From the NCBI GenBank assembly GCA_944377745.1, contig CALWFV010000001.1:304863-368862 (forward strand): a stretch of 64,000 nucleotides of DNA, given 5' to 3'. The notes under the pieces are model-generated. The model saw only the letters and a list, made by a program, of their open reading frames with translations, did not search any database and had not been told where the DNA came from. This document shows, piece after piece, positions 1 through 64,000 of this stretch (position 1 is the first letter of the stretch; each line of letters starts with the position of its first letter). The position numbers were made by a program, and so were the translations under genes. Origin of the DNA: an uncultured Mediterraneibacter sp. Lineage in GTDB: Bacteria > Bacillota > Clostridia > Lachnospirales > Lachnospiraceae.

Positions 1-979
1 GAAGGGCAAATCCCGCAAAATGGACCATTCCCTCCCTCTCCGGCGGGATACGCTTGCGGCGCACCGCCTCCACGATAAGAAAGACAAGGCGTCCTCCGTC
101 CAGAGCCGGGATCGGAAGCAGGTTCATGACGCCTAAGTTGGCAGATATGAACACGCCGAAATTCATCAGATTCAGGATCACCATCAGAAGCCCTGACGGC
201 GCGGCCGCCTGGTATACACTGTCCACCGCGCTCACGATTCCCACGGGTCCTGACATATCCCGGATCCCCACTTGACCGGTCACCAGCATCCGCAGACTGT
301 CGATGGCGTAGGTGATCCAGTATCTCACTGTGTAGACTCCGTATTCCAGGGAGCCCAGAACCCCGGTCTCTACGGAACCGCTGCTGATAACGCCCAGTTT
401 CGGGGAAGTGTCTCCCTCCAGCTGACGTGCCTCCAGCACTGCCGTGTACTCTTCGCCGTCCCGCTCATACACCACTTCCAGCGTCGTCTCATTGGGATGG
501 GTGAGCGTATAGAGGCTGATATCGTTCCAGATGTAGACCCGCCTTCCGTTGATCTCCCTGATCTCATCGCCGGCCTGCATCCCCTGTTCTTCCGCAGAGT
601 AACCCTCGCTCACACCGCTGATCGTTGTGGGCTGGTATCCCACGAACAGAATGATGATCACGCTCATTATCCATGCCAGGATCAGATTGAACACCGGTCC
701 CGCAGCTATGACAGAGATCCTCGCCCAGACGGATTTGCTGTTAAAGCTCCCCTCTGACATATCATCCGCGTCGTCTTCTCCCATCATGCAGGCGCCGCCG
801 AAAGGAAGGAGCTTGATGCAGAATTTTGTGCCGCCAATCTCCTTCCCCACCAGCGTCGGCCCAAGTCCCAGTGAAAATTCATCCACCCGGATACCATTGG
901 CCTTTGCCAGGAGAAAATGTCCCAGTTCATGAAAGATGATGATAAAGCTGAATAGTATGATCGCTATAATAATCCCCAT
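1..979 (-). CDS. rseP: RIP zinc metalloprotease RseP (3' end beyond window)
   Basis: Site-2 intramembrane protease that cleaves membrane-bound anti-sigma factors and signal-peptide remnants. The start codon at 977-979 lies 3 bp after the dxr stop. The protein opens with a hydrophobic helix holding the zinc motif HELGH at residues 17-21, followed by the typical AKANGIRVDEFSLGLGP stretch. Near the window edge the second metal motif NLLPIPALDGGR and a final membrane helix are readable. About 326 codons are visible and only the last few should be missing. A PDZ-like segment is expected between the two motifs. It is the last visible gene of the uppS-cdsA-dxr-rseP run, a common Gram-positive order. 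Confidence 0.95.
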   Translation of the reverse strand, partial: MGIIIAIILFSFIIIFHELGHFLLAKANGIRVDEFSLGLGPTLVGKEIGGTKFCIKLLPFGGACMMGEDDADDMSEGSFNSKSVWARISVIAAGPVFNLILAWIMSVIIILFVGYQPTTISGVSEGYSAEEQGMQAGDEIREINGRRVYIWNDISLYTLTHPNETTLEVVYERDGEEYTAVLEARQLEGDTSPKLGVISSGSVETGVLGSLEYGVYTVRYWITYAIDSLRMLVTGQVGIRDMSGPVGIVSAVDSVYQAAAPSGLLMVILNLMNFGVFISANLGVMNLLPIPALDGGRLVFLIVEAVRRKRIPPEREGMVHFAGFAL

Positions 980-982
980 TGA

Positions 983-2125
983 TTACCACCTGTTTTTAAT
1001 AAATTCATATGTTTCCTGTTCGGTCTTTAGTATCTCTTCCACCGTCGGATCCGTAATATTTTTATGTGCCTCCATACACGCCTGTATGATCTCCGTGATC
1101 TGAAGATACTTTATCTTCCTGTCAAGGAACATGGCCACCGCGAACTCATTTGCCGCGTTGAGGACAGTCGGAAGGGATCCTCCCCGGCGTCCTGCCTCAA
1201 AGGCAAGCTTCAGTCCGTAAAAGGTCTCCATATCCGGTTTCTCGAATGTGATCTGTGACAGTGTCCCGAAATCCAGCCTGTCCCCGGGCAGATATCTGCG
1301 CTCCGGATAATACAGGGCATACTGGATCGGCAGCTTCATGTCCGGCGTACCAAGCTGGGCAATCACCGCCCCGTCCTCATATTCCACCATGGAATGAATG
1401 ATACTCTGGGGCTGCACGACCACCTGGATCTGATCCACGGTTACCCCGAAGAGCCATTTTGCCTCGATCACTTCCAGCCCTTTGTTCACCATGGTAGAAG
1501 AATCGATGGTGATCTTCCGTCCCATCTCCCAGTTCGGATGTTTCAGCGCATCCTCCACCTGGATATTCTCCAGGTCCTCTCTTTTCTTTCCCCGGAAAGG
1601 TCCGCCGGAAGCCGTCAGGAGGATCTTGTGCAGAGCCTTCCTCTGCCCTCCCTGAAGGGACTGGAAGATGGCGCTGTGCTCACTGTCCACCGGAAGGATG
1701 GACACGCCGCATTCTTTTGCCAGTGGCATGATGATATGTCCTGCTGTCACCAGGGTTTCCTTGTTCGCAAGAGCAATATCCTTTCCCGCGCGGATCGCTT
1801 CAATAGTGGGGCGGATACCGATCATCCCGACGATCGCTGTTACCAGGATTTCCGACTCCGGTACTGCCGCCACTTCAAGAAGACCGTCCATACCGCACAC
1901 CACCCGTACATCCATGTCGCCCAGACGACTCTTTAACTCTGCCGCCCGCTTTTCCTTCCACACTGCGGCAAGTTTTGGCCTGAACTCCCGGATCTGCTGC
2001 TCCAGCAGATCGATATTATTTCCAGCAGCCAGAGCCACTACTTCCAGATCCCCGTTCGTCCTTACGATCTCCAGAGTCTGAGTCCCGATGGATCCTGTGG
2101 AACCAAGTATTGCGATTTTCTTCAT
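983..2125 (-). CDS. dxr: 1-deoxy-D-xylulose 5-phosphate reductoisomerase
   Basis: Catalyses the NADPH-dependent rearrangement and reduction of DXP to MEP, the committed step of the non-mevalonate isoprenoid pathway. The 380-residue length is normal for the family. The N-terminal Rossmann motif GSTGSIGTQ begins at residue 8. The metal and substrate motifs PVDSEHSAIFQ, TASGGPFRG and HPNWEMGRKITIDSSTMVNKG are intact. An in-frame ATG 72 bp upstream exists, but the MKKIAILGSTGS start fits the family and follows a GAGGGA ribosome binding site. cdsA lies 55 bp upstream and rseP 3 bp downstream, so co-transcription is likely. Confidence 0.97.
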   Translation of the reverse strand: MKKIAILGSTGSIGTQTLEIVRTNGDLEVVALAAGNNIDLLEQQIREFRPKLAAVWKEKRAAELKSRLGDMDVRVVCGMDGLLEVAAVPESEILVTAIVGMIGIRPTIEAIRAGKDIALANKETLVTAGHIIMPLAKECGVSILPVDSEHSAIFQSLQGGQRKALHKILLTASGGPFRGKKREDLENIQVEDALKHPNWEMGRKITIDSSTMVNKGLEVIEAKWLFGVTVDQIQVVVQPQSIIHSMVEYEDGAVIAQLGTPDMKLPIQYALYYPERRYLPGDRLDFGTLSQITFEKPDMETFYGLKLAFEAGRRGGSLPTVLNAANEFAVAMFLDRKIKYLQITEIIQACMEAHKNITDPTVEEILKTEQETYEFIKNRW

Positions 2126-2180
2126 ATATGTTTCCCTCTTCTTCTCTCGAATAATCTCTTTATTGCGATCAGACATGGAG

Positions 2181-2993
2181 TCAAAGCAGGATCGCAAGAT
2201 AGTAGATGATCGGCGCAGTGACGATCACACTGTCAAACCGGTCCAGGATCCCGCCGTGTCCGGGGATCAGTGTGCCATAGTCTTTGATGTTGTGATATCT
2301 CTTGATCGCTGAAGCCGCCAGATCTCCTACCTGGGAGATTGCTCCTCCCATTGCCCCGATGACAGCAAAGGACAGTATGTTCACACCGGCGTCCCCCCAG
2401 TAATTGATCGCCAGAGCGTAAAGTACTCCGATCAGAGCTGCTCCCAGGATACCGCCAATCCCACCTTCCACGGATTTCTTCGGGCTCAATATCGGAGCCA
2501 TCTTATGCTTCCCGATGAGCATCCCCACACAGTAAGCGCAGGTATCGCATCCCCATGCACAGACAAAGACAAGCCAGACTGTAAACACGCCTCCCGGCAG
2601 GATCCTGGTCTGGTAGATGTAGGAGAGCATCACCGCCACATAGAAAACGCCGAAAAACGCCGCCATGATCTGCTGCGTGTTATATTTCGGATAGGCAAAC
2701 ACGATCACAGCCATCTGACAGATCAGATGGCCCAGAAAGAGCATCATGAACCAGTCCACTGTATCCCCCGGGAGGATCGGTTTAAAGTAGAGGAGGCCGT
2801 AATAGAGCACTGCGAAGACATAGCCGACGATCCCCGGCGCCTTTCTCTCGATCGCAAACACCTTGTACAATTCTGTCAGTCCGATCAGGCTGATGGCAAG
2901 CAGAACAAGAAAGAGAAGATTTCCGCCTGTTATCAGGGTGACCAGCGCGATGATCACCAGTAGTATTCCGCTTAACAGCCGTGTTTTAAACAT
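2181..2993 (-). CDS. cdsA: Phosphatidate cytidylyltransferase
   Basis: Makes CDP-diacylglycerol from phosphatidic acid and CTP, feeding all phospholipid synthesis. The 270-residue protein is almost entirely membrane helices. It ends with the family signature SAIKRYHNIKDYGTLIPGHG followed by GILDRFDS, which carries the catalytic Asp residues. The start is 3 bp from the uppS stop, so the two are almost certainly co-transcribed. Confidence 0.96.
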   Translation of the reverse strand: MFKTRLLSGILLVIIALVTLITGGNLLFLVLLAISLIGLTELYKVFAIERKAPGIVGYVFAVLYYGLLYFKPILPGDTVDWFMMLFLGHLICQMAVIVFAYPKYNTQQIMAAFFGVFYVAVMLSYIYQTRILPGGVFTVWLVFVCAWGCDTCAYCVGMLIGKHKMAPILSPKKSVEGGIGGILGAALIGVLYALAINYWGDAGVNILSFAVIGAMGGAISQVGDLAASAIKRYHNIKDYGTLIPGHGGILDRFDSVIVTAPIIYYLAILL

Positions 2994-2996
2994 GAT

Positions 2997-3704
2997 CTAT
3001 TCCTCCTCCACTCCGCCGAAACGTCTGTGCCTGTGGTTGTATTCCTCCACTGCTTTTACCAGTTCTTCTTTTGTAAAATCAGGCCAGGGTACATCCGTGA
3101 AATAAAACTCCGAGTATGCCAGCTGCCAGAGCAGATAGTTGGAAAGCCGCTGTTCTCCGCTGGTCCGGATCATCAGATCCGGATCCGGGATCCCGTGAGT
3201 ATCCAGGTAAGACTCATACACTGTCTCATTGATCTTCTCCGGATCCAGCTTTCCGGCTGCGCAGTCCTCTGCCATCCTTTTTGCCGCTCTTGTCAGTTCA
3301 TCCCGGCTTCCGTAGTTCAGGGCAATGGTGAAATTCAGGCCGCCGTTGTTCACAGTCGCTTCCTCCAGCTCCCTGATCCTGCTTTTGATATCCTCGTCCA
3401 GAGTTTTGATATCTCCGATCACGCGGATCTTCATATCATTTTTCGCCGCCGTTTTCAGGCAGGACTTCATATAATTGCGGAGCAGCTTCATCAGCGCGTC
3501 CACCTCGCCCTTTGGACGGTTCCAGTTCTCTGTGGAGAAGGCGTACACGGTAAGGTATTTTATCCCCATCCTCCAGGCTTCCTCACAGATCCGCTCCACG
3601 TTCTTGCTCCCCTGAGCATGACCGTAATTTCTCGGCATCCCTTTTCCCTTTGCCCAGCGGCCGTTTCCGTCCAGGATGATCGCTATATGCTGCGGTACTT
3701 TCAT
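2997..3704 (-). CDS. uppS: Isoprenyl (undecaprenyl diphosphate) synthase
   Basis: cis-Prenyltransferase that makes the C55 carrier lipid for peptidoglycan and other envelope polymers. It has 235 residues. The catalytic Asp is D12 in AIILDGNGRWA. Further motifs are YAFSTENWNRP and the C-terminal RTSGEQRLSNYLLWQLAYSE. It begins a tight uppS-cdsA-dxr-rseP run. The 218 bp between frr and this gene hold a hairpin and a dispersed repeat, so it may have its own promoter or be affected by read-through from frr. Confidence 0.96.
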   Translation of the reverse strand: MKVPQHIAIILDGNGRWAKGKGMPRNYGHAQGSKNVERICEEAWRMGIKYLTVYAFSTENWNRPKGEVDALMKLLRNYMKSCLKTAAKNDMKIRVIGDIKTLDEDIKSRIRELEEATVNNGGLNFTIALNYGSRDELTRAAKRMAEDCAAGKLDPEKINETVYESYLDTHGIPDPDLMIRTSGEQRLSNYLLWQLAYSEFYFTDVPWPDFTKEELVKAVEEYNHRHRRFGGVEEE

Positions 3705-3743
3705 TTTCTATCCCTCTCTCATTTTTATTCTGCTGTCAGAGCA

Positions 3744-3770
3744 AAAGGGAGCCTGAAAAAAGCCCCCTTT
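3744..3770 (-). terminator. Hairpin between frr and uppS
   Basis: The arms AAAGGGAGC and GCCCCCTTT form a stem with one mismatch around a T-rich loop on the minus strand. A short T run follows in that direction. It could attenuate read-through from frr into uppS, but it is a weak terminator by eye. Confidence 0.35.
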
Positions 3771-3774
3771 CTGT

Positions 3775-3912
3775 TTTTGTGCGATAAGCCCGGCAAGCAG
3801 CTGCCATGCTTGCACGAGCAGCTGTTTGCCGGGCAACGGACAGCGGACAGCAGTGCTGTGAGCTATCCGCGGTATCGCGGCGGATAGGTGAAGGGAATCT
3901 TCCCCTATCCGA
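3775..3912 (+). repeat. Dispersed structured repeat, family 1 copy A
   Basis: A 138-bp non-coding element. Its ends, TTTTGTGCGATAAG (3775-3788) and GGGAATCTTCCCCTATCCGA (3893-3912), are found joined directly at 35803-35835. Its middle, including TTTGCCGGGCAACGGACAGC and TGCTGTGAGCTATCCG, is shared with 16235-16386. Internal inverted arms are GCCCGGCAAGCAGCTG with CAGCTGTTTGCCGGGC, and GGATAGG with CCTATCC. No protein is encoded. It probably belongs to a REP- or MITE-like family. Confidence 0.7.
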
Positions 3913-3922
3913 TCCTCTCTTT

Positions 3923-4474
3923 CTATACTGTCATGATTTCTTTTGACTTCGCTTCGACCATCTTGTCGATCTTCTCGATATACTTGTCTGTGATCTTCTG
4001 AAGTCCGTCTTCCAGATCCTTGATGCCGTCCTCTGATATCTCGGTTCCCTTCAGTTTCTTAAACGCCACGTTTCCATCGCGGCGGATATTGCGGACAGCC
4101 ACCTTTGCCGCCTCGCCCTTCTTCTTTACATCCTTTGCCAGCTCTTTTCTGCGCTCTTCCGTCAGTTCCGGGAATACCAGCCGGATCGAGGATCCGTCGT
4201 TGGTCGGGTTGATCCCGATATCCGATGTGAGGATTGCTTTCTCGATCGCCTTTAACATGCTTTTCTCCCAGGGCTGGATCTGGATCATCCTGGCCTCGGG
4301 AACCGAAACGTTCGCCACCTGCTGAATCGGAGTGGGCGCTCCATAGTAATCTACCACGATCTTGTCCAGCACATGGGGATTGGCGCGTCCCGCACGGATC
4401 GTCACGAGCTCAGAATCAAGATTATTGATCGTCTTCGTCATCTTATTATCATATACAACTAATTTCTCATCCAT
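3923..4474 (-). CDS. frr: Ribosome recycling factor
   Basis: Splits the post-termination ribosome together with EF-G. The 183-residue length matches the usual 185. The sequence is recognisable throughout, with ELVTIRAGRANPHVLDKI near the N terminus, FPELTEERRKELAKD in the middle and a helical C terminus. It lies 12 bp after pyrH, a widely conserved pair, and is expected in the same transcript. Confidence 0.97.
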   Translation of the reverse strand: MDEKLVVYDNKMTKTINNLDSELVTIRAGRANPHVLDKIVVDYYGAPTPIQQVANVSVPEARMIQIQPWEKSMLKAIEKAILTSDIGINPTNDGSSIRLVFPELTEERRKELAKDVKKKGEAAKVAVRNIRRDGNVAFKKLKGTEISEDGIKDLEDGLQKITDKYIEKIDKMVEAKSKEIMTV

Positions 4475-4486
4475 ACCAGAGTCCTC

Positions 4487-5182
4487 CTAAACTGTTACTT
4501 TTGTTCCTGTGAAATTTCCGCTCATAGTCCTGGCAATGCTGTTCTCTTCATTCAGCCCGAACACGAGCATGGGCATCTTATTTTCCAGACAGAGGATCGA
4601 TGCTGTCAGATCCACTGCCGCCAGCTTTTTGTCGATCACTTCCTGGATCGAGACTTCATCGTACTTGACCGCCTCCGGATTGACCTTCGGATCGCTGTCG
4701 TAGATCCCGTCGATGGCTTTGGCAAGAAGCATCGCGTCCGCCTCGATCTCAATGGCGCGGAGCACAGCCCCCGTGTCCGTTGAGAAGTACGGATGTCCTG
4801 TTCCGCCGGCAAAGAAGATCACCTTCCCCGACTCCAGCGCCTCTACCGCCGCGTCCTTTGAAAACAACGTTGTGAACGCGCCGCACACAAAAGGAGTGAA
4901 CACCTCTGTCTTCATTCCCACATGGCGGAAGATATCCGACACGTAGATACAGTTCATCACCGTTGCGAGCATCCCGATCTGGTCCGCCTTCGTCCGGTCT
5001 ATCGTCTCGCTTGTCCGCCCCCGCCAGAAGTTTCCTCCTCCGGTCACGATCGCCACCTGGATGCCGTCATCAACCAGCTTTTTTACCTGCTGTGCCACAC
5101 CGATGCAGGTCTCCTCGTCGAATCCGGTCTTCTTCTCTCCTGCCAGTGCCTCTCCGCTCAGTTTAAGCAAAATTCTCTTCAT
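4487..5182 (-). CDS. pyrH: UMP kinase
   Basis: Phosphorylates UMP to UDP with ATP. The bacterial enzyme is a hexamer of the amino-acid-kinase fold. The 231-residue protein carries KLSGEAL at the N terminus, VTGGGNFWRG for phosphate binding, TDTGAVLRAIEIEADAMLLAKA and the C-terminal NFTGTKV. rpsB and tsf, which often precede pyrH, are absent here. A ClC transporter gene ends 27 bp upstream instead. Confidence 0.97.
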   Translation of the reverse strand: MKRILLKLSGEALAGEKKTGFDEETCIGVAQQVKKLVDDGIQVAIVTGGGNFWRGRTSETIDRTKADQIGMLATVMNCIYVSDIFRHVGMKTEVFTPFVCGAFTTLFSKDAAVEALESGKVIFFAGGTGHPYFSTDTGAVLRAIEIEADAMLLAKAIDGIYDSDPKVNPEAVKYDEVSIQEVIDKKLAAVDLTASILCLENKMPMLVFGLNEENSIARTMSGNFTGTKVTV

Positions 5183-5209
5183 TTCTGCAGTACTCCTTTG
5201 ATTTACTAA

Positions 5210-6772
5210 CTAAATTGAAGTATAACATAAGTTTTCCAATTTGTCATGTATATATCCCGCATCTCTCTCATCCGTCATCACCGTCAGTCTGTCCCCTGCC
5301 ATGAGCACCGTCTTTCCTCTGGGGATCAGCTCTTTTCCCTCCCTCTCAAGAGAGACCAGGAGACAGTTTGCAGGCCAGTGGATCTCCAGGACTTTCCGCC
5401 CCTCCAGGACAGAGCCTCCCATGATCACAAACTCGCTCAGTACCTTCTGTCCGCCTGCAGCCTGTTTCTTTTCTCCCTGTCCTTCCAGGATCCGTCCCAG
5501 AAGGCTCTCATAGATCGGCTCGGATCTAAGAAGCGTTGCCGTGATGTACGCTGCCACGGAGACGATCGCCAGGGAGAGCATCTGGCTGACTGATCCCGAC
5601 ATCTCAAAGAGCAGGATGATCCCTGTGATGGGAGCCCGGACGATAGCGGTAAAGAATCCGGCCATGGCCAGAAGAACAAAGTTATTGATATACATGGGAT
5701 CCAGTCCGAAGATCTGCACCCCGGCCATGGCAAAGGCGCCGCCAGCCAGCGCTCCCAGGATCAGCAGCGGGAAGAAGATCCCGCCCGGAGCGCCGGAACC
5801 AAAACTGACTGCGGAAAACAGAAGTTTTACAATGAATGTGATCACCACCAGTCCCAGCGTCATCTCCCCTGCTGTCAGAGAGACGATCAGTCCGTTGCCG
5901 CTGCCGAGCGCGGAGGGCATGACAAGCCCCACCACTCCTGCTGCCAGGAAGGCGATCACCAGCCGCCCTGTAACTCCGAGAAAAGCCGATTTTTTATACA
6001 GATCCTGGGCCTTGAGCATGAGACGGTTGTAAAACGCTCCGAGGATGCCAAGGATCACGCCAAGGATCAGCAGCGTCCAGTAATACTCCTGAGGCAGAGC
6101 GTGTTCAATAGTAAACTGGAACACCGGATCGATCCCGATGATATGGGAGGAGATGAAATCCGCTGTCACCGAAGCGGTCATCACAGAGATCAGGATGTTC
6201 ATGGAAAATCCTTTGTGTATCTCTTCCAGGGAGAACATCATCCCTGCCAGCGGAGCGTGGAACGCAGCGGCAAGCCCGGCGCTGGCCCCGCAGGTCATCA
6301 GATATTTTTCTTCTGTCTTTCCCCTGTCCAGCAGACGGGAAACTCCCTGACCCGTCATTGCTCCCAGCTGGATCGACGGACCTTCCCGTCCCAGGGAGAG
6401 GCCTCCCAGGATACACAGAAATCCGCCCAGGAATTTCGCCGGCAGCACCCGTTTCCAGTTCTCGGAAAGCTTTCCCAGGATCTCTCCCTCCACCTGAGGG
6501 ATCCCGCTCCCGGAGATCATGGGTTCCAGTTTCACCAGTCTTCCCACGATCACCGCCATCAGGACCAGAACGGCCATCCATCCCAGGATCCGAAGAGGAT
6601 CCTTTCCGATAAATCCAAGGATTTCGCCCAGCGCATTCCCCGCAAAGGTCAGCGCCAGCCGGTAGAGCAGCACGATCAGCCCGGCTGCTGCTCCCACCAG
6701 AAGCCCCTCTCCGATCAAAATGACCGGGAACCGCTCTGCCCTCCGTATCGTATGGGATATATTTTTTTTCAT
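5210..6772 (-). CDS. ClC-type chloride channel/antiporter with TrkA-C domain
   Basis: Membrane chloride channel or Cl-/H+ exchanger. The three ClC selectivity motifs are visible: GSGIPQVEGE, GREGPSIQLG (with the gating Glu) and GSGAPGGIFFP. About ten hydrophobic helices fill residues 1-430. The final ~70 residues (from EFVIMGGSVLEGRKV) look like a cytosolic TrkA-C/RCK_C regulatory domain, common in Gram-positive ClC proteins. The proton Glu of true antiporters was not assigned, so transport mode is undecided. It sits 39 bp after lrgB and 27 bp before pyrH. Confidence 0.92.
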   Translation of the reverse strand: MKKNISHTIRRAERFPVILIGEGLLVGAAAGLIVLLYRLALTFAGNALGEILGFIGKDPLRILGWMAVLVLMAVIVGRLVKLEPMISGSGIPQVEGEILGKLSENWKRVLPAKFLGGFLCILGGLSLGREGPSIQLGAMTGQGVSRLLDRGKTEEKYLMTCGASAGLAAAFHAPLAGMMFSLEEIHKGFSMNILISVMTASVTADFISSHIIGIDPVFQFTIEHALPQEYYWTLLILGVILGILGAFYNRLMLKAQDLYKKSAFLGVTGRLVIAFLAAGVVGLVMPSALGSGNGLIVSLTAGEMTLGLVVITFIVKLLFSAVSFGSGAPGGIFFPLLILGALAGGAFAMAGVQIFGLDPMYINNFVLLAMAGFFTAIVRAPITGIILLFEMSGSVSQMLSLAIVSVAAYITATLLRSEPIYESLLGRILEGQGEKKQAAGGQKVLSEFVIMGGSVLEGRKVLEIHWPANCLLVSLEREGKELIPRGKTVLMAGDRLTVMTDERDAGYIHDKLENLCYTSI

Positions 6773-6811
6773 AATGCATGCCCCTTTCTTTTTCCTCGGA
6801 TCCCCTTTATC

Positions 6812-7495
6812 TTACAGATGGATCAGCAGGGAAAACAGAACCGTGATGATCCCGCAGATCCCGATGGCCAGTCCGCTCATGGCTCCTTCCACTTCCCCGA
6901 TCTCAATGGCTTTCGAAGTTCCAACAGCGTGGCTGGATGCGCCGATCGCCAGTCCCGCAGCCACCGGATCCGAGACACGGAAGAACTTGATGAGAAACGG
7001 AGCGAAGATCCCGCCCAGGATTCCCGTTCCGATCACCGCCACCACAGTGATGGGCACCACGCCGCCCGCCGGCTCTGCGATGCTCACTGCGATGGGTGTG
7101 GTCACGGATTTCGGGATGAGGGACACAGCCAGGCTGTCATCCAGTCCAAACAGTCTGCACATCCCGTAGACGCTTGCCATGGACGCCGCGGAACCCGCGC
7201 TGCACCCCGCCAGAATCGGCAGCCAGTATTCCTTCAGGATCTGTCTCTTTGTGTAGATCGCCACGGCGAGACATGCCGTCGCCGGGGCAAGAAACATGTT
7301 GATGATTTCTCCTCCCTTGTTGTAGGATTCATACGGGATATCAAAGATCACCAGCACGCCTGATGTCAGGACAATGGCGATGATCAGCGGGTTGCACACC
7401 GGCGTCTTCAGCTTCCGGTTCAGTTTTACCCCGATCCCGAAAGTAATAACGCTCAGGGCAACTCCGAAATAAGGTGATTCAAAAAGTTCTTTCAA
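6812..7495 (-). CDS. LrgB/CidB family membrane protein
   Basis: Partner of the LrgA/CidA holin-like protein, implicated in murein hydrolase control or export of small metabolites such as pyruvate. The 227-residue protein is nearly all hydrophobic. It carries the family segments SVTTPIAVSIAEPAGG and GASSHAVGTSKAIEIGE. It is 19 bp downstream of the lrgA-like gene, so the two form a pair. The exact subfamily (LrgB or CidB) cannot be told by eye. Confidence 0.92.
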   Translation of the reverse strand: MKELFESPYFGVALSVITFGIGVKLNRKLKTPVCNPLIIAIVLTSGVLVIFDIPYESYNKGGEIINMFLAPATACLAVAIYTKRQILKEYWLPILAGCSAGSAASMASVYGMCRLFGLDDSLAVSLIPKSVTTPIAVSIAEPAGGVVPITVVAVIGTGILGGIFAPFLIKFFRVSDPVAAGLAIGASSHAVGTSKAIEIGEVEGAMSGLAIGICGIITVLFSLLIHL

Positions 7496-7514
7496 GATTT
7501 TTCCTCCTTACGTA

Positions 7515-7874
7515 TCACTTTTTCTTCTTTCTGAGCAGATACATGGTGAAACGGACTGTATAAGCTGTCACCGCAAATGTAACGACAGTGGACACCACGC
7601 AGATGACGATGAGTTGTACCAGCGCATTTTTCAGGATATCTGTATAGTTGATGATGCTCACCCCTGCCGGGATGAAAAAGAACGCCATATTTTCCAGGAG
7701 AAAATCTGACTTTTCCTGGATATGCTCTATCTTCAGGATTCCGACCGCAAGACACAGAAACAGCAGGATCATGCCGATGATGCTCGCCGGGAAAACACCC
7801 GGGAAGATCTTCTCGATGACCACGCTGATCCAGCAGACGGAAAATATGATACCAATCTGTTTTATGATCTTCAT
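7515..7874 (-). CDS. LrgA/CidA family holin-like protein
   Basis: Small membrane protein of 119 residues with four predicted helices. It has the family stretch FPASIIGMILLFLCL and the FFIPAGVSIINY segment. The open frame extends 41 codons further upstream, but the start at 7874 follows an AGGAAAG ribosome binding site and matches family length. It is the first gene of the lrgA-lrgB pair and is served by a good promoter at 7947-7975. Confidence 0.9.
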   Translation of the reverse strand: MKIIKQIGIIFSVCWISVVIEKIFPGVFPASIIGMILLFLCLAVGILKIEHIQEKSDFLLENMAFFFIPAGVSIINYTDILKNALVQLIVICVVSTVVTFAVTAYTVRFTMYLLRKKKK

Positions 7875-7946
7875 TTTCTCTTTCCTTTTATATATTGTAA
7901 TGTAACATCCGTCAAACGTAATTTCCCTCCCGGATGTCCACATGAT

Positions 7947-7975
7947 AAAATACCATTCTGATATAAGTATGTCAA
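7947..7975 (-). promoter_or_regulatory. Sigma-A promoter for lrgAB
   Basis: On the minus strand TTGACA (7970-7975) is followed by a 17-bp spacer and TATTTT (7947-7952), about 70 bp before the lrgA start. It is divergent from, and within 20 bp of, the aroF promoter. Confidence 0.7.
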
Positions 7976-7990
7976 CGGATATGATTTTAC

Positions 7991-8019
7991 TTGACAATCT
8001 TTCCTATATGATTTATGAT
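7991..8019 (+). promoter_or_regulatory. Sigma-A promoter for aroF-aroB
   Basis: TTGACA (7991-7996), a 17-bp spacer, then TATGAT (8014-8019). Transcription would start near 8026, giving a leader of about 85 bases before aroF. Confidence 0.75.
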
Positions 8020-8028
8020 ACAAATGTT

Positions 8029-8064
8029 TTCACACTTTAAACAACTAAAATTTTACAGTGTGAA
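8029..8064 (+). promoter_or_regulatory. Inverted repeat in the aroF leader
   Basis: TTCACACT (8029-8036) and AGTGTGAA (8057-8064) form an 8-bp perfect stem right at the expected transcript start. It may be an operator for a repressor of aromatic amino acid synthesis or a stabilising 5' hairpin. No T run follows, so it is not a terminator. Confidence 0.45.
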
Positions 8065-8111
8065 GGTAAATTCAAAAATTTTTATTAATATATTTTTGGA
8101 GGACTACAGAA

Positions 8112-9125
8112 ATGATCATTGTACTGAAACCGCACACGACCGAAGAAAATATAACACGTGTGGAAAATCTTGTCAAAAAGCGCGGGCTGGACACCCATGT
8201 TGTCCGCGGTACCGAGATGACGATCATTGGCTGTATCGGAGATACGACACTGATCGATCCGCGCCAGTTTGAGGTGGACAGCTGTGTTGACAAAGTCATG
8301 CATGTCCAGGAACCATATAAGCTTGCCAACCGTGCTTTCCACCCGGAGGATTCTGTAGTAGACGTCTCCGGTGTAAAGATCGGCGGCGGACATTTAGGAC
8401 TGATCGCAGGTCCCTGCTCTGTAGAGTCTTTCGAGCAGGTACTCGAGATCGCGAAAGCTGCAAAAGAATCCGGAGCGAACTTGCTCCGGGGAGGCGCGTT
8501 TAAGCCCAGAACCAGCCCCTACTCTTTTCAGGGACTCGGGCTGGAGGGACTGGATATCCTCTGCGCGGTAAAAGAGGAGGTCGGTCTCCCCATTGTGACA
8601 GAGCTCATGTCTCCGCAGTATCTCGATATCTTCAACGAGAAGGTGGATCTGATCCAGATCGGCGCCCGCAATATGCAGAACTTCGACCTGCTCAAACAGT
8701 TAGGTCAGGTCGACCGCCCTATCCTTCTCAAGCGCGGGCTCAACGCAACCTATGAAGAATGGATCATGTCCGCAGAGTATATTATGGCTGCCGGAAATGA
8801 GAATGTCATCCTCTGCGAGAGAGGGATCCGTACTTTCGAGACCTTCACAAGGAACACCCTGGATCTTCAGAGCATCCCCGTGCTCCGTAAAAAAACTCAT
8901 CTTCCTGTCATGGTAGATCCCAGCCATGCAGGCGGAAAATGGTGGCTGGTAGAGCCGATGGCAAAAGCCGCTGTCGCTGCCGGCGCTGACGGGCTCATGA
9001 TCGAAGTCCACAACGATCCGGAATGTGCGTTGTGCGACGGAGCTCAGTCCCTGAAACCGGAGAAATATGATGCACTTCTCAAACAGGTACGACAAATTGC
9101 TGAAGTTGTAGGAAAGATTCTGTAA
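8112..9125 (+). CDS. aroF: 3-deoxy-7-phosphoheptulonate (DAHP) synthase, type I-beta
   Basis: Condenses PEP with erythrose 4-phosphate, the first step of the shikimate pathway. It has 337 residues. Residues 1-70 form the ferredoxin-like regulatory domain found in the Thermotoga-type enzymes, which usually mediates feedback inhibition. The barrel follows with LIAGPCSVES, LRGGAFKPRTSPYSFQGLG, VDPSHAGGK and a C-terminal EVHNDPE. The ATG follows GGAGG at about 8098-8102. aroB is the next gene in the same direction. Confidence 0.95.
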   Translation: MIIVLKPHTTEENITRVENLVKKRGLDTHVVRGTEMTIIGCIGDTTLIDPRQFEVDSCVDKVMHVQEPYKLANRAFHPEDSVVDVSGVKIGGGHLGLIAGPCSVESFEQVLEIAKAAKESGANLLRGGAFKPRTSPYSFQGLGLEGLDILCAVKEEVGLPIVTELMSPQYLDIFNEKVDLIQIGARNMQNFDLLKQLGQVDRPILLKRGLNATYEEWIMSAEYIMAAGNENVILCERGIRTFETFTRNTLDLQSIPVLRKKTHLPVMVDPSHAGGKWWLVEPMAKAAVAAGADGLMIEVHNDPECALCDGAQSLKPEKYDALLKQVRQIAEVVGKIL

Positions 9126-9131
9126 ATTTCT

Positions 9132-9180
9132 TAAAAAGGTGCCGTGTACTTTTTAAAAAGTACCTGGCACCTTTTAAAAA
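9132..9180 (+). terminator. Nested hairpin between aroF and aroB
   Basis: A nearly perfect palindrome of about 49 bp. The outer arms are AAAAGGTGCC and GGCACCTTTT, and the inner arm is GTACTTTTTAAAAAGTAC. A T run is present on the distal arm. It could be a partial terminator that lowers aroB expression relative to aroF, or a small dispersed palindrome. The aroB ribosome binding region follows directly. Confidence 0.55.
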
Positions 9181-9207
9181 TATTTTCTAAAAACGAGGTA
9201 TAAAAAC

Positions 9208-10263
9208 ATGAATTTAACAGTTAATTTAGTTGAAAACACCTATAATATCTATATTGAAAAGGGAATCCTCCCCAGAGCAGGGGAATATGTCAGAAAAGTT
9301 TTTAATGGGCAAAAAATCATGATAATTTCAGACGACAATGTTTTCCCATTGTACGGCGCCACGCTCATGGGCAGTCTGAGTGATTACGAATGTCACACTC
9401 TCGTTCTCCCGCACGGGGAGCCGACCAAAAATTTCCGCACACTGCCTGCCGTTTATTCCGCCCTTCTGGACGCCCGGCTGACCCGCAGCGATCTGGTCAT
9501 CGCCCTCGGCGGCGGCGTGATCGGCGATCTCGCCGGATTTGCCGCTGCAAGCTATCTGCGCGGAGTAAAACTGATCCAGATCCCCACATCCCTCCTGGCC
9601 CAGGTGGACTCTTCCGTAGGCGGCAAAGTGGCTGTGGATCTTCCTCAGGGGAAAAACCTAGTCGGAGCCTTCTATCATCCGAAAATGGTTCTGATCGATC
9701 CCGACGTCCTGGACACGCTTCCGCAGCATTTTATCAACGACGGGATGGGGGAAGTGATCAAATACGGCTGTATCAAGGATGCGGAACTGTTTGACACCCT
9801 GTGCGCCCACAGCTCTTTCGAAGACCTGAAAGCCGACCTCACGGATGTGATCACCAGATGCGTGGACATAAAACGAGAAGTCGTCGAAGCCGATCAGTTC
9901 GACAAAGGAGAGCGTATGCTCCTGAACTTCGGCCATACCCTTGCCCATACCATTGAGCAGCATTATAACTACGAGCGTGAGAGCCACGGCGAAGCGGTCG
10001 GGATCGGCATGTACCAGATCACAAAGATCGCAGAAGAAAAAGGTCTGACCGCCCCCGGATGCGCAGAAAAGATCAAGAAAGCCCTTGATATCTACGGACT
10101 TCCATCCCAGTGCGGCCTTCCGCTTTCCGTCCTGACCGAAGCGATCACGCTCGACAAGAAGAATCTGGACGGACATCTGAATGTCGTGCTGCTCCGTGAG
10201 ATCGGAGACAGCTATACCTGTCCGACGGATATCGGGTTCTTCAGTCAGGATATCACTGTCTGA
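9208..10263 (+). CDS. aroB: 3-dehydroquinate synthase
   Basis: NAD- and metal-dependent cyclisation of DAHP to 3-dehydroquinate. The 351-residue protein has GGGVIGDLAGFAAASYLRG for NAD binding and PTSLLAQVDSSVGGKVAVD. The metal ligands are in GMGEVIKYG and NFGHTLAHTIE. It lies 82 bp after aroF, separated by a palindromic hairpin. The convergent dehydrogenase gene ends 4 bp after its stop. Confidence 0.96.
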   Translation: MNLTVNLVENTYNIYIEKGILPRAGEYVRKVFNGQKIMIISDDNVFPLYGATLMGSLSDYECHTLVLPHGEPTKNFRTLPAVYSALLDARLTRSDLVIALGGGVIGDLAGFAAASYLRGVKLIQIPTSLLAQVDSSVGGKVAVDLPQGKNLVGAFYHPKMVLIDPDVLDTLPQHFINDGMGEVIKYGCIKDAELFDTLCAHSSFEDLKADLTDVITRCVDIKREVVEADQFDKGERMLLNFGHTLAHTIEQHYNYERESHGEAVGIGMYQITKIAEEKGLTAPGCAEKIKKALDIYGLPSQCGLPLSVLTEAITLDKKNLDGHLNVVLLREIGDSYTCPTDIGFFSQDITV

Positions 10264-10267
10264 GATC

Positions 10268-11251
10268 CTACAGCACCGCCCAGGGGTCTTCGTTCCCCTC
10301 TACTCTCAGCAGGCAGCTCTCAATGGAGTGTTTCACCATGTCGCTCACTGCCTGGTCTGTATAGAACGCCATGTGCGGCGTCACGATCACATTCGGGAAG
10401 CCGCGCAGGATATACAGATCCCGTTTGCTGAGGATATCTGATTTCAGGTCATTGTAATACAGGCCGAACTCATCTTCTATCACATCCAGCCCTGCTGCTC
10501 CGACTTTTCCTGATTCGATCCCCTCGATCAGCGCCTTTGTGTCGATCAGACCGCCACGGGCCGTATTGACGATGACCACGCCGTCCTTCATCTTTTCTAT
10601 TGCCGTCTTGTCGATCAGGTGGAAATTATCCTCCGTAAGAGGCATATGCAGCGTGATCAGATCACACTCCCGGAAAATGGTATCCAGATCCGCATACTGT
10701 GCATGAGCTTTAACCTCTTCGTTCTCATACTTGTCATAGGCATAGATCCTGCAGCCGAAACCGGACAGATCACGGATCACAGACCTGCCGATCCTTCCTG
10801 TTCCAAGCACGCCGACTGTAAAATTCGGGAGTTCCCGTCCCTGGATCCCGGGAAGAGCGAAATCATTTACCTCTGCCCTCTGCATGATCCGCTTCATCTT
10901 CCGGATCGACATCAGCATGAGCATGACTGTATAATCCGCCACGCATTCCGGCGAATAAGACACATTACTCACATGGATGCCGTACTTTCTCGCAGCGTCA
11001 AGATCAATGTGATCGTACCCGATCGTCCTCGTGGAGATCATCTTCACTCCCAGCTCATGAAACCGCTCCATCAGCTGCGCGTCGATCTTTGAAGTGATGA
11101 TGCTTACATATTCATATCCCGCCGCAAGATGGGCGTTTTCCAGTGTGGGAGGAGCTGTACAGATCCCCAGTTCCACATGATATTCCTCCGCAAATTTCTG
11201 AAAATATTCCGCCTCGTCAAATTCTCTGTAGTCAAAAACAAAAATCTTCAT
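10268..11251 (-). CDS. D-2-hydroxyacid dehydrogenase (D-lactate dehydrogenase/VanH-like)
   Basis: NAD-dependent reduction of a 2-keto acid such as pyruvate to the D-hydroxy acid. It has 327 residues. The Rossmann motif is GVLGTGRIGRSV, the active-site region reads NTARGGLID, and the proton-shuttle His lies in VTPHMAFYTDQA. The segment before this His (LYILRGFPNV) is typical of the D-LDH/VanH branch. An upstream in-frame ATG (11287) exists, but MKIFVFDYRE at 11251 follows GCGAGGAG. No vanA-like ligase lies nearby, so a fermentative role is more likely than resistance. Confidence 0.88.
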   Translation of the reverse strand: MKIFVFDYREFDEAEYFQKFAEEYHVELGICTAPPTLENAHLAAGYEYVSIITSKIDAQLMERFHELGVKMISTRTIGYDHIDLDAARKYGIHVSNVSYSPECVADYTVMLMLMSIRKMKRIMQRAEVNDFALPGIQGRELPNFTVGVLGTGRIGRSVIRDLSGFGCRIYAYDKYENEEVKAHAQYADLDTIFRECDLITLHMPLTEDNFHLIDKTAIEKMKDGVVIVNTARGGLIDTKALIEGIESGKVGAAGLDVIEDEFGLYYNDLKSDILSKRDLYILRGFPNVIVTPHMAFYTDQAVSDMVKHSIESCLLRVEGNEDPWAVL

Positions 11252-11349
11252 TCTGATACTCCTCGCTTTTATTTCATCGTATAGCATAATATCCTGATCC
11301 GTCCGGTATGCTTCGGTGCTTTCCTCCTTCTCTCAGAGAAGGGGCTCCG

Positions 11350-12141
11350 TCAGATAAGCCCGTAATGCCTCAGTGCGTTGGCGATCCCGTCCTCTTCCAC
11401 TCTGCTGGTCACATATTCCGTATAAGGGTCAAGCACCGGAGAATGAACTCCCATGGCAATCGTATGGCAGGCATACTCAAACATGGACAGATCATTGCTG
11501 CTGTCTCCGAAGACATAAGCTCTCTCTTTCGGTATCCCCAGTTTCTTCAAAGTAAATTCACACGCCGTCGCTTTGGAATACCCCTTCTGGATCACCTCAT
11601 AAGTATTCCCGCCTCGGTCAATCGCTTCCATATCTTCCTCAATATACTTCAGGAACCGCTCCAGATCACTCTTCTCATCCGCGTATATGAAAAGCTTGTC
11701 AAAGATAAAACCGCCTGATTCCAGGGGCTGCTCTATCCCCATTCCTTTTCCCCGGAAATGTCTCCTTGACTGCTCCAGATTTTCAAATCTGGTCATCCGC
11801 CCAGGAAAATAAACGTCCTCCACTCCCTCGGCAACGCCGCCCAGGTTGCATCTCCCTATCTCCTCTATGATCTTCTTTCCCCGTTCCTGTGGTACAGACC
11901 GTGCAAACAGGATCTCATCACCGTATAAAAGATAGGTTCCGCACCCACACAGATATCCGTCAAACCGTACTCTCCTTACCTCGGAGGGGACGCTGCAGAT
12001 CGTCCTTCCCGTGTTGATAAACAAAAGGTGTCCATTCTTCTGCGCTTCTCTCAGCGCAATAATCGCGCTTTCTGGCACCATCTTCGTATCATCGCTTATG
12101 ACCGTCCCGTCAATATCAAAAAATAAGACTGCTCTCTCCAT
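11350..12141 (-). CDS. HAD-superfamily hydrolase, Cof type
   Basis: Haloacid-dehalogenase-fold phosphatase for small sugar or nucleotide phosphates. The 263-residue protein opens with FFDIDGTVI (nucleophile and acid/base Asp). It has the motif II Thr in FINTGRT, a large C2-type cap, and motif IV FGDSSNDLSMF near the C terminus. The substrate cannot be told from sequence. It stands alone between the dehydrogenase and the shell-protein genes. Confidence 0.9.
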   Translation of the reverse strand: MERAVLFFDIDGTVISDDTKMVPESAIIALREAQKNGHLLFINTGRTICSVPSEVRRVRFDGYLCGCGTYLLYGDEILFARSVPQERGKKIIEEIGRCNLGGVAEGVEDVYFPGRMTRFENLEQSRRHFRGKGMGIEQPLESGGFIFDKLFIYADEKSDLERFLKYIEEDMEAIDRGGNTYEVIQKGYSKATACEFTLKKLGIPKERAYVFGDSSNDLSMFEYACHTIAMGVHSPVLDPYTEYVTSRVEEDGIANALRHYGLI

Positions 12142-12246
12142 CTTCTTTCTGCTCCTGTAAATCTAACTGTCGGGGCCTGAAGATATCTGCCCCTGTGAAG
12201 CTTCGAACTGCTCCCTGTACACTTTATCACTCCCGGAAACAGATGT

Positions 12247-12453
12247 CTACTGTGTATACCATGTAAAACAGAGATTTATCCCGCCGGATCCCCCTCGCCA
12301 GTCTCCCGACAGCCCCAGGTGACTTCCGCAGGAATTTCCACACACAAAAATATCACGGTATACCAGAAACGGATCCTCCGTTCCCGATGCACCGTGACAT
12401 CTGTCTCCGTCAGTGCAGGTCACCTGCCTGACCATCCCACAGCTTTTTCTCAT
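12247..12453 (-). CDS. Small Cys/Gly-rich hypothetical protein after a shell-protein gene
   Basis: A 68-codon frame whose ATG overlaps the stop of the upstream shell-protein gene by an ATGA, the usual sign of translational coupling. It contains five cysteines and Gly-rich stretches such as GDWRGGSGG. No motif was recognised and there is no clear membrane segment. The placement suggests a real third gene of the microcompartment mini-operon, but chance cannot be excluded for so short a frame. Confidence 0.35.
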   Translation of the reverse strand: MRKSCGMVRQVTCTDGDRCHGASGTEDPFLVYRDIFVCGNSCGSHLGLSGDWRGGSGGINLCFTWYTQ

Positions 12454-12734
12454 CTTTTTCTGAAAGTCTCCACAATATCCATCATCTCCTGAGACGGGTT
12501 TGAGACCACTGCCGACTGCACCACCGGACAGGGCGGATCATTCTTTACGCTTTCCACTGCCGCTGTCACCGCCGAAACATCGCCTCCCATGAAGATCAGG
12601 ACATGTCCGCCGCATTTTGTATCCTTTGTCACATACTCCACATCCGCCGTCTTCAGCATGCGGTCCGTAACGATCACGCCGTTCGCATCCCCTACAACTT
12701 CCACCAGTCCATAAGCTCCGTATTTCATAACCAT
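12450..12734 (-). CDS. BMC-domain microcompartment shell protein
   Basis: Single BMC fold of about 94 residues, the hexameric tile of bacterial microcompartment shells. The opening KYGAYGLVEVVGDANGVIVTD and the later GGHVLIFMGGDVSAVTAAVES match the family pattern (short N-terminal strand, then a helix, then the pore loop). The pore loop reads KCGGH rather than the usual Gly-Ser-Gly type. Two possible ATGs lie two codons apart. No microcompartment enzyme (diol dehydratase, aldehyde dehydrogenase, glycyl radical enzyme) is nearby. Confidence 0.85.
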   Translation of the reverse strand: MVMKYGAYGLVEVVGDANGVIVTDRMLKTADVEYVTKDTKCGGHVLIFMGGDVSAVTAAVESVKNDPPCPVVQSAVVSNPSQEMMDIVETFRKR

Positions 12735-12788
12735 ACCTTTCCTTTCCCCGAAGGTTACCGTTCACATGTAACTTCCAAAGTCTTATCT

Positions 12789-13088
12789 CTACTTTCCTAT
12801 CGTCATCGCGATCGCTGTCTCCGTATCTTCCGAAGGAGCTGCAATCACTGTATGGGAAATGATCTTTGCCAACGGACGTGCTGTCTCCAAAGCCGCTTCC
12901 ATTGCAGCCTTTACATCAGATACTGTTCCCCTCATCTTTACACAGGCGCCGGCCCCGAGACGGTTCCTCTCCACCGCCTGGATCTTCACATCCGCTGCTT
13001 TTGCCGCAGCATCAAGCGCCACAAAGCAGATACACTCGCTGTCCAGCTCAAAGACTCCGATCGCCATCTCTGTATATTTCTCTGCCAT
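12789..13088 (-). CDS. BMC-domain microcompartment shell protein
   Basis: A second BMC-type tile, 99 residues. MAIGVFELDSECICFVALDA opens the fold. The stretch AADVKIQAVERNRLGAGACV leads into the pore loop, and MRGTVSDVKAAMEAALETAR forms the long helix. It is 54 bp upstream of the other shell gene and follows a GGAGGAAGGT ribosome binding site. Together with 12450-12734 it could form shell facets, perhaps supplementing a microcompartment encoded elsewhere in the genome. Confidence 0.87.
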   Translation of the reverse strand: MAEKYTEMAIGVFELDSECICFVALDAAAKAADVKIQAVERNRLGAGACVKMRGTVSDVKAAMEAALETARPLAKIISHTVIAAPSEDTETAIAMTIGK

Positions 13089-13266
13089 ACCTTCCTCCTG
13101 ACCCTGTCCCGGAGTAAATGTCCAAACGACTTTTCACACCGGAAACACTGTAATTCTCCTGTTTTACCTTCTCTTATTTTACTAAAAACATGGTTGGAAA
13201 TCAATCCTTCATTATCCGCTTTCTCGGTTCATATAATAGATGTAAACCAGATCAGTCAGCAGGAAT

Positions 13267-14145
13267 ATGAAAAAAGATTTTTTCCAAAAAGTATCCGCTT
13301 CTCTCAAAAGAATTTTTATCACCAGAACAGCCGCGAAAACGCTCGCCCTGTTTGCCGGAGCCTTTCTGCTCGGCACAGCCGCCGGAGCCGCAGAAGACGC
13401 ACTCTCCGTAACCTCTTCTCACTCCTCTCACGCTGCCCCTGCTCTTCCCGTCTCCGCGGAAGGGGACTGGGGACTGAGCTTTCAGGAGGAGGGACAGACG
13501 CCTGTAGGAAACGCCACGTTCGACGAACTGGCACAATATGACGCCTTTTATGCGGAAGACACTGACGAAAAAGTCCTCTATCTCACATTTGACGCAGGCT
13601 ATGAAAACGGAAACACAGAGCCCATTCTGGACGCGCTTGCAAAGCACGGTGTATCCGCCACATTTTTTGTAGTTGGAACATACATAGATTCCGAGCCGGA
13701 ACTGATAAAAAGAATGGTAGAAGAAGGACACACTGTGGGAAACCACACCTGGCATCACCCGGATATGTCCCAGATCTCGACCATGGATTCCTTCAAAAAA
13801 GAACTTGTAGACGTGGAAGACGCCTATCGAGACGTGACCGGACAGGAAATGACGAAATTCTATCGGCCGCCTCAGGGAAAATACAACGAAGAAAATCTGA
13901 AAATGGCGCAGCAGCTCGGATATAAGACTTTCTTTTGGAGCCTCGCATATGTGGACTGGTACCAGGATGACCAGCCTTCTCCGGAAGAAGCCTTTGACAA
14001 ACTTCTGAGCCGGATCCATCCCGGCGCCATTGTCCTGCTCCACAGCACCTCCTCCACCAACGCACAGATCATGGATGAACTGCTGACAAAGTGGGAAGAG
14101 ATGGGATACACTGTAAAGCCGCTTACGGATCTGGCGGGGGAGTGA
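13267..14145 (+). CDS. pdaA: Delta-lactam-biosynthetic (PdaA-type) polysaccharide deacetylase
   Basis: N-deacetylase of muramic acid in spore-cortex or vegetative peptidoglycan. It has 292 residues. A signal-anchor helix covers residues ~20-42, a linker follows, then a NodB domain. Motifs are LTFDAGYENGNT, GNHTWHHP with the metal His residues, RPPQGKYNEENL and PGAIVLLHSTSSTNAQ. Overall it follows B. subtilis PdaA closely, though that protein has Asn where this one has Ala in TFDxGYENG. A TATAAT at 13232-13237 may be its -10. In B. subtilis pdaA is sporulation-controlled, which fits a spore former. Confidence 0.92.
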   Translation: MKKDFFQKVSASLKRIFITRTAAKTLALFAGAFLLGTAAGAAEDALSVTSSHSSHAAPALPVSAEGDWGLSFQEEGQTPVGNATFDELAQYDAFYAEDTDEKVLYLTFDAGYENGNTEPILDALAKHGVSATFFVVGTYIDSEPELIKRMVEEGHTVGNHTWHHPDMSQISTMDSFKKELVDVEDAYRDVTGQEMTKFYRPPQGKYNEENLKMAQQLGYKTFFWSLAYVDWYQDDQPSPEEAFDKLLSRIHPGAIVLLHSTSSTNAQIMDELLTKWEEMGYTVKPLTDLAGE

Positions 14146-14153
14146 AATAGGCC

Positions 14154-14285
14154 GCCGGAGGGGATATGTTGACGGCAGACCCGCTCTCGCTCGGAAAACG
14201 ACGCAGCGGACACGTAGGAGCGCAAAAGACGCGCTCCAAGTGCCGGCGTCGTTTTACGGTCTTTCGTCAACATATCCCCTCCGGC
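14154..14285 (-). repeat. Structured hairpin element, family 2 copy 1
   Basis: A 132-bp element with perfect 21-bp terminal inverted arms at 14154-14174 and 14265-14285. Read on the minus strand it aligns along its length with 14450-14580 read on the plus strand. Inner stems are AAAACGACG with CGTCGTTTT, and GGAGCGC with GCGCTCC. These change in a compensatory way in copy 2. It begins 8 bp after the pdaA stop and encodes no protein. Confidence 0.8.
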
Positions 14286-14333
14286 TGGGTTGTTCCAGTC
14301 GCCGCGGCAGTTCCGGGCGCGGACGGGAGAGGC

Positions 14334-14350
14334 GCGCCCCGAAGGGGCGC
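14334..14350. repeat. GC-rich hairpin between the two family 2 elements
   Basis: GCGCCCC (14334-14340), loop GAA, GGGGCGC (14344-14350): a very stable perfect 7-bp stem. It lies in the 164-bp spacer separating the two inverted elements. Apart from the arms GCAGCC and GGCTGC nearer copy 2, nothing else is recognised in that spacer. Confidence 0.6.
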
Positions 14351-14449
14351 TGCTCCCTGGATTCCGAAAAACTCCCACAGAGAACTCTTCTTCCTCCCGG
14401 CAGCCAAAGCAGCCCCGAAAGCCTCTTCTCCTCCGGCTGCGAAAATGCA

Positions 14450-14580
14450 GCAGGAAGGGATAGACTGTTGAAAGGCCGTAAAACAACGCCGGCACTTGGC
14501 GCACGTTCTTTGTGCGCCTATGTACCGCTGCGTTGTTTTCCGAGTGCAAACGTGCCTGCCAACAGTCTGTCTCTTCCTGC
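14450..14580 (+). repeat. Structured hairpin element, family 2 copy 2
   Basis: A 131-bp element with 21-bp terminal arms (14450-14470 and 14560-14580) that pair with two mismatches. It shares CCGTAAAAC-ACGCCGGCACTTGG, CCGCTGCGT-GTTTTCCGAG and CTGCC--CAACA with copy 1. Its inner stems are AAAACAACG with CGTTGTTTT, and GGCGCAC with GTGCGCC, so the stems differ from copy 1 but still pair. It lies 18 bp beyond the stop of the convergent kinase gene. Confidence 0.8.
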
Positions 14581-14598
14581 GGACTTTTTCCTGCCGGA

Positions 14599-16200
14599 TC
14601 AGAGATTCTCCACTGCCGCCCTCTCGATCGCCAGCCCTTTTGTATACCTCTCCATGAATTTCTCATAGCCTTCCACATCCCCGGGAACCGGATCCATTCC
14701 GGTGCCTTTCGTCTCATGGAACACCTTATTTGCAAGATAATCGGTCAGGTTCTCTCCTTCTTCCCTTCTCACAAGGTAATCCGCCAGAAGCGCGATCCCC
14801 CAGGCGCCGCCTTCGCCGGCGGTCTCCATAACGTATACAGGGGTATTGATGGCTCCGGCGAGGATCCGCTGGCCCACGCCCTTTGTCTTGAACAGACCGC
14901 CGTGTCCCATCATGCGGTCCAGTTTCACATTCTCCTTTTTGAGCAGAATATCCATCCCGGTCTTCAGGGCTCCGAGGGAAGTGTAAAGGTTCACACGCAT
15001 AAAGTTCGCAAGATTAAAGCGGCTCTCCGGTGTGCGGACGAAGAGTGGCCTGCCCTCGTCGAAGCCTGTGATATGCTCGCCTGAGAAATAGTTATACGCC
15101 AGCAGTCCGCCGCAGTCCTCGTCTCCCTCCAGCGCCTTGTTGTACAGGGTTGAGAAGAGGCGGTTCATATCCACATCGATGCCGAAGGCTTCCGCAAACT
15201 CTCTGAAAATCCCCACCCAGGCGTTCAGGTCAGAAGTACAGTTGTTGCAGTGCACCATAGCCACCAGGTCTCCGGACGGCGTTGTCACAAGATCGATCTC
15301 CTCGTAGGGTTTTGTCAGATCTTTCTCCAGCACGGCCATGGCAAACACGCTGGTCCCGGCGGACACATTTCCGGTGCGCACGGCAACGCTGTTGGTCGCC
15401 GTCATCCCGGTCCCTGCATCTCCTTCCGGCGGACACAGCGGGATCCCCGCCTCCAGATTTCCGTCCGGATCCAGAAGTCTTGCCCCTTCTTCTGTCAGGC
15501 AGCCGGCATCCTGACCGGCAAGAAGGACTTTGGGAAGAAGTTCCCGGATCTTCCACGGATATCCTTTGTCCGCCACAAGTTCGTCGAACTGATCCAGCAT
15601 CCTGGCATCAAAATCTTTCGCCTCGATGTTGATGGGGAACATTCCGGCAGCGTCTCCGCTTCCCAGCACTTTCTTTCCGGTCAGCTTCCAGTGGATATAT
15701 CCGGAAAGGGTAGTGAAAAAGCGGACTTTATCCACATGCTCTTCTCCGTTTAAGATCGCCTGGTACAGATGTGCGATGCTCCAGCGCTGAGGAATATGGT
15801 AGGCAAAAAGCTCAGAGAGCTTTTCCGAAGCCTCACCGGTGATCGTGTTCCGCCATGTACGGAACGGCACGAGGAGTTCATCGTTTTCGTCAAATGCCAG
15901 ATATCCGTGCATCATGGCGCTGACGCCCATCGCCGCGAACCGGGTCAGTTTTACCCCGTACTCCTCTTTCACATTTTTCACCAGATCCCTGTAACATCCC
16001 TGAAGTCCTGCCCAGATATCCTCCATGTCATAGGTCCAGATATGGTCCACATATTTGTTTTCCCAGTCATAACTTCCCGAAGCCACAGGCGCCTTGTCCA
16101 CATCGATGAGCACCGCCTTGATCCTGGTAGAGCCCAGTTCGATCCCCAGTATGGCCTGGCCAGACGCGATCGTTTCCCTGATTTCTTCTTTTCCGCGCAT
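14599..16200 (-). CDS. FGGY-family carbohydrate kinase, probable L-ribulokinase
   Basis: Two-domain sugar kinase of 533 residues. The N-terminal phosphate motif is [17 protein letters not shown], and the C-terminal domain carries [15 protein letters not shown]. It lies in the arabinose region (araA, araR), so phosphorylation of L-ribulose to L-ribulose 5-phosphate is the best guess. It is not a close match to classical AraB by eye and could use a related ketose. The start at 16200 follows AAGGAGG with 8-bp spacing; a longer in-frame start at 16266 is less likely. A dispersed repeat separates it from ddh upstream. Confidence 0.85.
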
Positions 16201-16234
16201 CCCATGTTCCTCCTTGTCATTTTTTCTCTTTATA

Positions 16235-16386
16235 TCGGACAGGGGAATCCCCTTTCCCTTATTCAATCTATGCGATACAACGGACAGCTCACAGCAAAGC
16301 CGTTCTACGCTCCGCTTCGGTCCGCGCTAAACGAACGTCCACTGGACGTTCAGCGCCGCTGTCCGTTGCCCGGCAAATGCCTGCTC
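16235..16386 (-). repeat. Dispersed structured repeat, family 1 copy B
   Basis: Read on the minus strand it shares TTTGCCGGGCAACGGACAGC, TGCTGTGAGCTGTCCG, GTATCGC and TTCCCCTGTCCGAT with copy A in the same order. Its middle differs and contains the palindrome AACGTCCAGTGGACGTT inside GCGCT/AGCGC arms. The arms CGGACAGC and GCTGTCCG close the central structure. It fills most of the 192 bp between ddh and the kinase gene. Confidence 0.65.
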
Positions 16387-16392
16387 ATACTT

Positions 16393-17379
16393 TTACAACA
16401 TGGTCTTCCTCAGTTCTTCTCCGCTCTTCTGGCTCAAATAAGCCGGAGCGATATCAAACACAGTTTTGCATCCGGACGCTCCCTCTGATGCAAGCCGGAA
16501 AGCAGCCCGGGCATATGCCACGAGCACGGATGAAGTGAACTCCGGATTGGAGTCCAGCTTCAGGCTGTACTCGATCAGATGGCTGTTTTCCTTCTCCCAT
16601 CCGGTCTTTCCGCTGCGGAGGACAAATCCTCCGTGAGGGATCCCGCTGTGTTTCTCTTTCAGCTCTTCCTCGCTGATAAAATGTACTGTCGTGTCATAGT
16701 CGGAAAAATAGTTCGGCATGGTTTTGATCTCTTCCTCCACCTTTTCCGCGTCTGCGCCTTCCTCCAGCACTACAAAACACTCTCTTGTATGTTTCTCTCT
16801 CGTTGTCAGATCCGGATTTTCTCCGTTTCTCACCGCTTCCAGCGCGCTCTCCACCGGGATCGTGTACTGTTTCGCATCTTTCACGCCTTCCACTCGGCGG
16901 ATAGCGTCAGAATGCCCCTGGCTGACTCCCTTTCCCCAGAAGGTATAATCCTTTCCTTCCGGAAGGATCGCGTTGGCATACAGTCTGTTCAGGGAAAACA
17001 TTCCCGGATCCCAGCCCACGGAGATGATCCCGACTTTGCCGCCCTTCTTTGCAGCGGCATCCACATTTGCAAAATGCTCCGGAATCCGCGCGTGGGTGTC
17101 AAAACTGTCGATCACATTGAACATCTCTGCAAACTTCGGCGTCTGCTCCGGCAGATCCGTAGCGCTTCCCCCGCAGAGGATCATCACATCAATCTTGTCT
17201 TTCCATTCTGCCGCGTCATCGATCTGGCACACCGGCACTCCTTCTGTCAGAATGCTCACGCCTGCCGGATCCCTGCGGGTGAACACTGCCGCAAGTTCCA
17301 TATCACTGTTCTGACGGATCGCGCACTCCACGCCCCGTCCCAGATTTCCATAACCTAAAATTCCGATTCTAATACTCAT
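16393..17379 (-). CDS. ddh: meso-Diaminopimelate D-dehydrogenase
   Basis: NADPH-dependent one-step amination of tetrahydrodipicolinate to meso-DAP, the shortcut route to lysine and DAP-type peptidoglycan. The 328-residue length is normal. The Rossmann motif is GILGYGNLGRGVE. Substrate-site segments include SVGWDPGMFSLNRLYANA, GKGVSQGHSDAIRRVEGVKDA and the C-terminal NPEFTSSVLVAYARA. An upstream in-frame ATG (17433) is ignored because MSIRIGILGYG fits the family. It has its own promoter at 17454-17482 although it lies between araA and the sugar kinase. Confidence 0.95.
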   Translation of the reverse strand: MSIRIGILGYGNLGRGVECAIRQNSDMELAAVFTRRDPAGVSILTEGVPVCQIDDAAEWKDKIDVMILCGGSATDLPEQTPKFAEMFNVIDSFDTHARIPEHFANVDAAAKKGGKVGIISVGWDPGMFSLNRLYANAILPEGKDYTFWGKGVSQGHSDAIRRVEGVKDAKQYTIPVESALEAVRNGENPDLTTREKHTRECFVVLEEGADAEKVEEEIKTMPNYFSDYDTTVHFISEEELKEKHSGIPHGGFVLRSGKTGWEKENSHLIEYSLKLDSNPEFTSSVLVAYARAAFRLASEGASGCKTVFDIAPAYLSQKSGEELRKTML

Positions 17380-17453
17380 TTTTCTACTCCTTTGGTATTG
17401 TTGATCACGATACACTCCAGGACCAGATCCCAAAAGGCATCGCTCCTTTTGTT

Positions 17454-17482
17454 ATTATACCGTCCGGGGAGTAACTTTTCAA
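17454..17482 (-). promoter_or_regulatory. Sigma-A promoter for ddh
   Basis: TTGAAA (17477-17482), 17-bp spacer, TATAAT (17454-17459) on the minus strand, about 75 bp before the ddh start and 34 bp after the araA stop. It indicates that ddh does not depend on the arabinose promoter. Confidence 0.75.
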
Positions 17483-17515
17483 CGTATTACGGGCTATTTC
17501 CAGCATGCATCAGGT

Positions 17516-19015
17516 CTATTTCCGGTATGCGATCTCGTTCCACCTGAGTTCATTTTTCAGGTCTCTGATCTTCGTGTCCTTATCGATATAAACCGCCTCG
17601 ATGCCCATCATCGCCGCCCAGTCGCCCATCTGCTCCGCAGTCAGGTCGTAAGTGAAAGCTGTGTGATGCGCGCCTCCGCAGAGGATCCACGCTTCCGCCC
17701 CGGTATAGAGATCCGGTTCCGGAGTCCAGTACGCAGTCGCCACCGGCAGTTTCGGCATGGGCTTTTCCGTCTTTTTGCACTCCACATTGTTGATGATCAG
17801 GCGGAACCGGTCTCCCAGGTCGATCAGGGACGTGGCGATGGCCGGGCCTTCCTTCGCGGTAAATACCAGTCTCGCCGGATCCTCCCTGTCTCCCATGGAA
17901 AGCGGATTCACCTTGATGCTGATGGGACCGTCTGAGATGGACGGGCACACTTCCAGCATATGAGCCTGGAGTATCCCTTCCTTTCCAGGTACCAGATTGT
18001 ATGTATAGTCCTCCATAAACGACGTTCCTTTTGCGTCTTTCATGCCTTCTGTCATGATCTTCATGATGCGGACCATGGCGGCGGTCTTCCAGTCTCCTTC
18101 TCCTCCGAAGCCGTATCCTTTCTGCATCAGCCTCTGGATCGCCAGGCCCGGAAGCTGTTTCAGACTTCCCAGATCACCGAAGTGTGTGACGATCGCCTGA
18201 TAGTTTTTCTCCTCCAGGAACCGCTCGAACCCGATCTCAATCTGTGCCTGCACTGCCACATGACGGCGGAACTCCTCCGGATCCCTTCCCTCGAGAAGGA
18301 TCTGGTAGGTATCATAATACTCGTCTACAAGAGCGTTCACCTCTCCCGCTTTTACGTCCTCTACCGCCTCGGCGATCTCATTGACCGGATATGCGTCCAC
18401 TTCCCATCCGAATCTGATCTGTGCTTCCACTTTATCACCGTCTGTCACCGCAACATTTCTCATATTGTCTGCAACTCTCATGACACGGACGTGACTGCTC
18501 TCGATCACGCCCACCGCAGTGCGCATCCAGGACGCGATCTTTTTCTGCACTTTCTCGTCAGACCAGTGTCCCACGACAACTTTTCGCTCGATTCCCATCC
18601 GGGTAAAGATATGTCCGAACTCACGGCCGCCGTGAGCAGACTGGTTTTCGTTCATGAAATCCATATCGATGGTATCGTAGGGGATCTCCATATTGAACTG
18701 AGTGTGAAGGTGGAGAAGAGGCTTTCTGTACTCCTGAAGTCCCAGAATCCAGGATTTGGCCGGAGAGAACGTGTGCATCCAGGTGATGACGCCCGCGCAG
18801 TTCTCATCCATGTTTGCCTCGTTAAATGTCTTTCGGATCAGCTCGTTCGTGATCAGAGTCGGTTTCCATATCACCTCATAGGGAAGGACGCCGGACTCGT
18901 TTATTTTTTCCACAATGATCTTCGCATGCTCCGCCACATGGGCAAGGCATTCGTCGCCGTACAGGTCCTGTGATCCCGTACAGAACCAGAATTTGTAGTC
19001 TTTTCTTTTCAGCAT
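17516..19015 (-). CDS. araA: L-arabinose isomerase
   Basis: Interconverts L-arabinose and L-ribulose using Mn2+. The 499-residue length is typical. Clear family segments are FCTGSQDLYGDE at the N terminus, HTQFNMEIPYDTIDMDFMN, MRVADNMRNVAVTDGDKVEA, HFGDLGSLKQLPGLA, GYGFGGEGDWKTAA with a metal Glu, and SFMEDYTYN. The metal-binding His residues lie in GGAHHTAFT. It lies 90 bp downstream of araR in the same direction. Confidence 0.97.
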   Translation of the reverse strand: MLKRKDYKFWFCTGSQDLYGDECLAHVAEHAKIIVEKINESGVLPYEVIWKPTLITNELIRKTFNEANMDENCAGVITWMHTFSPAKSWILGLQEYRKPLLHLHTQFNMEIPYDTIDMDFMNENQSAHGGREFGHIFTRMGIERKVVVGHWSDEKVQKKIASWMRTAVGVIESSHVRVMRVADNMRNVAVTDGDKVEAQIRFGWEVDAYPVNEIAEAVEDVKAGEVNALVDEYYDTYQILLEGRDPEEFRRHVAVQAQIEIGFERFLEEKNYQAIVTHFGDLGSLKQLPGLAIQRLMQKGYGFGGEGDWKTAAMVRIMKIMTEGMKDAKGTSFMEDYTYNLVPGKEGILQAHMLEVCPSISDGPISIKVNPLSMGDREDPARLVFTAKEGPAIATSLIDLGDRFRLIINNVECKKTEKPMPKLPVATAYWTPEPDLYTGAEAWILCGGAHHTAFTYDLTAEQMGDWAAMMGIEAVYIDKDTKIRDLKNELRWNEIAYRK

Positions 19016-19105
19016 AGTGTTTTCCTCCTTGATAAGGAAGCAGTCTGCTCCCGTTTTCTTAATATTTCTGTTTTTTCCTTTCTCGGCTGTTATGTTTTTC
19101 CGGTT

Positions 19106-20188
19106 TCATGTCCCGTCCCGGATCATGCGCACAGAATCTCGTATGCAGATCTCCGGCTGAAATTCCGTCGTCTCCATCTTCTGTCCATGTACGATCCGGT
19201 CTGTGATCTTGCGTGCCGCCGTGCGTCCCAGTTCTTCCACGGGATTGACCACCGAGGTAAGCGGTACGGCACAGAATTGCGCAAAAGCAGAGTTATCGAT
19301 CCCAATGATCGAAATATCATCGGGGACGCCGCGCCCTGCCCCTTTCAGGATATTGACCAGCTTACAGGCAATCTCGTCATTGTAGCAGACACATGCCGTG
19401 CAATCCTGAAGCCTTCGGAGAATTTTTTCGCTTACCTCCCCGGGTTCCCGGATTTCCTCGGAATCCATCCAAATCACTCTGCTGTCCTTCACAGGGATCT
19501 CCTTCTCCATAAGAGCTCTTGTGTATCCCGCATACCTCAGTCTTCCCTGTCCGTCATCGGATTTAAACACCCCGCCGATCCTCGTGTGTCCGCACTCCAG
19601 CAGGTGTTTTGCCGCCCTGTACCCTGCCATCCGGTCGTCCATGCTTACATGAGGGATGTCCAGACCGTCATACCAGCTGTTCACAAAAAGGACCGGAATC
19701 CCCGCCTTTTCAAGCTGTCTGTACAGATCCAGGTTCGGATTCGGCAGACTGCTCCTGACCGCCTCGGCAATCAGTCCGTCAATGGACCCCATTCTCACAA
19801 AATCCTGCAGTATCCTTCGCTCCTTTTCTGCCGTATTATCATTCATCGTGATCTGAAGCACATTTTCTTCCCGAGAGATCTCCGATTCCATTCCTTTGAT
19901 GATCGAAGGGAAAATATAGGTATCCACATAAGTCAGCATAGCGGCAATAGTCAGCTTTTCTTCCGTCCTTCTCCGGCCTGTGGCCGCAGCGTATGTCCCG
20001 CTTCCCTTACGGCTCTCCACGATCCCGTCCCTGTTCAGGTCTTCCAGCGCCCGTCTTACCGTCTGCCGGCTGACGCCGAACCGCTCCGCAAGTTCTTTTT
20101 CAGAAGGGAGCTTTTCTCCATACCGCAGCGCTCCGCTCTCGATCCCTTCTGTGACCCAGGCTATGACTGTTTCGTATTTTTTCTGCAT
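19106..20188 (-). CDS. araR: Arabinose operon repressor, GntR-LacI hybrid
   Basis: Chimeric regulator of 360 residues. Residues 1-75 form a GntR-type winged helix (LPSEKELAERFGVSRQTVRR). Residues ~80-360 form a LacI/periplasmic-binding ligand domain (IDGLIAEAVRSS, VSMDDRMAGYRAAKHLLECG, ISIIGIDNSAFAQ). This architecture matches AraR, which releases DNA on binding L-arabinose. The start at 20188 follows AGGAGGCGGCGG. Repeated CAATACATCTT motifs upstream are candidate operators for autoregulation and control of araA. Confidence 0.9.
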   Translation of the reverse strand: MQKKYETVIAWVTEGIESGALRYGEKLPSEKELAERFGVSRQTVRRALEDLNRDGIVESRKGSGTYAAATGRRRTEEKLTIAAMLTYVDTYIFPSIIKGMESEISREENVLQITMNDNTAEKERRILQDFVRMGSIDGLIAEAVRSSLPNPNLDLYRQLEKAGIPVLFVNSWYDGLDIPHVSMDDRMAGYRAAKHLLECGHTRIGGVFKSDDGQGRLRYAGYTRALMEKEIPVKDSRVIWMDSEEIREPGEVSEKILRRLQDCTACVCYNDEIACKLVNILKGAGRGVPDDISIIGIDNSAFAQFCAVPLTSVVNPVEELGRTAARKITDRIVHGQKMETTEFQPEICIRDSVRMIRDGT

Positions 20189-20219
20189 CCGCCGCCTCCT
20201 CTCTGTCAATATGATAAAA

Positions 20220-20230
20220 CAATACATCTT
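20220..20230. promoter_or_regulatory. Candidate AraR half-operator
   Basis: CAATACATCTT lies 32 bp upstream of the araR start. The same 11 bases recur at 20315-20325 and, inverted, at 20287-20297. Confidence 0.45.
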
Positions 20231-20286
20231 TCAATACAATTCGCAGCATCCACAAAAATAACTTCTGATTTTTGGCAAAAAATAAG

Positions 20287-20325
20287 AAGATGTATTGTTT
20301 TTATTTTCAAAAATCAATACATCTT
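20287..20325. promoter_or_regulatory. Candidate AraR operator (inverted repeat)
   Basis: AAGATGTATTG (20287-20297) and CAATACATCTT (20315-20325) form a perfect 11-bp inverted repeat with a 17-bp AT-rich spacer. The third copy of the motif is at 20220-20230. The arrangement suits a dimeric repressor binding several sites over the araR promoter. A transcriptional hairpin is an alternative, since the spacer is short enough to loop. Confidence 0.55.
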
Positions 20326-20382
20326 CAATCTATAGATTTTAAATTTCCTTATTCATTTTCAGCGCGGCGCTTCCGTTCCCCG

Positions 20383-21333
20383 TTACTGCTCCTTCACATG
20401 TACCGTAAGCTGATCATACGGGATCTCGATCCCTTCCTCGTCGAAGGTCAGCTTGATATTTTCCAGAAGCTGCCACCTGGTCGCCCAGTATTTCTCTGTC
20501 GGGACCCATGCCCTCAGCCCGATCATGACAGCGCTGTCGGCAAGAGAGTCCACAAACACCTTGATATCCTCATCCTGTATGATATCTTCATAGGATAAAA
20601 GCATGTTCTCGATCAGGCTTTTTGCCTTTCTCAGATCAGAATCATATGAGATTCCCACCTTCAGATCGAGCTGTCGCTCCGGCCTTGCCGTAACGTTTGT
20701 CAGACTGTTGTCCGTCAGGATGCCATTAGGTACGACGACAGTCTGATTGTCCACTGTCGCCATCTTCGTGTAAAAGATCTGGATCTCTTTTACCGTCCCC
20801 TCGATCCCTTCTCCCGTCACGATAATATAGTCTCCCACCGCAAACGGCTTGAGGAGAAGGATAAGGATCCCGCCTGCAAAGTTTGAAAGGCTCCCCTGTA
20901 ATGCCAGGCCTACAGCCACTCCTGCTGAAGCGATCAGAGCCGCAACTGAAGATGGCTCAACTCCAAACCTGGTTGCAATAGAGAAGAGAAGGATGGCGTA
21001 TAAACCGAATTTCAGCAGTGAATCCACAAACTGCTGCACCCCGGTATCCGCATCTGCACGTTCCATGGACCGGCGTACCAGCTTCCGGATCCAGCTGATC
21101 ACTTTGCTTCCAATAATAAAAAAGACAAATGCAAACACAACCTGAAGTCCAAACGCTACAATGTTCGGCAGGTTGTCCTGGAACATCTGGAAGAACTGGT
21201 TCACTTCCTGTCCCGCTTCCGCCGTAACCTCCGTTGCGGAGTCGATCACCTCTTCCACAGTCTGATCCGTCGTACCGGATGTGGATGTAAGGACCGTCAG
21301 ATATGCCATTAACTTTCCTGCTGTTTCAAACAT
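20383..21333 (-). CDS. Small-conductance mechanosensitive channel (MscS family)
   Basis: Tension-gated channel that releases solutes on osmotic downshock. About 316 residues. The N-terminal part holds a membrane helix near residue 60-80 and a second near 105-125. The pore helix ASAGVAVGLALQGSLSNFAGGILILL is the hallmark Ala/Gly-rich TM3. The cytosolic vestibule contains PFAVGDYIIV and VVPNGILTDNSLTN. The second of two close ATGs has the better AGGAGG spacing. It overlaps or abuts the pgeF stop, so the two are coupled. Confidence 0.92.
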   Translation of the reverse strand: MFETAGKLMAYLTVLTSTSGTTDQTVEEVIDSATEVTAEAGQEVNQFFQMFQDNLPNIVAFGLQVVFAFVFFIIGSKVISWIRKLVRRSMERADADTGVQQFVDSLLKFGLYAILLFSIATRFGVEPSSVAALIASAGVAVGLALQGSLSNFAGGILILLLKPFAVGDYIIVTGEGIEGTVKEIQIFYTKMATVDNQTVVVPNGILTDNSLTNVTARPERQLDLKVGISYDSDLRKAKSLIENMLLSYEDIIQDEDIKVFVDSLADSAVMIGLRAWVPTEKYWATRWQLLENIKLTFDEEGIEIPYDQLTVHVKEQ

Positions 21334-21335
21334 AT

Positions 21336-22199
21336 TCATCTACCTCCTTGTCTGAGGGCAAGAAACGCAGAGAGGTTTCCCCTCCGGTTCCCCGCGGCGC
21401 GGTGAGAATACAGGATCCGGCTGTTGCAGTGGGTACAGACGTTTGTCACTGCCATATGCTCCGGCAGGATCCCGGCTTCCCGGAAGATCAATTCATTCGC
21501 TTTCCAGAGATCCAGCTGATATTTTCCATTGTCCTTTCTGTAAAAAAGTTCCTTCCAGCACTCTTCATCAAAGTTTTCCCGGAACTTTTCGATCACCTCT
21601 TCACTTACCTCGTAGCAGTCCATACAGACCGAAGGACCCACTGCGGCAAGAATATCTTTCGGATCAGACCCAAACCGATCCGTCATCATGTCCACTGTCT
21701 TTTTTCCGATCTTCCCGACAGTGCCGCGCCATCCGGAATGGCTCAGTCCGATCGCTTTCTTAACCGGATCCACGAAATACAGGGGAACGCAGTCCGCATA
21801 ACCGGTCACGAGGCAGATTCCCGGAACATCTGTGATCAGACCGTCCACATCTGTGTAGTCCCGTTCCCTTACAATGCCTTTTCCTCTGTCTTCCTCTGTC
21901 ACAAGACGGATATTGGTGATATGGGTCTGCTGAGAAAGGACCATATCCTCACATCTCACACCGATGGCTGCTCCGATGCGCCGGAAGTTCTCCCGCACTG
22001 CCCCCGGATCGTCTCCCCGGTCAAAACTCAGGTTCAGAGAAGCGTAGTCCCCGCGGCTTACACCGCCCAGCCTGGTGGAGAACCCGTGGTCCACGATCCC
22101 TGTTTCTCTTAAGAGAGGAAATTCCAGATAAGGGGTTCCTCCCAGTCCCCGCTCGTCAAATATATGCCTGTCATCCTTATAATGAAGCCCCAGACTCAT
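21336..22199 (-). CDS. pgeF: Peptidoglycan editing factor / YfiH-family purine nucleoside phosphorylase
   Basis: Copper- or zinc-dependent laccase-domain protein. E. coli YfiH (PgeF) limits misincorporation into peptidoglycan precursors, and the family shows purine nucleoside phosphorylase activity. It has 287 residues. Motifs are FSTRLGGVS near the N terminus, QTHITNI with a metal His, LVTGYADCVPLYF with the metal Cys, and GLSHSGWRGTVGKI. It overlaps the mscS start by a few bases. Confidence 0.9.
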   Translation of the reverse strand: MSLGLHYKDDRHIFDERGLGGTPYLEFPLLRETGIVDHGFSTRLGGVSRGDYASLNLSFDRGDDPGAVRENFRRIGAAIGVRCEDMVLSQQTHITNIRLVTEEDRGKGIVRERDYTDVDGLITDVPGICLVTGYADCVPLYFVDPVKKAIGLSHSGWRGTVGKIGKKTVDMMTDRFGSDPKDILAAVGPSVCMDCYEVSEEVIEKFRENFDEECWKELFYRKDNGKYQLDLWKANELIFREAGILPEHMAVTNVCTHCNSRILYSHRAAGNRRGNLSAFLALRQGGR

Positions 22200-22242
22200 A
22201 GAGCCGCCTCCCTTCTCAAATAACTTTTTTCGAGCGCATTTT

Positions 22243-22593
22243 TCAGAAAGCGTCCCGGATATGTGTGATCTTCGTTCCCTGGATCCCGATCACATCAAAC
22301 CGGCAGGGCACGTTGTTCTTCCCATGCTCTGTCAGATAATACAGAGCCGCTCTCCGAATCCGCTGCTGTTTCCGCGCGTCCACCGCCTCGAGCGGATCTC
22401 CTTTTGTTCCGTCCGAACGGTACTTCACTTCACAGAATACCAGATACTCCCCGTCTCTGGCAACTATATCTATCTCTGCGCTCCTGCATCTGTAATTGTA
22501 CTCCAGTATCGTCCATCCCATCTGCTCCAGATAGAATCCGGCCGCACGCTCATAATCCGTGCCTGTCTGCCGTCTGTTCCTGTTCTCCGGCAT
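22243..22593 (-). CDS. YraN family protein (UPF0102)
   Basis: Small protein with a PD-(D/E)XK nuclease-like core, usually encoded beside rnhB as here. The 116 residues contain GTDYERAAGFYLEQMGW, NYRCRSAEIDIVARDG and LVFCEVKYRSDG, which hold the putative metal-binding Asp, Glu and Lys. Its cellular role is unknown, although a link to DNA repair or Holliday structures has been proposed. It is 14 bp after rnhB. Confidence 0.9.
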   Translation of the reverse strand: MPENRNRRQTGTDYERAAGFYLEQMGWTILEYNYRCRSAEIDIVARDGEYLVFCEVKYRSDGTKGDPLEAVDARKQQRIRRAALYYLTEHGKNNVPCRFDVIGIQGTKITHIRDAF

Positions 22594-22607
22594 ATTTCCT
22601 CACCCTC

Positions 22608-23372
22608 TCACACATCTACAAAATGACCGATAAATGAACGCCGGTGTATGGGAGTCGGTCCCAGCTTCTTCAGCGCCTCGATATGCTCCTTTGAGCCATA
22701 TCCCTTGTTCTGGGCAAACCCGTATCCCGGCAGGATCTCGTCATACTGCACCATCAGTCTGTCCCTTGTCACTTTTGCGACGATACTTGCCGCTGCGATA
22801 GACACGCTCTTCGCATCGCCTTTGATAATGGGAACCTGAGGGATCACCATATCCGGAATCGTCACCGCATCGTTGAGCAGGATCTCCGGAGCTGCCGAGA
22901 GGGATGACACTGCCTGGCGCATCGCCTCATAAGTTGCCTGGAGGATATTGATCTCGTCGATCCTTGCCGGAGAAGCCATACCGACCCCGACGGCCGCCGC
23001 CTTCTCCATGATCTCGTCATAGAGTTCCTCCCTCCTTGCGGCAGACAGTTTTTTTGAATCATTCAGATAAAGGATCTCGCAGTCTTTTGGCAGGATGACA
23101 GCCCCCGCCACCACCGGACCTGCAAGAGGTCCTCTCCCCGCCTCATCGATCCCGCAGATATAAGTGTACTCTTCATATTTTCTCTCATAAGCTCTCATCT
23201 CATACAGCCGCTCCCTCTCACGGGCAAGCGCCGCCTGTTTTTTCCTGCAGCCGGCGATCAGGTTCTGCACGCCCCTGCGGCTGTCAGAAGCATACGCGCC
23301 GCAGAGAACATCCCATTCGTTCTCTGCGGCACGGTCAAATTCCTGTTTTATCTCAGCGATACTTTTACTCAT
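22608..23372 (-). CDS. rnhB: Ribonuclease HII
   Basis: Removes ribonucleotides from DNA and primers. It has 254 residues. An N-terminal helical extension (1-70) is present, as in many Gram-positive enzymes. The catalytic core starts at YICGIDEAGRGPLAGPVVAGAV (first Asp/Glu pair), with further carboxylates in YLNDSKKLS and IIKGDAKSVSIAAASIVAKV. The final MVQYDEILPGYGFAQNKGYG is also typical. The start overlaps the lepB stop by 8 bp. Confidence 0.96.
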   Translation of the reverse strand: MSKSIAEIKQEFDRAAENEWDVLCGAYASDSRRGVQNLIAGCRKKQAALARERERLYEMRAYERKYEEYTYICGIDEAGRGPLAGPVVAGAVILPKDCEILYLNDSKKLSAARREELYDEIMEKAAAVGVGMASPARIDEINILQATYEAMRQAVSSLSAAPEILLNDAVTIPDMVIPQVPIIKGDAKSVSIAAASIVAKVTRDRLMVQYDEILPGYGFAQNKGYGSKEHIEALKKLGPTPIHRRSFIGHFVDV

Positions 23373-23901
23373 GCTTTATCACTCCGAACTCCGAAAGAGG
23401 CCAGATCCGTATCCAGGCTCGCCCGAGGAGATCCTTCCTGTGGATCACTCCCACGTTGGCCGCTCTGCTGTCCTGGCTGTTATTTCTGTTATCACCGAGG
23501 ACAAAATATTCATCGTCCCCCAGTGTGATCGGCTCCTCCGCGATCCCCGGATCCAGCATCACTTCATTTCCATAATGCTCGTCCAGCTGCTCCCCGTCTA
23601 TGTAGACATAACCGTCAACAACCTGGACCGTCTCTCCCGGGAGACCGATGATCCTCTTGATATAATAGGTATTCTCCTCATACTGATAGGGGAATACGAC
23701 AATATCATATCTCTTCGGATCCCGGAACCGGTAGGAAATCTTATCTACGATAAGCTGATCTCCGTCCGAGAGCGTCGTCTCCATGGAAGATCCGCTCACC
23801 TGTGTCCTCTGACCCACAAAGGTGATGATCACCCAGGCAAGCCCGACTATGATAATAATATATACGATCCAGCCCATAAGCTCTTTTAAAATGCTTTTCA
23901 T
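23365..23901 (-). CDS. lepB: Signal peptidase I (first of two)
   Basis: Membrane-anchored serine protease that removes secretory signal peptides. The 178 residues contain one N-terminal helix (10-28). The nucleophile Ser lies in VSGSSMETTLSDGD and the general-base Lys in YYIKRIIGLPGETV. A C-terminal box reads EYFVLGDNRNNSQDSR. It overlaps rnhB downstream. A second paralogue lies at 24787-25446, with rbgA between them. Confidence 0.95.
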   Translation of the reverse strand: MKSILKELMGWIVYIIIIVGLAWVIITFVGQRTQVSGSSMETTLSDGDQLIVDKISYRFRDPKRYDIVVFPYQYEENTYYIKRIIGLPGETVQVVDGYVYIDGEQLDEHYGNEVMLDPGIAEEPITLGDDEYFVLGDNRNNSQDSRAANVGVIHRKDLLGRAWIRIWPLSEFGVIKHE

Positions 23902-23918
23902 CTGCTCTGTCCTTCTTT

Positions 23919-24776
23919 CTACTGCTGCTGTGCTTTTTCAGGCGTCTCAAGGGTGATTCTCCCCAGATTGCCGTTTCGGAAATCATCCAGCAGGATCGAC
24001 GCGGCCTTCTCCGTGTCATATCCGCTCCCCTTTGTAAGGCAGTGCCGGTTCTCGGCGATCATCCCCAGAGTTTCGTAGGGATCTTCCGATGCCTCGATCC
24101 TGTATTTCCCGTCCAGTACCCCGGGATAAGCACGGTTCAGAAACCTGATCAGCTCCGCCGCAAGTTCTTCTGTCTGAAGGATCTCATCCTTGATCGATCC
24201 GATAAAAGCAAGCTTCAGTCCCACTTCCTGATCCTCAAACTTCGGCCAGAGGATTCCCGGCGTGTCCAGCAGCTCCACGTTTTTGTTCAGGCGGATCCAC
24301 TGTTTTCCCTTTGTGACTCCCGGCTTGTTCCCTGTCTTTGCACATGCCTTTCCCGCAAGCGCATTGATAAATGTGGATTTTCCCACATTGGGGATCCCTG
24401 CCACCATCGCGCGCACAGGGCGGTTCAGGATGCCTCTCTTTCTGTCCCGTTCCGTCTTCTCCCGGCATGCCTCCTGGATAACAGACTGGATGGACTTGAT
24501 CCCGCCCCCCTTTTTTGAGTTTACCTTGACTGCAGAGTATCCTTTTTCTTTAAAATATTCCAGCCACTCGTCGTTGCGCCGGTCCTCCGCAAGGTCCGCC
24601 TTGTTCAGCAGGATAAGCCTTGCCTTGTTCTTCCCCAGTTCATCGATGTCCGGGTTTCTGCTGCTCAGGGGGATCCTGGCGTCCACCAGTTCGATGATCA
24701 GATCGATCAGCTTGATATTTTCCTGCATCATTCTCCTTGCCTTTGTCATGTGGCCCGGATACCATTGAAAATGCAT
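23919..24776 (-). CDS. rbgA: Ribosome biogenesis GTPase YlqF/RbgA
   Basis: Circularly permuted GTPase that promotes late assembly of the 50S subunit. It has 285 residues. The permuted G motifs appear in the order LLNKADL (G4), GIPNVGKSTFINAL (G1), GVTKG (G2) and LLDTPGILWPKF (G3). The N terminus MHFQWYPGHMTKARR is diagnostic. A longer start (24794) would include its own AGGAGGG ribosome binding site, so 24776 is chosen. It sits between the two signal peptidase genes. Confidence 0.95.
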   Translation of the reverse strand: MHFQWYPGHMTKARRMMQENIKLIDLIIELVDARIPLSSRNPDIDELGKNKARLILLNKADLAEDRRNDEWLEYFKEKGYSAVKVNSKKGGGIKSIQSVIQEACREKTERDRKRGILNRPVRAMVAGIPNVGKSTFINALAGKACAKTGNKPGVTKGKQWIRLNKNVELLDTPGILWPKFEDQEVGLKLAFIGSIKDEILQTEELAAELIRFLNRAYPGVLDGKYRIEASEDPYETLGMIAENRHCLTKGSGYDTEKAASILLDDFRNGNLGRITLETPEKAQQQ

Positions 24777-24786
24777 TTTTTCCCTC

Positions 24787-25446
24787 CTAATCACTCACGA
24801 ATCCGAAGTTTTCCCCGAATCCTGCTTCAAACCATACTTTTCCGTAAATATCGTCACGGCTGACATTCCCGATCTCAGCCGTCCGACTGTCGTCGCTTGC
24901 CGAAGCGTTGTCGCCCATCACAAAATACTCGTCCTCTCCCAGTTCCAGCGGTTCCTCCGCCAGACCGGCATAGTCGATCCCCGTCACATAAACGTGGTCC
25001 GTCACTTCCTCCCCGTCAATATAGACGGTGCCGTCCATGATCTGGACAGTCTCCCCCGGAAGTCCTACGATCCGTTTGATCTGATAATGGGCGTCCGCGT
25101 CCCCGTTCGGCCGGAAAGCCACCACATCTCCTCTCGACGGCGACTTGATCCCATATACAATCCGGTTGATCAGGACAACATCTCCGTTTTTCAGGGCCGG
25201 ATTCATGGAATCTCCTGCAACACTTACGCGCTCGCCGAACGCCAGCACAAGAAAGACCGCGGCCATGCACAGGATCAGGATTTCCACGGCCCATATGACT
25301 ACCTCTTTTGCGTTTATAGAAATCTGTCTTCTCTCAAAATAAAGTTTCTGCCTTCTGTCCTCAAACTTAAGCTTACCGCTCCCGGGTTTCCTGTGCTGCT
25401 TCTGCGACGGCTTTTTTCGCTTCTTACGAAAATCTAACCCCTTCAT
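24787..25446 (-). CDS. lepB: Signal peptidase I (second of two)
   Basis: Paralogue of the protease at 23365-23901, 219 residues. A basic cytosolic N-terminal tail of about 45 residues is followed by one membrane helix (49-67). The nucleophile is in SVAGDSMNPALKNGD and the Lys in YQIKRIVGLPGETV. The final box reads EYFVMGDNASASDDSR. Differences in the tail and in the box from the first copy suggest different substrate preference. It lies after rplS, beyond a terminator. Confidence 0.95.
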   Translation of the reverse strand: MKGLDFRKKRKKPSQKQHRKPGSGKLKFEDRRQKLYFERRQISINAKEVVIWAVEILILCMAAVFLVLAFGERVSVAGDSMNPALKNGDVVLINRIVYGIKSPSRGDVVAFRPNGDADAHYQIKRIVGLPGETVQIMDGTVYIDGEEVTDHVYVTGIDYAGLAEEPLELGEDEYFVMGDNASASDDSRTAEIGNVSRDDIYGKVWFEAGFGENFGFVSD

Positions 25447-25464
25447 ATATCCTCCATAAGCAAA

Positions 25465-25498
25465 AGAGGGACAAATACAGATCTGTAATTGTCCCTCT
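25465..25498 (-). terminator. Terminator after rplS
   Basis: On the minus strand AGAGGGACA and TGTCCCTCT form a long stem with inner TACAGATCTGTA, followed by TTTTGC. It lies 8 bp beyond the rplS stop and separates the ribosomal genes from lepB. Confidence 0.75.
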
Positions 25499-25506
25499 CA
25501 TGGTCA

Positions 25507-25854
25507 TTATTTTACTAATTCTTTCACCTTAGCAGCTTTACCCACGCGTTTTCTCAAGTAGTTCAGTTTAGCTCTTCTTACTTTACCTCTGCGGACAACC
25601 TCTACTTTTTCAACGTGCGGAGAGTGGATCGGCCATGTTTTCTCAACTCCGATTCCGTTAGATGTCTTTCTTACTGTGAAAGTAGCTCTCGCTCCGCCAC
25701 CCTGTTTCTTCAGGACTGTTCCCTCGAAAACCTGGATTCTTTCGCGGTTACCCTCTTTGATCTTTGCGTGTACTCTTACGGTATCACCCACGTTAAACTG
25801 GGGAACCTCAGCCTTTAACTGCTCTGCTTCGATCTTCTTGATGATCTCGTTCAT
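25507..25854 (-). CDS. rplS: 50S ribosomal protein L19
   Basis: Ribosomal protein at the 30S-50S interface. The 115 residues match the family end to end: [58 protein letters not shown] and the C-terminal [20 protein letters not shown]. It follows trmD as in most Firmicutes, with an 89-bp gap, and is closed by a hairpin terminator. Confidence 0.98.
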
Positions 25855-25943
25855 TTTGTGTGACCTCCTTAATATTTGACGTTCTTAACACATCCTGTGT
25901 GTCAGAGGACCATCGCTCTTCTTTTCACAACTGTTGTAGTTTA

Positions 25944-26801
25944 TCATATTTCTTTTTGGATTTCAAGCCCTTCCAGCCATTTTTTCTCCTTCTCCGTCAG
26001 TTCGCACTTCTCAAGAAGATCCGGCCTCCGCTCCTTTGTCCGGAGGATCGACTGCTCCCGTCTCCACTTTTCTATGTTTGCGTGATGTCCTGACAGGAGG
26101 ACCGGAGGCACTTTCTTTCCGTGCCATTCCTCCGGTCTGGAATACTGGGGATATTCCAGAAGGTTGTCCTGGAAGGACTCAAACTCCGCAGACACGTCGT
26201 TGTGCAGGACGCCCGGCACCAGCCTGGATATGGCGTCCACCATGACCATCGCCGGAAGTTCTCCGCCGGTCAGGACATAGTCCCCGATAGACACATAGTC
26301 TGTCACGACCTCCTCCAGCACTCTCTCGTCTATCCCTTCATAGTGCCCGCACAGAAGGATCAGATCTTCCTCCTGCGCCAGTTCTTCCGCCATCTTCTGG
26401 TTAAAGACGTCGCCCTGGGGGGAGAGATAGACGACGCGGGAGCGTTTTCCCGAAGTTTCCGACTGATCCAGCACTCCTGTCTGGTCCGGCACTCCTGTCT
26501 GGTCAGGTGTTCCTGACTGTTCTGTCAGCGCCGCATCGTTCTCCGCCGGAAGGCTCCGCCGCGCCCGGATCTTCTCTTCCACCGCTTTCCACGCAAGGTA
26601 GACCGGCTCCGCCTGCATCAGCATCCCTGCTCCACCGCCGTAGGGATAGTCGTCCACGCTCTGATGTTTATTGAACGCATAGTCCCGGATGTTCACCGCC
26701 TCGATCGAGAGCAGACCCGAATTTACAGCGCGCCCGATGATACTTGTGTTCAGCCCGTTCAGGACCATCTCCGGGAAAAGGGTAAGTATATGAAAATTCA
26801 T
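25944..26801 (-). CDS. trmD: tRNA (guanine37-N1)-methyltransferase with expanded linker
   Basis: SPOUT methyltransferase that forms m1G37 in tRNAs and prevents frameshifting. At 285 residues it is some 35-40 longer than usual. The excess lies at residues ~82-121, between the [14 protein letters not shown] helix and [14 protein letters not shown]. It is hydrophilic and contains repeats of the type PDQTGV. Core motifs [26 protein letters not shown] and [14 protein letters not shown] are intact, so activity is expected. The insertion probably loops out of the knot. Confidence 0.95.
26471..26524. repeat. 18-bp tandem repeat inside trmD
   Basis: Two nearly identical 18-bp units (GCACTCCTGTCTGGTCCG at 26471-26488, then 26489-26506) and a third degenerate one (26507-26524). 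They are in frame and encode Asp-Gln-Thr-Gly-Val/Thr-Pro type hexapeptides. Length changes by slippage would add or remove six residues without breaking the frame. Confidence 0.75.
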
Positions 26802-26975
26802 GTATTCTTTATCTCCTTTACTTTTATTATGCTACAACCTTATCGATTTCGATAGGGTTAAGCTCCGGATTATGAAGTTGTTTCCATAATCCAAGAAAAG
26901 AAATTTATAAAATAGCTTCTCATTCCAAATGTTTTTATTGATTTTTCCACTCAACTATGATATTTTATTAACTGA

Positions 26976-27036
26976 AGAAGCGGTTTTTTACCGTACAGTC
27001 TTTTAAGACTCATGCGGCGTACTCGCTTCTTTTTTT
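26976..27036 (+). other. Hairpin with T run between trmD and the decayed gene
   Basis: AGAAGCG (26976-26982) and CGCTTCT (27024-27030) plus the inner GTCTTTTAAGAC palindrome, followed by six T on the plus strand. It looks like a plus-strand terminator, yet no plus-strand gene lies nearby. It overlaps the 3' end of the decayed gene and may be part of the inserted DNA. From 26802 to 26975 nothing else was recognised. Confidence 0.35.
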
Positions 27037-27499
27037 ATGTTTACCATATCATACAGATACATCCCTCGCTCCGTTAGTCTTACCACCAGCACTGCACTGT
27101 AAATATTCATTCTCTCAACTTCTTCATTTTCCCCTCTGACACTCACAGCAAAACATACGTCATACCGATACCATCCTTCTGATGTTTTGTTTTTTTGTTT
27201 TCAATCCATCTCCTGTTTTGGGCACAGGAAATCAATTCTCCTATAATCTGCGACGCATTCGCTTTTGCCTTTGCAAATGCGCCTCTCAAAGACTTTGTAT
27301 ATTTCGATTCCGTATATTCATCAGGGAAATCTCCTGCGATGCTGATCTTATCATTGTATTCCCTGACAAAATATTCCTTCCCAACATATTTTTTCAGATA
27401 CTTTTCCACATCATTCCACGGGATATTTTGTTTTCCTTTGAAAATAATATCACCGACTGTCGGAATACTTCTATTTCCTTTCGTAAGATCTCCTCCCAC
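27003..27499 (-). pseudogene. Decayed accessory gene inserted between rimM and trmD
   Basis: The longest open piece (27143-27499) reads SIPTVGDIIFKGKQNIPWN through SKYTKSLRGAFAKAKANA and ends shortly after KTKHQKD. At that point another frame continues naturally as GWYRYDVCFAVSVRG up to VNIKKEASTPHES and a stop at 27003-27005. One protein has therefore been split by a frameshift. The 5' end is also broken: a different frame just upstream reads EMFKSYEGDSTAILIFKKGG. It resembles proteins often met in Clostridiales mobile regions, but I cannot assign a function. rimM and trmD are normally adjacent. Confidence 0.7.
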
Positions 27500-27586
27500 C
27501 CTTTTTAAAGATCAATATCGCAGTTGAATCCCCTTCATATGATTTAAACATTTCTGGCAGCATGGGAATAACAGCTTTAAGAATAA

Positions 27587-28090
27587 TTATATCAACCCCT
27601 CCATGATCCGCACCGTCATCCGGTTTTCCTCCACATCCACATCCAGCACGCACTGCCGGATCGCCGGGATCAGCACTTCTCCATGGCTGTCCGAATCCAC
27701 GATATACACTTCATTGGCGCCTGTCTCCATAACATCCCGGAGCACTCCGAAATGTCCCTCCTCCGTGAACACGTCCATGCCGATCAGGTCCCCGATATAA
27801 TACTCGTCTTCTTCCAGCTTTGCTGCGTCCTCTCTTGCCACAAAGAGGCTCTTCCCTTTATATTTCTCAATATCATTGATATTATCAATGCCTTTAAATT
27901 TCACGATGACAAACTGCTTGAAAAAGCGGACAGACTGGATCTCCAGTTCAATTCGTTCCTTCCCCGTATCAAGCAGTACTTTTTTCAGTTCCTTAAAGCG
28001 CGCGGCGTCATCCGTGGTTGGAAAGACTTTTACCTCTCCCCGGATCCCGTGTGTGGATGAGATCACCCCGACCTGAAGAAATTGTTCCAT
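27587..28090 (-). CDS. rimM: Ribosome maturation factor RimM
   Basis: Helps assemble the head of the 30S subunit through ribosomal protein S19. The 167 residues show the N-terminal RimM barrel (LQVGVISSTHGIRGEVKVFP) and a C-terminal PRC-barrel (YYIGDLIGMDVFTEEG, VLIPAIRQCVLDVDVEENRM). It follows khpA, separated by a hairpin that may attenuate. The decayed gene downstream separates it from trmD. Confidence 0.95.
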   Translation of the reverse strand: MEQFLQVGVISSTHGIRGEVKVFPTTDDAARFKELKKVLLDTGKERIELEIQSVRFFKQFVIVKFKGIDNINDIEKYKGKSLFVAREDAAKLEEDEYYIGDLIGMDVFTEEGHFGVLRDVMETGANEVYIVDSDSHGEVLIPAIRQCVLDVDVEENRMTVRIMEGLI

Positions 28091-28127
28091 ACTGTTTCTC
28101 CTTCAATATGCCTGTAAGAAAAGAAAA

Positions 28128-28160
28128 GGGCAGACTCTCCACAGATATGGAGGCTGTCCC
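28128..28160 (-). terminator. Hairpin between khpA and rimM
   Basis: On the minus strand GGGACAGCCTCCA pairs imperfectly with TGGAGAGTCTGCCC and is followed by TTTTCTTTTCTT. This looks like a partial terminator within the rpsP-khpA-rimM transcript. Confidence 0.55.
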
Positions 28161-28187
28161 TCTTCCCACTCGTCTTTTCAATAGATC

Positions 28188-28421
28188 CTAAACGATGTCA
28201 ACAACGACTCTCTTGTCTTCCTTCGCCGCTGCCGCTTTTACCACAGAGCGGATCGCTCTGGCGATGCGTCCCTGCTTCCCGATCACTTTGCCCATATCGC
28301 CTTCTGCGACATGGAGTTCAAGCACGGTAGTACGCCCTTCTTTCTTTTCATTGACCGAAACTTCGTCCGGGTTATCCACGAGGGCTTTTGCGATAACTTC
28401 AACTAACTCTTTCATTTGCAC
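28188..28421 (-). CDS. khpA: KH-domain RNA-binding protein KhpA (YlqC)
   Basis: Small RNA-binding protein that in streptococci and other Firmicutes pairs with KhpB and affects cell division and RNA fate. The 77 residues have the KH signature [20 protein letters not shown]-like stretch (here [20 protein letters not shown]). It lies 48 bp after rpsP, its conserved position. Confidence 0.95.
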
Positions 28422-28469
28422 GCACCTCCGCGGTTACTGTTCACATTCGTAACCCTCAGTGAAAACAAC

Positions 28470-28715
28470 TTATTTCTCGATTCCTGCTGCCTTGAAGATC
28501 TTTCCGACAACCTCTGTCGGCTGCGCGCCTGTGTTGAGCCATTTCTTCGCAGCTTCCTCGTCTACCTTGATCGCGCTGGGTTCCTGGTTCGGATCGTATG
28601 TTCCGATCTCCTCGATAAATCTTCCGTCTCTCGGGGACCTTGAGTCAGCTACTACGATTCTATAAAAAGGAGCTTTCTTCTGTCCCATTCTTCTTAATCT
28701 GATCTTTACTGCCAT
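28470..28715 (-). CDS. rpsP: 30S ribosomal protein S16
   Basis: Primary 30S assembly protein. The 81 residues read [20 protein letters not shown] at the start, followed by [20 protein letters not shown] and the usual C terminus. It is downstream of ffh, as in most Firmicutes, and heads the rpsP-khpA-rimM-trmD-rplS run. Confidence 0.98.
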
Positions 28716-28812
28716 TTTCTTTCACCTCTTGTTTTTCTTTTTCTCTTTGTTTCATATTTCTGCCCTCAGCACGCCGCAGATACGGTCCGCTGCCTCAGGC
28801 AGGATCTATGTG

Positions 28813-30177
28813 TTAAAAGGGGAGGTTGAACCTGCCCCTCTTTCCACCTCTGCCGCCCATCAGCCCCGGAAGCTTCTTCATCATCTTCCGCGACTCGTTG
28901 AACTGTTTCACCATGCGGTTCACTTCCGCGATATCAACCCCGGCGCCTTTTGCGATCCGGTGTTTTCTCGACGGATTCAGAAGGTCCGGATTCTTTCTCT
29001 CCTCGGGAGTCATAGAGTAGATCATGGCTTCCATCCTCGCCATCTTCTTCTCATTCTCCTCCGAGTCAAGATCCGGAAGCTTACCGGCTTTCCCGCCCAT
29101 GCTGCCAAGTCCCGGCATCATGCTCATGATACCGGACAGACCGCCCATCTTGCGCATCTGCTCCATGCTGTCGAGATAATCCTCGAAATCAAACTGGGCT
29201 TTCTTCATCTTGTCGGCCATCTTTTTGGCCTTGTCCTCGTCCATTTCCGCCCCTGCCTTTTCGATCAGGGTGAGGACGTCGCCCATCCCGAGGATACGGG
29301 ACGCCATACGGTCCGGATAGAACTGTTCCAGATCCGAGAGCTTCTCTCCCATACCTGCGTAAAGGATCGGTCTTCCTGTCACAGCGCGGATAGACAGCGC
29401 CGCGCCGCCTCTCGTATCACCGTCAAGCTTTGTGATGATCACGCCGTCAATGCCGATCTTCTCATTGAAACTGGAAGCCACATTGACCGCATCCTGTCCG
29501 GTCATCGCGTCCACGACGAGGATCGTCTGATGCACGGTCACCGCTTCCTTAATCTCCTGGAGTTCCGCCATCATGTCCTCATCGATATGAAGACGTCCTG
29601 CCGTATCCAGGATCACGATGTTATTGCCGTTCTTCGCCGCATGTTCCACCGCCGCCTTCGCGATATCCGCAGGTCTGTTTTTATCTCCCATGGAGAAGAC
29701 TTCCACACCCTGCTTCTCGCCATTGATCTGCAACTGTTTGATCGCAGCCGGACGGTAGACGTCGCACGCCACGAGAAGGGGTTTCTTTCCTTTTAATTTA
29801 AATTTCCCTGCCAGCTTCGCAGTGGTCGTGGTCTTACCTGCTCCCTGGAGACCAGCCATCATGATGACCGTCATCGCGCTGCCGGGCTGGAGCTTGATCT
29901 CCGTCGTCTCGGAGCCCATCAGCCTGACCAGTTCCTCATTGACGATCTTGATCACCATCTGTCCCGGGTTCAGACCGTTCATCACGTCCTGACCCACCGC
30001 TCTCTCCTGGACATCTTTGATAAAGCTCTTTACCACTTTAAAGTTGACGTCCGCTTCAAGAAGCGCCATCTTTACTTCTTTTAAAGCAGCCTTGACGTCG
30101 TCCTCGGTAAGCCTGCCCTTGCTGCGCAGGTTCTTGAACACATTCTGAAGTTTTTCTGTTAAGCTGTCAAATGCCAT
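28813..30177 (-). CDS. ffh: Signal recognition particle protein Ffh
   Basis: SRP54 GTPase that binds signal sequences and 4.5S/scRNA. It has 454 residues. An N-terminal four-helix bundle is followed by the G domain (GLQGAGKTTTTAKLAGKFK, DTAGRLHIDEDMMAEL, TKLDGDTRGGAALSI). The Met-rich M domain starts near residue 300 (MRKMGGLSGIMSMMPGLGSM). The C-terminal tail is rich in Arg and Gly. The start is 1 bp from the ylxM stop, so the pair is translationally coupled. Confidence 0.97.
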   Translation of the reverse strand: MAFDSLTEKLQNVFKNLRSKGRLTEDDVKAALKEVKMALLEADVNFKVVKSFIKDVQERAVGQDVMNGLNPGQMVIKIVNEELVRLMGSETTEIKLQPGSAMTVIMMAGLQGAGKTTTTAKLAGKFKLKGKKPLLVACDVYRPAAIKQLQINGEKQGVEVFSMGDKNRPADIAKAAVEHAAKNGNNIVILDTAGRLHIDEDMMAELQEIKEAVTVHQTILVVDAMTGQDAVNVASSFNEKIGIDGVIITKLDGDTRGGAALSIRAVTGRPILYAGMGEKLSDLEQFYPDRMASRILGMGDVLTLIEKAGAEMDEDKAKKMADKMKKAQFDFEDYLDSMEQMRKMGGLSGIMSMMPGLGSMGGKAGKLPDLDSEENEKKMARMEAMIYSMTPEERKNPDLLNPSRKHRIAKGAGVDIAEVNRMVKQFNESRKMMKKLPGLMGGRGGKRGRFNLPF

Positions 30178-30178
30178 T

Positions 30179-30529
30179 CTATAACTCCTCTATGATCATA
30201 TCCGAGATTTTCCGGATACGCGCCGCCATTTCACCGGGATCTTTCTCTTCCCGCTCATACTCTGTAAGAATTTCTCCGATCTGGTCCACCTTTTTCCTCA
30301 CAGAGAGAAATTTCTCAACCAGATGAAGCTTTTCCTCGTAGCCTTCCAGCGTCTTCTGACACCGCTTCACCAGGTCGTGAACTCCCTGCCGGCTGATCCC
30401 CGCCTGCTCTGCGATCTCACTGAGAGAGAAATCTTCAAGAACAAACTGTTCATAGATCTCTTTCTGATGTTCGGTGAGAAGCTCGCCGTAGAAATCATAT
30501 AATAATGTCTGTTCTAAAATCTCATTCAT
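30179..30529 (-). CDS. ylxM: YlxM family HTH protein
   Basis: Putative regulator or accessory factor of the SRP pathway. The 116 residues contain a sigma-70 region-4-like helix-turn-helix (DFSLSEIAEQAGISRQGVHD). The start at 30529 follows GAGGTGACAG and gives MNEILEQTLLYDFYGELLT, the typical N terminus. The upstream in-frame ATG at 30574 would lie beyond the -10 element. It is the first gene of the ylxM-ffh transcript, served by a strong promoter. Confidence 0.93.
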   Translation of the reverse strand: MNEILEQTLLYDFYGELLTEHQKEIYEQFVLEDFSLSEIAEQAGISRQGVHDLVKRCQKTLEGYEEKLHLVEKFLSVRKKVDQIGEILTEYEREEKDPGEMAARIRKISDMIIEEL

Positions 30530-30545
30530 CGCTGTCACCTCTGGT

Positions 30546-30574
30546 ATCATACACGAAAGCGGGAAGGCTGTCAA
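30546..30574 (-). promoter_or_regulatory. Sigma-A promoter for ylxM-ffh
   Basis: TTGACA (30569-30574), 17-bp spacer, TATGAT (30546-30551) on the minus strand, 17 bp before the ylxM start. A near-consensus strong promoter with a very short leader. Confidence 0.85.
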
Positions 30575-30710
30575 GTATTTTTTCTTGACAAACCTGCGTT
30601 TATGTGTTTTCTCCTTTTTCTTATCTTCCGCCTCTTTGTTGCTTTCCCTTTCGATACTCCCATCTACCTTCGCTGTTCCGTTTACCTATAATGGTTATAT
30701 TATATATCTA

Positions 30711-30739
30711 TTGCCAGTCATATACATTCGTGCTATACT
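30711..30739 (+). promoter_or_regulatory. Sigma-A promoter for the RHH-Uma2 pair
   Basis: TTGCCA (30711-30716), 17-bp spacer, TATACT (30734-30739), about 78 bp before the RHH gene. Confidence 0.65.
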
Positions 30740-30816
30740 GCCTGTAAAGTGGTGAAAATAAACTTTTATTGTTCATTCTTTCCCCGGTTATTTCAAAACA
30801 GAAAGCAGGTGTAACA

Positions 30817-31035
30817 ATGCCAGAAGAAAGCAAAATCAGTAAAGCACAGCAAAAAGCTGTTCAAAAATATGTTAAAAACAATTACGATAGAGTAGTTGTC
30901 ACTTTTCCCAAAGGTAAACGAGAGCTAATTAAAGAATATGCTTTCAGCCACGGGGAAAGTATGAATGCTTTTATCATTCGTGCGGTCAACGAAAGAATAG
31001 ACCGTGAATGCAGCGATCTGAAGAGTGCACAATAA
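30817..31035 (+). CDS. Ribbon-helix-helix (Arc-type) protein, possible antitoxin
   Basis: A 72-residue protein with the layout of small RHH regulators: a basic helix (KAQQKAVQKYVKNNYD), the DNA-contacting strand RVVVTFPKGKR, then two helices ending AFIIRAVNERID. Such proteins often act as antitoxins or autoregulators. The start at 30817 follows AGCAGGTG. It ends 16 bp before a Uma2-family nuclease-like gene in the same direction, suggesting joint regulation. Whether the two form a toxin-antitoxin pair is not shown by sequence. Confidence 0.8.
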   Translation: MPEESKISKAQQKAVQKYVKNNYDRVVVTFPKGKRELIKEYAFSHGESMNAFIIRAVNERIDRECSDLKSAQ

Positions 31036-31051
31036 GAAGGGGGGATTTTCT

Positions 31052-31603
31052 ATGCCATTGGCTCAGAACAAAATTTACACAGAAACGGACTATTACAATC
31101 TGCCGGAAGATGTGAGAGCGGAACTGATCGAGGGGAATTTGATCTATAACCAGGCCGCCCCCTCCAGAATCCATCAGACCATACTCATGGAACTATCCGG
31201 AACGATACGGAATTATGTCAGATCGAAAGGCGGTTCCTGCCGAGTTTTCCCAGCTCCCTTCGCTGTTAAGCTGAGAGAGGATAGAAATACCATAGTTGAG
31301 CCGGATATAAGTGTGATCTGTGACCGTAGCAAACTCACGGATCGGGGCTGTACCGGAGCCCCCGATTGGATTGTTGAGATCGTTTCCCCCAGTAATTCCA
31401 GCCATGACTATGTGCTGAAGCTGAACCTTTACGCAAATGCAGGGGTGAGGGAATACTGGATTGTGGATCCGGCCAGGAAGAGCATTTTCGTGTATTACCT
31501 TGAGCAGGATCACTTTAAGGCAGAAGCCTATACGTTCCATGACACAATCCCGGTCGGTATCTATGACGATTTTCAGATTGACTTTTCCAGTCTTGATCTG
31601 TAA
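31052..31603 (+). CDS. Uma2 family endonuclease-like protein (DUF820)
   Basis: PD-(D/E)XK-fold protein of 183 residues. The nuclease core is visible in IVEPDISVICD (Asp), GAPDWIVEIVSPSN (Glu) and the following HDYVLKLNLYANAGVREYWIVDP with its conserved Lys. The family is abundant in cyanobacteria and clostridia, and its role is poorly known. It starts after AAGGGGGG, 16 bp from the RHH gene, and is followed by a terminator. Confidence 0.88.
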   Translation: MPLAQNKIYTETDYYNLPEDVRAELIEGNLIYNQAAPSRIHQTILMELSGTIRNYVRSKGGSCRVFPAPFAVKLREDRNTIVEPDISVICDRSKLTDRGCTGAPDWIVEIVSPSNSSHDYVLKLNLYANAGVREYWIVDPARKSIFVYYLEQDHFKAEAYTFHDTIPVGIYDDFQIDFSSLDL

Positions 31604-31654
31604 CCGCATGGAGCAATCCCATATTTCCTGTAGTTGTATGGGAGCGGGACACAC

Positions 31655-31690
31655 AATAGCACTCGGAAGATAGTTCCGGGTGCTATTTTA
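31655..31690 (+). terminator. Terminator after the Uma2 gene
   Basis: AATAGCAC and GTGCTATT (with inner CGGA/TCCG) form a stem followed by TTTTATG. It closes the RHH-Uma2 transcript. Confidence 0.7.
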
Positions 31691-31829
31691 TGCCTGGAGA
31701 CGGGAACTGCTTTATTTTTCACATAGGGAGAGCCAGGTTTTTGTGTAACTTTTTAGGAAAAATTTCCAGCCGTGCGGTTGGATGATTCAGGAATCGCACA
31801 GTTAGAAAAATTTTATGGGAACTCGTAAC

Positions 31830-32735
31830 TCACACCGCCAACAGCCGTTCTATATTAATAAGCCCCCATCCTGCCTCCGTGCCCGGATATCTTACACACG
31901 ATTCCCTCAGTTTCAGTTTCACTTCCACATTTGACATATCCGGATATTTAGACAGAAGGCAGGCTGCCGCTCCGGACACCACCGGCGTTGCCATAGAGGT
32001 TCCGCTCTTCATGATATACGGATGTTCTCCGGGGAGAGAATAACGTCCGTTGCAGCTTATGATCCCTGTTCCCGGCGCGAACACATCCGGTTTTATCACA
32101 CATTCTTCGGTCGGTCCCCTGCCGGAATAATTCAGGTTTTTTCTGCACTGTGCTCCCCTTGCCGGCATATCCGGCACCCCTGCCGTGATGACTTTCCTGC
32201 TGTTCCCCGGCACAGCCACTGTTCCCGGCCCGGGTCCGTAGTTTCCCGCCGATACGACCACCACCAGCCCGTCGTCCCAGAGCTGTTCCACGGCTTCCAG
32301 AAGTTTCTGCTTCTGTTCACGGGCAAGCTTCGGCTGTGTTCCCACTGAAATGTTCACGATCCTTACCCTGAATTGATCTTTCACTGACAGGATCCATTCG
32401 ATCCCCTGCAGCACCTTATCCACATCGCCGTCTCCATTTTTATCCAGCACCTTTGCGATCAGAAGATCTGCTGCGGGCGCCATTCCCGCATACAAGCCCT
32501 CCGACGCTCTCCCGTCCCCCGCAAGGATCCCCGCCACATGGGTCCCGTGTCCGGAATCGTCATAAACATCCCCTTCTCTGTTTACAAAGTCCTGAAATCC
32601 CATTATCCTGTCTCTCAGATCCGGATGCATGGAAATCCCTGTATCCAAAACTGCCGCGCAGATTCCTCTCCCGCTGCACTTTCCCGTCTTTGTATCGTCA
32701 CACCAGTAGCCAACCGTCTGTTTTACCCATCTCAT
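31830..32735 (-). CDS. Subtilisin-like serine protease (S8 family)
   Basis: A compact 301-residue subtilase. The catalytic triad is clear: Asp31 in AVLDTGISMHPDL, His63 in DSGHGTHVAGI, and Ser in MKSGTSMATPVVSGAA. No signal peptide or long propeptide precedes the catalytic domain with this start, so an intracellular role like that of B. subtilis IspA is plausible. The frame stays open to 33173, but that part runs antisense through the Cys-rich gene and has a simple-repeat look, so it is rejected. It is divergent from the Cys/Gly-rich gene. Confidence 0.9.
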   Translation of the reverse strand: MRWVKQTVGYWCDDTKTGKCSGRGICAAVLDTGISMHPDLRDRIMGFQDFVNREGDVYDDSGHGTHVAGILAGDGRASEGLYAGMAPAADLLIAKVLDKNGDGDVDKVLQGIEWILSVKDQFRVRIVNISVGTQPKLAREQKQKLLEAVEQLWDDGLVVVVSAGNYGPGPGTVAVPGNSRKVITAGVPDMPARGAQCRKNLNYSGRGPTEECVIKPDVFAPGTGIISCNGRYSLPGEHPYIMKSGTSMATPVVSGAAACLLSKYPDMSNVEVKLKLRESCVRYPGTEAGWGLINIERLLAV

Positions 32736-32859
32736 ATAAAAATCCTTTTTTAATAAGAATATTCTTTTCCAGACAGGATTGTCACCGGCACTTTGCGTCA
32801 CACTTTTTCGCCTCCGGCATAATATAGAACTGTAAATAAACCTATTTGGAGGATTTAAC

Positions 32860-33075
32860 ATGAGTGAATTAACTGCTACAAACTGTGGATGCGGATGCGA
32901 AAACGGAAACGGTATGTCTTCCTGCCTGTGGATCATCCTTCTTCTCTGCTGCTGCGGCGGATGCGGCAACGGCAGCGGATTCAGCGGCAACGGATGCGGC
33001 AACGACAGCTGCCTGTGGATCATCCTTCTCCTTTTCTGCTGCGGCGGATTTGGAAATAACGGCTGCGGATGCTGA
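32860..33075 (+). CDS. Cys/Gly-rich hydrophobic small protein (YjcZ/chorion-like)
   Basis: A 71-residue protein with two copies of a unit: SSCLWIILLLCCCGGCGNG near residue 20 and DSCLWIILLLFCCGGFGNN near residue 49, joined by Gly/Asn-rich linkers. There are 16-17 cysteines. A strong ribosome binding site (TTTGGAGGATTTAAC) precedes the ATG. It resembles small Cys/Gly-rich proteins of clostridia often linked to spores or the cell surface. The function is unknown. It is divergent from the S8 protease. Confidence 0.75.
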   Translation: MSELTATNCGCGCENGNGMSSCLWIILLLCCCGGCGNGSGFSGNGCGNDSCLWIILLLFCCGGFGNNGCGC

Positions 33076-33204
33076 TCTGACGGAAAGCTGTGCCGGATAA
33101 CCGAAACTTCCGGATAAGCTGACAGCCGGAAAGGGCGTGTGGAGAAATCCGCACGCCCTTTCCATAACTGCATCTAACAGCAGTCCCCGGCACAGGGACC
33201 GCCG

Positions 33205-33360
33205 TTATTTTCTGTTCTTCTGCTCCTCCTGCCACGCGTGATCCTGTCCCGGAGTTCCCTTTTCGGGTTTTTCCTTTTTTCCGTCCACCCGCCGTCTCAG
33301 CATACACGTCTCATCGATCTCATATACCGCATTCCCGTCAATGATAAGTTTTCTTGACAT
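33205..33360 (-). CDS. Small basic hypothetical protein
   Basis: A 51-residue frame starting MSRKLIIDGNAVYEIDETCM after an AGAGGAACG ribosome binding site. The N-terminal half could form a short beta hairpin. The C-terminal half is a Lys/Glu-rich disordered tail (RRRVDGKKEKPEK). Similar short proteins with an IDG-AVYEID start occur in Lachnospiraceae, but no function is known to me. Confidence 0.6.
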   Translation of the reverse strand: MSRKLIIDGNAVYEIDETCMLRRRVDGKKEKPEKGTPGQDHAWQEEQKNRK

Positions 33361-33509
33361 AGTTTTCGTTCCTCTCTTCTTTTTTCTCATCATTTTACAT
33401 ATTTATAATATGATGACCATTTCAAAAGGCTACGCCCTATTATCTCCTGAAATTCATATTTTTATTCCCAGGCACATATATATTTACAACATCATTGCCA
33501 GGAGTGCCT

Positions 33510-34082
33510 ATGGAGAAAAGACCGCCCAGACCGATGACTCCTTTTGACGAGCTTGTCAGCTCTCCTCAGCTGCAGTTGATAAAGCTCCTGCTGCCCTATG
33601 TTCCCCCATCCAGGCGGCGCCTGCTCGCGGCACTCGTCAAGTTTCTGGAGCTGCGCCGGGCAGTCCGAGTCTTCAATGGCCCCGCCGCTGCTGATCTCGG
33701 GTGTCCTCCGGAAAGCAGCGCTGATCCTCGTGCTCTCATAGACAGCATAAAACCCTATCTGGGCCCAAAAGAAGCAGAGATGATGGAGACGTTCATGAAC
33801 ATGAGAGACATCATGTCGATGGCGGAAATGATGCAGGAGAACTCCGAAGGGACTTCTTCCTTCGATCCCGCAGATCTGATGATGGGAATGCTCTCACCGG
33901 AGCAGCAGGAAATGTTCAGCGCATACAGCGACATGTTTTCACAGGCACTGAGCAATGACGGGAAAGGAGATGATGACAGTGGACGAATGGATGAACAATC
34001 CCGCACTGAAGGACATCGATCCGGCGAAGCTGGAACTGATCCGGATGGCGGCCGCCCGGACGAAGGGAAAGTCAGGGCGTGA
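33510..34082 (+). CDS. Hypothetical protein with helical core and acidic tail
   Basis: 190 residues from MEKRPPRPMTPFDELVSSPQ, preceded by a GGAG motif. Residues 15-55 are helical (LQLIKLLLPYVPPSRRRLLA), and residues 95-150 are Met-rich helices (MRDIMSMAEMMQEN, SPEQQEMFSAYSDMF). The final ~38 residues become low-complexity (DGKGDDDSGRMDEQ) exactly where the next gene begins in another frame. The tail may therefore be a by-product of a frameshift, or a true overlap. No family was recognised. Confidence 0.55.
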   Translation: MEKRPPRPMTPFDELVSSPQLQLIKLLLPYVPPSRRRLLAALVKFLELRRAVRVFNGPAAADLGCPPESSADPRALIDSIKPYLGPKEAEMMETFMNMRDIMSMAEMMQENSEGTSSFDPADLMMGMLSPEQQEMFSAYSDMFSQALSNDGKGDDDSGRMDEQSRTEGHRSGEAGTDPDGGRPDEGKVRA

Positions 34083-34263
34083 CCTTGCGCCGGTCATGCT
34101 CGCCCTGATCACAAGTGCCAGCAAGCAGGGGATCCGCTTCTCACCTGATGAGGTATCCCTGATCCTTGATATCCTGAAAGAAGGAAAATCAAAAGAGGAG
34201 CAGGAGCAGATCGACAGGACGATTCGCATGACCAGCTCTATCTTCCAGAAACATATGCAGTGA
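33970..34263 (+). CDS. Hypothetical helical protein overlapping the previous gene
   Basis: 97 residues with MTVDEWMNNPALKDIDPAKL at the start and SLILDILKEGKSKEEQEQID near the end, all predicted helical and highly charged. An AAAGGAG lies directly before the ATGs. It overlaps the upstream gene by 113 bp in a different frame. The protein sequence looks more natural than the upstream gene's tail in the same DNA. A strong hairpin terminator follows. Confidence 0.65.
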   Translation: MMTVDEWMNNPALKDIDPAKLELIRMAAARTKGKSGRDLAPVMLALITSASKQGIRFSPDEVSLILDILKEGKSKEEQEQIDRTIRMTSSIFQKHMQ

Positions 34264-34299
34264 TCCTCATCCAACAGTACCCAAAACAGGATCCTGCCT

Positions 34300-34347
34300 G
34301 AAAGCGGAAGGGGTCTGAAACTGTATTATCAGAACCCTTCCGCTTTC
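34300..34347. terminator. Bidirectional terminator between convergent genes
   Basis: GAAAGCGGAAGGGGTCTGA (34300-34318) and TCAGAACCCTTCCGCTTTC (34329-34347) form a long GC-rich stem, with T-rich sequence on the plus-strand exit side. The stop codon of the thioesterase gene lies within the right arm. Confidence 0.7.
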
Positions 34348-34817
34348 CTCTTCATCCGCATCTCTCTTCTTTTTTCCGCAAACTCCCATTCTGCCTTTTC
34401 CTCCTCGGACTGAAGTATGAGTCGTGGAACCCGCTTCGGTTTGTCATTTTCATCCAGGGCCACCATGGTAAAATACGCCCGGTTGATAGGATGGCGCATC
34501 CCGTCCTCCAGATGCTCCACATACGTATCCACCCGAACCTCCATAGATGTATTTCCCACGTAAGTTACTCTCCCTATAATGATCACCATTTCCCCATTGT
34601 AGGCACCGTGGATAAACCTCAGATTATCCACGGACGCAGTGATGACATTGGATCGGGTATGTCGCTTTGCGACCAGTCCCGCCACCTCATCAAGCCACTG
34701 CATCAGCATCCCGCCGAAAAGCCTTCCTGCTGCGTTCATATGATTCGGTCTTACCATATGGACTGTCTCCACAATGGAATCTTGTACTGTCCGTTCTTCC
34801 GTCATTTTATTCTCCAA
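34329..34817 (-). CDS. Acyl-CoA thioesterase (hotdog fold)
   Basis: Hydrolyses acyl-CoA to free acid and CoA. The 162 residues form a single hotdog domain of the BACH/YciA type, with HMNAAGRLFGGMLMQWLDEV (active-site Asn/Asp and helix), FIHGAYNGEMVIIIGRVTY and TSMEVRVDTYVE. The C-terminal tail is a charged helix (WEFAEKRREMRMKRK). It is monocistronic, with a terminator overlapping its stop. Confidence 0.9.
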   Translation of the reverse strand: MENKMTEERTVQDSIVETVHMVRPNHMNAAGRLFGGMLMQWLDEVAGLVAKRHTRSNVITASVDNLRFIHGAYNGEMVIIIGRVTYVGNTSMEVRVDTYVEHLEDGMRHPINRAYFTMVALDENDKPKRVPRLILQSEEEKAEWEFAEKRREMRMKRKAEGF

Positions 34818-34856
34818 TCCGGATATCCCGCAGATCAGACATCCTTTTTATTTTTT

Positions 34857-34957
34857 TAGTATACCGTGGACACTAAGCTCGTGAAATACCTCGCTAAGTG
34901 TCCAGGTATTACTCACACTAGGCTCGAAAACACCTCGCCAAGTGTTCATAGTATACC
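34857..34957. repeat. Two related hairpins flanked by a 9-bp direct repeat
   Basis: Unit 1 (34868-34903) and unit 2 (34914-34947) share CACTA-GCTCG---A--ACCTCGC-AAGTGT. Each folds on itself: CACTAAGC with GCTAAGTG in unit 1 and CACTAGGC with GCCAAGTG in unit 2, an A-T to G-C compensatory change. TAGTATACC occurs at both 34857-34865 and 34949-34957, like a target-site duplication. No coding potential. Confidence 0.65.
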
Positions 34958-35066
34958 ACGTTTCCGGATACTGTGTCATCTTTCTGCCCGGAAACCACGA
35001 AACAACTTTTTCTGTACATCCCCGGTCTCATCAGCTAAAATAGACAGAAGAAAGGGGATTGTTCCA

Positions 35067-35801
35067 ATGCAGAATATCAAACTTGTCATACAGTATGACG
35101 GCACCCGCTATCTGGGCTGGCAGCGGCCGGAAAATGACGGGTCCCGCCGCACTGTATCTCATAAAATAAAAGAAGTCCTGAACCGCATGACAGGGGAGGA
35201 TATCGTTCTCCATGCCGGAGCCCGGCCCGGTCCCGGCGTCCATGCGCTGGCCCAGACTGCCAGTTTTCAGACCGGCTCCTCACTGAAACCGGAAGAATTC
35301 CTCGAAAATCTCAACCTCTACCTTCCACGGGACATCGCTGTTTTGACCGCCGCGAACGCCCCGGAACGGTTTCGTGCCGATCTGAACGCCGTATCCAGGA
35401 CTTATGAATACCGGATCTGCACGGAAGAAATATACGATGTATTCCGCATGAAATATGAAGCCCACTGTTTTCCCGCCCCGGATGTTCCGCTCATGGAAGA
35501 GGCTGCCGGCCTTTTGAAGGGCAGGCATGACTTCCGGTATTTTTCCTCCGGTCGAAAAAAGAAAGGAACAGAAAAAGAGATCTCTGATATCAGTTTTGTC
35601 CAGGACTCCGGCCGGATCACAATCCGGATCACCGCAAACGATTTTCTGCAGCGGATGCCCGAACACCTCTTCGGTGTTCTCCTGGAGACGGGAATGGGGC
35701 TCCGGACCCCCGAAAGTATCCGAAACATTCTGGACGGGACAGAGAAAGCAGGGATCCCCGCCGTGTCCAAAGGTCTCCTGCTTAAAGATATACAATATTA
35801 A
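35067..35801 (+). CDS. TruA-like pseudouridine synthase lacking the catalytic Asp
   Basis: A 244-residue protein with the TruA fold: KLVIQYDGTRYLGWQRPEND at the N terminus, then FRADLNAVSRTYEYRI, HDFRYFS and ITANDFLQRMPEHLFGVLLE. In active TruA the loop reads GRTDxGVHA. Here residues 52-60 read ARPGPGVHA, so the catalytic Asp is Gly55 (codon 35229-35231). It may be an inactive or repurposed paralogue. The start at 35067 follows AAAGGGGAT. Upstream lie the paired hairpins. Confidence 0.85.
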   Translation: MQNIKLVIQYDGTRYLGWQRPENDGSRRTVSHKIKEVLNRMTGEDIVLHAGARPGPGVHALAQTASFQTGSSLKPEEFLENLNLYLPRDIAVLTAANAPERFRADLNAVSRTYEYRICTEEIYDVFRMKYEAHCFPAPDVPLMEEAAGLLKGRHDFRYFSSGRKKKGTEKEISDISFVQDSGRITIRITANDFLQRMPEHLFGVLLETGMGLRTPESIRNILDGTEKAGIPAVSKGLLLKDIQY

Positions 35802-35802
35802 A

Positions 35803-35835
35803 TCGGATAGGGGAAGATTCCCTTATCGCACAAAA
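35803..35835 (-). repeat. Dispersed repeat family 1, short copy C
   Basis: Read on the minus strand: TTTTGTGCGATAAG joined to GGGAATCTTCCCCTATCCGA. These are the two ends of copy A without its 104-bp interior. It begins 2 bp after the stop of the TruA-like gene. Confidence 0.7.
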
Positions 35836-35837
35836 CC

Positions 35838-35870
35838 GCCGGGAGCAGCCATCCTGCCCCGGCAGTTTTT
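35838..35870. terminator. Terminator between the TruA-like gene and feoB
   Basis: GCCGGGAGCAG and CTGCCCCGGC form a GC-rich stem followed by GTTTTT on the plus strand. On the minus strand GGTTTTG follows, so it may serve both convergent genes. Confidence 0.7.
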
Positions 35871-35886
35871 ATGTACTTCATGTTCC

Positions 35887-37932
35887 TTACAGGAACAGTC
35901 CCACAATATGATAGATGATAAAGCTCACCACCCAGGCAGTCGCAAGCTGGAACAGGATGATTCCCAAAGTCAGCTTTTTGCTTCCCACTTCCCGGTTGAT
36001 TGTAGCGATGGTCGCCGTACACGGAACATACAACAGGCAGAATACCATCAGGGAATAAGCATTCGCCGCGCCGAATCCCATAGACGCCAACAGGGCCACG
36101 AAGCTGTCCATCCCGTGAGCTGTAGTGATATTCTGGATGCCGAAGAGCACGCTGCAGCTTGACACGACTACTTCCTTTGCAGCGATCCCCGAGATCAGCG
36201 CCACCACGATCTGCCAGTATCCCAGTCCCAGTGGGGCGAAGAACGGCACGATCGCTTTTCCGATCAGGGAGCCGAAACTCTCTGAGATATCCGTAACATA
36301 TCCGGTCGTACCAAAGTTCAGCAGGACCCACATGATAATGGACGCCAGAAAGATAACGGTACCGGCTTTTGTCAGGTAATCCTTCACCTTCTCCCATACA
36401 TAGAGGGCGATAGTCCGGGCATTTGGAGCCTTGTACTCCGGGAGCTCGATGAGCAGTTCGTTCTCTGCCTTGCTGCCATCAACCTTTGACAGGATGTACG
36501 CAGTCAGGATCGCCACTACGATTCCCAAAAGATACATGGAATAACATGCCACCATCGCGTATTTCCCGAAAAACATGGACGAGAACAGCACATAGATCGG
36601 CAGTCTCGCGCTACAGGACATAAACGGTGTCACGAGGATCGTCTTCAGCCTGTCCTTCCTGTGTTCCAGCGCCCTAGACGCCATGATCGCAGGAACCGAA
36701 CATCCGAACCCGAGGAGCATCGGGAGGAACGCCCTTCCCGACAGTCCCAGATGTCCCATGATATCGTCCATGACAAAGGCCACCCTCGCCATGTATCCGC
36801 TGTCCTCCAGGAACGCAAGCGCAAGGAACAGAATAAAGATATTCGGCAGGAAGGTCAGGATCCCGCCCACCCCGGAAATAATCCCGTCCACGATCAGGGA
36901 TTCGATCATCGGAGATACCCCCGCAGCTTCAAACGCGTTCCCCACAGCTCCTGTCAGCAGGTCAAGTCCGGTCTCAAAGTATCCTTTCAGCCAGTCTCCC
37001 ACGGTAAAGGTCAGGAAGAACACCAGCGCCATGATCAGAAGAAAGATGGGAAGTCCCAGCCATTTCCCGGTCATGTACCGGTCGATCCGGTCCGTGCGCT
37101 CTTCCTTCTCACTCTTGTTTACAAGTACCTCCTCGATGACTTCATCGATGAAATCATATTTCTCATTGATAATATCTTTCTCATAACTCCGATCCACAAT
37201 GCCTTCTACGTCCACCGGATATTTCTCCATTACGGAAGCGTCCTGCTCCAGCACCTTGATGGCGTGCCAGCGCATGTTCTCCATCGCCGGATATTTCTTC
37301 CTGAACTGCTCTATGATCAGGTCGATCTTGTCCTCGATCTCATCGCTGTACACCATGGCATACTCGCTGTGATGATCATGCCTGTGCTTTGACTTGTCCG
37401 AGTGGTGGTGGATAAAGGGCCCCTGTTTCTCATATTCGTTGTGATGGGCAACCGCATGCATCAGGATCTCCAGCCCGCTCCGCTTCCTTGCAGAGACCGG
37501 GATACAGGGGATTCCCAGCATCTCCGGCAGACGGTGAAAATCAATCTCCATCCCTCTCTCTTCCACCACGTCCATCATGTTCAGCGCCAGGACGACCGGT
37601 TTTCCCAGCTCGATAAGCTGCAGCGTCAGATAGAGATTTCTCTCCAGACAGGAGGCGTCCGCCACATCCACGATGACGTCCACCTCATCGCTCATGATAC
37701 ACTCACGGGATACCTTTTCCTCCATTGTATAGGAAGTCAGGCTGTAAATTCCCGGCAGGTCGATCAGTTTAAACTCCTGCCCTTTGTAAAACGTCCTTCC
37801 TTCTTTTTTCTCCACGGTAACGCCGGGCCAGTTTGCCACTTTCAGGTTCGCTCCCGTATACGCGTTGAACAAAGTAGTCTTCCCGCAGTTTGGATTCCCG
37901 ATGAATCCCACATTGATCACTTTTCCGCTCAT
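35887..37932 (-). CDS. feoB: Ferrous iron transporter FeoB
   Basis: Fe2+ uptake transporter with a G-protein domain. It has 681 residues. GTPase motifs are GNPNCGKTTLFNAYTG (P-loop, residues 12-27), DLPGIYSL and LNMMD. A linker at residues 175-188 is rich in His (HHHSDKSKHRHDHH), which could bind metal. The membrane part has two Gate motifs, around FLPMLLGFGCSVPAIMASRA and FMSCSARLPIYVL, with the key Cys residues. It overlaps the feoA stop by ATGA. Confidence 0.96.
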   Translation of the reverse strand: MSGKVINVGFIGNPNCGKTTLFNAYTGANLKVANWPGVTVEKKEGRTFYKGQEFKLIDLPGIYSLTSYTMEEKVSRECIMSDEVDVIVDVADASCLERNLYLTLQLIELGKPVVLALNMMDVVEERGMEIDFHRLPEMLGIPCIPVSARKRSGLEILMHAVAHHNEYEKQGPFIHHHSDKSKHRHDHHSEYAMVYSDEIEDKIDLIIEQFRKKYPAMENMRWHAIKVLEQDASVMEKYPVDVEGIVDRSYEKDIINEKYDFIDEVIEEVLVNKSEKEERTDRIDRYMTGKWLGLPIFLLIMALVFFLTFTVGDWLKGYFETGLDLLTGAVGNAFEAAGVSPMIESLIVDGIISGVGGILTFLPNIFILFLALAFLEDSGYMARVAFVMDDIMGHLGLSGRAFLPMLLGFGCSVPAIMASRALEHRKDRLKTILVTPFMSCSARLPIYVLFSSMFFGKYAMVACYSMYLLGIVVAILTAYILSKVDGSKAENELLIELPEYKAPNARTIALYVWEKVKDYLTKAGTVIFLASIIMWVLLNFGTTGYVTDISESFGSLIGKAIVPFFAPLGLGYWQIVVALISGIAAKEVVVSSCSVLFGIQNITTAHGMDSFVALLASMGFGAANAYSLMVFCLLYVPCTATIATINREVGSKKLTLGIILFQLATAWVVSFIIYHIVGLFL

Positions 37933-38156
37933 GCTGCCGCCTCCTTGACAATAATATTGTCGGCGATGCGGCGGCCCAGAGCAAATCTGGTTCCCCGGAA
38001 GCGCACGGTCAGCGCTCCCTTCTTGTCATTGTTAAGGATCGTGATCTGAGACCCCTGGGTCAGTCCCAGAGCCTCAAGTCTCCGTTCCAGGTTCAGTTCG
38101 ATATGAATTTCTTCTACCGTATAGGTACGGCCGTTTTTTCCTTCTTTCAGTCTCAT
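37929..38156 (-). CDS. feoA: Ferrous iron transport protein FeoA
   Basis: Small SH3-like cytosolic partner of FeoB, about 75 residues. LERRLEALGLTQGSQITIL and the C-terminal VRFRGTRFALGRRIADNIIV are typical. Another ATG three codons upstream is possible. It overlaps feoB by 4 bp and is preceded by a promoter with a Fur-type box and a leader hairpin. Confidence 0.94.
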   Translation of the reverse strand: MRLKEGKNGRTYTVEEIHIELNLERRLEALGLTQGSQITILNNDKKGALTVRFRGTRFALGRRIADNIIVKEAAA

Positions 38157-38204
38157 ATGCCTCATCCTTTTGTATCGAAACTTATTACAGATATACGCAT
38201 TTCT

Positions 38205-38245
38205 AGCGCCGGAAACAGGAAAAAATGATTTCCGTCTCCGGCGCT
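38205..38245 (-). promoter_or_regulatory. Leader hairpin upstream of feoA
   Basis: AGCGCCGGA (38205-38213) and TCCGGCGCT (38237-38245) form a perfect 9-bp stem with further inner pairing (GGAAA with TTTCC). It lies between the promoter and feoA and has no T run in the direction of transcription. It may be an mRNA-stabilising or attenuating structure. Confidence 0.5.
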
Positions 38246-38248
38246 ATT

Positions 38249-38261
38249 GATAATAATTATC
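38249..38261. promoter_or_regulatory. Fur-type box for feoAB
   Basis: GATAATAATTATC is a 6-1-6 inverted repeat matching the Fur half-site core GATAAT. It lies 7 bp downstream of the -10 element, where a bound repressor would block transcription when iron is plentiful. Confidence 0.65.
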
Positions 38262-38268
38262 CATTAGC

Positions 38269-38297
38269 ATTATAGCTGTTTCAGGCATATAAGTCAA
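38269..38297 (-). promoter_or_regulatory. Sigma-A promoter for feoAB
   Basis: TTGACT (38292-38297), 17-bp spacer, TATAAT (38269-38274) on the minus strand. Upstream, from 38298 to 38478, nothing was recognised. Confidence 0.75.
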
Positions 38298-38478
38298 TTA
38301 CAAGGAAATTTTCTGTTGCTCCAAGTCAAAAAAATGGGTTGAGTAGACTTGCTCCTTGCAGTGCAAGCCTCTCTACAGAACCGGAATTTTCTCATAATTA
38401 TCTTTTTCTCTTTTCTAACAACAGTGCCGATCATTCCCAGAAAATAAGCTTAATGAATTTTATTAGAGGTGACTATAT

Positions 38479-39007
38479 ATGGTTTTTTGTAACGGGAACG
38501 GCAGGATAGTTGCTGCATGATGTGGTAAATGAACTTATCTGGCGGAGGTATGATATAGTTGCCTCCGATATAACGGAAGGGCACAGCGGAATATATGATG
38601 ATAATAATGCGCCGGCCTCCCATATTTCGTATGTACATCTGGATATCGCAGACCGTGATTCGGTAAAAAAGGCTCTCAGAGAGTATGATCCGAATACTGA
38701 GATCTACTGTGATGCCTGGACGGCAGTGAACCTAGCTGAGAAAAAGAGCCGGGAGGCCTATCTGATCAATGCGCAGGCGATCCGAAATGTTGCAGAAGCC
38801 TGCCATGCACTGGATATAAGACTGATGTATATCAGCATTGATTATGTCTTTGACGGCAGCGGGGAAAATCTGAATGACATTCCTGTGACAACTGCAGAAT
38901 ACAGCATATCAAAGGCAAGAAGCCTCTTTAACAGCAAATTCGATAAAATCAAGCTATCCGGGAAGGTTTCCCCCCTCCCTGATTGGAGGGACGCTGTCCA
39001 CGGATAG
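38479..39007 (+). pseudogene. dTDP-4-dehydrorhamnose reductase remnant (rmlD/rfbD)
   Basis: The frame TTT GTA ACG GGA ACG GCA GGA (FVTGTAG, the NAD motif) at 38486-38506 runs into a TAG at 38507-38509 and continues as LLHDVVNELIWRRYDIVASD. The ATG at 38479 is in another frame, so the T6 run before it probably holds an extra base. YISIDYVFDGSGE matches the family STDYVFDG box. The text then jumps to TAEYSISKARSLFNSKFDKI and PLPDWRDAV, the family's C terminus, so about 100 residues are missing. Three lesions make this a clear pseudogene. Confidence 0.85.
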
Positions 39008-39039
39008 TTGCAGAAATTAGATTTTGAAGGAGTCATTTA

Positions 39040-39258
39040 ATGGGAGCGATAAGCGTTGAGAGAAATCCCAAGGGGATTGAGGGGATGCACTTTCAGAAGG
39101 AGTCCCCATAGGAAAAGCTCGTGTGCGTTATCCGTGGGAGAGTCTATGATGTTCCTCTTTATCTGAGAAAAGAAAGTTCTACATATGGACAGTGGTGCGG
39201 AACGGAACTGATTTTAAGTGATAGGAATCAGCTTAGGAGATGGATTTTTTCACTATAG
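39040..39258 (+). pseudogene. dTDP-4-dehydrorhamnose 3,5-epimerase remnant (rmlC/rfbC)
   Basis: After GAAGGAG the frame reads MGAISVERNPKGIEGMHFQK, then ESP, a TAG at 39109-39111, then EKLVCVIRGRVYDVPLYLRK and STYGQWCGTELILSDRN before a stop at 39256-39258. HFQK and the RGRVYDV--YLRK--STYGQW block are diagnostic of RmlC. The N-terminal start is fused directly to the middle of the enzyme, so internal DNA is lost, and the C-terminal half is absent. It lies 32 bp after the rmlD remnant. Confidence 0.85.
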
Positions 39259-39681
39259 TCCTGATCTCAGTTTAAGCAGCGTTTCGTTAAGAAGTGTTGA
39301 TGATGTGCTTTTTGTATATGGGAAATATACAATGTCAACTCCAACTTTTTTGAACTCTTCCTCATACTTATTCCATTTCTCTGTATTTTTCCAGTCATCA
39401 CCGACAAACATCACATTAAAATGATATTTTTGCCAAGCCCCCATCTTATTCATATCCTGCTGCGGTACTGCCTTATCCACATACCGTATCGCCTGAACGA
39501 TCTGAAGCCTTTCATCAAACGGAATCACCGCCCGTTTATGTTTATACTCCACCAGATCGTCACTGCTAACCCCCACAATCAAATAGTCACATTGCTCTTT
39601 CGCGCGCCGCAGCAGATTCAGATGACCAATATGAAACAGATCAAAAACTCCTGTGGTATACCCAATCTTATATTTTGCCAT
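39253..39681 (-). CDS. TagD-like cytidylyltransferase
   Basis: Nucleotidyltransferase of the glycerol-3-phosphate/choline/ethanolamine-phosphate cytidylyltransferase group. It has 142 residues. The catalytic HxGH motif is HIGH in TTGVFDLFHIGHLNLLRRAK, and the C-terminal STSSTLL resembles the family's ISTS motif. It would make a CDP-activated alcohol phosphate. The start at 39681 follows AGAGGAGGC. It is the last gene of the long glycan operon, 14 bp after the DUF362 gene, and meets the rmlC remnant tail to tail. Confidence 0.88.
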   Translation of the reverse strand: MAKYKIGYTTGVFDLFHIGHLNLLRRAKEQCDYLIVGVSSDDLVEYKHKRAVIPFDERLQIVQAIRYVDKAVPQQDMNKMGAWQKYHFNVMFVGDDWKNTEKWNKYEEEFKKVGVDIVYFPYTKSTSSTLLNETLLKLRSGL

Positions 39682-39695
39682 TATCAAAGCCTCCT

Positions 39696-40922
39696 CTAGG
39701 AAATCCACTTCTCATCTTCTCTAAGTTCTCTCCAATATTCCGACGGATAATAGTCAAGCTGCTTCCCTTTTATTTGACCCGCTGTACACATATTCATTTC
39801 ATCATTTGATACGATAATTTCTTCCAGACTAAGTTCATTCTTAAGGAAATAATTCAAATACGGAATCTTCTCAGGAATAAGTCCCATCAATTTCACTGTG
39901 GCAAGATCTGTCGCCAGAAGGTTCTCCCCTGCCGTCAACATTCTGGAGTTCTTTGCATGGACACAGAAAGGCCCTTTTCCCTCTCCCCCTATTATTCCAT
40001 CCACAATCGAAAAATATTTTCTTTTTTTCAACTCCATAGCGTGGTATAAATCCACAACCATCCGCCAGATCGTATCATTTCCATTCCAGGCTCCCCGTTC
40101 CTTTACTTTGGCAAACTGTCCTTTCAACCAGCTTGTAAAGTCCGGATACTCATCTCCGCCTACCGCCGGAAACCCGATACGCCAATGAACCAGATGATTC
40201 TTTTCGGTAATTGCTCCAACCAGACCTTTCAGATTAAGTGTTACCCCCACTTTATGGTGTGTTTTCATTTTCGGAAGAGAAATATACACGTCAGCATCAT
40301 AGATACTCTTGGAAAAGCCATAAAGTTGTATATCCCTAGTGTGAGCCTTTATCGTGTCTTTTCTTTGATCAAATACACCTCGAAACAGCAATGGATTCAC
40401 TCCATAAAGCATGGACTGTTTTCCAAGGTTTATGACTTCCTGCCCTAGCGGATCTCCCTTCGCCTTTGCCATTTTATTTTTATTCCCATAATCTTTCAGA
40501 TCACGGCAGATCAGCGGACGAAGATCAAGAATCTCGCAGGGAATGTCATATTTCTTTTCCAAGCGCCTTATATCTAGCAGCCGCATCAATTCTTCAAAAT
40601 CTGCATCAATGGATGGATTATCCCCTATGATAATCTTTCCTCTTCCTTTCAATGCCACCGCGACATAATCAGCCGTCACCTCTACCAGATTGGGATGGGT
40701 GATAACGCTGTATAAAGTATCCTTATGAGGGCACGATTTTCTCCAGCATGATGCGACCCAGTTCGGCTTGATAAACACTGTCATTCCCGGTTTTATCATC
40801 TCTCCAAGAGGATTTTCGGGATCGTAACCAAGCTGCCGGAACAGGGAATCCACTGCTCTTTTCACCTCGCTTATGCCGTAACTTTCAGCGTGTGCTGAAG
40901 CGACTCGATATCCGACATCCAT
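39696..40922 (-). CDS. DUF362 domain protein
   Basis: A 408-residue protein with the DUF362 pattern MTVFIKPNWV, GRGKIIIGDNPSIDADFEEL, SLPKMKTHHKVGVTLNLKGL and FSIVDGIIGGEGKGP. No ferredoxin-type Cys cluster is present, unlike some relatives. The biochemical role of the family is not settled, and members occur in biosynthetic clusters. It starts 2 bp after the preceding ligase gene, so it is coupled to it. Confidence 0.85.
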   Translation of the reverse strand: MDVGYRVASAHAESYGISEVKRAVDSLFRQLGYDPENPLGEMIKPGMTVFIKPNWVASCWRKSCPHKDTLYSVITHPNLVEVTADYVAVALKGRGKIIIGDNPSIDADFEELMRLLDIRRLEKKYDIPCEILDLRPLICRDLKDYGNKNKMAKAKGDPLGQEVINLGKQSMLYGVNPLLFRGVFDQRKDTIKAHTRDIQLYGFSKSIYDADVYISLPKMKTHHKVGVTLNLKGLVGAITEKNHLVHWRIGFPAVGGDEYPDFTSWLKGQFAKVKERGAWNGNDTIWRMVVDLYHAMELKKRKYFSIVDGIIGGEGKGPFCVHAKNSRMLTAGENLLATDLATVKLMGLIPEKIPYLNYFLKNELSLEEIIVSNDEMNMCTAGQIKGKQLDYYPSEYWRELREDEKWIS

Positions 40923-40924
40923 AC

Positions 40925-41971
40925 TTATTCAAGCACCCCCTCATCAATCAGATCCAAGAACCACTCCAGACAAAATACCAGCCATTTTTGATCCCCTGTC
41001 ATGGAAGATACGCAGCCTTTAATAAACTCTGGCCTTACCGGCCCCTTCCAGTTTTCCAACCACTGATCCATAGGACGCTTAAAAGGAATCTTTTCCGGCA
41101 CAGGCAGTTCCGGATATTTTCTTTGGAACAGTTCCCTGATAAGATATTTACTCTCTCCTCTCCGGACTCTTTCAATATCTAACGGCACTGATAAATGCAT
41201 TGCTTCATAAGGTTCCAATGATTTTACTCCTGCAAGAGACAGCGGATTCTCAAAGGACGGAATAGACGCAATGCCGTGAATATCTTCAAGGAAACGAAAA
41301 AAATCGATAGAATTCTCCCCTGTCCTGAACCGTTCATACACTGGAATAACCGACGCCGGCTCCCTCAACGCCCGTCTGGGATCTACAATCGTATAGCGCT
41401 CTGCTAATCCATTAAATGTCCAATCTTTTGACAGAAGTCCCGTAAGACCTCCAAACAAATAATCCGAACCGTTTCCCATGAGCAGCTTGTCTACCCCATC
41501 CCGTCTCGCTTTCTTTGCCGCAAGATATACCGCGCTTTCAATCTGATGTAACGGTGCTTTTCTTCTTTTCATCAGTCCTGGTCCTGTTTTAAGATAATCC
41601 TCCCACGTAACTTCCACCACATGAAAATCCAGTCCGTAATGCTCTGCATACACTGATGCCATAATCGTTTCATCCACTGCGTTTGGGGCAACAAACCTTA
41701 TGCTGTATGCTTTTGTACCTTTCGGCAAATAAGCTGCAATAATTGCCGAATCCATTCCACCGCTCAGAAGGATTCCAGTATTTTTATCAAAATATTCTTC
41801 CAGAAATTTCTGGATGACCAAATCAATATCATCAGCTGATGCAACTCCATGTATCTCTTTTACCGGTTTTTTGGGATAATCTGGAATCAGCGTATCTGTA
41901 AAACCTATATTCGGTGAAGCTATATACCGGAATGCCAAGTATGAACTCATACAAAATATTTTATCAATCAT
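40925..41971 (-). CDS. Asparagine-synthetase-like ATP-dependent ligase
   Basis: A 348-residue protein holding only the synthetase half of AsnB-type enzymes. The PP-loop reads GILLSGGMDSAIIAAYLP, followed by KAYSIRFVAPNAVDETIMAS and LLMGNGSDYLFGG. The N-terminal glutaminase is missing: the first ~85 residues have no Cys2 nucleophile. It probably adenylates a carboxylate and joins it to an amine or ammonia from another source. It overlaps the radical SAM gene by 8 bp. Confidence 0.87.
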   Translation of the reverse strand: MIDKIFCMSSYLAFRYIASPNIGFTDTLIPDYPKKPVKEIHGVASADDIDLVIQKFLEEYFDKNTGILLSGGMDSAIIAAYLPKGTKAYSIRFVAPNAVDETIMASVYAEHYGLDFHVVEVTWEDYLKTGPGLMKRRKAPLHQIESAVYLAAKKARRDGVDKLLMGNGSDYLFGGLTGLLSKDWTFNGLAERYTIVDPRRALREPASVIPVYERFRTGENSIDFFRFLEDIHGIASIPSFENPLSLAGVKSLEPYEAMHLSVPLDIERVRRGESKYLIRELFQRKYPELPVPEKIPFKRPMDQWLENWKGPVRPEFIKGCVSSMTGDQKWLVFCLEWFLDLIDEGVLE

Positions 41972-42818
41972 TAAAATCTTCCCATCTTTCTCCTGATTCT
42001 ATCTGAACCGCGGGCGCTGTCTGCATTGTCCCGCTTGTGCCATTGCAGTATCTGCACGCCTCCATGGCATGAGGGCTACTTATATATTTCTTCAGAGCGT
42101 ATCTAAAATTTTCTTCATCATACACTGGTAAATAATCCCCTTCGCCGTTATACCCCCCCCCGAAATTTTTGGGCTTAAATCCCATAATCCTTTGTGCAAC
42201 CAATGCTCGGGCACATCGTTCAATCCAACCATTTTCAAAAGTATAGCAGTTCTTGAAAAGACAGTTTTCGAAGCGAGACTCCACATCTTCCCCTGGATTG
42301 TATTTTCTCCCAAGATCAAACCATTTATCTTCTTCAGATACAAAATGATATATTTTGTATCTGATAGAGTTAAGCCTGAACCATTTCTGAACCTTTGCAG
42401 CATTATCTGAATTAACTGGATAGTGACTGATCCTTACAAGAAACTTTTCTCCCTGAAGATATTCTGGCTTTACTTTTGGTAAAACTGTACCATTTGTGGC
42501 AACAAGGCACTGCTTTATTTCCTGACTCTTTCTTACGTAATCAAGCAGTATCTCCAACTGGGGATATAGAAACGGTTCTCCTCCTTGTATCTGCAATGTC
42601 TGTATCCTGGCATACTTTGTAATGATATTCAACTTATCAATAATTTCTTCCACATCATAATGCATCATATCCTTTGGAGCATAAGGTGCAAAATTCCCGC
42701 AATCCCGACAGCGTAGATTACATGCCTGTCCAACTGATACGCAAAGGTAATCCATATTTATTTTCTCTATTTCCGTACAATTTTCGGCTTTACACATCTG
42801 ATCCATCTCCCTGTTCAA
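41964..42818 (-). CDS. Radical SAM protein with a G9 tract
   Basis: A 284-residue radical SAM enzyme. The 4Fe-4S ligands are Cys33, Cys37 and Cys40 in ACNLRCRDCGNF, followed by QIQGGEPFLYPQ (SAM binding). Additional Cys residues (ENCLFKNCYTF, ACRYCNGTSG) could bind a second cluster in a SPASM-like tail. Gly220-222 are encoded by nine consecutive G (42153-42161). The substrate is unknown. It overlaps the methyltransferase and ligase genes on both sides, suggesting tight coupling. Confidence 0.88.
   Translation of the reverse strand: MNREMDQMCKAENCTEIEKINMDYLCVSVGQACNLRCRDCGNFAPYAPKDMMHYDVEEIIDKLNIITKYARIQTLQIQGGEPFLYPQLEILLDYVRKSQEIKQCLVATNGTVLPKVKPEYLQGEKFLVRISHYPVNSDNAAKVQKWFRLNSIRYKIYHFVSEEDKWFDLGRKYNPGEDVESRFENCLFKNCYTFENGWIERCARALVAQRIMGFKPKNFGGGYNGEGDYLPVYDEENFRYALKKYISSPHAMEACRYCNGTSGTMQTAPAVQIESGERWEDFND
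42153..42161. repeat. Homopolymer C9/G9 inside the radical SAM gene
   Basis: Nine C on the plus strand (G on the coding strand). Gain or loss of one base would truncate the protein about 220 residues in and remove the C-terminal Cys motifs. Candidate slipped-strand phase-variation site. Confidence 0.8.
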
Positions 42819-43648
42819 TCTTTCGAGAATATCGCTGAGTCAGAGAAAAAGTCAGTTACATATGCCAGATTATACTTGTCCGCAAATTCTCGTACAGCTT
42901 CTTTGGCCTGAGGATACAAAATATTATAAAAATCATGAACTGCAATATAACCGCCTTTATTAAGACGGGGATAAAAATATTCAAGCCCTGCCAGAATCGG
43001 TTTATATAAATCGCAGTCAATATGTACAAATGCGAATTCATCCTCCATGCCATTCAGCGATTCCGGAAAATATCCTGCTTTAACCACACACTTTTCCGGA
43101 TAAAACATCCTATCCAACACTCGTTCAGCGTTTGAACGGAAATTATAAAACTCCAGAAATTCTGGTGTTAGAGCCTGAGACTCATCCTTATCTCTCTGAT
43201 CAAATCCACTAAATGTATCAAACAGATAGCATGTCCGGTCCGGAAAATAAAGATTGATATACTTTGCCGTATCACCATAATCTACACCCAGCTCTGCAAC
43301 GGCACCCGGTACCTTTCGACGCATTACTTCATTTACAAGACACTGATGCAGTATATGTTTTTCATAATCATAGGGATGCCTGAAATCCAATATCTTTTCA
43401 AAAGGAACTCCTCTTTTTACATATTCTCTCTGCTGTCCGTTGAAGTCCGGAATAGCAAGAATAATAAAGTCCACTTTCTCCGGAACATCCTCGTAGTCTT
43501 TATATAAAGGAATATTGTTTTTTTCCCTGTTCTTTTCACTTGCTCTGCGGTCAATAAATCCCACAACATCGAATATATACTCTATTCTTTTTGCAAGTTT
43601 TTCACCATAAATATCAGCGCCGTGAATTACAACTTTTCGTTTATCCAT
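42815..43648 (-). CDS. TylF/MycF-type sugar O-methyltransferase
   Basis: SAM-dependent methyltransferase of 277 residues. The N-terminal ~85 residues form a small Rossmann-like domain (VVIHGADIYGEKLAKRIEY). The methyltransferase proper starts near 110 with AELGVDYGDTAKYINLYFP, LFDTFSGFDQRDKDE, and the metal-binding FVHIDCDLYKPILAGLEYFY and GGYIAVHDFYN. TylF relatives methylate sugar hydroxyls in a Mg2+-dependent way. It overlaps the radical SAM gene by 4 bp. Confidence 0.87.
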   Translation of the reverse strand: MDKRKVVIHGADIYGEKLAKRIEYIFDVVGFIDRRASEKNREKNNIPLYKDYEDVPEKVDFIILAIPDFNGQQREYVKRGVPFEKILDFRHPYDYEKHILHQCLVNEVMRRKVPGAVAELGVDYGDTAKYINLYFPDRTCYLFDTFSGFDQRDKDESQALTPEFLEFYNFRSNAERVLDRMFYPEKCVVKAGYFPESLNGMEDEFAFVHIDCDLYKPILAGLEYFYPRLNKGGYIAVHDFYNILYPQAKEAVREFADKYNLAYVTDFFSDSAIFSKD

Positions 43649-43690
43649 AATATTTCTCTCTTTCTTTAACGGTCTCTGCCAAGAATCTTT

Positions 43691-44581
43691 CTATACTTTA
43701 ACTTGTTTCAGCCGATCATCCACCTGTATTTCTTCAAGCGGAAGAAGGACGCAGGACGACACGCTTACAGGCGGGAATTTCACCGGCTTCATATAATCAC
43801 CATACATTCTCTTCAGTGCCAGCTCACCATCCTTCATGCCCAAGAGTGAGTAGCCTTCAAACTCATATTCTTTCAATGTATTCAGCCATTCCCTTCTATA
43901 TCTCCAGTACCCCTTATATCCCCTTGAGGTAACGATCGGGACTGCAAGACACCGCAGGTAATGTGTAGGCTTTTTGTTCAGTCGCTTTATAAACCTGCAA
44001 TATGCTGCATTTTGCATCTCAAGCGGTATCAGGTCGAGCAATTTGTATAATACTCTGAAAACGGGATTATTCTCTGTCCGCTTTCCCACTTCTGACCACG
44101 CCGCCTTTCTGAACAAGAAAGCTATTACATTGCATACTATCTGTCCCGCTTTATGATCAGGCACATAGTCCAGAGGCATCACATCAATATAAACGCCCTG
44201 CTCATAGGACAGATGTTCTGTATTTGGACGTACAAAAGCAGTATTTCGCCTCCGAAGTTTCCCATACCCCCATCGGTATTCTCTGGTGCGGAACTGGTCC
44301 TGAAAATAAAATCGGTGCTTATCCAGATCGTTTTTACAGGCCTTTAAGAATTTTTCATAGTCCGCCCGCATCATTGCCACATCCGCATCGTCATCCCACG
44401 GCACAAATCCTTTGTGGCGCACAGCGCCCAAAAGGGTTCCTCCAATAATCGTATATCTGATTTTGTTCTTCCTGCAGATTCGGTCAAACTCTATTAATAA
44501 TTCCAACTCCGTCAGCTGGAGTATCCGCAGCTGATCAGGTATGTCGTCTGTAATTCTGGTTTCTCCGTTCTCAGCACCCAT
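43691..44581 (-). CDS. LicD family phosphotransferase
   Basis: Transfers a cytidylyl-activated phospho- or phosphono-compound (phosphocholine in pneumococci) onto a sugar. It has 296 residues. The diagnostic block is YTIIGGTLLGAVRHKGFVPW followed by DDDADVAM, which holds the metal-binding Asp residues. YIDVMPLDYVPD is the second family motif. In this operon with PEP mutase and two nucleotidyltransferases, the natural donor would be a CMP-phosphonate. It overlaps the preceding gene by 11 bp. Confidence 0.93.
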   Translation of the reverse strand: MGAENGETRITDDIPDQLRILQLTELELLIEFDRICRKNKIRYTIIGGTLLGAVRHKGFVPWDDDADVAMMRADYEKFLKACKNDLDKHRFYFQDQFRTREYRWGYGKLRRRNTAFVRPNTEHLSYEQGVYIDVMPLDYVPDHKAGQIVCNVIAFLFRKAAWSEVGKRTENNPVFRVLYKLLDLIPLEMQNAAYCRFIKRLNKKPTHYLRCLAVPIVTSRGYKGYWRYRREWLNTLKEYEFEGYSLLGMKDGELALKRMYGDYMKPVKFPPVSVSSCVLLPLEEIQVDDRLKQVKV

Positions 44582-45665
44582 GCTTTTCCCTCAATCTTTC
44601 TGCAATCTTCTCCGCAAATCCCTCGCAGTCCTCAAGGGCCAACGTCTTCGGATAATCAATCCCGAAAACATCCTTCATCTTCCGGATGACTGCATCCGTG
44701 AAGTGGATCCCGTTCTCATCCGTCTTTTCGATCCCATCACAGCTCAGGCTCTGCCTGTTCACTCTTGTCATCTCTTCTTCCGTGAACACGGTCTCATCCA
44801 GACTCATCTCTCCATGGCTAAACAGCACTGGATATCCTCCAGTCTTTCCAAACGGTCCCGGCACATGGAACTTATATACTCTGTCACTTTTGTCCAGCAG
44901 ATATCGTATGATCATCACCACGTCAGATGCGATCATGATGTTCCTCTCCGGCCCTGATGCTGTCGGTTCCGCGCATCTGCGGAAGATTTCCTCATCTTTT
45001 ACTTCCGTATTTCCTCTGATATTAAGGAGATATTCCGAGCCTTTTGCCGTCCCTTCCTTGGAGATATAGGTATTGACGTAGTGGGAGCCGACAAACGTGA
45101 TATCCGCCTCTTTTGCAGGCGTTCCGGTCAGGCTCTCATATGCCCGGGCAATCCTCGGGATGAGGTGATTGAGATTACCGGCACTCGTATAAGGGGCCAG
45201 TCCGTATGCGGCGAGCAGCGGTGATACCGCGTCGCCATAGCTCGTATTGATGACTTTTGTCTCTATCCCAGACTGCTTTACCGCTTTCATAAGCTTTGCC
45301 ACAAGGACTGCTGACATGGGCGTCCAAACTCCGTATCCGATTCCATTCGGATAGGAAAACTCTCCATACTTGAATCCTTTCATATATCGCCCTGTATATG
45401 CGGTCACATCCGGACCTTCAGAAGCGAGCACCCCACTGAGCCGCTCTGTATCATTCACATCGCATGCTATATATTTGATCTTAGGATAATTTCCGAAGAT
45501 GCCTGCTGACACACGGGTGAGATTGATCCGTTTCTCCGCTTCTTCCTCTTTCGTCCTTGAAACTACTGTGATCTCGCAGTCTGCAAGTTCCGGGAGGCGC
45601 ACCAGCATATCAAGCACATATTTACCCGTACTCCCATATCCTATGATCATTATCTTATCAGCCAT
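44571..45665 (-). CDS. Saccharopine-dehydrogenase-like NAD(P)-binding protein
   Basis: A 364-residue protein with an N-terminal Rossmann motif IMIIGYGSTGKYVLDMLVRL and a second domain typical of the saccharopine reductase/dehydrogenase fold. The substrate is unknown. Family members form or cleave secondary amines or reduce ketones, so a step on a phosphonate-derived aldehyde or a sugar is possible. It overlaps the nucleotidyltransferase upstream by 16 bp and licD downstream by 11 bp. Confidence 0.8.
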   Translation of the reverse strand: MADKIMIIGYGSTGKYVLDMLVRLPELADCEITVVSRTKEEEAEKRINLTRVSAGIFGNYPKIKYIACDVNDTERLSGVLASEGPDVTAYTGRYMKGFKYGEFSYPNGIGYGVWTPMSAVLVAKLMKAVKQSGIETKVINTSYGDAVSPLLAAYGLAPYTSAGNLNHLIPRIARAYESLTGTPAKEADITFVGSHYVNTYISKEGTAKGSEYLLNIRGNTEVKDEEIFRRCAEPTASGPERNIMIASDVVMIIRYLLDKSDRVYKFHVPGPFGKTGGYPVLFSHGEMSLDETVFTEEEMTRVNRQSLSCDGIEKTDENGIHFTDAVIRKMKDVFGIDYPKTLALEDCEGFAEKIAERLREKHGC

Positions 45666-46435
45666 GATGTATTACCTGCCTTCCTCAAATCTTCCTGTGT
45701 ATTCAGATTGATCCACCCATTTGGCTCATCTGAAAATACAGGCTCTATCTCTTCTCCCAACATATTGATGGAATATACTCCGGAATGAAGCATCGGCTTC
45801 CCGCTCCGATCCGCCTCTTCCCGGTATTCTCTGAGCAGTTCCCTGAGCCTTCCAAGCGCTTCACCCGCAAACAGCCAGAGCTGCATGCTGTCCCCGATCA
45901 CAGACTCGCCCTCTGCCAGTTTTGGCATCACACCGCTGTGGGATGTGTCGTATTCATACCTGAAGATCTTCCCTGCTCTTCCCACCGCGATCACGCTTCT
46001 GGCAGGATCTGCATAGCCCTTATCTCTTACCAGCGACACTGCTTCTTCCTCCTTGCGAACAATCTGTTCGATCGACCTTCTGCTTAACAGAGAGTCGCCT
46101 TCCGCAACGATGACCCTGTCCGCCTTCTCTGTCTGGTCATCCATCATCCCACATGCAAGGGAGTAATTACATCCGTGCGTGTCATAATATATATTTTCTG
46201 TAAACCTTATCCTGTCAGATCTGTCATAACCGGACAGCGCTTTTTTGACGGACTCTGAAGCATAGCCGACAACAACTGTGATCCTGTCCACCCCGGCGTC
46301 CAACAGTGCTGATGCAGTATACTGTATGGGGGTGATTCCTGCAATGGAGACCGCGCATTTGTTCTGTCCTTCCGGAAGTCCAAGTCTGCTTCCAATCCCC
46401 GCGCAGAGAATTACTGCCGCTGTTTTACTATCCAA
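45650..46435 (-). CDS. Nucleotidyltransferase (LicC/MobA-like)
   Basis: Makes an NDP- or CMP-activated donor. It has 261 residues. The nucleotide motif AAVILCAGIGSRLGLPEGQN is intact, including the Arg. Metal-binding residues lie in IVAEGDSLL and the late EPNGWINLNTQEDL. Small size suggests a LicC-type CTP:phospho-alcohol enzyme rather than a sugar pyrophosphorylase. It overlaps both neighbours (25 and 16 bp). Confidence 0.87.
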   Translation of the reverse strand: MDSKTAAVILCAGIGSRLGLPEGQNKCAVSIAGITPIQYTASALLDAGVDRITVVVGYASESVKKALSGYDRSDRIRFTENIYYDTHGCNYSLACGMMDDQTEKADRVIVAEGDSLLSRRSIEQIVRKEEEAVSLVRDKGYADPARSVIAVGRAGKIFRYEYDTSHSGVMPKLAEGESVIGDSMQLWLFAGEALGRLRELLREYREEADRSGKPMLHSGVYSINMLGEEIEPVFSDEPNGWINLNTQEDLRKAGNTSWLIR

Positions 46436-47370
46436 TGAAGCGTCCTCCTCAATCCTTCCTTAAGCATTACTCTGGGGGCATATCCCAGATGTTCTCCTGC
46501 TCTCGAGATATCCAGTACTCTTCTGGTGGGATCTCCTGCTCTGTCTATATCAAACTGCGGAGTGCGATGATACGTTATCCCCAGCTCTTTCGCCGCTTCC
46601 ACTGCAAGATGATAAAGGTTGAGGATGCTCGTTTCCTCAGGATTCCCTATATTATAGCTTGTTCCCGTCTCCATATGCTGCATTGCAAGCCAGGTCGCGT
46701 CAGCGCAGTCACTCATATAGAGGAACGATCTTGCAATGCTGTCTGCATGGACATTCAGATGACATGGCTCATCATTTACAATGCAGTTGAGTATATAAGG
46801 GATCACATGGTTGTTATCTACGTCATAGGGACCGTAAACATTGGCATATCTCAGATGGCATACACTGATCTCACTGCTGTGGTGGTTCAGCAGATATTCT
46901 GTCATGATCTTTCCATGGGCATAGGACCACCGTGTTGTTGTCTCCACTGAATCGTACAAAGACGGCGTCTCTTCCTTTGTGGGGAACGCTTCTGCATGAC
47001 CGTATATCTCAGAGCTGGACGCATTGACAAAACGTGGGATGCCGTGTTCAAGCGCCCACAAAAAAATCTCATATGTCCCCTGACAGTTCACTTCATAAGT
47101 AAGGCAGGGTTCCTTATAGAAGTATTTTGTCGGCACGACAGCTGCCAGATGATAGATCCCGTCAAATCCCGTTTCATTTCCCTCTCTTATATAATCTCTG
47201 AAATCGCATTCATGAAACACGAATCTGTCGTTCCCGAACAGTTCCTCTATATTCTTTTTCTCCCCGCGGAAGAAATTGTCCACTCCCACCACGGTATCGC
47301 CATTCTCAATACATTTCCTCACAAGATGTGAGCCTGTAAGCCCTGCTGCTCCAGTGATCAGCACTTTCAT
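46411..47370 (-). CDS. NAD-dependent nucleotide-sugar epimerase/dehydratase
   Basis: Extended SDR protein of 319 residues. The NAD motif is MKVLITGAAGLTGSHLV, and the catalytic Tyr/Lys lie in RWSYAHGKIMTEYL. The Ser/Thr site is in FVNASSSEIYGHAEAFPT. Such enzymes epimerise or dehydrate UDP-, GDP- or dTDP-sugars. The exact sugar cannot be told. The start at 47370 follows AGGAGG with 6-bp spacing; a longer frame to 47463 is rejected. It starts 10 bp after the phosphoesterase gene. Confidence 0.9.
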   Translation of the reverse strand: MKVLITGAAGLTGSHLVRKCIENGDTVVGVDNFFRGEKKNIEELFGNDRFVFHECDFRDYIREGNETGFDGIYHLAAVVPTKYFYKEPCLTYEVNCQGTYEIFLWALEHGIPRFVNASSSEIYGHAEAFPTKEETPSLYDSVETTTRWSYAHGKIMTEYLLNHHSSEISVCHLRYANVYGPYDVDNNHVIPYILNCIVNDEPCHLNVHADSIARSFLYMSDCADATWLAMQHMETGTSYNIGNPEETSILNLYHLAVEAAKELGITYHRTPQFDIDRAGDPTRRVLDISRAGEHLGYAPRVMLKEGLRRTLHWIVKQRQ

Positions 47371-47380
47371 ATCCATCCTC

Positions 47381-48076
47381 CTATCTGCCTGTGTACAGTC
47401 TCTGCCATAAATATTCTGGCAGACCTGCCTTCTGTATCGCATCCGCCGCACCGCCAATATCATACTTTACCCGGCGGAAGATAACCGTATCCCCGTCCAG
47501 TATTACATATGACGCCTCCGGGCAGCCATCCCTCGGCTGGCCTACGCTCCCCGGATTGATGATCCTGCGGCCATCCTTCGTGAGCAGGAAACTTGTATGG
47601 GAATGTCCCATCAGCATCAGCCGCACGTCTCTCTCTTCCATTGCGTGGAACAGATCTTCCGGATCATCTCCTGCCTGAAATTTTCCCCAGTAGGGATCCT
47701 CCGGCGTTCCGTGTACCAAGAGCGTCCCGCACTCGGGAATATATGCCATTGGCCTGTGCACAATAGTTTCCAGCATACTGAACCTGCGTCTGTTTTCCCT
47801 CACAACCGCTCTTGTAAACTCATATGCCTTTCTGCCATGGGGAGTCGCGCTGCTGCGCACACTCTCAAGATACAGGCAGGCATCATGATTCCCCGCGATC
47901 ATCTGGCTGATATCAAAAGTCTCCAGTCTCTCCATTGTCTCCACCGGGGATCCGCCGTAATCGATATAATCTCCCAGCATCCAGAATCTGTCAGCCCCCT
48001 GTTCCCTGCTGTCTTTCAGCACCGCTTCCAGCGCCTGGATATTTGCGTGGATATCAGAGAGCACCGCTGTCCTCAT
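47381..48076 (-). CDS. Calcineurin-like metallophosphoesterase
   Basis: 231 residues with the dinuclear metal motifs LSDIHANIQAL (DxH), MLGDYIDYGG (GDxxDxG), IAGNHDACLY (GNHD), LVHGTPED and MGHSHTSF (GHxH), and the final IINPGSVGQPRDG typical of the YfcE/MJ0936 group. It could dephosphorylate a pathway intermediate or a phosphonate ester. It overlaps the phosphonopyruvate decarboxylase stop by 4 bp (ATGA). Confidence 0.92.
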   Translation of the reverse strand: MRTAVLSDIHANIQALEAVLKDSREQGADRFWMLGDYIDYGGSPVETMERLETFDISQMIAGNHDACLYLESVRSSATPHGRKAYEFTRAVVRENRRRFSMLETIVHRPMAYIPECGTLLVHGTPEDPYWGKFQAGDDPEDLFHAMEERDVRLMLMGHSHTSFLLTKDGRRIINPGSVGQPRDGCPEASYVILDGDTVIFRRVKYDIGGAADAIQKAGLPEYLWQRLYTGR

Positions 48077-49134
48077 GGCACAGCCTTTCTGAAACGCTCC
48101 GCCTGCCCCCAGATCAGCTCCCGCTCAGGCCGGGGAAGATTTTTATCTGCACCCATCTGTATCTTCACATAGATCTGAGTATACGAAGGATGCCTCTGGA
48201 ACTCCTTTACCGCCTTCTCCACCTCGCCGGCTGTATCCGCTCTCCTGGTCGGGAACAGATTGTCCATCACTCCGAAAAGCCGACTTGCTTCCAAGCTGTT
48301 CGGCTGTCCTCCTGTGGATTCATTCGCCTCATTATCAAGAACAATGTAACACAGATTATCCGGCCGCCTCTGTGTAAGAGTATATAGAGCGCCAAGTCTC
48401 ATCAGGCATGCACTGTCCCCGTCCACAGCAATGACTTTCCTGTCCCCGGCATATTCCGCGATTCCCGAAGCCAGGGAGCCGAGACATCCCATAGATCCTA
48501 CCATGTAGAAATTCTCCGGCCTGTCCTGAATACAGTACATCTCACGGCTCGTGAATCCGGTTGTCGTGACAATGACAGCATCCTCCGCGCACCCTGCTAT
48601 AACTCTTAAGATCTCTGCGCGAAAGGGCAGTTCCTCTGCGGCCTGCTTTTTCTTTTTGAGGGGCACCGGCTTGAACGTGTGCCTGTCATTCACCAGGAGC
48701 GCACTGCAGTGCTGATCCAACTGTTCCCACGCCAGATCAAGAGCCCCTTCATCCTCTGCGTCAAAATACGGGATCGCCAGCGTTTTCAGGAAGGGCTTTA
48801 CCGCTCCTGCCATGATCCGGTGCTGGGGTTCATCATCCACTCCCCTGTTCCCAATGATCAGCAGGGTATGAAGCCCAAACAGTTCATTTAGAGAAGTCAG
48901 CGGCGAGACTGCGTTGGACAAACCTGAATTCTGCATTACTACCGCGCATCTGTGTCCGGCAAGAGCAGCTCCCGCCGCATAGGCAAGGGCATCTCCCTCA
49001 TTGACAAACGGTTCATAGATCCCTCGGTTCTGCGCCTCATTGATCAATGGGCCCAGAAAAGAACAGGGAACTCCCGCAATCTTGTCAACGCCTTTCGCAA
49101 GAAGTTCGTTTACAAACTGCTTCGTATCTATCAT
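48073..49134 (-). CDS. aepY: Phosphonopyruvate decarboxylase
   Basis: Thiamine diphosphate enzyme that makes phosphonoacetaldehyde and draws the PEP mutase equilibrium forward. It has 353 residues. The N-terminal block GVDKIAGVPCSFLGPLINEA and NEGDALAYAAGAALAGHR bind the cofactor's pyrimidine half. The ThDP-Mg motif is AVDGDSACLMRLGALYTL followed by LDNEANESTGGQPN. It overlaps the PEP mutase stop by 4 bp. Confidence 0.95.
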   Translation of the reverse strand: MIDTKQFVNELLAKGVDKIAGVPCSFLGPLINEAQNRGIYEPFVNEGDALAYAAGAALAGHRCAVVMQNSGLSNAVSPLTSLNELFGLHTLLIIGNRGVDDEPQHRIMAGAVKPFLKTLAIPYFDAEDEGALDLAWEQLDQHCSALLVNDRHTFKPVPLKKKKQAAEELPFRAEILRVIAGCAEDAVIVTTTGFTSREMYCIQDRPENFYMVGSMGCLGSLASGIAEYAGDRKVIAVDGDSACLMRLGALYTLTQRRPDNLCYIVLDNEANESTGGQPNSLEASRLFGVMDNLFPTRRADTAGEVEKAVKEFQRHPSYTQIYVKIQMGADKNLPRPERELIWGQAERFRKAVP

Positions 49135-50723
49135 CCTATCTCCCCCGCCTTCATCAGATCATTCAATGAATTAATGTCTACCACAGCCTCCTGGGAGGAT
49201 ACTATCACTCCCAGAGTAAGGCCATCCTCGAGCGCCCGGACTATAAAGTTCGCCATGTGCACCGATTCCAAATCCAGCTCTCTTAACAGAGCCGCGGCCG
49301 CATCATAGTTTTTTATCATCATGAGCCCGCTGAAATATACAATGTCTCCAGATGCATCCGGCTCTTTTTCGGCACACACTTCAGTCACGGTCAGGTCAGT
49401 ATCTTCCCCGAACACATCCAGCTTTTTGTTCAGCTTCAATGCATACCCGGACTTGATATAATCCTCTTTTACGCAGACAAGGATAAAATCAGCGTCTGAC
49501 TGCTCTTCTGAATAATCCAGGATAGACCGCAGCAGATATCTCTTAAAAAACACATCCCCGTACAACATCAGATACGGCTGCTTCATCTTCGGTGCAGCCA
49601 GTGCAAGAGAATATACTGCGTTTGTATCCTTCCATTTATCATTATCAATGACTTTTATATCATCAGTCTGAATCTCTTCACTCTTGTATCCCCGGACCAC
49701 AGTGATGTCCGACACCCCTGCCGACGCGAGCACACTCAGCTGATGATCCAGGATCCTCTTCCCGTTCACCTTCAGCAGTGCTTTTGGCTTGGAAAAGTCA
49801 AGTGCCCCCGGCCCCCCCGCCGCCAGGATCACCGCGCTCACATTCGGATACATGGGCAGATACTTCTTTTCCATCTCAAGATATTCCTCATTTTTCTGGA
49901 GGCGGAACAGCTCAGATACCGGCGCGATCATCCCTTCAGCGTTTGTAATACAGCCATCGTCATATATCCTCTGACAGATTGCCTGCATGGCAGTGACGCA
50001 GGCTCTCACATTCTGGTTCGCCCATATGATCCCCCGTACCCGTTTATCTCTGGTCAGATGGCTGACTGGCACAGTATAATACTTTGTCGGCACGATAAAG
50101 ACCGGAACCTGCCTGTCAAATGCCGAAAGGAAATCATCAATGTCCTTCGATGTGGACCTTTTGGAATGTACCAGTATCGCATCCGCCCCCGCATCCAGGT
50201 ACATCTGTGCTCGCCTCACAGCGTCTTCTACCCCTGCCCCGACGATCAACGATTCCAATCGTGCCACAACCGTAAAGTCCTTCGTTCTCTGGGCTTCTTT
50301 CATCGCCCGGATCTTTCCCGCGAACTCCTGGGGATCCGCAAGGGCGTCCAGTTTTGTCTCCAAGAAAGAATTGGTCTTCGGGAACTTCTTATCCTCAATG
50401 CAGACCGCGGCAATCCCAAGCTGTTCCAGCTTCTGTAGCAGACGGCAGGCATTATTGAAGTTGCCGTATCCCGTATCCCCGTCCACCAGAATAGGAAGAT
50501 CAGTAGCATCGTTCATATATTCCAGCACATCCAGGAGCTGTGTGTAGGATATCTCGTTATTATCTCTCACACCCAGGGATGCGGTGATTGACAGTCCGCT
50601 GGCCCAGACAGCCTGGAACCCTGCCTCCTCAACGATCTTTGCGGACAGCCCGTCATGGGCCTCCATCAGGAAAAAATGCCCTTGTGTATTCAGCAGTTCA
50701 CGAAACATTTTAGCCTTATTCAT
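49131..50723 (-). CDS. aepX: Phosphoenolpyruvate mutase fused to a nucleotidyltransferase
   Basis: Makes phosphonopyruvate, the entry of nearly all phosphonate pathways. Residues 1-~285 are the mutase, with LVDGDTGYGNFNNACRL and the signature EDKKFPKTNSF at 110-120, which separates mutases from isocitrate-lyase relatives. Residues ~294-530 are a nucleotidyltransferase (AVILAAGGPGALDFSKPKAL), related to PntC-type enzymes that put CMP on 2-aminoethylphosphonate. Its first motif lacks the usual Arg of GxGxR. G7 and G5 runs occur there (near 49805-49817). Coupled to the genes on both sides. Confidence 0.94.
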   Translation of the reverse strand: MNKAKMFRELLNTQGHFFLMEAHDGLSAKIVEEAGFQAVWASGLSITASLGVRDNNEISYTQLLDVLEYMNDATDLPILVDGDTGYGNFNNACRLLQKLEQLGIAAVCIEDKKFPKTNSFLETKLDALADPQEFAGKIRAMKEAQRTKDFTVVARLESLIVGAGVEDAVRRAQMYLDAGADAILVHSKRSTSKDIDDFLSAFDRQVPVFIVPTKYYTVPVSHLTRDKRVRGIIWANQNVRACVTAMQAICQRIYDDGCITNAEGMIAPVSELFRLQKNEEYLEMEKKYLPMYPNVSAVILAAGGPGALDFSKPKALLKVNGKRILDHQLSVLASAGVSDITVVRGYKSEEIQTDDIKVIDNDKWKDTNAVYSLALAAPKMKQPYLMLYGDVFFKRYLLRSILDYSEEQSDADFILVCVKEDYIKSGYALKLNKKLDVFGEDTDLTVTEVCAEKEPDASGDIVYFSGLMMIKNYDAAAALLRELDLESVHMANFIVRALEDGLTLGVIVSSQEAVVDINSLNDLMKAGEIG

Positions 50724-52335
50724 TTCTCGCTCTCCTTAAAAGTGTCACTGTATATTCATGGATCTTCTCTCCCGCCGTTCCATCAGCGTTAGCGTACAAT
50801 TTCCGGAATTTAGCCGACTGTTCATCACTGTATTCAAGAATTATGTCCAAATAACCTAAAAAATCCACTATGCTCAGGCATTCCCCCATCGTCTCTCCCG
50901 CCGCTTCTGACAGAACATAGCTGTTATAATAATCCTTACTGACAAAAGTTTCCACAGACTTTCTCACTCCTTCTGCGCTCCCTTTCTTCTTCGGCTCTTT
51001 CCCTGCATTGGAAGTATTCTGGAGCAGTACCGGTTTCCCCAGGAACTCGAACAATAATTCCACAGAACTCAAGTCGCCATAGCAGACGTCCGACCACGCA
51101 ACCGCACGATTTATATCCGGCGTATCGTCATAGATTCCCCACCCTTCAGATCTGTACTCTCGCAGGATCTCTTCATACTCTCTAAAAAGCTGAGGACGCA
51201 TGGAGTGCAGTGTCTGAGCCAGAAGCGGGTGCGGACGCAGCCACAGGATGACGTCCTTCTGGTTTCTGAAAAGTTCAAGTGCGCTGCGTATTTTTTTCAG
51301 ATAACCCTCTCCGTTATCTTCCCTTGTATTCAATGCCCCATAGATCGAAAGGTTGTAGAGCACGATCTTTTGATCCGTCTTTCTTTGATCCACAGTTTTC
51401 TTCCATTCAGCCGGCAGCGGGTAATCTGACTCACCGGTATGCACGAGCTTGTCCATCTTCGGTGACCCCAGCGCGATGATCTTTTCTCTTGCCGTCCGAA
51501 GAGTCAGCCCTTCCATATCATTTTCATTCAGAAAACTTTCTATGTAACAGTTTCTGATATTTTCCGACTGGACAAATGTAAGATCAGAATAGAGAACTCC
51601 CGGTGTAGTCCCCATGCCTTTGTCCGGGACTTCCATATGTACAAAATAAGGTACATAGACAAGACAGTCCGTCAGGTCTCTCAGCCTTCCCGCATAAAAA
51701 TCCGGGTGCACGCTGGTCACCAGGTTTCTGTCATCGTAGGGATTCATAATATAAATGATATCGGGCCTTCGCATTTCCACATTATATTTCTTCCAGTCTA
51801 CCAATTCATAGCTGTCCGGATAATATCCCTCCGCCTCATAGTGCATCTCCCCGAAAGATCCGTTGGGATTTCTGTCATAGTAGGGAATCGGGATAAAGTA
51901 CGCGTCACATGACGGGTCTTCTTTAGCCGCAAAATAGATACTCTCCAGACAGTCACTCATACTTGCCTTATAACAGAAGAACGCGATCTCCAGCCGCACC
52001 GGAACCGTCATTCTGACACTGTTGTCCACTGCCGTCAGCATTTTTTTCAGCAGACGGTACACCCCAGATGGATTCTGCTCTTCCTCAGACGCCAGTTCTT
52101 CGTAAAGCCTGTAGCAGGTCTCACAATATTCTTCAATCGGATGGATCGAAGACGCGTCTTCTCCTTCCAACTGTTCAATCAGATTCCCCATCTGGATAGC
52201 CCCCTCCTGTGCATCGCTTAAGAGACGCATGACATTCTCTCTGTTTCCGTCTGCAAGCTGCTTCCTGATCTCTTCATGGACCTTCCCAATCAGGGCTATC
52301 GTTTCTTCAATCTGCTTTTTCTGGACTTTTCGCAT
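50716..52335 (-). CDS. CDP-glycerol glycerophosphotransferase-like (TagF-type) protein
   Basis: A 539-residue soluble protein. Residues 1-110 are helical and charged. The rest follows the TagF/TagB GT-B pattern: LVYVPYFVHMEVPDKGMG, SDLTFVQSENIRNCYIES, IIALGSPKMDKL, VILWLRPHPLL and SDVCYGDLSSVELLFEFLGK. Relatives transfer glycerol- or ribitol-phosphate from CDP carriers. Here it might transfer a phosphonate-alcohol or phospho-alcohol to the glycan. It overlaps both neighbours (29 and 8 bp) and has a GGAGGAG ribosome binding site. Confidence 0.82.
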   Translation of the reverse strand: MRKVQKKQIEETIALIGKVHEEIRKQLADGNRENVMRLLSDAQEGAIQMGNLIEQLEGEDASSIHPIEEYCETCYRLYEELASEEEQNPSGVYRLLKKMLTAVDNSVRMTVPVRLEIAFFCYKASMSDCLESIYFAAKEDPSCDAYFIPIPYYDRNPNGSFGEMHYEAEGYYPDSYELVDWKKYNVEMRRPDIIYIMNPYDDRNLVTSVHPDFYAGRLRDLTDCLVYVPYFVHMEVPDKGMGTTPGVLYSDLTFVQSENIRNCYIESFLNENDMEGLTLRTAREKIIALGSPKMDKLVHTGESDYPLPAEWKKTVDQRKTDQKIVLYNLSIYGALNTREDNGEGYLKKIRSALELFRNQKDVILWLRPHPLLAQTLHSMRPQLFREYEEILREYRSEGWGIYDDTPDINRAVAWSDVCYGDLSSVELLFEFLGKPVLLQNTSNAGKEPKKKGSAEGVRKSVETFVSKDYYNSYVLSEAAGETMGECLSIVDFLGYLDIILEYSDEQSAKFRKLYANADGTAGEKIHEYTVTLLRRARNE

Positions 52336-53698
52336 GTGCTCTCATCTCCTCCGCTTTTTTGTGTATTGCTTCCTGCACCGCCCTACGCTGACCTTCCGGC
52401 ATCGCGTCAAACACTCTTTTCTCCAAGGCGGGAAATGCTGTCAGCATCGCCCCTTTCAGAATTGTCATCTGGTCTTTCAAGCTGGAAACATTATATAACT
52501 GAGACAGGATATCCCAAGTACCTGCTGCCGTCTCTGCTTCTCCCTGTTCACCTTTTAGAAGATTCATCAGCATGATCAGTGGATACGTATAATATTTATC
52601 CACACCAAGAGCCATCACAGCGTATCGGACAGCCTCATCACGGTTATCTAAATGACTGCAACAGTCTGCAAGCTGCATATAGAATACCTTCAGATCAACC
52701 GACATATATACAGGTAAAAGTCCATTATAACGCTTCATTTTTTCAAGTGCTGCTTCTAAATGCCCCTTTGCCTCAGCATATTCTTTTTTTTGATACAACC
52801 ATGCGCCAAAATACCCTTCACTGTCGGGATGATCCGTCTGCATTTTTACAGTTTTTTGATACAGTTCCCTCACAATTTCTTCCTGTTGGATATCAAATTT
52901 CCGTGTGTAAAGAATAATCAGCATTGCCACCGATCGAATTGTATGGATTCTCTCTCCTTTTTCCTCTCCGCATTCCATAGCCCGATAAAAATACTTCTTG
53001 GCTTCTTCCTGTTTTCCCTCAGCCATGTAGGCGTCTCCCAGATAGGCAAGAGTTTCCACATTGTCACGATCAACCAGCAGTTCTTTCTCCAGCAGTTCTA
53101 TATTACGTTGTGTCTTTCCCGTTTCTTCGTATGCTTCTTTCGTGTAGCCGGTATGGATGATAACCAAATCTTCTCTTGCGTCAAATCCGTTATAAGATGT
53201 GTAATCTGAAAATTTCAGCACTTCATGAATCTTGTTATGGTACTTCAGCCTTGAATCTCTCCGAAAAATCCTGTCCTGATGACCGACCGCCCCAATCTTT
53301 CCATCCTCCCCTATGTTTACAAGGCGAGATGTAATAACATATACTTTTTTTTCATTTTGCTGAATATCCTCTATCTGGCGAATTAAGGGAATCAGCTTTT
53401 TTGCACTTTCTTTCGAAAAATACTCATCTGCATCCAGAAAGGCAATCCAGTCTCCGCCCGCTTGTTCTATGGCGTAATTCTTAGCTGCTGAAAAATCATT
53501 TATCCATTTAAAATGATATACCTTCGCCCCCATCTCTTCTGCGATCTCTACTGTACGGTCCGTACTTCCTGTATCCACCACAATCTGCTCGGATACAATC
53601 CCACGTCCCCATGAGAGCGCACGCCTGATATTCTTCTCCTCATTTTTTACAATCATACACTGAGAGATCTTTATCCGATTAGTCTTGCTCTTCTTCAT
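52307..53698 (-). CDS. Family 2 glycosyltransferase with TPR repeats
   Basis: A 463-residue cytosolic enzyme. Residues 10-110 form the GT-A core with ISQCMIVKNEEKNIRRALSW, VVDTGSTDRTVEIAEEMGA and the DxD-containing FLDADEYF. From ~190 on, helical pairs of TPR type follow (ETLAYLGDAYMAEGKQEEAK, SEGYFGAWLYQKKEYAEAKG). GT2-TPR proteins of this layout O- or S-glycosylate proteins such as flagellin and peptides. It is a clear paralogue of the enzyme at 53752-55086. Confidence 0.9.
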   Translation of the reverse strand: MKKSKTNRIKISQCMIVKNEEKNIRRALSWGRGIVSEQIVVDTGSTDRTVEIAEEMGAKVYHFKWINDFSAAKNYAIEQAGGDWIAFLDADEYFSKESAKKLIPLIRQIEDIQQNEKKVYVITSRLVNIGEDGKIGAVGHQDRIFRRDSRLKYHNKIHEVLKFSDYTSYNGFDAREDLVIIHTGYTKEAYEETGKTQRNIELLEKELLVDRDNVETLAYLGDAYMAEGKQEEAKKYFYRAMECGEEKGERIHTIRSVAMLIILYTRKFDIQQEEIVRELYQKTVKMQTDHPDSEGYFGAWLYQKKEYAEAKGHLEAALEKMKRYNGLLPVYMSVDLKVFYMQLADCCSHLDNRDEAVRYAVMALGVDKYYTYPLIMLMNLLKGEQGEAETAAGTWDILSQLYNVSSLKDQMTILKGAMLTAFPALEKRVFDAMPEGQRRAVQEAIHKKAEEMRAHAKSPEKAD

Positions 53699-53751
53699 TT
53701 GTGAAAAAGAATCCCCTTTCTATCTGTTAATTACTTAGTACACACATTACT

Positions 53752-55086
53752 TTACTGCTTCCTGCCACCCAACTTCTTCTGGAGATTGTCCGGCAGGAGT
53801 TTTAATATACGTTGTTCCAACATCAAATCCCCCACAATCCTGACACATTTAAAGAGAAAAAGCTGATCTCTCACTTCTCTCATATTATAAATTCCATCCA
53901 AAAAAGCCCATGTTTCTTCTATTTTCTCTCTTTGCGGATCTTTCTTTTTAAATAGCAGCAAAACCTCACACACCACCTTCTCCAAATATCGGTTCAAACG
54001 GAGTGCAAGAATACAGTAATAGATCTCTTCCTCCGGCATTTTCAACTGTTGACAAAGCCCTGCCATCCAGACATAAGTCTTTTCCAGATTCCCACTGAGA
54101 TAGATCACATCATCGCCTGTATAAAAATCCAGCAACTCCAATGCCCTTTTAATCTCTTGATAAGCTTCTTCAAAGTATCCCCGCTTCATACAATATAGGC
54201 CTAGAAAGAAATACACGTCTGGATTATCAGTCTCCGGATACCCCACCTGCCTCGCCACCCCTTTTACTTCTTGAGTTGATTCTGCCAGCCCAGGGTGATT
54301 CATATAAAGCTTCAAAAGATTTTTTCCCGCATTCATGTACCCCCATCTGCTTATAGCGGCAAATGCCCTCCCCTCTAGTGCTTTTAAATAGGCTTTTTTT
54401 GCCTCCTGCACCTTATCCAGCCCGGCAAATGCATCTCCAAGGTAAGACCATGCGCTGTAGTCTTCCGGATTTTCTCTGATTTCCGTCTTTAGCAGTTCAA
54501 TGTTTCTCTGCCACTTCCCCCTGGTTCTCATAACAGAGGCTGCATATCCTGTATGAAAGATTGACAGTCTTTTCTGTTCATCCCAGCAGACCATGTCCTC
54601 CCCTCCGAAAAGTCTGATCTGCTCATGAATCTTCCCATGATATCGAATTTCGGGAATATTTCGGAAAATCCTGTCCTGCACAGATACGGAAAATGGTTTC
54701 CCATCTTCCTCAAGCTGTACCCAGGAACAACGGATAAAGTGAGGACGCTCAATTCCTTTCATTTTCTCTATCTGTTCTAAGGTCTTCATCAGCTTCTCTA
54801 CATCTTCGCCTGACAAATATTCGTCTGCGTCCAAAAAAGCGATCCAGTCGCCTGACGCCTGATCTATCGCATAGTTCTTTGCCGCGGAAAAGTCATCGCA
54901 CCATTTAAAGCGATACACTTTTGCTCCCATTTCCTTTGCAATCTCAGCAGTCCTGTCTGTACTTCCCGTGTCCACAACGATCTGCTCAAAAGCAGCATTC
55001 CTCGCCCACGACAGGGCCTGACGGATATTCTCTTCCTCATTTTTTACGATCATGCATTGGGACAGCTTCATCATCTTCTTCCCCAT
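53752..55086 (-). CDS. Family 2 glycosyltransferase with TPR repeats
   Basis: A 444-residue paralogue of the neighbouring GT2-TPR enzyme with the same motifs: LSQCMIVKNEEENIRQALSW, VVDTGSTDRTAEIAKEMGA, FSAAKNYAIDQASGDWIAFL and DADEYL. C-terminal TPR units include YSAWSYLGDAFAGLDKVQEA. It is the first gene after the flagellin terminator, 104 bp beyond it, which makes flagellin the likely acceptor. The two GTs may act in sequence or on different sites. Confidence 0.9.
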   Translation of the reverse strand: MGKKMMKLSQCMIVKNEEENIRQALSWARNAAFEQIVVDTGSTDRTAEIAKEMGAKVYRFKWCDDFSAAKNYAIDQASGDWIAFLDADEYLSGEDVEKLMKTLEQIEKMKGIERPHFIRCSWVQLEEDGKPFSVSVQDRIFRNIPEIRYHGKIHEQIRLFGGEDMVCWDEQKRLSIFHTGYAASVMRTRGKWQRNIELLKTEIRENPEDYSAWSYLGDAFAGLDKVQEAKKAYLKALEGRAFAAISRWGYMNAGKNLLKLYMNHPGLAESTQEVKGVARQVGYPETDNPDVYFFLGLYCMKRGYFEEAYQEIKRALELLDFYTGDDVIYLSGNLEKTYVWMAGLCQQLKMPEEEIYYCILALRLNRYLEKVVCEVLLLFKKKDPQREKIEETWAFLDGIYNMREVRDQLFLFKCVRIVGDLMLEQRILKLLPDNLQKKLGGRKQ

Positions 55087-55189
55087 TGATAAGTCGCACT
55101 CCTTTTTCTTTCATATAGTCACCCGGCCAACAGCCTTCATCAAACTCAGCCCTCCGGCTTTTCTTGTGGGAAATAATGGAATTTCCCAT

Positions 55190-55222
55190 AAGAAAAACCC
55201 CCATCCCATGATGGGATGGGAG
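55190..55222 (-). terminator. Terminator after flagellin
   Basis: On the minus strand CCCATCCCAT and ATGGGATGGG form a perfect stem followed by GGTTTTTCTT. A second smaller hairpin (GGGAAAT with ATTTCCC) follows directly. Confidence 0.85.
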
Positions 55223-55238
55223 TCTGAAAAATTCCCGC

Positions 55239-56060
55239 TTACTGTAATAACTGAAGAACGCCCTGCGGTATCGTATTTGCCTGTGCAAGCATCGCCTGAG
55301 AAGCTTGTACCAGGATGTTGTTCTTCGTGTAAGCCATCATCTCGTTTGCCATATCTACGTCACGGATACGGCTCTCTGCTGCTGTGATGTTCTCTGTCTG
55401 TACACTCAGGTTGTTGATCGTGTGCTCCAGACGATTCTGGATCGCGCCGAGGTTACCACGGATAGAAGACACATAATTGATAGCATTTTTAATACTAACA
55501 ATAGCGGCGCTTGCACCTGCCTGATCCTCGACACTAATACCAGTAAGCGTCATAGCAGCTGCGGTAGTTGCTGAGAGCGTAAAAGTGAGCTGATTGAAAT
55601 CATCCGCCGTATCACCAATCTGAAGTGTCATTGAAGCATTACCACCACTCAGCAACTCAATTCCATTGAAATTTGTAGATTCAGCGATACGATCAATTTC
55701 CTCAACCAGAGCATCAACCTCAGCCTGAATATTTGCACGGTCTACATCATCATCATATGTTCCGTTTGCAGACTGTGTAGCCAGCTCTACCATACGGTTC
55801 AGCATGGAGTGAACCTCTGTCAGAGCACCCTCTGCTGTCTGTACAAGAGAAATCGCGTCGTTCGCGTTCTTCTGAGCTGTCTCAAGACCTGTGATCTGCG
55901 CACGCATTTTCTCAGAAATAGCAAGACCTGCCGCATCATCACCCGCACGGTTGATTGCGTAACCAGAGGAAAGCTTCTCCAGGTTCTTTGACAGAGCGCT
56001 GTTGTTTGTTGTTAAGTTACGATAAGAGTTAAGTGCTGATATATTATGCTGAATTCTCAT
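55239..56060 (-). CDS. fliC: Flagellin
   Basis: Filament subunit, 273 residues. It has the conserved D0/D1 ends: MRIQHNISALNSYRNLTTNN, LSSGYAINRAGDDAAGLAIS at the N terminus, and ISAAESRIRDVDMANEMMAY-like (here TAAESRIRDVDMANEMMAYT), ILVQASQAMLAQANTIPQGV at the C terminus. The variable centre (about residues 140-195) is short and rich in Thr, Ser and Ala, offering O-glycosylation sites. csrA lies 142 bp upstream and the GT2-TPR genes downstream. Confidence 0.97.
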   Translation of the reverse strand: MRIQHNISALNSYRNLTTNNSALSKNLEKLSSGYAINRAGDDAAGLAISEKMRAQITGLETAQKNANDAISLVQTAEGALTEVHSMLNRMVELATQSANGTYDDDVDRANIQAEVDALVEEIDRIAESTNFNGIELLSGGNASMTLQIGDTADDFNQLTFTLSATTAAAMTLTGISVEDQAGASAAIVSIKNAINYVSSIRGNLGAIQNRLEHTINNLSVQTENITAAESRIRDVDMANEMMAYTKNNILVQASQAMLAQANTIPQGVLQLLQ

Positions 56061-56069
56061 TAATGTTTA

Positions 56070-56104
56070 CCTCCTTGGTAGTTCCGAAGCCATCCTTTGC
56101 TTCG
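56070..56104 (-). promoter_or_regulatory. Candidate CsrA-binding leader of flagellin mRNA
   Basis: In the flagellin leader a hairpin CGAAGC-AAAGGATG-GCTTCG (56085-56104) exposes GGA in its loop. The ribosome binding site CCAAGGAGG (56070-56078) contains a second GGA. Two GGA sites, one over the ribosome binding site, is the layout by which CsrA represses hag in B. subtilis. Confidence 0.6.
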
Positions 56105-56202
56105 TGTTAATTATTTTATTTTTTTCACACACCTTGTCTCTCTGTCTCTCTGTTGCTTCTCCGCGGATCCTGTGTGCACTGACGGATCAAGAGACGAGAC
56201 GG

Positions 56203-56445
56203 CTATTTTTGATCCAGCTTCTCCATTGTCTGCCTTTTTTTCCTGCTCTTTACATAGGAGTTCTGAATCCAGTCCGGGGCGGGATTAGTTCTTTCATAAA
56301 CTTCTCCTCTCAAGACGTCGATATCCCTGGGTGCGTCCACCACAAGGCGCAGTGTCCCGTCAATCTCAGCGACCTGAATCACAATCTCGCGGGAGCCGTC
56401 TTTGAGTACAATGTATTCACCTGAGTTTCTTCCAAGTGTCAGCAT
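56203..56445 (-). CDS. csrA: Translational regulator CsrA
   Basis: RNA-binding repressor, 80 residues from MLTLGRNSGEYIVLKDGSRE with IVIQVAEIDGTLRLVVDAPR and DIDVLRGEVYERT, the CsrA fold. A C-terminal tail (SYVKSRKKRQTMEKLDQK) is longer than in E. coli. The start at 56445 follows AAAGGGG. In the same frame, ATGs at 56529 and 56523 follow CAGGAG and would add 26-28 residues, an unusual extension. It lies directly upstream of flagellin, its classical target in Firmicutes. No fliW is seen. Confidence 0.9.
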   Translation of the reverse strand: MLTLGRNSGEYIVLKDGSREIVIQVAEIDGTLRLVVDAPRDIDVLRGEVYERTNPAPDWIQNSYVKSRKKRQTMEKLDQK

Positions 56446-56545
56446 TATTTTGACCCCTTTCTGTATCTGACAGGATCTGCTGAGCGCAGTGCAGAAGCAG
56501 AATTTTCTCACAATTCTCTTCATTATCATCTCCTGTCTAATAACA

Positions 56546-56572
56546 ATATCGACGCCCCCCCCCGAAAATTAA
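56546..56572 (-). promoter_or_regulatory. Candidate sigma-28 promoter with a G9 tract in the spacer
   Basis: On the minus strand GTCGATAT (56546-56553) is one base off the flagellar sigma factor -10 (GCCGATAT). Fifteen bases upstream lies TTAA (56569-56572), a poor TAAA. The spacer contains nine G (56555-56563). The -35 match is weak, so this is tentative. Confidence 0.4.
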
Positions 56573-56637
56573 GCTATTTTTTGAATTTTGTGTAAAATTA
56601 ACAATTTTTAAAGGCCGGAAATCTTCATCTTAAGTTT

Positions 56638-57519
56638 TTACTCACAAAAAACAGTGCATTTTATCCGTTTCCTTCTGAGCATCCATGCCGCGATCAAAAT
56701 AAAGATCCCATACCCGATCACCGCAAAAACCGACGCCTCCACACCAAAATCTCCTCCCGTGACGAGAAAGGACCTGCTGTCCAGCGTATAATTGAAGATA
56801 AACAGATCGTTCCTGCTGACTCCGATGTGCAGGATCCCTCCCACCAGGAGGGTATTCCACACCGCGTGCATCAGCGCACTGTTCCAGATATTCCCACTCT
56901 CAAGCGTGACCAAAGAGAAGAGGATCCCCACCAGACTTCCGGCCACGATAAGCTGTATGGTACTCAGGAAATCCAGATCGGCACCTATGATATGGGACAG
57001 TCCGAAAAGCACAGACGGCGCGATCACCGCCGCATATCTGTTCCAGCGCTGCTCCAGAACTGTCATGATCACGCCCCGGAACATCGCTTCTTCTACGATG
57101 CCTGCTGCCAGTCCATAATATGCCGCTGCGTCCACAATGGCATAACTGAGTTCTTCTGCGTTCATGGATGTTATGCTCCAGTTCCCGGCAGTCCGGGTCA
57201 CCATCAGGATGACCAGTGCAGGAAGCACTAAAGCAGAGACAGCCCACACAGGTTTCAAGGAAATCCGGGATGTAATACGGCATGTTTCCATATCTTTCTT
57301 AAAAATTTTCCTGCTTATGAAAGAAATACACTTCAGGGCAAGTGCGAGATACAGAACAGCAGAGACAATGCTCCCCACTGCCATCGGCGCTCCCATGCCG
57401 TTCACTCCCTGTCCCGCAAGAAGCGCCACAACCTGTGACAGAATCACCAGAAAATAGGTAAGGACACATATTCCAACTGTCTTTCCCGTACTGACTGTTT
57501 CTATTTTCTCTTTCTGCAT
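56638..57519 (-). CDS. CPBP (CAAX/Abi) intramembrane metalloprotease
   Basis: A 293-residue protein with about eight membrane helices. The glutamate motif EEAMFRGVIM, followed by SVLFGLSHIIGADLDFL and MHAVWNTLLVGG, gives the three metal-binding boxes of the family. Bacterial members may process peptides or confer bacteriocin immunity. The role here is unknown. It starts 1 bp from the GH42 stop, so it belongs to the GH2-GH42 transcript. Confidence 0.9.
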   Translation of the reverse strand: MQKEKIETVSTGKTVGICVLTYFLVILSQVVALLAGQGVNGMGAPMAVGSIVSAVLYLALALKCISFISRKIFKKDMETCRITSRISLKPVWAVSALVLPALVILMVTRTAGNWSITSMNAEELSYAIVDAAAYYGLAAGIVEEAMFRGVIMTVLEQRWNRYAAVIAPSVLFGLSHIIGADLDFLSTIQLIVAGSLVGILFSLVTLESGNIWNSALMHAVWNTLLVGGILHIGVSRNDLFIFNYTLDSRSFLVTGGDFGVEASVFAVIGYGIFILIAAWMLRRKRIKCTVFCE

Positions 57520-57520
57520 G

Positions 57521-59533
57521 CTACTCTTCTATGATCTTCAGCCCCCAGGCAGGAACTGTAACCAATTCTCCTTTCATCTTTTCCTCGCCCGTCAGCAGGT
57601 CTCTTCCGCCTGCGCACACGGGGATCTCCGTCTGTTCCTGTCCGGAATAGTTCAGATAGAACCATACCGTTTTTCCCAGATCATTAACGCCTTTTCTCAC
57701 GATCAGCGGGAATTCGCACTCCGTCCCTCTCCGGATTCCGGCGTCCTTCAGGGCGCGAAGGAATACTTTTTTCAGAACTCCTTCTCCCGTCATACACCCA
57801 ATGTGGTATGCATATCCTTTTTCACAGCGATTTCTCGTCACCGCCGCGTAACGGTTCCAGTTATAGTGGTCGTAGGAGGCCACCACCTCCGCCCCTTCCG
57901 GGATCAGCAGCTCCATGAACACTTCTGCCCGGTCGCTGCCATCCTCCGCCGCGATCTCTCCCTGAAGTCCCGTGTCCACAGGGAAGGTAAACTGATCATA
58001 CCGGTATCCCATGCACTCTCTGAGGATATGCGGCTGAACCTCATGGCTCACCTTGACATTCTCATTGGCGAATCCGGTCTTGAAAGCAGTCACCAGTGTT
58101 CCGCCGTCTCTCACATACCAGTCTAGCCTTCTCAGCAGTTCATCCGGCGCCGCATAGAGGGCGGGCACCACGATCATTTTATAGTCCGCCATATTTTCCG
58201 ATTCCGGGAAAAGGAAATCGCATTCCACATTCATCTTATAGAGGGTATCGTAGACCCATCTGACCACGTCATTGTACATGATCTTTCCGTTGTCTCCGGA
58301 AACCGCTTCAATGCCGAACCATTTCAGCGCAGTCAGCGCCTCGTTGCTCACAAGGACCGCCACGTCATTTTTCTTTTTGAGATTGACAAGGTGATCTCCG
58401 ATCTCTTTCCATTCATTTCCGACGATGCAGGCCTCTCTGTAGGTCTCGTTCTCCTGGAAATCGTGGCTTAACAGTCCCTTCCAGTAGGTCTCGAAGGAAT
58501 TATGTATGGAGTGCCAGTGCCAGTACATCACGCTGTTGGCGCCGGAAGCGATGTGGCTGTACGCCTGCAGCCGGAGCTGCCCTTTGTATGGCGTCCATCC
58601 CGGGAACCCCTGGGCCTCTGTCTCAAGGACGAGATAATTATCACCTTTCAGACTTCTCGTCATATCGCCGCCGAAGGCGATCTCCGCCCCGGTCAGTTTA
58701 TCCTGTGTGGGATGATAGATATCTGTTCCTGCAATGGTCAGACATCTGGCAGTTCGGAAATGATCCACATCCGGCTGGACGCCATAAGAGTACCCTCTCC
58801 AGTCAAAATCCAGATTGTGGGTGATAAACTGATCCTCTCTGCGGTATTCATTTACGATTGCCGCCTGCCAGCTTAAGAACTCCTCGACCTGCAACCGCTG
58901 GAACTTTTCAAATTCCGCGCCCAGACTGCCGTTAATGGTTCCCCTGACGTCCGGAAAGTCCTCCCATGCATTGATCCGGTTGCTCCAGTAATCCAGGCCG
59001 AACTCCGCGTTCAGCGCATCCAGATCATCATGAAACTTATTTCTCAGATACTTTATAAATTTCTCCTGAACGTTTTTTCCTGCGGTTCCGTAATATTTCG
59101 TCTCGTTATCGATCTGAAAGCCGATCACGCATTTCCTGTGCACAGTGCGCTTCATCAGCTCCCGGATCACCCTCTCGGCATAGTACCGGTAGACCGGATG
59201 AGTGATATCCATGATCTGACGCGCACCGTAGATGCCCCTTCCGTTTACCGTAGTCGCCAGAACATCCGGATAGGACTTCACCATCCAGGTCGGAATGGCA
59301 TAGGTCGGCGTCCCTATGATCACCGAAATCCCTGCCTCCTCCATGGCGTTCATGACCCGTTCCACATGGGAGAAATCGAAAACTCCCTCCTGAGGCTCAC
59401 AGGTGCTCCACGTAGACTCTGCGATGCGCACCGTGTTGATCCCTGCCTTTTTCATCATCTCCACATCTTTATCCAGACGGTCATAAGGCATATACTCATC
59501 ATAATAAGCGACTCCGTATAACAGTTTTTCCAT
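57521..59533 (-). CDS. Beta-galactosidase, GH42 family
   Basis: Glycosidase of 670 residues without signal peptide, so intracellular. The acid/base Glu144 is in IGFQIDNETKYYG and the nucleophile is probably Glu304 in YLVLETEAQGFPGW. The trimerisation domain and a small C-terminal beta domain follow. Substrates are usually galactosides from plant or host glycans, but arabinosides are possible given the family's range. It lies 18 bp after the GH2 gene. Confidence 0.93.
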   Translation of the reverse strand: MEKLLYGVAYYDEYMPYDRLDKDVEMMKKAGINTVRIAESTWSTCEPQEGVFDFSHVERVMNAMEEAGISVIIGTPTYAIPTWMVKSYPDVLATTVNGRGIYGARQIMDITHPVYRYYAERVIRELMKRTVHRKCVIGFQIDNETKYYGTAGKNVQEKFIKYLRNKFHDDLDALNAEFGLDYWSNRINAWEDFPDVRGTINGSLGAEFEKFQRLQVEEFLSWQAAIVNEYRREDQFITHNLDFDWRGYSYGVQPDVDHFRTARCLTIAGTDIYHPTQDKLTGAEIAFGGDMTRSLKGDNYLVLETEAQGFPGWTPYKGQLRLQAYSHIASGANSVMYWHWHSIHNSFETYWKGLLSHDFQENETYREACIVGNEWKEIGDHLVNLKKKNDVAVLVSNEALTALKWFGIEAVSGDNGKIMYNDVVRWVYDTLYKMNVECDFLFPESENMADYKMIVVPALYAAPDELLRRLDWYVRDGGTLVTAFKTGFANENVKVSHEVQPHILRECMGYRYDQFTFPVDTGLQGEIAAEDGSDRAEVFMELLIPEGAEVVASYDHYNWNRYAAVTRNRCEKGYAYHIGCMTGEGVLKKVFLRALKDAGIRRGTECEFPLIVRKGVNDLGKTVWFYLNYSGQEQTEIPVCAGGRDLLTGEEKMKGELVTVPAWGLKIIEE

Positions 59534-59551
59534 AAGACTGGTCCTCCTTTT

Positions 59552-61399
59552 TCAGCCATCAGATTCTTGTTGCGTCTGTCCGTCTCCAAAAGACGGCACT
59601 CTGGAAATCTTTTTTACTTCCCGGTCATAGGTATAAATTCCATTGACCTCTTCCTCAATGTCAGACCACTGTGTGTAAACACTGGCGCACAGTCCTTCCG
59701 GGATCAATGTCTCCACCTTTTTCATCAGTTCCCCGAAAGATTCATTCAGCGCATCTAGGTCAGTATAGTCTTTATATCCGTACAGCTCCTCACAGGCGAT
59801 ATGGCCTTTCTCCCGGTATGTATATCCTCCGATCTCAGAAAGGACCGCCGCACGCTCTTTTTCCGCCCTGACCTTCAGTTTAAAAAAGTAGTTGTGTACA
59901 CTCTGCAGATCACCGCACCCCTGATCGAACCAGCCGCTGGCTGCGTCGATGATCCGGTCCGGATCCAGTTCATGGACGATATTCGTCAGATCTTTCGTCT
60001 GAAACTGCCCCCATCCCTCGTTGAAGATCACCCAGACCGCGATGCAGGGATGCCCTTTCAGGATCTGTACCGTCTCCTTCATTTCTTTTACAAACTCCAG
60101 CTTTCCCGCTCTGTCCTTTCTTGACAGGAGCCACGAATGTCTGTCCTTTATATGGATATTCCTCCAGGACAGCAGTGTCGCCGCATAAGTCACCAGCCAG
60201 TATTTATACTCACTGCCGCTGTTTACCATATCCTGCCACACGACCATTCCCAGCCGGTCGCAGTGATAGTACCATCTCTGAGGCTCGATCTTGACATGCT
60301 TACGCACCATATTAAATCCCGTATTCTTCATCTCCCGGATATCAAAGATCATCGCTTCGTCCGACGGCGCCGTATAAAGTCCATCCGGCCAGTACCCCTG
60401 ATCCAGGACACCGTTCTGGAACTGTACCTCTCCGTTCAGACAGATACGTGGAATCCCCTTATCGTCCTTCCTGATCGAGAATGTCCGCATGGCAAAATAA
60501 CTCCCGGCAAGATCTTCCCCCATCCTGACAGTAAAGGTATAGAGATAAGGTTCCTCACAGGTCCAGACAGCCGGGTCCGGGATTTCCGCCCTGATCACAT
60601 GGTTCGACGTTCCTGTCACGAAAACGATAGCGTCATCGGTTCCGTCCGGCATATCCGCTTCATCCGGCAGCCCTCTTTCATTCCCTTCTATCCTTTCTAC
60701 ATATTCCATATCTTCTCTGTAAATTTCCGGCTTTCTTATCCGTATCTCCACCGGGCAGTCTTCCGCCGCCTCCACAAGAATCCGGACGCACTTATTTTCC
60801 AGATCAGGAACCGCCTCGATACTGTTTATATAAAACTTCGGAACTTCCTCCATCCAGACAGTCTGCCATATTCCGCTCTGAGCCGTATAGAACATCCCGC
60901 CCCGATTCAGTTTCTGTTTTCCCCTGGCATGGTAAGACGTCTCACTCAGATCTTTCACAGCAACAAGCAATTCATTCACCCCATCCTGTACCAGGTCCGT
61001 GATTTCTATTTCAAACGGAAGATATCCTCCTGTATGCGCCACAGCCCGTTTTCCATTGACACTCACCACACAGGCCTGATCCACTGCCCCGAAATGCAGG
61101 ATCAGCCTTCTCGAACTCGTCCGGTCATCCCATCCTTCCAGTTTGAACTCTCTTCTGTACCACAGGTACTCGTCCGGCATCAGTTGTCTTCCCACACCCG
61201 ACAGGACACTCTCCGGCGAAAACGGCACAATGATCTCCCCGTCATACCGCTCCGGTCTGCAGTAGTCTTTTGTAAATGCATATTCCCACATACCGTTCAG
61301 ATTTGTATAACCATCCCTCACCAGAAGCGGGCGGGGATACTCCTGGAGAACATGTTCTCTGTCCAGCGCCCGTCCCCATCTTGTATAAAGCTGCTTCAT
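59552..61399 (-). CDS. Glycoside hydrolase family 2 protein
   Basis: 615 residues, intracellular. The N-terminal jelly roll (YLWYRREFKLEGW, VNGKRAVAHTGGYLPFEIEI) is followed by an Ig-like domain and a catalytic barrel with MKNTGFNMVRKHVKIEPQRW, VVWQDMV and the acid/base Glu in VWVIFNEGWGQF. The second Glu is in LSEIGGY. It may be a beta-galactosidase, glucuronidase or related exo-enzyme. The start at 61399 follows GGGAGGCGAGAGG. It heads the GH2-GH42-CPBP transcript. Confidence 0.9.
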   Translation of the reverse strand: MKQLYTRWGRALDREHVLQEYPRPLLVRDGYTNLNGMWEYAFTKDYCRPERYDGEIIVPFSPESVLSGVGRQLMPDEYLWYRREFKLEGWDDRTSSRRLILHFGAVDQACVVSVNGKRAVAHTGGYLPFEIEITDLVQDGVNELLVAVKDLSETSYHARGKQKLNRGGMFYTAQSGIWQTVWMEEVPKFYINSIEAVPDLENKCVRILVEAAEDCPVEIRIRKPEIYREDMEYVERIEGNERGLPDEADMPDGTDDAIVFVTGTSNHVIRAEIPDPAVWTCEEPYLYTFTVRMGEDLAGSYFAMRTFSIRKDDKGIPRICLNGEVQFQNGVLDQGYWPDGLYTAPSDEAMIFDIREMKNTGFNMVRKHVKIEPQRWYYHCDRLGMVVWQDMVNSGSEYKYWLVTYAATLLSWRNIHIKDRHSWLLSRKDRAGKLEFVKEMKETVQILKGHPCIAVWVIFNEGWGQFQTKDLTNIVHELDPDRIIDAASGWFDQGCGDLQSVHNYFFKLKVRAEKERAAVLSEIGGYTYREKGHIACEELYGYKDYTDLDALNESFGELMKKVETLIPEGLCASVYTQWSDIEEEVNGIYTYDREVKKISRVPSFGDGQTQQESDG

Positions 61400-61434
61400 C
61401 CTCTCGCCTCCCGTTTTCAAGATCCACTGCCCTA

Positions 61435-61463
61435 ATCATATCAGATTTCATTGCAACTTCCAA
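61435..61463 (-). promoter_or_regulatory. Sigma-A promoter for the GH2-GH42 genes
   Basis: TTGGAA (61458-61463), 17-bp spacer, TATGAT (61435-61440) on the minus strand. It overlaps the divergent promoter at 61451-61479, so the two cannot be occupied at once. Confidence 0.65.
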
Positions 61464-61479
61464 TCGTGCAGATTATAAT
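61451..61479 (+). promoter_or_regulatory. Sigma-A promoter for the DUF2007 gene
   Basis: TTGCAA (61451-61456), 17-bp spacer, TATAAT (61474-61479). Transcription would start about 25 bp before the GTG start codon. Confidence 0.7.
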
Positions 61480-61509
61480 AGGACTAAAAAAGAGGGAGGG
61501 TGAAATACT

Positions 61510-61914
61510 GTGAAAGGAATGAAACCGGTCAAAGTGTATTCCTGTGCCGACAGAGTCCAGGCAGATATGCTGACCGAAGCGCTCAGACGGAAGGGAATCC
61601 CTGCCTACGCCGAGTCAAAAGGGAGCGGAGATTATCTGAACATCTATATGGGTATTTCTGTTTTTGGAGAAATGATCTACGTAGATGAAAGCGATGTAGC
61701 CAGGGCAAAAAAGATCATTAAAGATATGACAGGAACAGACATAGATGCCACAGCCTCTTCCACAGAGCAGGAGCAGACTTCGCAGTTTTCCGGCAGCGCA
61801 GCCGAAAAGCCCGGCAGGAAACTCCTTGCCGTAAGGATCGTCTCGCTCATCGCCGCCCTGTTCCTCCTCATCGGCGCAGTCGTACCGTCTTTGATAAATA
61901 TTTTTTTCGGATAG
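61510..61914 (+). CDS. DUF2007-type protein with C-terminal membrane anchor
   Basis: 134 residues starting at a GTG that follows GGGAGGG with 9-bp spacing. The N-terminal 75 residues (VKVYSCADRVQADMLTEALR, KGIPAYAES, MIYVDESDVARAKKII) resemble the DUF2007 putative signal-transducing domain. A Ser/Thr/Glu-rich linker leads to one C-terminal helix (VRIVSLIAALFLLIGAVVPS). The function is unknown. Confidence 0.8.
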   Translation: MKGMKPVKVYSCADRVQADMLTEALRRKGIPAYAESKGSGDYLNIYMGISVFGEMIYVDESDVARAKKIIKDMTGTDIDATASSTEQEQTSQFSGSAAEKPGRKLLAVRIVSLIAALFLLIGAVVPSLINIFFG

Positions 61915-61943
61915 CAGAAACCGAATGAACGATAAATAATTTA

Positions 61944-61994
61944 AAACGGATATTTTTCAGAAGACTCTTTAGTTCTTTCGAAAAATATCCGTTT
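61944..61994. terminator. Bidirectional terminator
   Basis: AAACGGATATTTTTC and GAAAAATATCCGTTT form a 15-bp perfect stem between the DUF2007 gene and the convergent XRE gene, with T-rich flanks on both strands. Confidence 0.75.
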
Positions 61995-62030
61995 CTGTAG
62001 TTTAGCATTAATCTCTCAGTCTGGGCTTTA

Positions 62031-62621
62031 CTATATCATCCCCAAATGATCAAATACCATACAAATTCCTACGACAACAGCAAATGCGATCAGAGCGATC
62101 AGCAGTGCCAGCGACCATTTCTGATACGGTCGTTTCCCTTCTTCCCGGATCTTCTCGATCTCATCCAGCCGCTTTCCCTCCATAAACATCTTGATCTCTT
62201 TATATGTCCCGATGTCATACTCTTTCTTCTGTTTCTCGATCCTGTGCGCGAAATACATGGTCACCGCGTAAATACAGATCCATATCCCGATCCCCGCAGG
62301 CCATAAAAAGAAAAACAACGGCACGATCGACACCACGGTCACCACAAGAAGTATCGTATAGATCCACGCATCACGGTTCAGTTTCTTAACGTCCTCTTCT
62401 CTGATCATTTTTTCCATTTCTTTTAAATCTCCTTTCACCAGAACATCCAGAGAAATTCCGAAAAGAGAGCTGAGCAGGACCAGACTGTTTATATCCGGAT
62501 AATTTTTATCATTCTCCCAGTTGGAGACAGTCTGCCTTGTCACATATACTTTATCTGCAAGTTCCTCCTGGGACAGTTTCAGCTCAAGCCTGTATTTTCT
62601 TATCTGTCTGCCAATTTCCAT
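62031..62621 (-). CDS. XRE-family regulator with membrane helices
   Basis: 196 residues. Residues 1-60 are an HTH_3 domain (LKLSQEELADKVYVTRQTVS, NWENDKNYPDINSL). A charged linker follows, then three hydrophobic helices (YTILLVVTVVSIVPLFFFLW, IGIWICIYAVTMYFAH, ALLIALIAFAVVVGICMVFD). Such membrane-tethered XRE proteins are common in Firmicutes. The signal sensed is unknown. The second XRE gene at 63136 shares the layout. Confidence 0.88.
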   Translation of the reverse strand: MEIGRQIRKYRLELKLSQEELADKVYVTRQTVSNWENDKNYPDINSLVLLSSLFGISLDVLVKGDLKEMEKMIREEDVKKLNRDAWIYTILLVVTVVSIVPLFFFLWPAGIGIWICIYAVTMYFAHRIEKQKKEYDIGTYKEIKMFMEGKRLDEIEKIREEGKRPYQKWSLALLIALIAFAVVVGICMVFDHLGMI

Positions 62622-62770
62622 TTTCGTCTTCCTCCTGTGGGCATTCTAGATCAGGAGCACCCTGATGCGCTATCAAATCGATTATACATCCCGCCTTTTT
62701 CGCATGTCAAAACGATTTTGCATGCACTTTTTTATTTCTTTTAACATATTTTTATTATCCCTATCATTTC

Positions 62771-63103
62771 CTATCCCAACAGCACACCCAGCGTTGCAAG
62801 TCCGGCTCCCCCCACTGCGAGAAACACAAGTCCGGCTCCCGCTCTCTTCTTCCTGGAATCTATTTCCTTTTTCATCTTTTCTGACAGGCTGATAACCGGA
62901 TAATTTCTGCGCCCGATCAGATAGAGGATCAGACCGGAAGATCCATTTGTATTGGCAGACAGAAATCCCCACAGTCCCGGATGCTTCATCCCCCTTGAGC
63001 GGGCGTCCAGCTCTACGATCTTAAAAATCTGCCATACTGTATGCATGGCTCCAACTATCATAAACGAAAAACAGACAATACCAAGTATCCATCCTCTCTC
63101 CAT
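62771..63103 (-). CDS. Small membrane protein
   Basis: 110 residues with one N-terminal helix (WILGIVCFSFMIVGAMHTVW) and one C-terminal helix (AGAGLVFLAVGGAGLATLGV), joined by a basic loop (YLIGRRNYPVISLSEKMKKE). No family was recognised. It lies 32 bp after the XRE gene at 63136 in the same direction and is likely co-regulated with it. Confidence 0.7.
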   Translation of the reverse strand: MERGWILGIVCFSFMIVGAMHTVWQIFKIVELDARSRGMKHPGLWGFLSANTNGSSGLILYLIGRRNYPVISLSEKMKKEIDSRKKRAGAGLVFLAVGGAGLATLGVLLG

Positions 63104-63135
63104 TTTATCTTCTCCTCCTTCTATTTCAGTACACC

Positions 63136-63543
63136 CTATATCTTCCGTATAATCTGATATAATAGCGTCGACGCACCGATGATCGACAGCGCAAATATTC
63201 CTACCAGAAAAAATCTGTTCTCCGGGATCACTCCGCTGAATATGACAAACACGATTAACAGCAGTATATTGGCAAGTGCTGCCGCGATCAGCTTTTTATT
63301 GCTGTTCACTACATTGGTACTCTCCTCCAGATGCTCCATCATTTTTTCGTCTCCTTTCAGCAGTTCATCGAGACTCACAGAATAAAGCGAACTCAGTCTG
63401 ATCACGCTCACTATATCAGGATAGGATTTCTCATTCTCCCAGTTGGAGATTGTCTGCCTTGAGACGCCGACCGCCTCCGCTGCTTTCTCCTGAGTCAATC
63501 CGCACTTTTTACGAGCACTTTTCAGTTTCGTTCCTATCTCCAT
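63136..63543 (-). CDS. XRE-family regulator with membrane helices
   Basis: 135 residues: an N-terminal HTH (CGLTQEKAAEAVGVSRQTIS, NWENEKSYPDIVSV) and two C-terminal helices (LIAAALANILLLIVFVIFSG, FLVGIFALSIIGASTLLYQI). It resembles the protein at 62031-62621 but is shorter. It is first in a transcript with the small membrane protein, which it may regulate or partner. Confidence 0.87.
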   Translation of the reverse strand: MEIGTKLKSARKKCGLTQEKAAEAVGVSRQTISNWENEKSYPDIVSVIRLSSLYSVSLDELLKGDEKMMEHLEESTNVVNSNKKLIAAALANILLLIVFVIFSGVIPENRFFLVGIFALSIIGASTLLYQIIRKI

Positions 63544-63727
63544 AATATCTGTCTCCTTCTCTGCCAGCTTCTATGATCGTCCATGTACATCGACACATTT
63601 ATCCTTGCATACTCACATGGTAATGTCTATCCATTTTTCTGTACATTTCCGGTTTTTCCGTGTCAAAATTCTTTGCACAGGAAAACAGGACGGCATATAC
63701 ATTCCTATGCCGCCCTGCAACCACTCA

Positions 63728-64000
63728 CTATTTATTACCGTCTTTCCCGGCAAGCTGCGCTTTTAATTCAGCAATCTCTTTTTCCTTATCCGCCAGTGCT
63801 GACTCATTTTGTTTGAGCAGTTCCTTCTGAGCATCAATTACTTCCTTCTGTTTGCTCAAATCCTCCTTCTGCGCATCAATCACTTCCTGCATCTCATCGA
63901 TCATATACTGCACTGTATTCCGATCCAGTTCCTGCAATTCTTTCGAAAACATCTCCATCACCTTTTCCGTATCCCGGCACAGCTGATAGATTTCCTCATA
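63728..64000 (-). CDS. Probable Rpn-family nuclease/transposase, C-terminal end
   Basis: The frame is open to the window edge, so this is the 3' part of a longer gene. The visible part reads YEEIYQLCRDTEKVMEMFSK then ELQELDRNTVQYMIDEMQEV, which resembles the C terminus of Rpn/PD-(D/E)XK transposase-like proteins common in Lachnospiraceae. A coiled coil with an imperfect repeat (EVIDAQKEDLSKQK, EVIDAQKELLKQNE) and a Lys/Glu-rich end follow. The nuclease core is outside the window. Confidence 0.6.
   Translation of the reverse strand, partial: YEEIYQLCRDTEKVMEMFSKELQELDRNTVQYMIDEMQEVIDAQKEDLSKQKEVIDAQKELLKQNESALADKEKEIAELKAQLAGKDGNK

Follow-up and report, generated by a model that had tools for sequence, protein, structure and literature searches.

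An uncultured Mediterraneibacter sp. carries, within the 64,000-nt stretch of its genome analyzed here (the window), an island of 17 genes on the minus strand, running from csrA through a cytidylyltransferase (39253-56445). Its gene families give good support for phosphonate synthesis followed by attachment to a glycan of the cell surface. The flagellin encoded near the start of the island is the best single guess for the acceptor, held with moderate confidence on the basis of the linkage of a TagF-like transferase gene to flagellin, the GT2-TPR glycosyltransferase genes behind other flagellins of the same genome, and the flagellin-linked PEP mutase (PepM) genes at three places of the PepM tree. 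On balance we lean toward a flagellin-modification island of the Clostridioides difficile type A kind, carrying a phosphonate that its own enzymes would make. We infer the chemistry of the whole pathway and the acceptor from the gene families, their order and recurrence, and two statistical ties, one between the TagF-like gene and flagellin, the other between a malate dehydrogenase (MDH)-like gene and PepM.

Organization of the island

Gene families were assigned by HMM search, with scores compared to Pfam and TIGR cut-offs. The island opens with csrA, encoding a translational regulator (56203-56445; PF02599 at 50.8 bits, scored over a longer ORF, 56203-56529, the start at 56445 being set from the sequence), and a 273-aa flagellin, the likely acceptor (55239-56060; PF00669, 156 bits; PF00700, 103 bits). 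Two GT2-TPR glycosyltransferases follow, a (53752-55086; PF00535, 83.3 bits, with TPR matches) and b (52307-53698; PF00535, 73.1 bits), the TPR matches of both lying mostly under the Pfam cut-offs, and then the TagF-like transferase (50716-52335). Next come PepM fused to a LicC/MobA-like nucleotidyltransferase (49131-50723), a phosphonopyruvate decarboxylase-like protein (Ppd; 48073-49134), a YfcE-like metallophosphoesterase (47381-48076; PF12850, 77.8 bits), an NDP-sugar epimerase/dehydratase-type SDR (46411-47370; PF01370, 151 bits; the ORF opens at 47463 and the start is probably Met32), a second, LicC-like nucleotidyltransferase of the NTP_transf_3 family (45650-46435; PF12804, 56.4 bits), an MDH/LDH-fold oxidoreductase (44571-45665), and a LicD-family phosphotransferase (43691-44581; PF04991, 139 bits). 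The last five genes encode a TylF-type methyltransferase (42815-43648; PF05711, 56.3 bits), a radical SAM enzyme (41964-42818; PF04055, 46.6 bits), an Asn-synthetase-like protein (40925-41971; PF00733 only, 82.6 bits, no glutaminase domain being matched), a DUF362 protein (39696-40922; PF04015, 86.2 bits), and a TagD-like cytidylyltransferase (39253-39708; PF01467, 77.7 bits; TIGR01518, 98.6 bits, below the cut-off of 165.4). Rfam and tRNA scans over the whole window gave no matches.

On recheck, the order, strand, and coordinates given in an earlier note on this DNA hold, and the island is confirmed as real. Its inventory was short of one gene, the oxidoreductase between the second nucleotidyltransferase and LicD, and its description of nearly all genes as overlapping or a few bases apart fits from the second GT2 gene to the island end (gaps of -29 to +42 bases) but not upstream, where 142 bases separate csrA from flagellin, 152 flagellin from GT2, and 53 the two GT2 genes. 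A putative terminator, a consensus-matching hairpin with a 14-pair stem and a T tail, lies on the same strand just 3' of the flagellin stop (55195-55225). Given these gaps and the hairpin, flagellin and the rest need not share one transcript. This hairpin and a GC mosaic (41% in the last five genes, 50.5% in the PepM block) are compatible with another, rather unlikely reading, in which the phosphonate decorates a different surface polymer, such as a capsule or teichoic-like glycan serving as substrate of LicD and TagF, and the flagellin-GT2 pair is an adjoining, separately transcribed unit. Contiguous same-strand arrangements in the window and in relatives, described below, argue against such a separation, as does the linkage of TagF to flagellin.

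Linkage of the TagF-like transferase and GT2-TPR genes to flagellin

The TagF-like protein passes the PF04464 gathering score weakly (25.3 versus 22.1 bits), and three of five aligned homologues match this family at an E value of 0.01. A PDB sequence search at the same E value gave no match, and the structure model (pLDDT 56.7) was too poor for use. A match to this protein is present in 74 genomes. From 92 places, 40 (39 genomes, Lachnospiraceae) were picked by score and length of the carrying contig; at nine of them the gene lies within 10 kb of flagellin, against 0.84 expected, a number reached in none of 200,000 simulations, the comparison being of this one sample with random placement rather than with other gene families. 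A 67-bit flagellin match in the sample, at L220, was not counted as flagellin. Eight of the nine flagellin-near genes are downstream of flagellin on its strand. The TagF-like gene is thus tied to flagellin in Lachnospiraceae beyond chance. The genome of the window encodes five flagellins at an E value of 1e-15, and GT2-TPR genes come after two of the four others (one is broken). With such paralogues present, glycosyltransferase a is likely a flagellin O-glycosyltransferase.

Phosphonate synthesis and the probable cargo

PepM scores 334.7 bits with TIGR02320 (curated cut-off, 319.55) and carries the EDKxxxxxNS motif as EDKKFPKTNS. A pseudogene is ruled out by its full length and intact motif, and an isocitrate-lyase relative by TIGR02320 being the best match. 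TIGR03297 is by far the best family for the decarboxylase (E value of 1.9e-75), which falls under the curated cut-off (254 versus 312.5 bits), as do those of its clade mates G402 and G400, the former of which has a PhnW-like gene in its cluster; hence the label Ppd-like. The PepM-fused nucleotidyltransferase domain (PF12804, 51.3 bits) departs in sequence from the PntC loop GxG(T/S)Rx4-8PK, with PK kept and Arg absent in all seven aligned clade sequences (the alignment omits L043, which the tree shows to be almost identical to L042). In the separate nucleotidyltransferase, GIGSR is present and NK replaces PK, a possible variant of the PntC/LicC loop. The nearest solved chains to the SDR are UDP-glucuronate decarboxylase and UDP-glucose 4-epimerase.

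The oxidoreductase is provisionally placed by its predicted structure (AlphaFold pLDDT 82), for which the best Foldseek E value to MDH/LDH is 1e-10, with TM scores of 0.50 to 0.59 by query length among the matches listed; the best PDB sequence match reaches an E value of only 0.12. H195 and R171, the presumed equivalents of the MDH/LDH catalytic residues, are invariant in seven aligned rows. The MDH-like gene was found in 5 of 397 genomes, all five also PepM positive. Its profile was built in part from PepM-adjacent loci, and the two carriers outside the profile alone give a P value of 0.012. It is thus statistically tied to PepM.

Genome-wide searches of the 11 genomes that carry the cassette core gave no PhnW transaminase match above 50 bits; the product may therefore be something other than 2-aminoethylphosphonate (AEP). 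The best genome-wide match, 47 bits against a cut-off of 400.8, sets the island apart from AEP-type pnt clusters, defined by PepM, Ppd, and AEP transaminase. Of the 43 other PepM stretches, 16 contain a PhnW-like gene (Fisher P = 0.013, comparing genome-wide with local searches; with local stretches only, 0/4 versus 16/43, P = 0.18). This absence leaves room for some other transaminase. The cargo is probably a tailored phosphonate other than AEP. A more specific and tentative proposal is that the quartet of phosphoesterase, SDR, nucleotidyltransferase, and MDH-fold protein forms a previously undescribed branch of phosphonate synthesis that takes the place of PhnW transamination, its product being a hydroxylated, non-amino phosphonate (for example, of the phosphonolactate or hydroxyethylphosphonate type). 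This product would be loaded onto flagellin in the window, by the TagF-like enzyme or LicD, and in a few of its relatives, and would be the first phosphonate of flagella known together with the genes that make it. Equally conceivable, and compatible with flagellin as the acceptor, is that the cargo is common AEP and the transaminase sits unrecognized elsewhere in the genome. A transaminase outside the PhnW model can be imagined, and AEP is the sole phosphonate that we found reported on any flagellin, that of C. difficile, in the text available from PMC8861647; the PhnW distribution speaks against this product.

In the pathway that we favor, GT2-TPR enzymes would place one or more sugars on flagellin Ser/Thr. 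PepM would form phosphonopyruvate and Ppd phosphonoacetaldehyde, which the MDH-fold oxidoreductase, SDR, phosphoesterase, and second nucleotidyltransferase might turn into a tailored phosphonate. The fused or the separate nucleotidyltransferase would make the CMP ester, and the TagF-like enzyme, LicD, or both would transfer the phosphonate to the flagellin glycan, with further tailoring possible by the methyltransferase, radical SAM, Asn-synthetase-like, and DUF362 proteins. The last four resemble natural-product tailoring enzymes and could instead build a diffusible, secreted phosphonate, flagellin adjacency being incidental. We consider this improbable: for the 10 other module genomes, the stretches read contain LicD in 8 and the TagF-like gene in 6, and bacterial phosphonate capacity is mostly assigned to cell-surface tailoring in the available text of PMC6697681.

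The cassette and PepM-flagellin linkage in relatives

The earlier note had called for comparing PepM neighborhoods in relatives. In the part of the family covered, flagellin-linked cases exist and its proposal is not refuted; PepM generally shows no excess near flagellin. Among all 48 places outside the window's genome, in 47 stretches (some ending at contig ends), linkage occurs in one or two stretches against 0.76 expected, and flagellin linkage as a general PepM property is rejected. The second case, L092, is a 98-bit flagellin-like match roughly 7 kb away from PepM; it lies on the other strand, is separated from PepM by further ORFs, and was regarded as coincidental. Neighborhood counts are minima, since the ORF picker drops ORFs overlapping longer ones (the PepM genes of L101 and L103 were missed, for example).

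Flagellin-linked PepM genes fall at three separate points of the PepM tree. One is the pair formed by the window and L045, where the order flagellin-GT2-GT2-TagF-PepM-phosphoesterase-epimerase-nucleotidyltransferase-MDH-like-LicD recurs without Ppd at the equivalent spot; nearly the same order in a second genome suggests more than chance. In L045, the neighboring flagellin is 5' truncated and Ppd lies elsewhere on the contig. The next is the second PepM of the L045 genome, after a complete flagellin-GT2-GT2-TagF-LicD series, on a contig that also carries flgK and a gene resembling flgL some 8 kb off; L149/L150 hold contiguous, same-strand flagellin-GT2-GT2-TagF-LicD-PepM. The third, L100, belongs to a genome (G177) outside the 74 TagF-positive ones and has a glycosyltransferase of a different family between its flagellins, indicating that some flagellin-PepM islands do without TagF and GT2-TPR.

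A flagellar role is not exclusive. For eight of the 11 core genomes, the stretches read are free of flagellin, and G189 lacks any flagellin match genome-wide; both findings favor another polymer as the acceptor. The earlier note's wording of a phosphonate-decorated glycan on flagellin or another polymer stands for synthesis and surface-glycan transfer, as judged by gene families, with flagellin the best guess among acceptors. The surroundings of L106 look capsule-like, which also fits another polymer; this label, like integrase-like ones, was given by eye from first ORF residues rather than by family search. In Clostridium porci, the complete cassette, with the last five genes, is located apart from the flagellins. 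Further points against the flagellar reading are this location, the hairpin, the truncated L045 flagellin and the lack of a Ppd within the L045 cassette, the Arg-less fused loop, and the PepM count. The same-genus genome G308 was considered as an empty-site control and proved unusable, having no PepM, MDH-like, TagF-like, or flagellin match.

Comparison with known systems

The earlier note knew of no described flagellar phosphonate, a statement contradicted by AEP on C. difficile FliC (PMC8861647); a literature search at title and abstract level found no other report. That genome is given, in the text available, as lacking pepM, with the source of AEP unknown. The islands of the window and, separately, of its relatives are candidate gene sets to make and attach such a phosphonate, so that the question can be tested in bacteria other than C. 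difficile, such as the named strain C. porci WCA-389-WT-23D1 for the cassette itself. The MDH-fold quartet would mark a route to phosphonates that dispenses with the usual transaminase.

In the fosfomycin route, a CMP ester is formed on the Fom1 product and hydrolyzed later by FomD. The nucleotidyltransferase-PepM fusion is shared with Fom1 (CyTase-PepM), and CMP-ester processing with a later phosphoesterase step may be too (Fom1 and FomD as described in the available text of PMC6697681); the domain families differ, and the genes described here belong to a surface island that includes LicD and TagF. With the pnt clusters, as presented in that text, the island shares the PepM-PF12804 nucleotidyltransferase fusion, Ppd, and a LicD-type transferase; it differs in having no detected AEP transaminase, in the extra quartet, and in flagellin linkage, the word stem "flagell" being absent from the main text of PMC6697681.

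The closest likeness is to C. difficile type A (cd0240-cd0244), for which the published model has a LicC-like CTase and a TagF-like transferase acting onto a sugar on FliC (PMC10714395, available text). Shared features are the flagellin glycosyltransferase, LicC-like cytidylyltransferase, TagF-like transferase, methyltransferase, and a phosphorus-linked decoration, predicted for the window, a phosphonate having actually been observed in C. difficile (PMC8861647, PMC10714395). In the window, flagellin, glycosyltransferase, LicC-like CTase (PepM fused or separate), and TagF-like transferase lie side by side, a correspondence to CD0240-CD0244 at the level of gene families. The main type A cargo, according to the portions available, is phospho-N-methylthreonine and the genome is pepM negative, whereas the island described here encodes PepM, Ppd, and a tailoring module of its own.

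Organization of the flagellin-linked island

The island (39253-56445, minus strand) runs from csrA and flagellin through two GT2-TPR glycosyltransferases, a TagF-like transferase, a PEP mutase (PepM)-nucleotidyltransferase fusion, a decarboxylase resembling phosphonopyruvate decarboxylase (Ppd), a metallophosphoesterase, an NDP-sugar SDR, a separate nucleotidyltransferase, an oxidoreductase, and LicD to five further genes, encoding a TylF methyltransferase, a radical SAM protein, an Asn-synthetase-like protein, a DUF362 protein, and a cytidylyltransferase. Families assigned by profile agree with the gene order and common strand given in the earlier note, which had omitted the oxidoreductase. 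The tight packing it described holds from the second GT2 gene onward (gaps of -29 to +42 bases) and not for flagellin (142 and 152 bases), which has a terminator-like hairpin of 14 pairs on its 3' side. GC content is mosaic: the last five genes have 41%, the GT2 genes 43%, the PepM block 50.5%, and positions 1-39000 51%.

Directly after csrA, the flagellin leader (56061-56130, minus strand) contains a hairpin, GAAGC-AAAGGATG-GCTTC, with GGA in its loop, and a second hairpin enclosing AAGGAGG. The folding z score is -3.0, with 1 of 200 shuffles equally stable, and the leader resembles a CsrA-type control site.

Flagellin searches of the 3.67-Mb genome gave five strong matches and one weaker one above the Pfam cutoff; PepM and TagF-like genes each matched once at the thresholds used. 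A further csrA-flagellin-GT2-TPR unit lies on its contig C3 (L087:13576-17193), with the GT2-TPR frame broken into pieces.

Predicted phosphonate synthesis and activation

The window PepM scores above the curated cutoff, and its closest solved structures by sequence are the PEP mutase entries 1m1b and 1s2u. It carries EDKKFPKTNS, a motif type that sets PepM apart from other isocitrate-lyase relatives (PMC6697681). The decarboxylase falls under the cutoff of the Ppd model, yet no other family matches comparably; a Ppd match occurs in all 12 tested genomes with the window PepM type or the phosphoesterase-SDR-nucleotidyltransferase-oxidoreductase quartet (the module), over the cutoff in 9. The gene families support C-P bond formation, Ppd-like decarboxylation, nucleotidyltransferase action, transfer by LicD or TagF, and sugar attachment by GT2 enzymes, and the phosphonate may be activated as a CMP ester. 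In 7/7 aligned clade sequences, the fused nucleotidyltransferase retains the lysine of PK and lacks the loop arginine; the separate enzyme keeps GxGSR with NK instead of PK; either could be the working CTase.

PhnW, the transaminase toward 2-aminoethylphosphonate (2-AEP), has a best match of 47 bits in the window's genome, against a cutoff of 400.8, and no match above 50 bits genome-wide in the 11 module genomes. A PhnW-like protein of 257 bits is present in G402, a genome without the module, and by hand count 16 of 43 other Lachnospiraceae PepM stretches include a gene resembling PhnW. This difference gives a one-sided Fisher P of 0.013 when genome-wide searches are set against local ones, and a P of 0.18 with local stretches on both sides (0/4 versus 16/43). 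Since many module-free PepM genes also have no PhnW nearby, its absence from module genomes is only suggestive in pointing away from the usual transaminase route.

The fold of the oxidoreductase (364 amino acids) is predicted with fair confidence from seven sequences, the best model having a pLDDT of 82 and the remaining four 50 to 67. Each of the 50 Foldseek matches listed is to a malate or lactate dehydrogenase (best E value, 1e-10; TM score by query length, 0.50 to 0.59). Its profile, built with 3 of the 5 carriers among 397 Lachnospiraceae genomes, finds all 5 within the 46 PepM-positive genomes (P = 1.7e-5; P = 0.012 for the remaining two alone). Decarboxylation, transamination, or a 2-hydroxyacid dehydrogenase yielding phosphonolactate can each draw phosphonopyruvate onward (PMC12871164); because this last route exists, a reductase role in the phosphonate route is plausible for the oxidoreductase, and the adjoining decarboxylase makes several substrates possible.

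Distribution of the cassette

A contig scan yielded 16 loci, seven of which (L041 to L047) fall with the window in a PepM clade of eight sequences (support, 1.0); six of the seven, all except L046, have both the module and a TagF-like gene. The Clostridium porci locus (L041) holds the full set, the last cytidylyltransferase included. Neither flagellin nor GT2-TPR genes were matched in the stretches read for it; C. porci flagellins lie elsewhere in the genome. Directly upstream of the TagF-like gene, L041:5634-8158 and L207:10878-13448 show an integrase-looking ORF and a TnpB-like protein, the latter's Cas12f1-like TNB domain being demonstrated in L041 alone. Several cassette genes in Clostridia bacterium UC5.1-1D2 (L047:11590-20055) are split by frame breaks, through decay or sequencing error.

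The L045 locus of genome G401 is ordered flagellin-GT2-GT2-TagF-PepM-module-LicD and has no Ppd of its own. Its contig (C75) also carries flgK and a flgL-like gene and, ~8 kb on, a second island with a complete flagellin, GT2, GT2, TagF, LicD, and a cytidylyltransferase-PepM fusion with EDKMGLKKNS, followed further on by Ppd; the nonulosonic acid genes NeuB, NeuC, and LegC are present as well. The flagellin of the L045 cassette, the second of G401 (L045:2654-4542), is missing its N-terminal part (the first 67 domain positions) and abuts an opposite-strand integrase-looking ORF. L100, in genome G177, comprises two flagellins with a glycosyltransferase of another family between them, PepM, two LicD genes, the module, and a third LicD; a search of G177 for TagF-like genes gave no match at the chosen threshold. 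The PepM tree puts the window/L045 pair, the second G401 PepM, and L100 in three separate places.

Flagellin as candidate acceptor

Around 48 other PepM places, flagellin was found in 1 of 47 stretches (2 with a doubtful match), with 0.76 expected. In the stretches read, some of them truncated at contig ends, no flagellin appeared for 8 of the 11 module genomes, and G189 has the module with no flagellin match. As PepM is rarely near flagellin and module genomes are often without one nearby, the cassette looks like a portable surface-decoration unit, here placed in a flagellin-modification slot.

The TagF-like gene occurs at 92 places in 74 of the 397 genomes. Forty of these places were fetched with ~10 kb on either side where the contig allowed, and a flagellin scoring 100 bits or more was found at 9, in 8 cases upstream of the TagF-like gene and on its strand. 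Given the number of flagellins and the size of the genomes, chance would give 0.84 such places, and a count of 9 did not arise in any of 200,000 simulations. Eight stretches (L208, L209, L211, L212, L213, L218, L223, and L224) show flagellin and then a TagF-like gene on the same strand with no PepM match, some also matching LicD, GT2, or cytidylyltransferase; these may be Lachnospiraceae loci for type A-like modification of flagellin.

A literature search, mostly outside subscription journals, found no paper naming a PepM island beside flagellin. The earlier note's statement that no flagellar phosphonate had been described is contradicted by 2-AEP detected on the Clostridioides difficile flagellin glycan, as reported in PMC8861647. 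The PepM and module distribution argues against flagellin as the acceptor, and the TagF-flagellin linkage and the C. difficile model argue for it; with moderate confidence, flagellin is our best guess. In that published model (PMC10714395), the flagellin sugar receives phosphothreonine through the action of CD0242, a LicC-like CTase, and CD0244, a TagF-like transferase; a TagF-like gene is likewise present in the window island.
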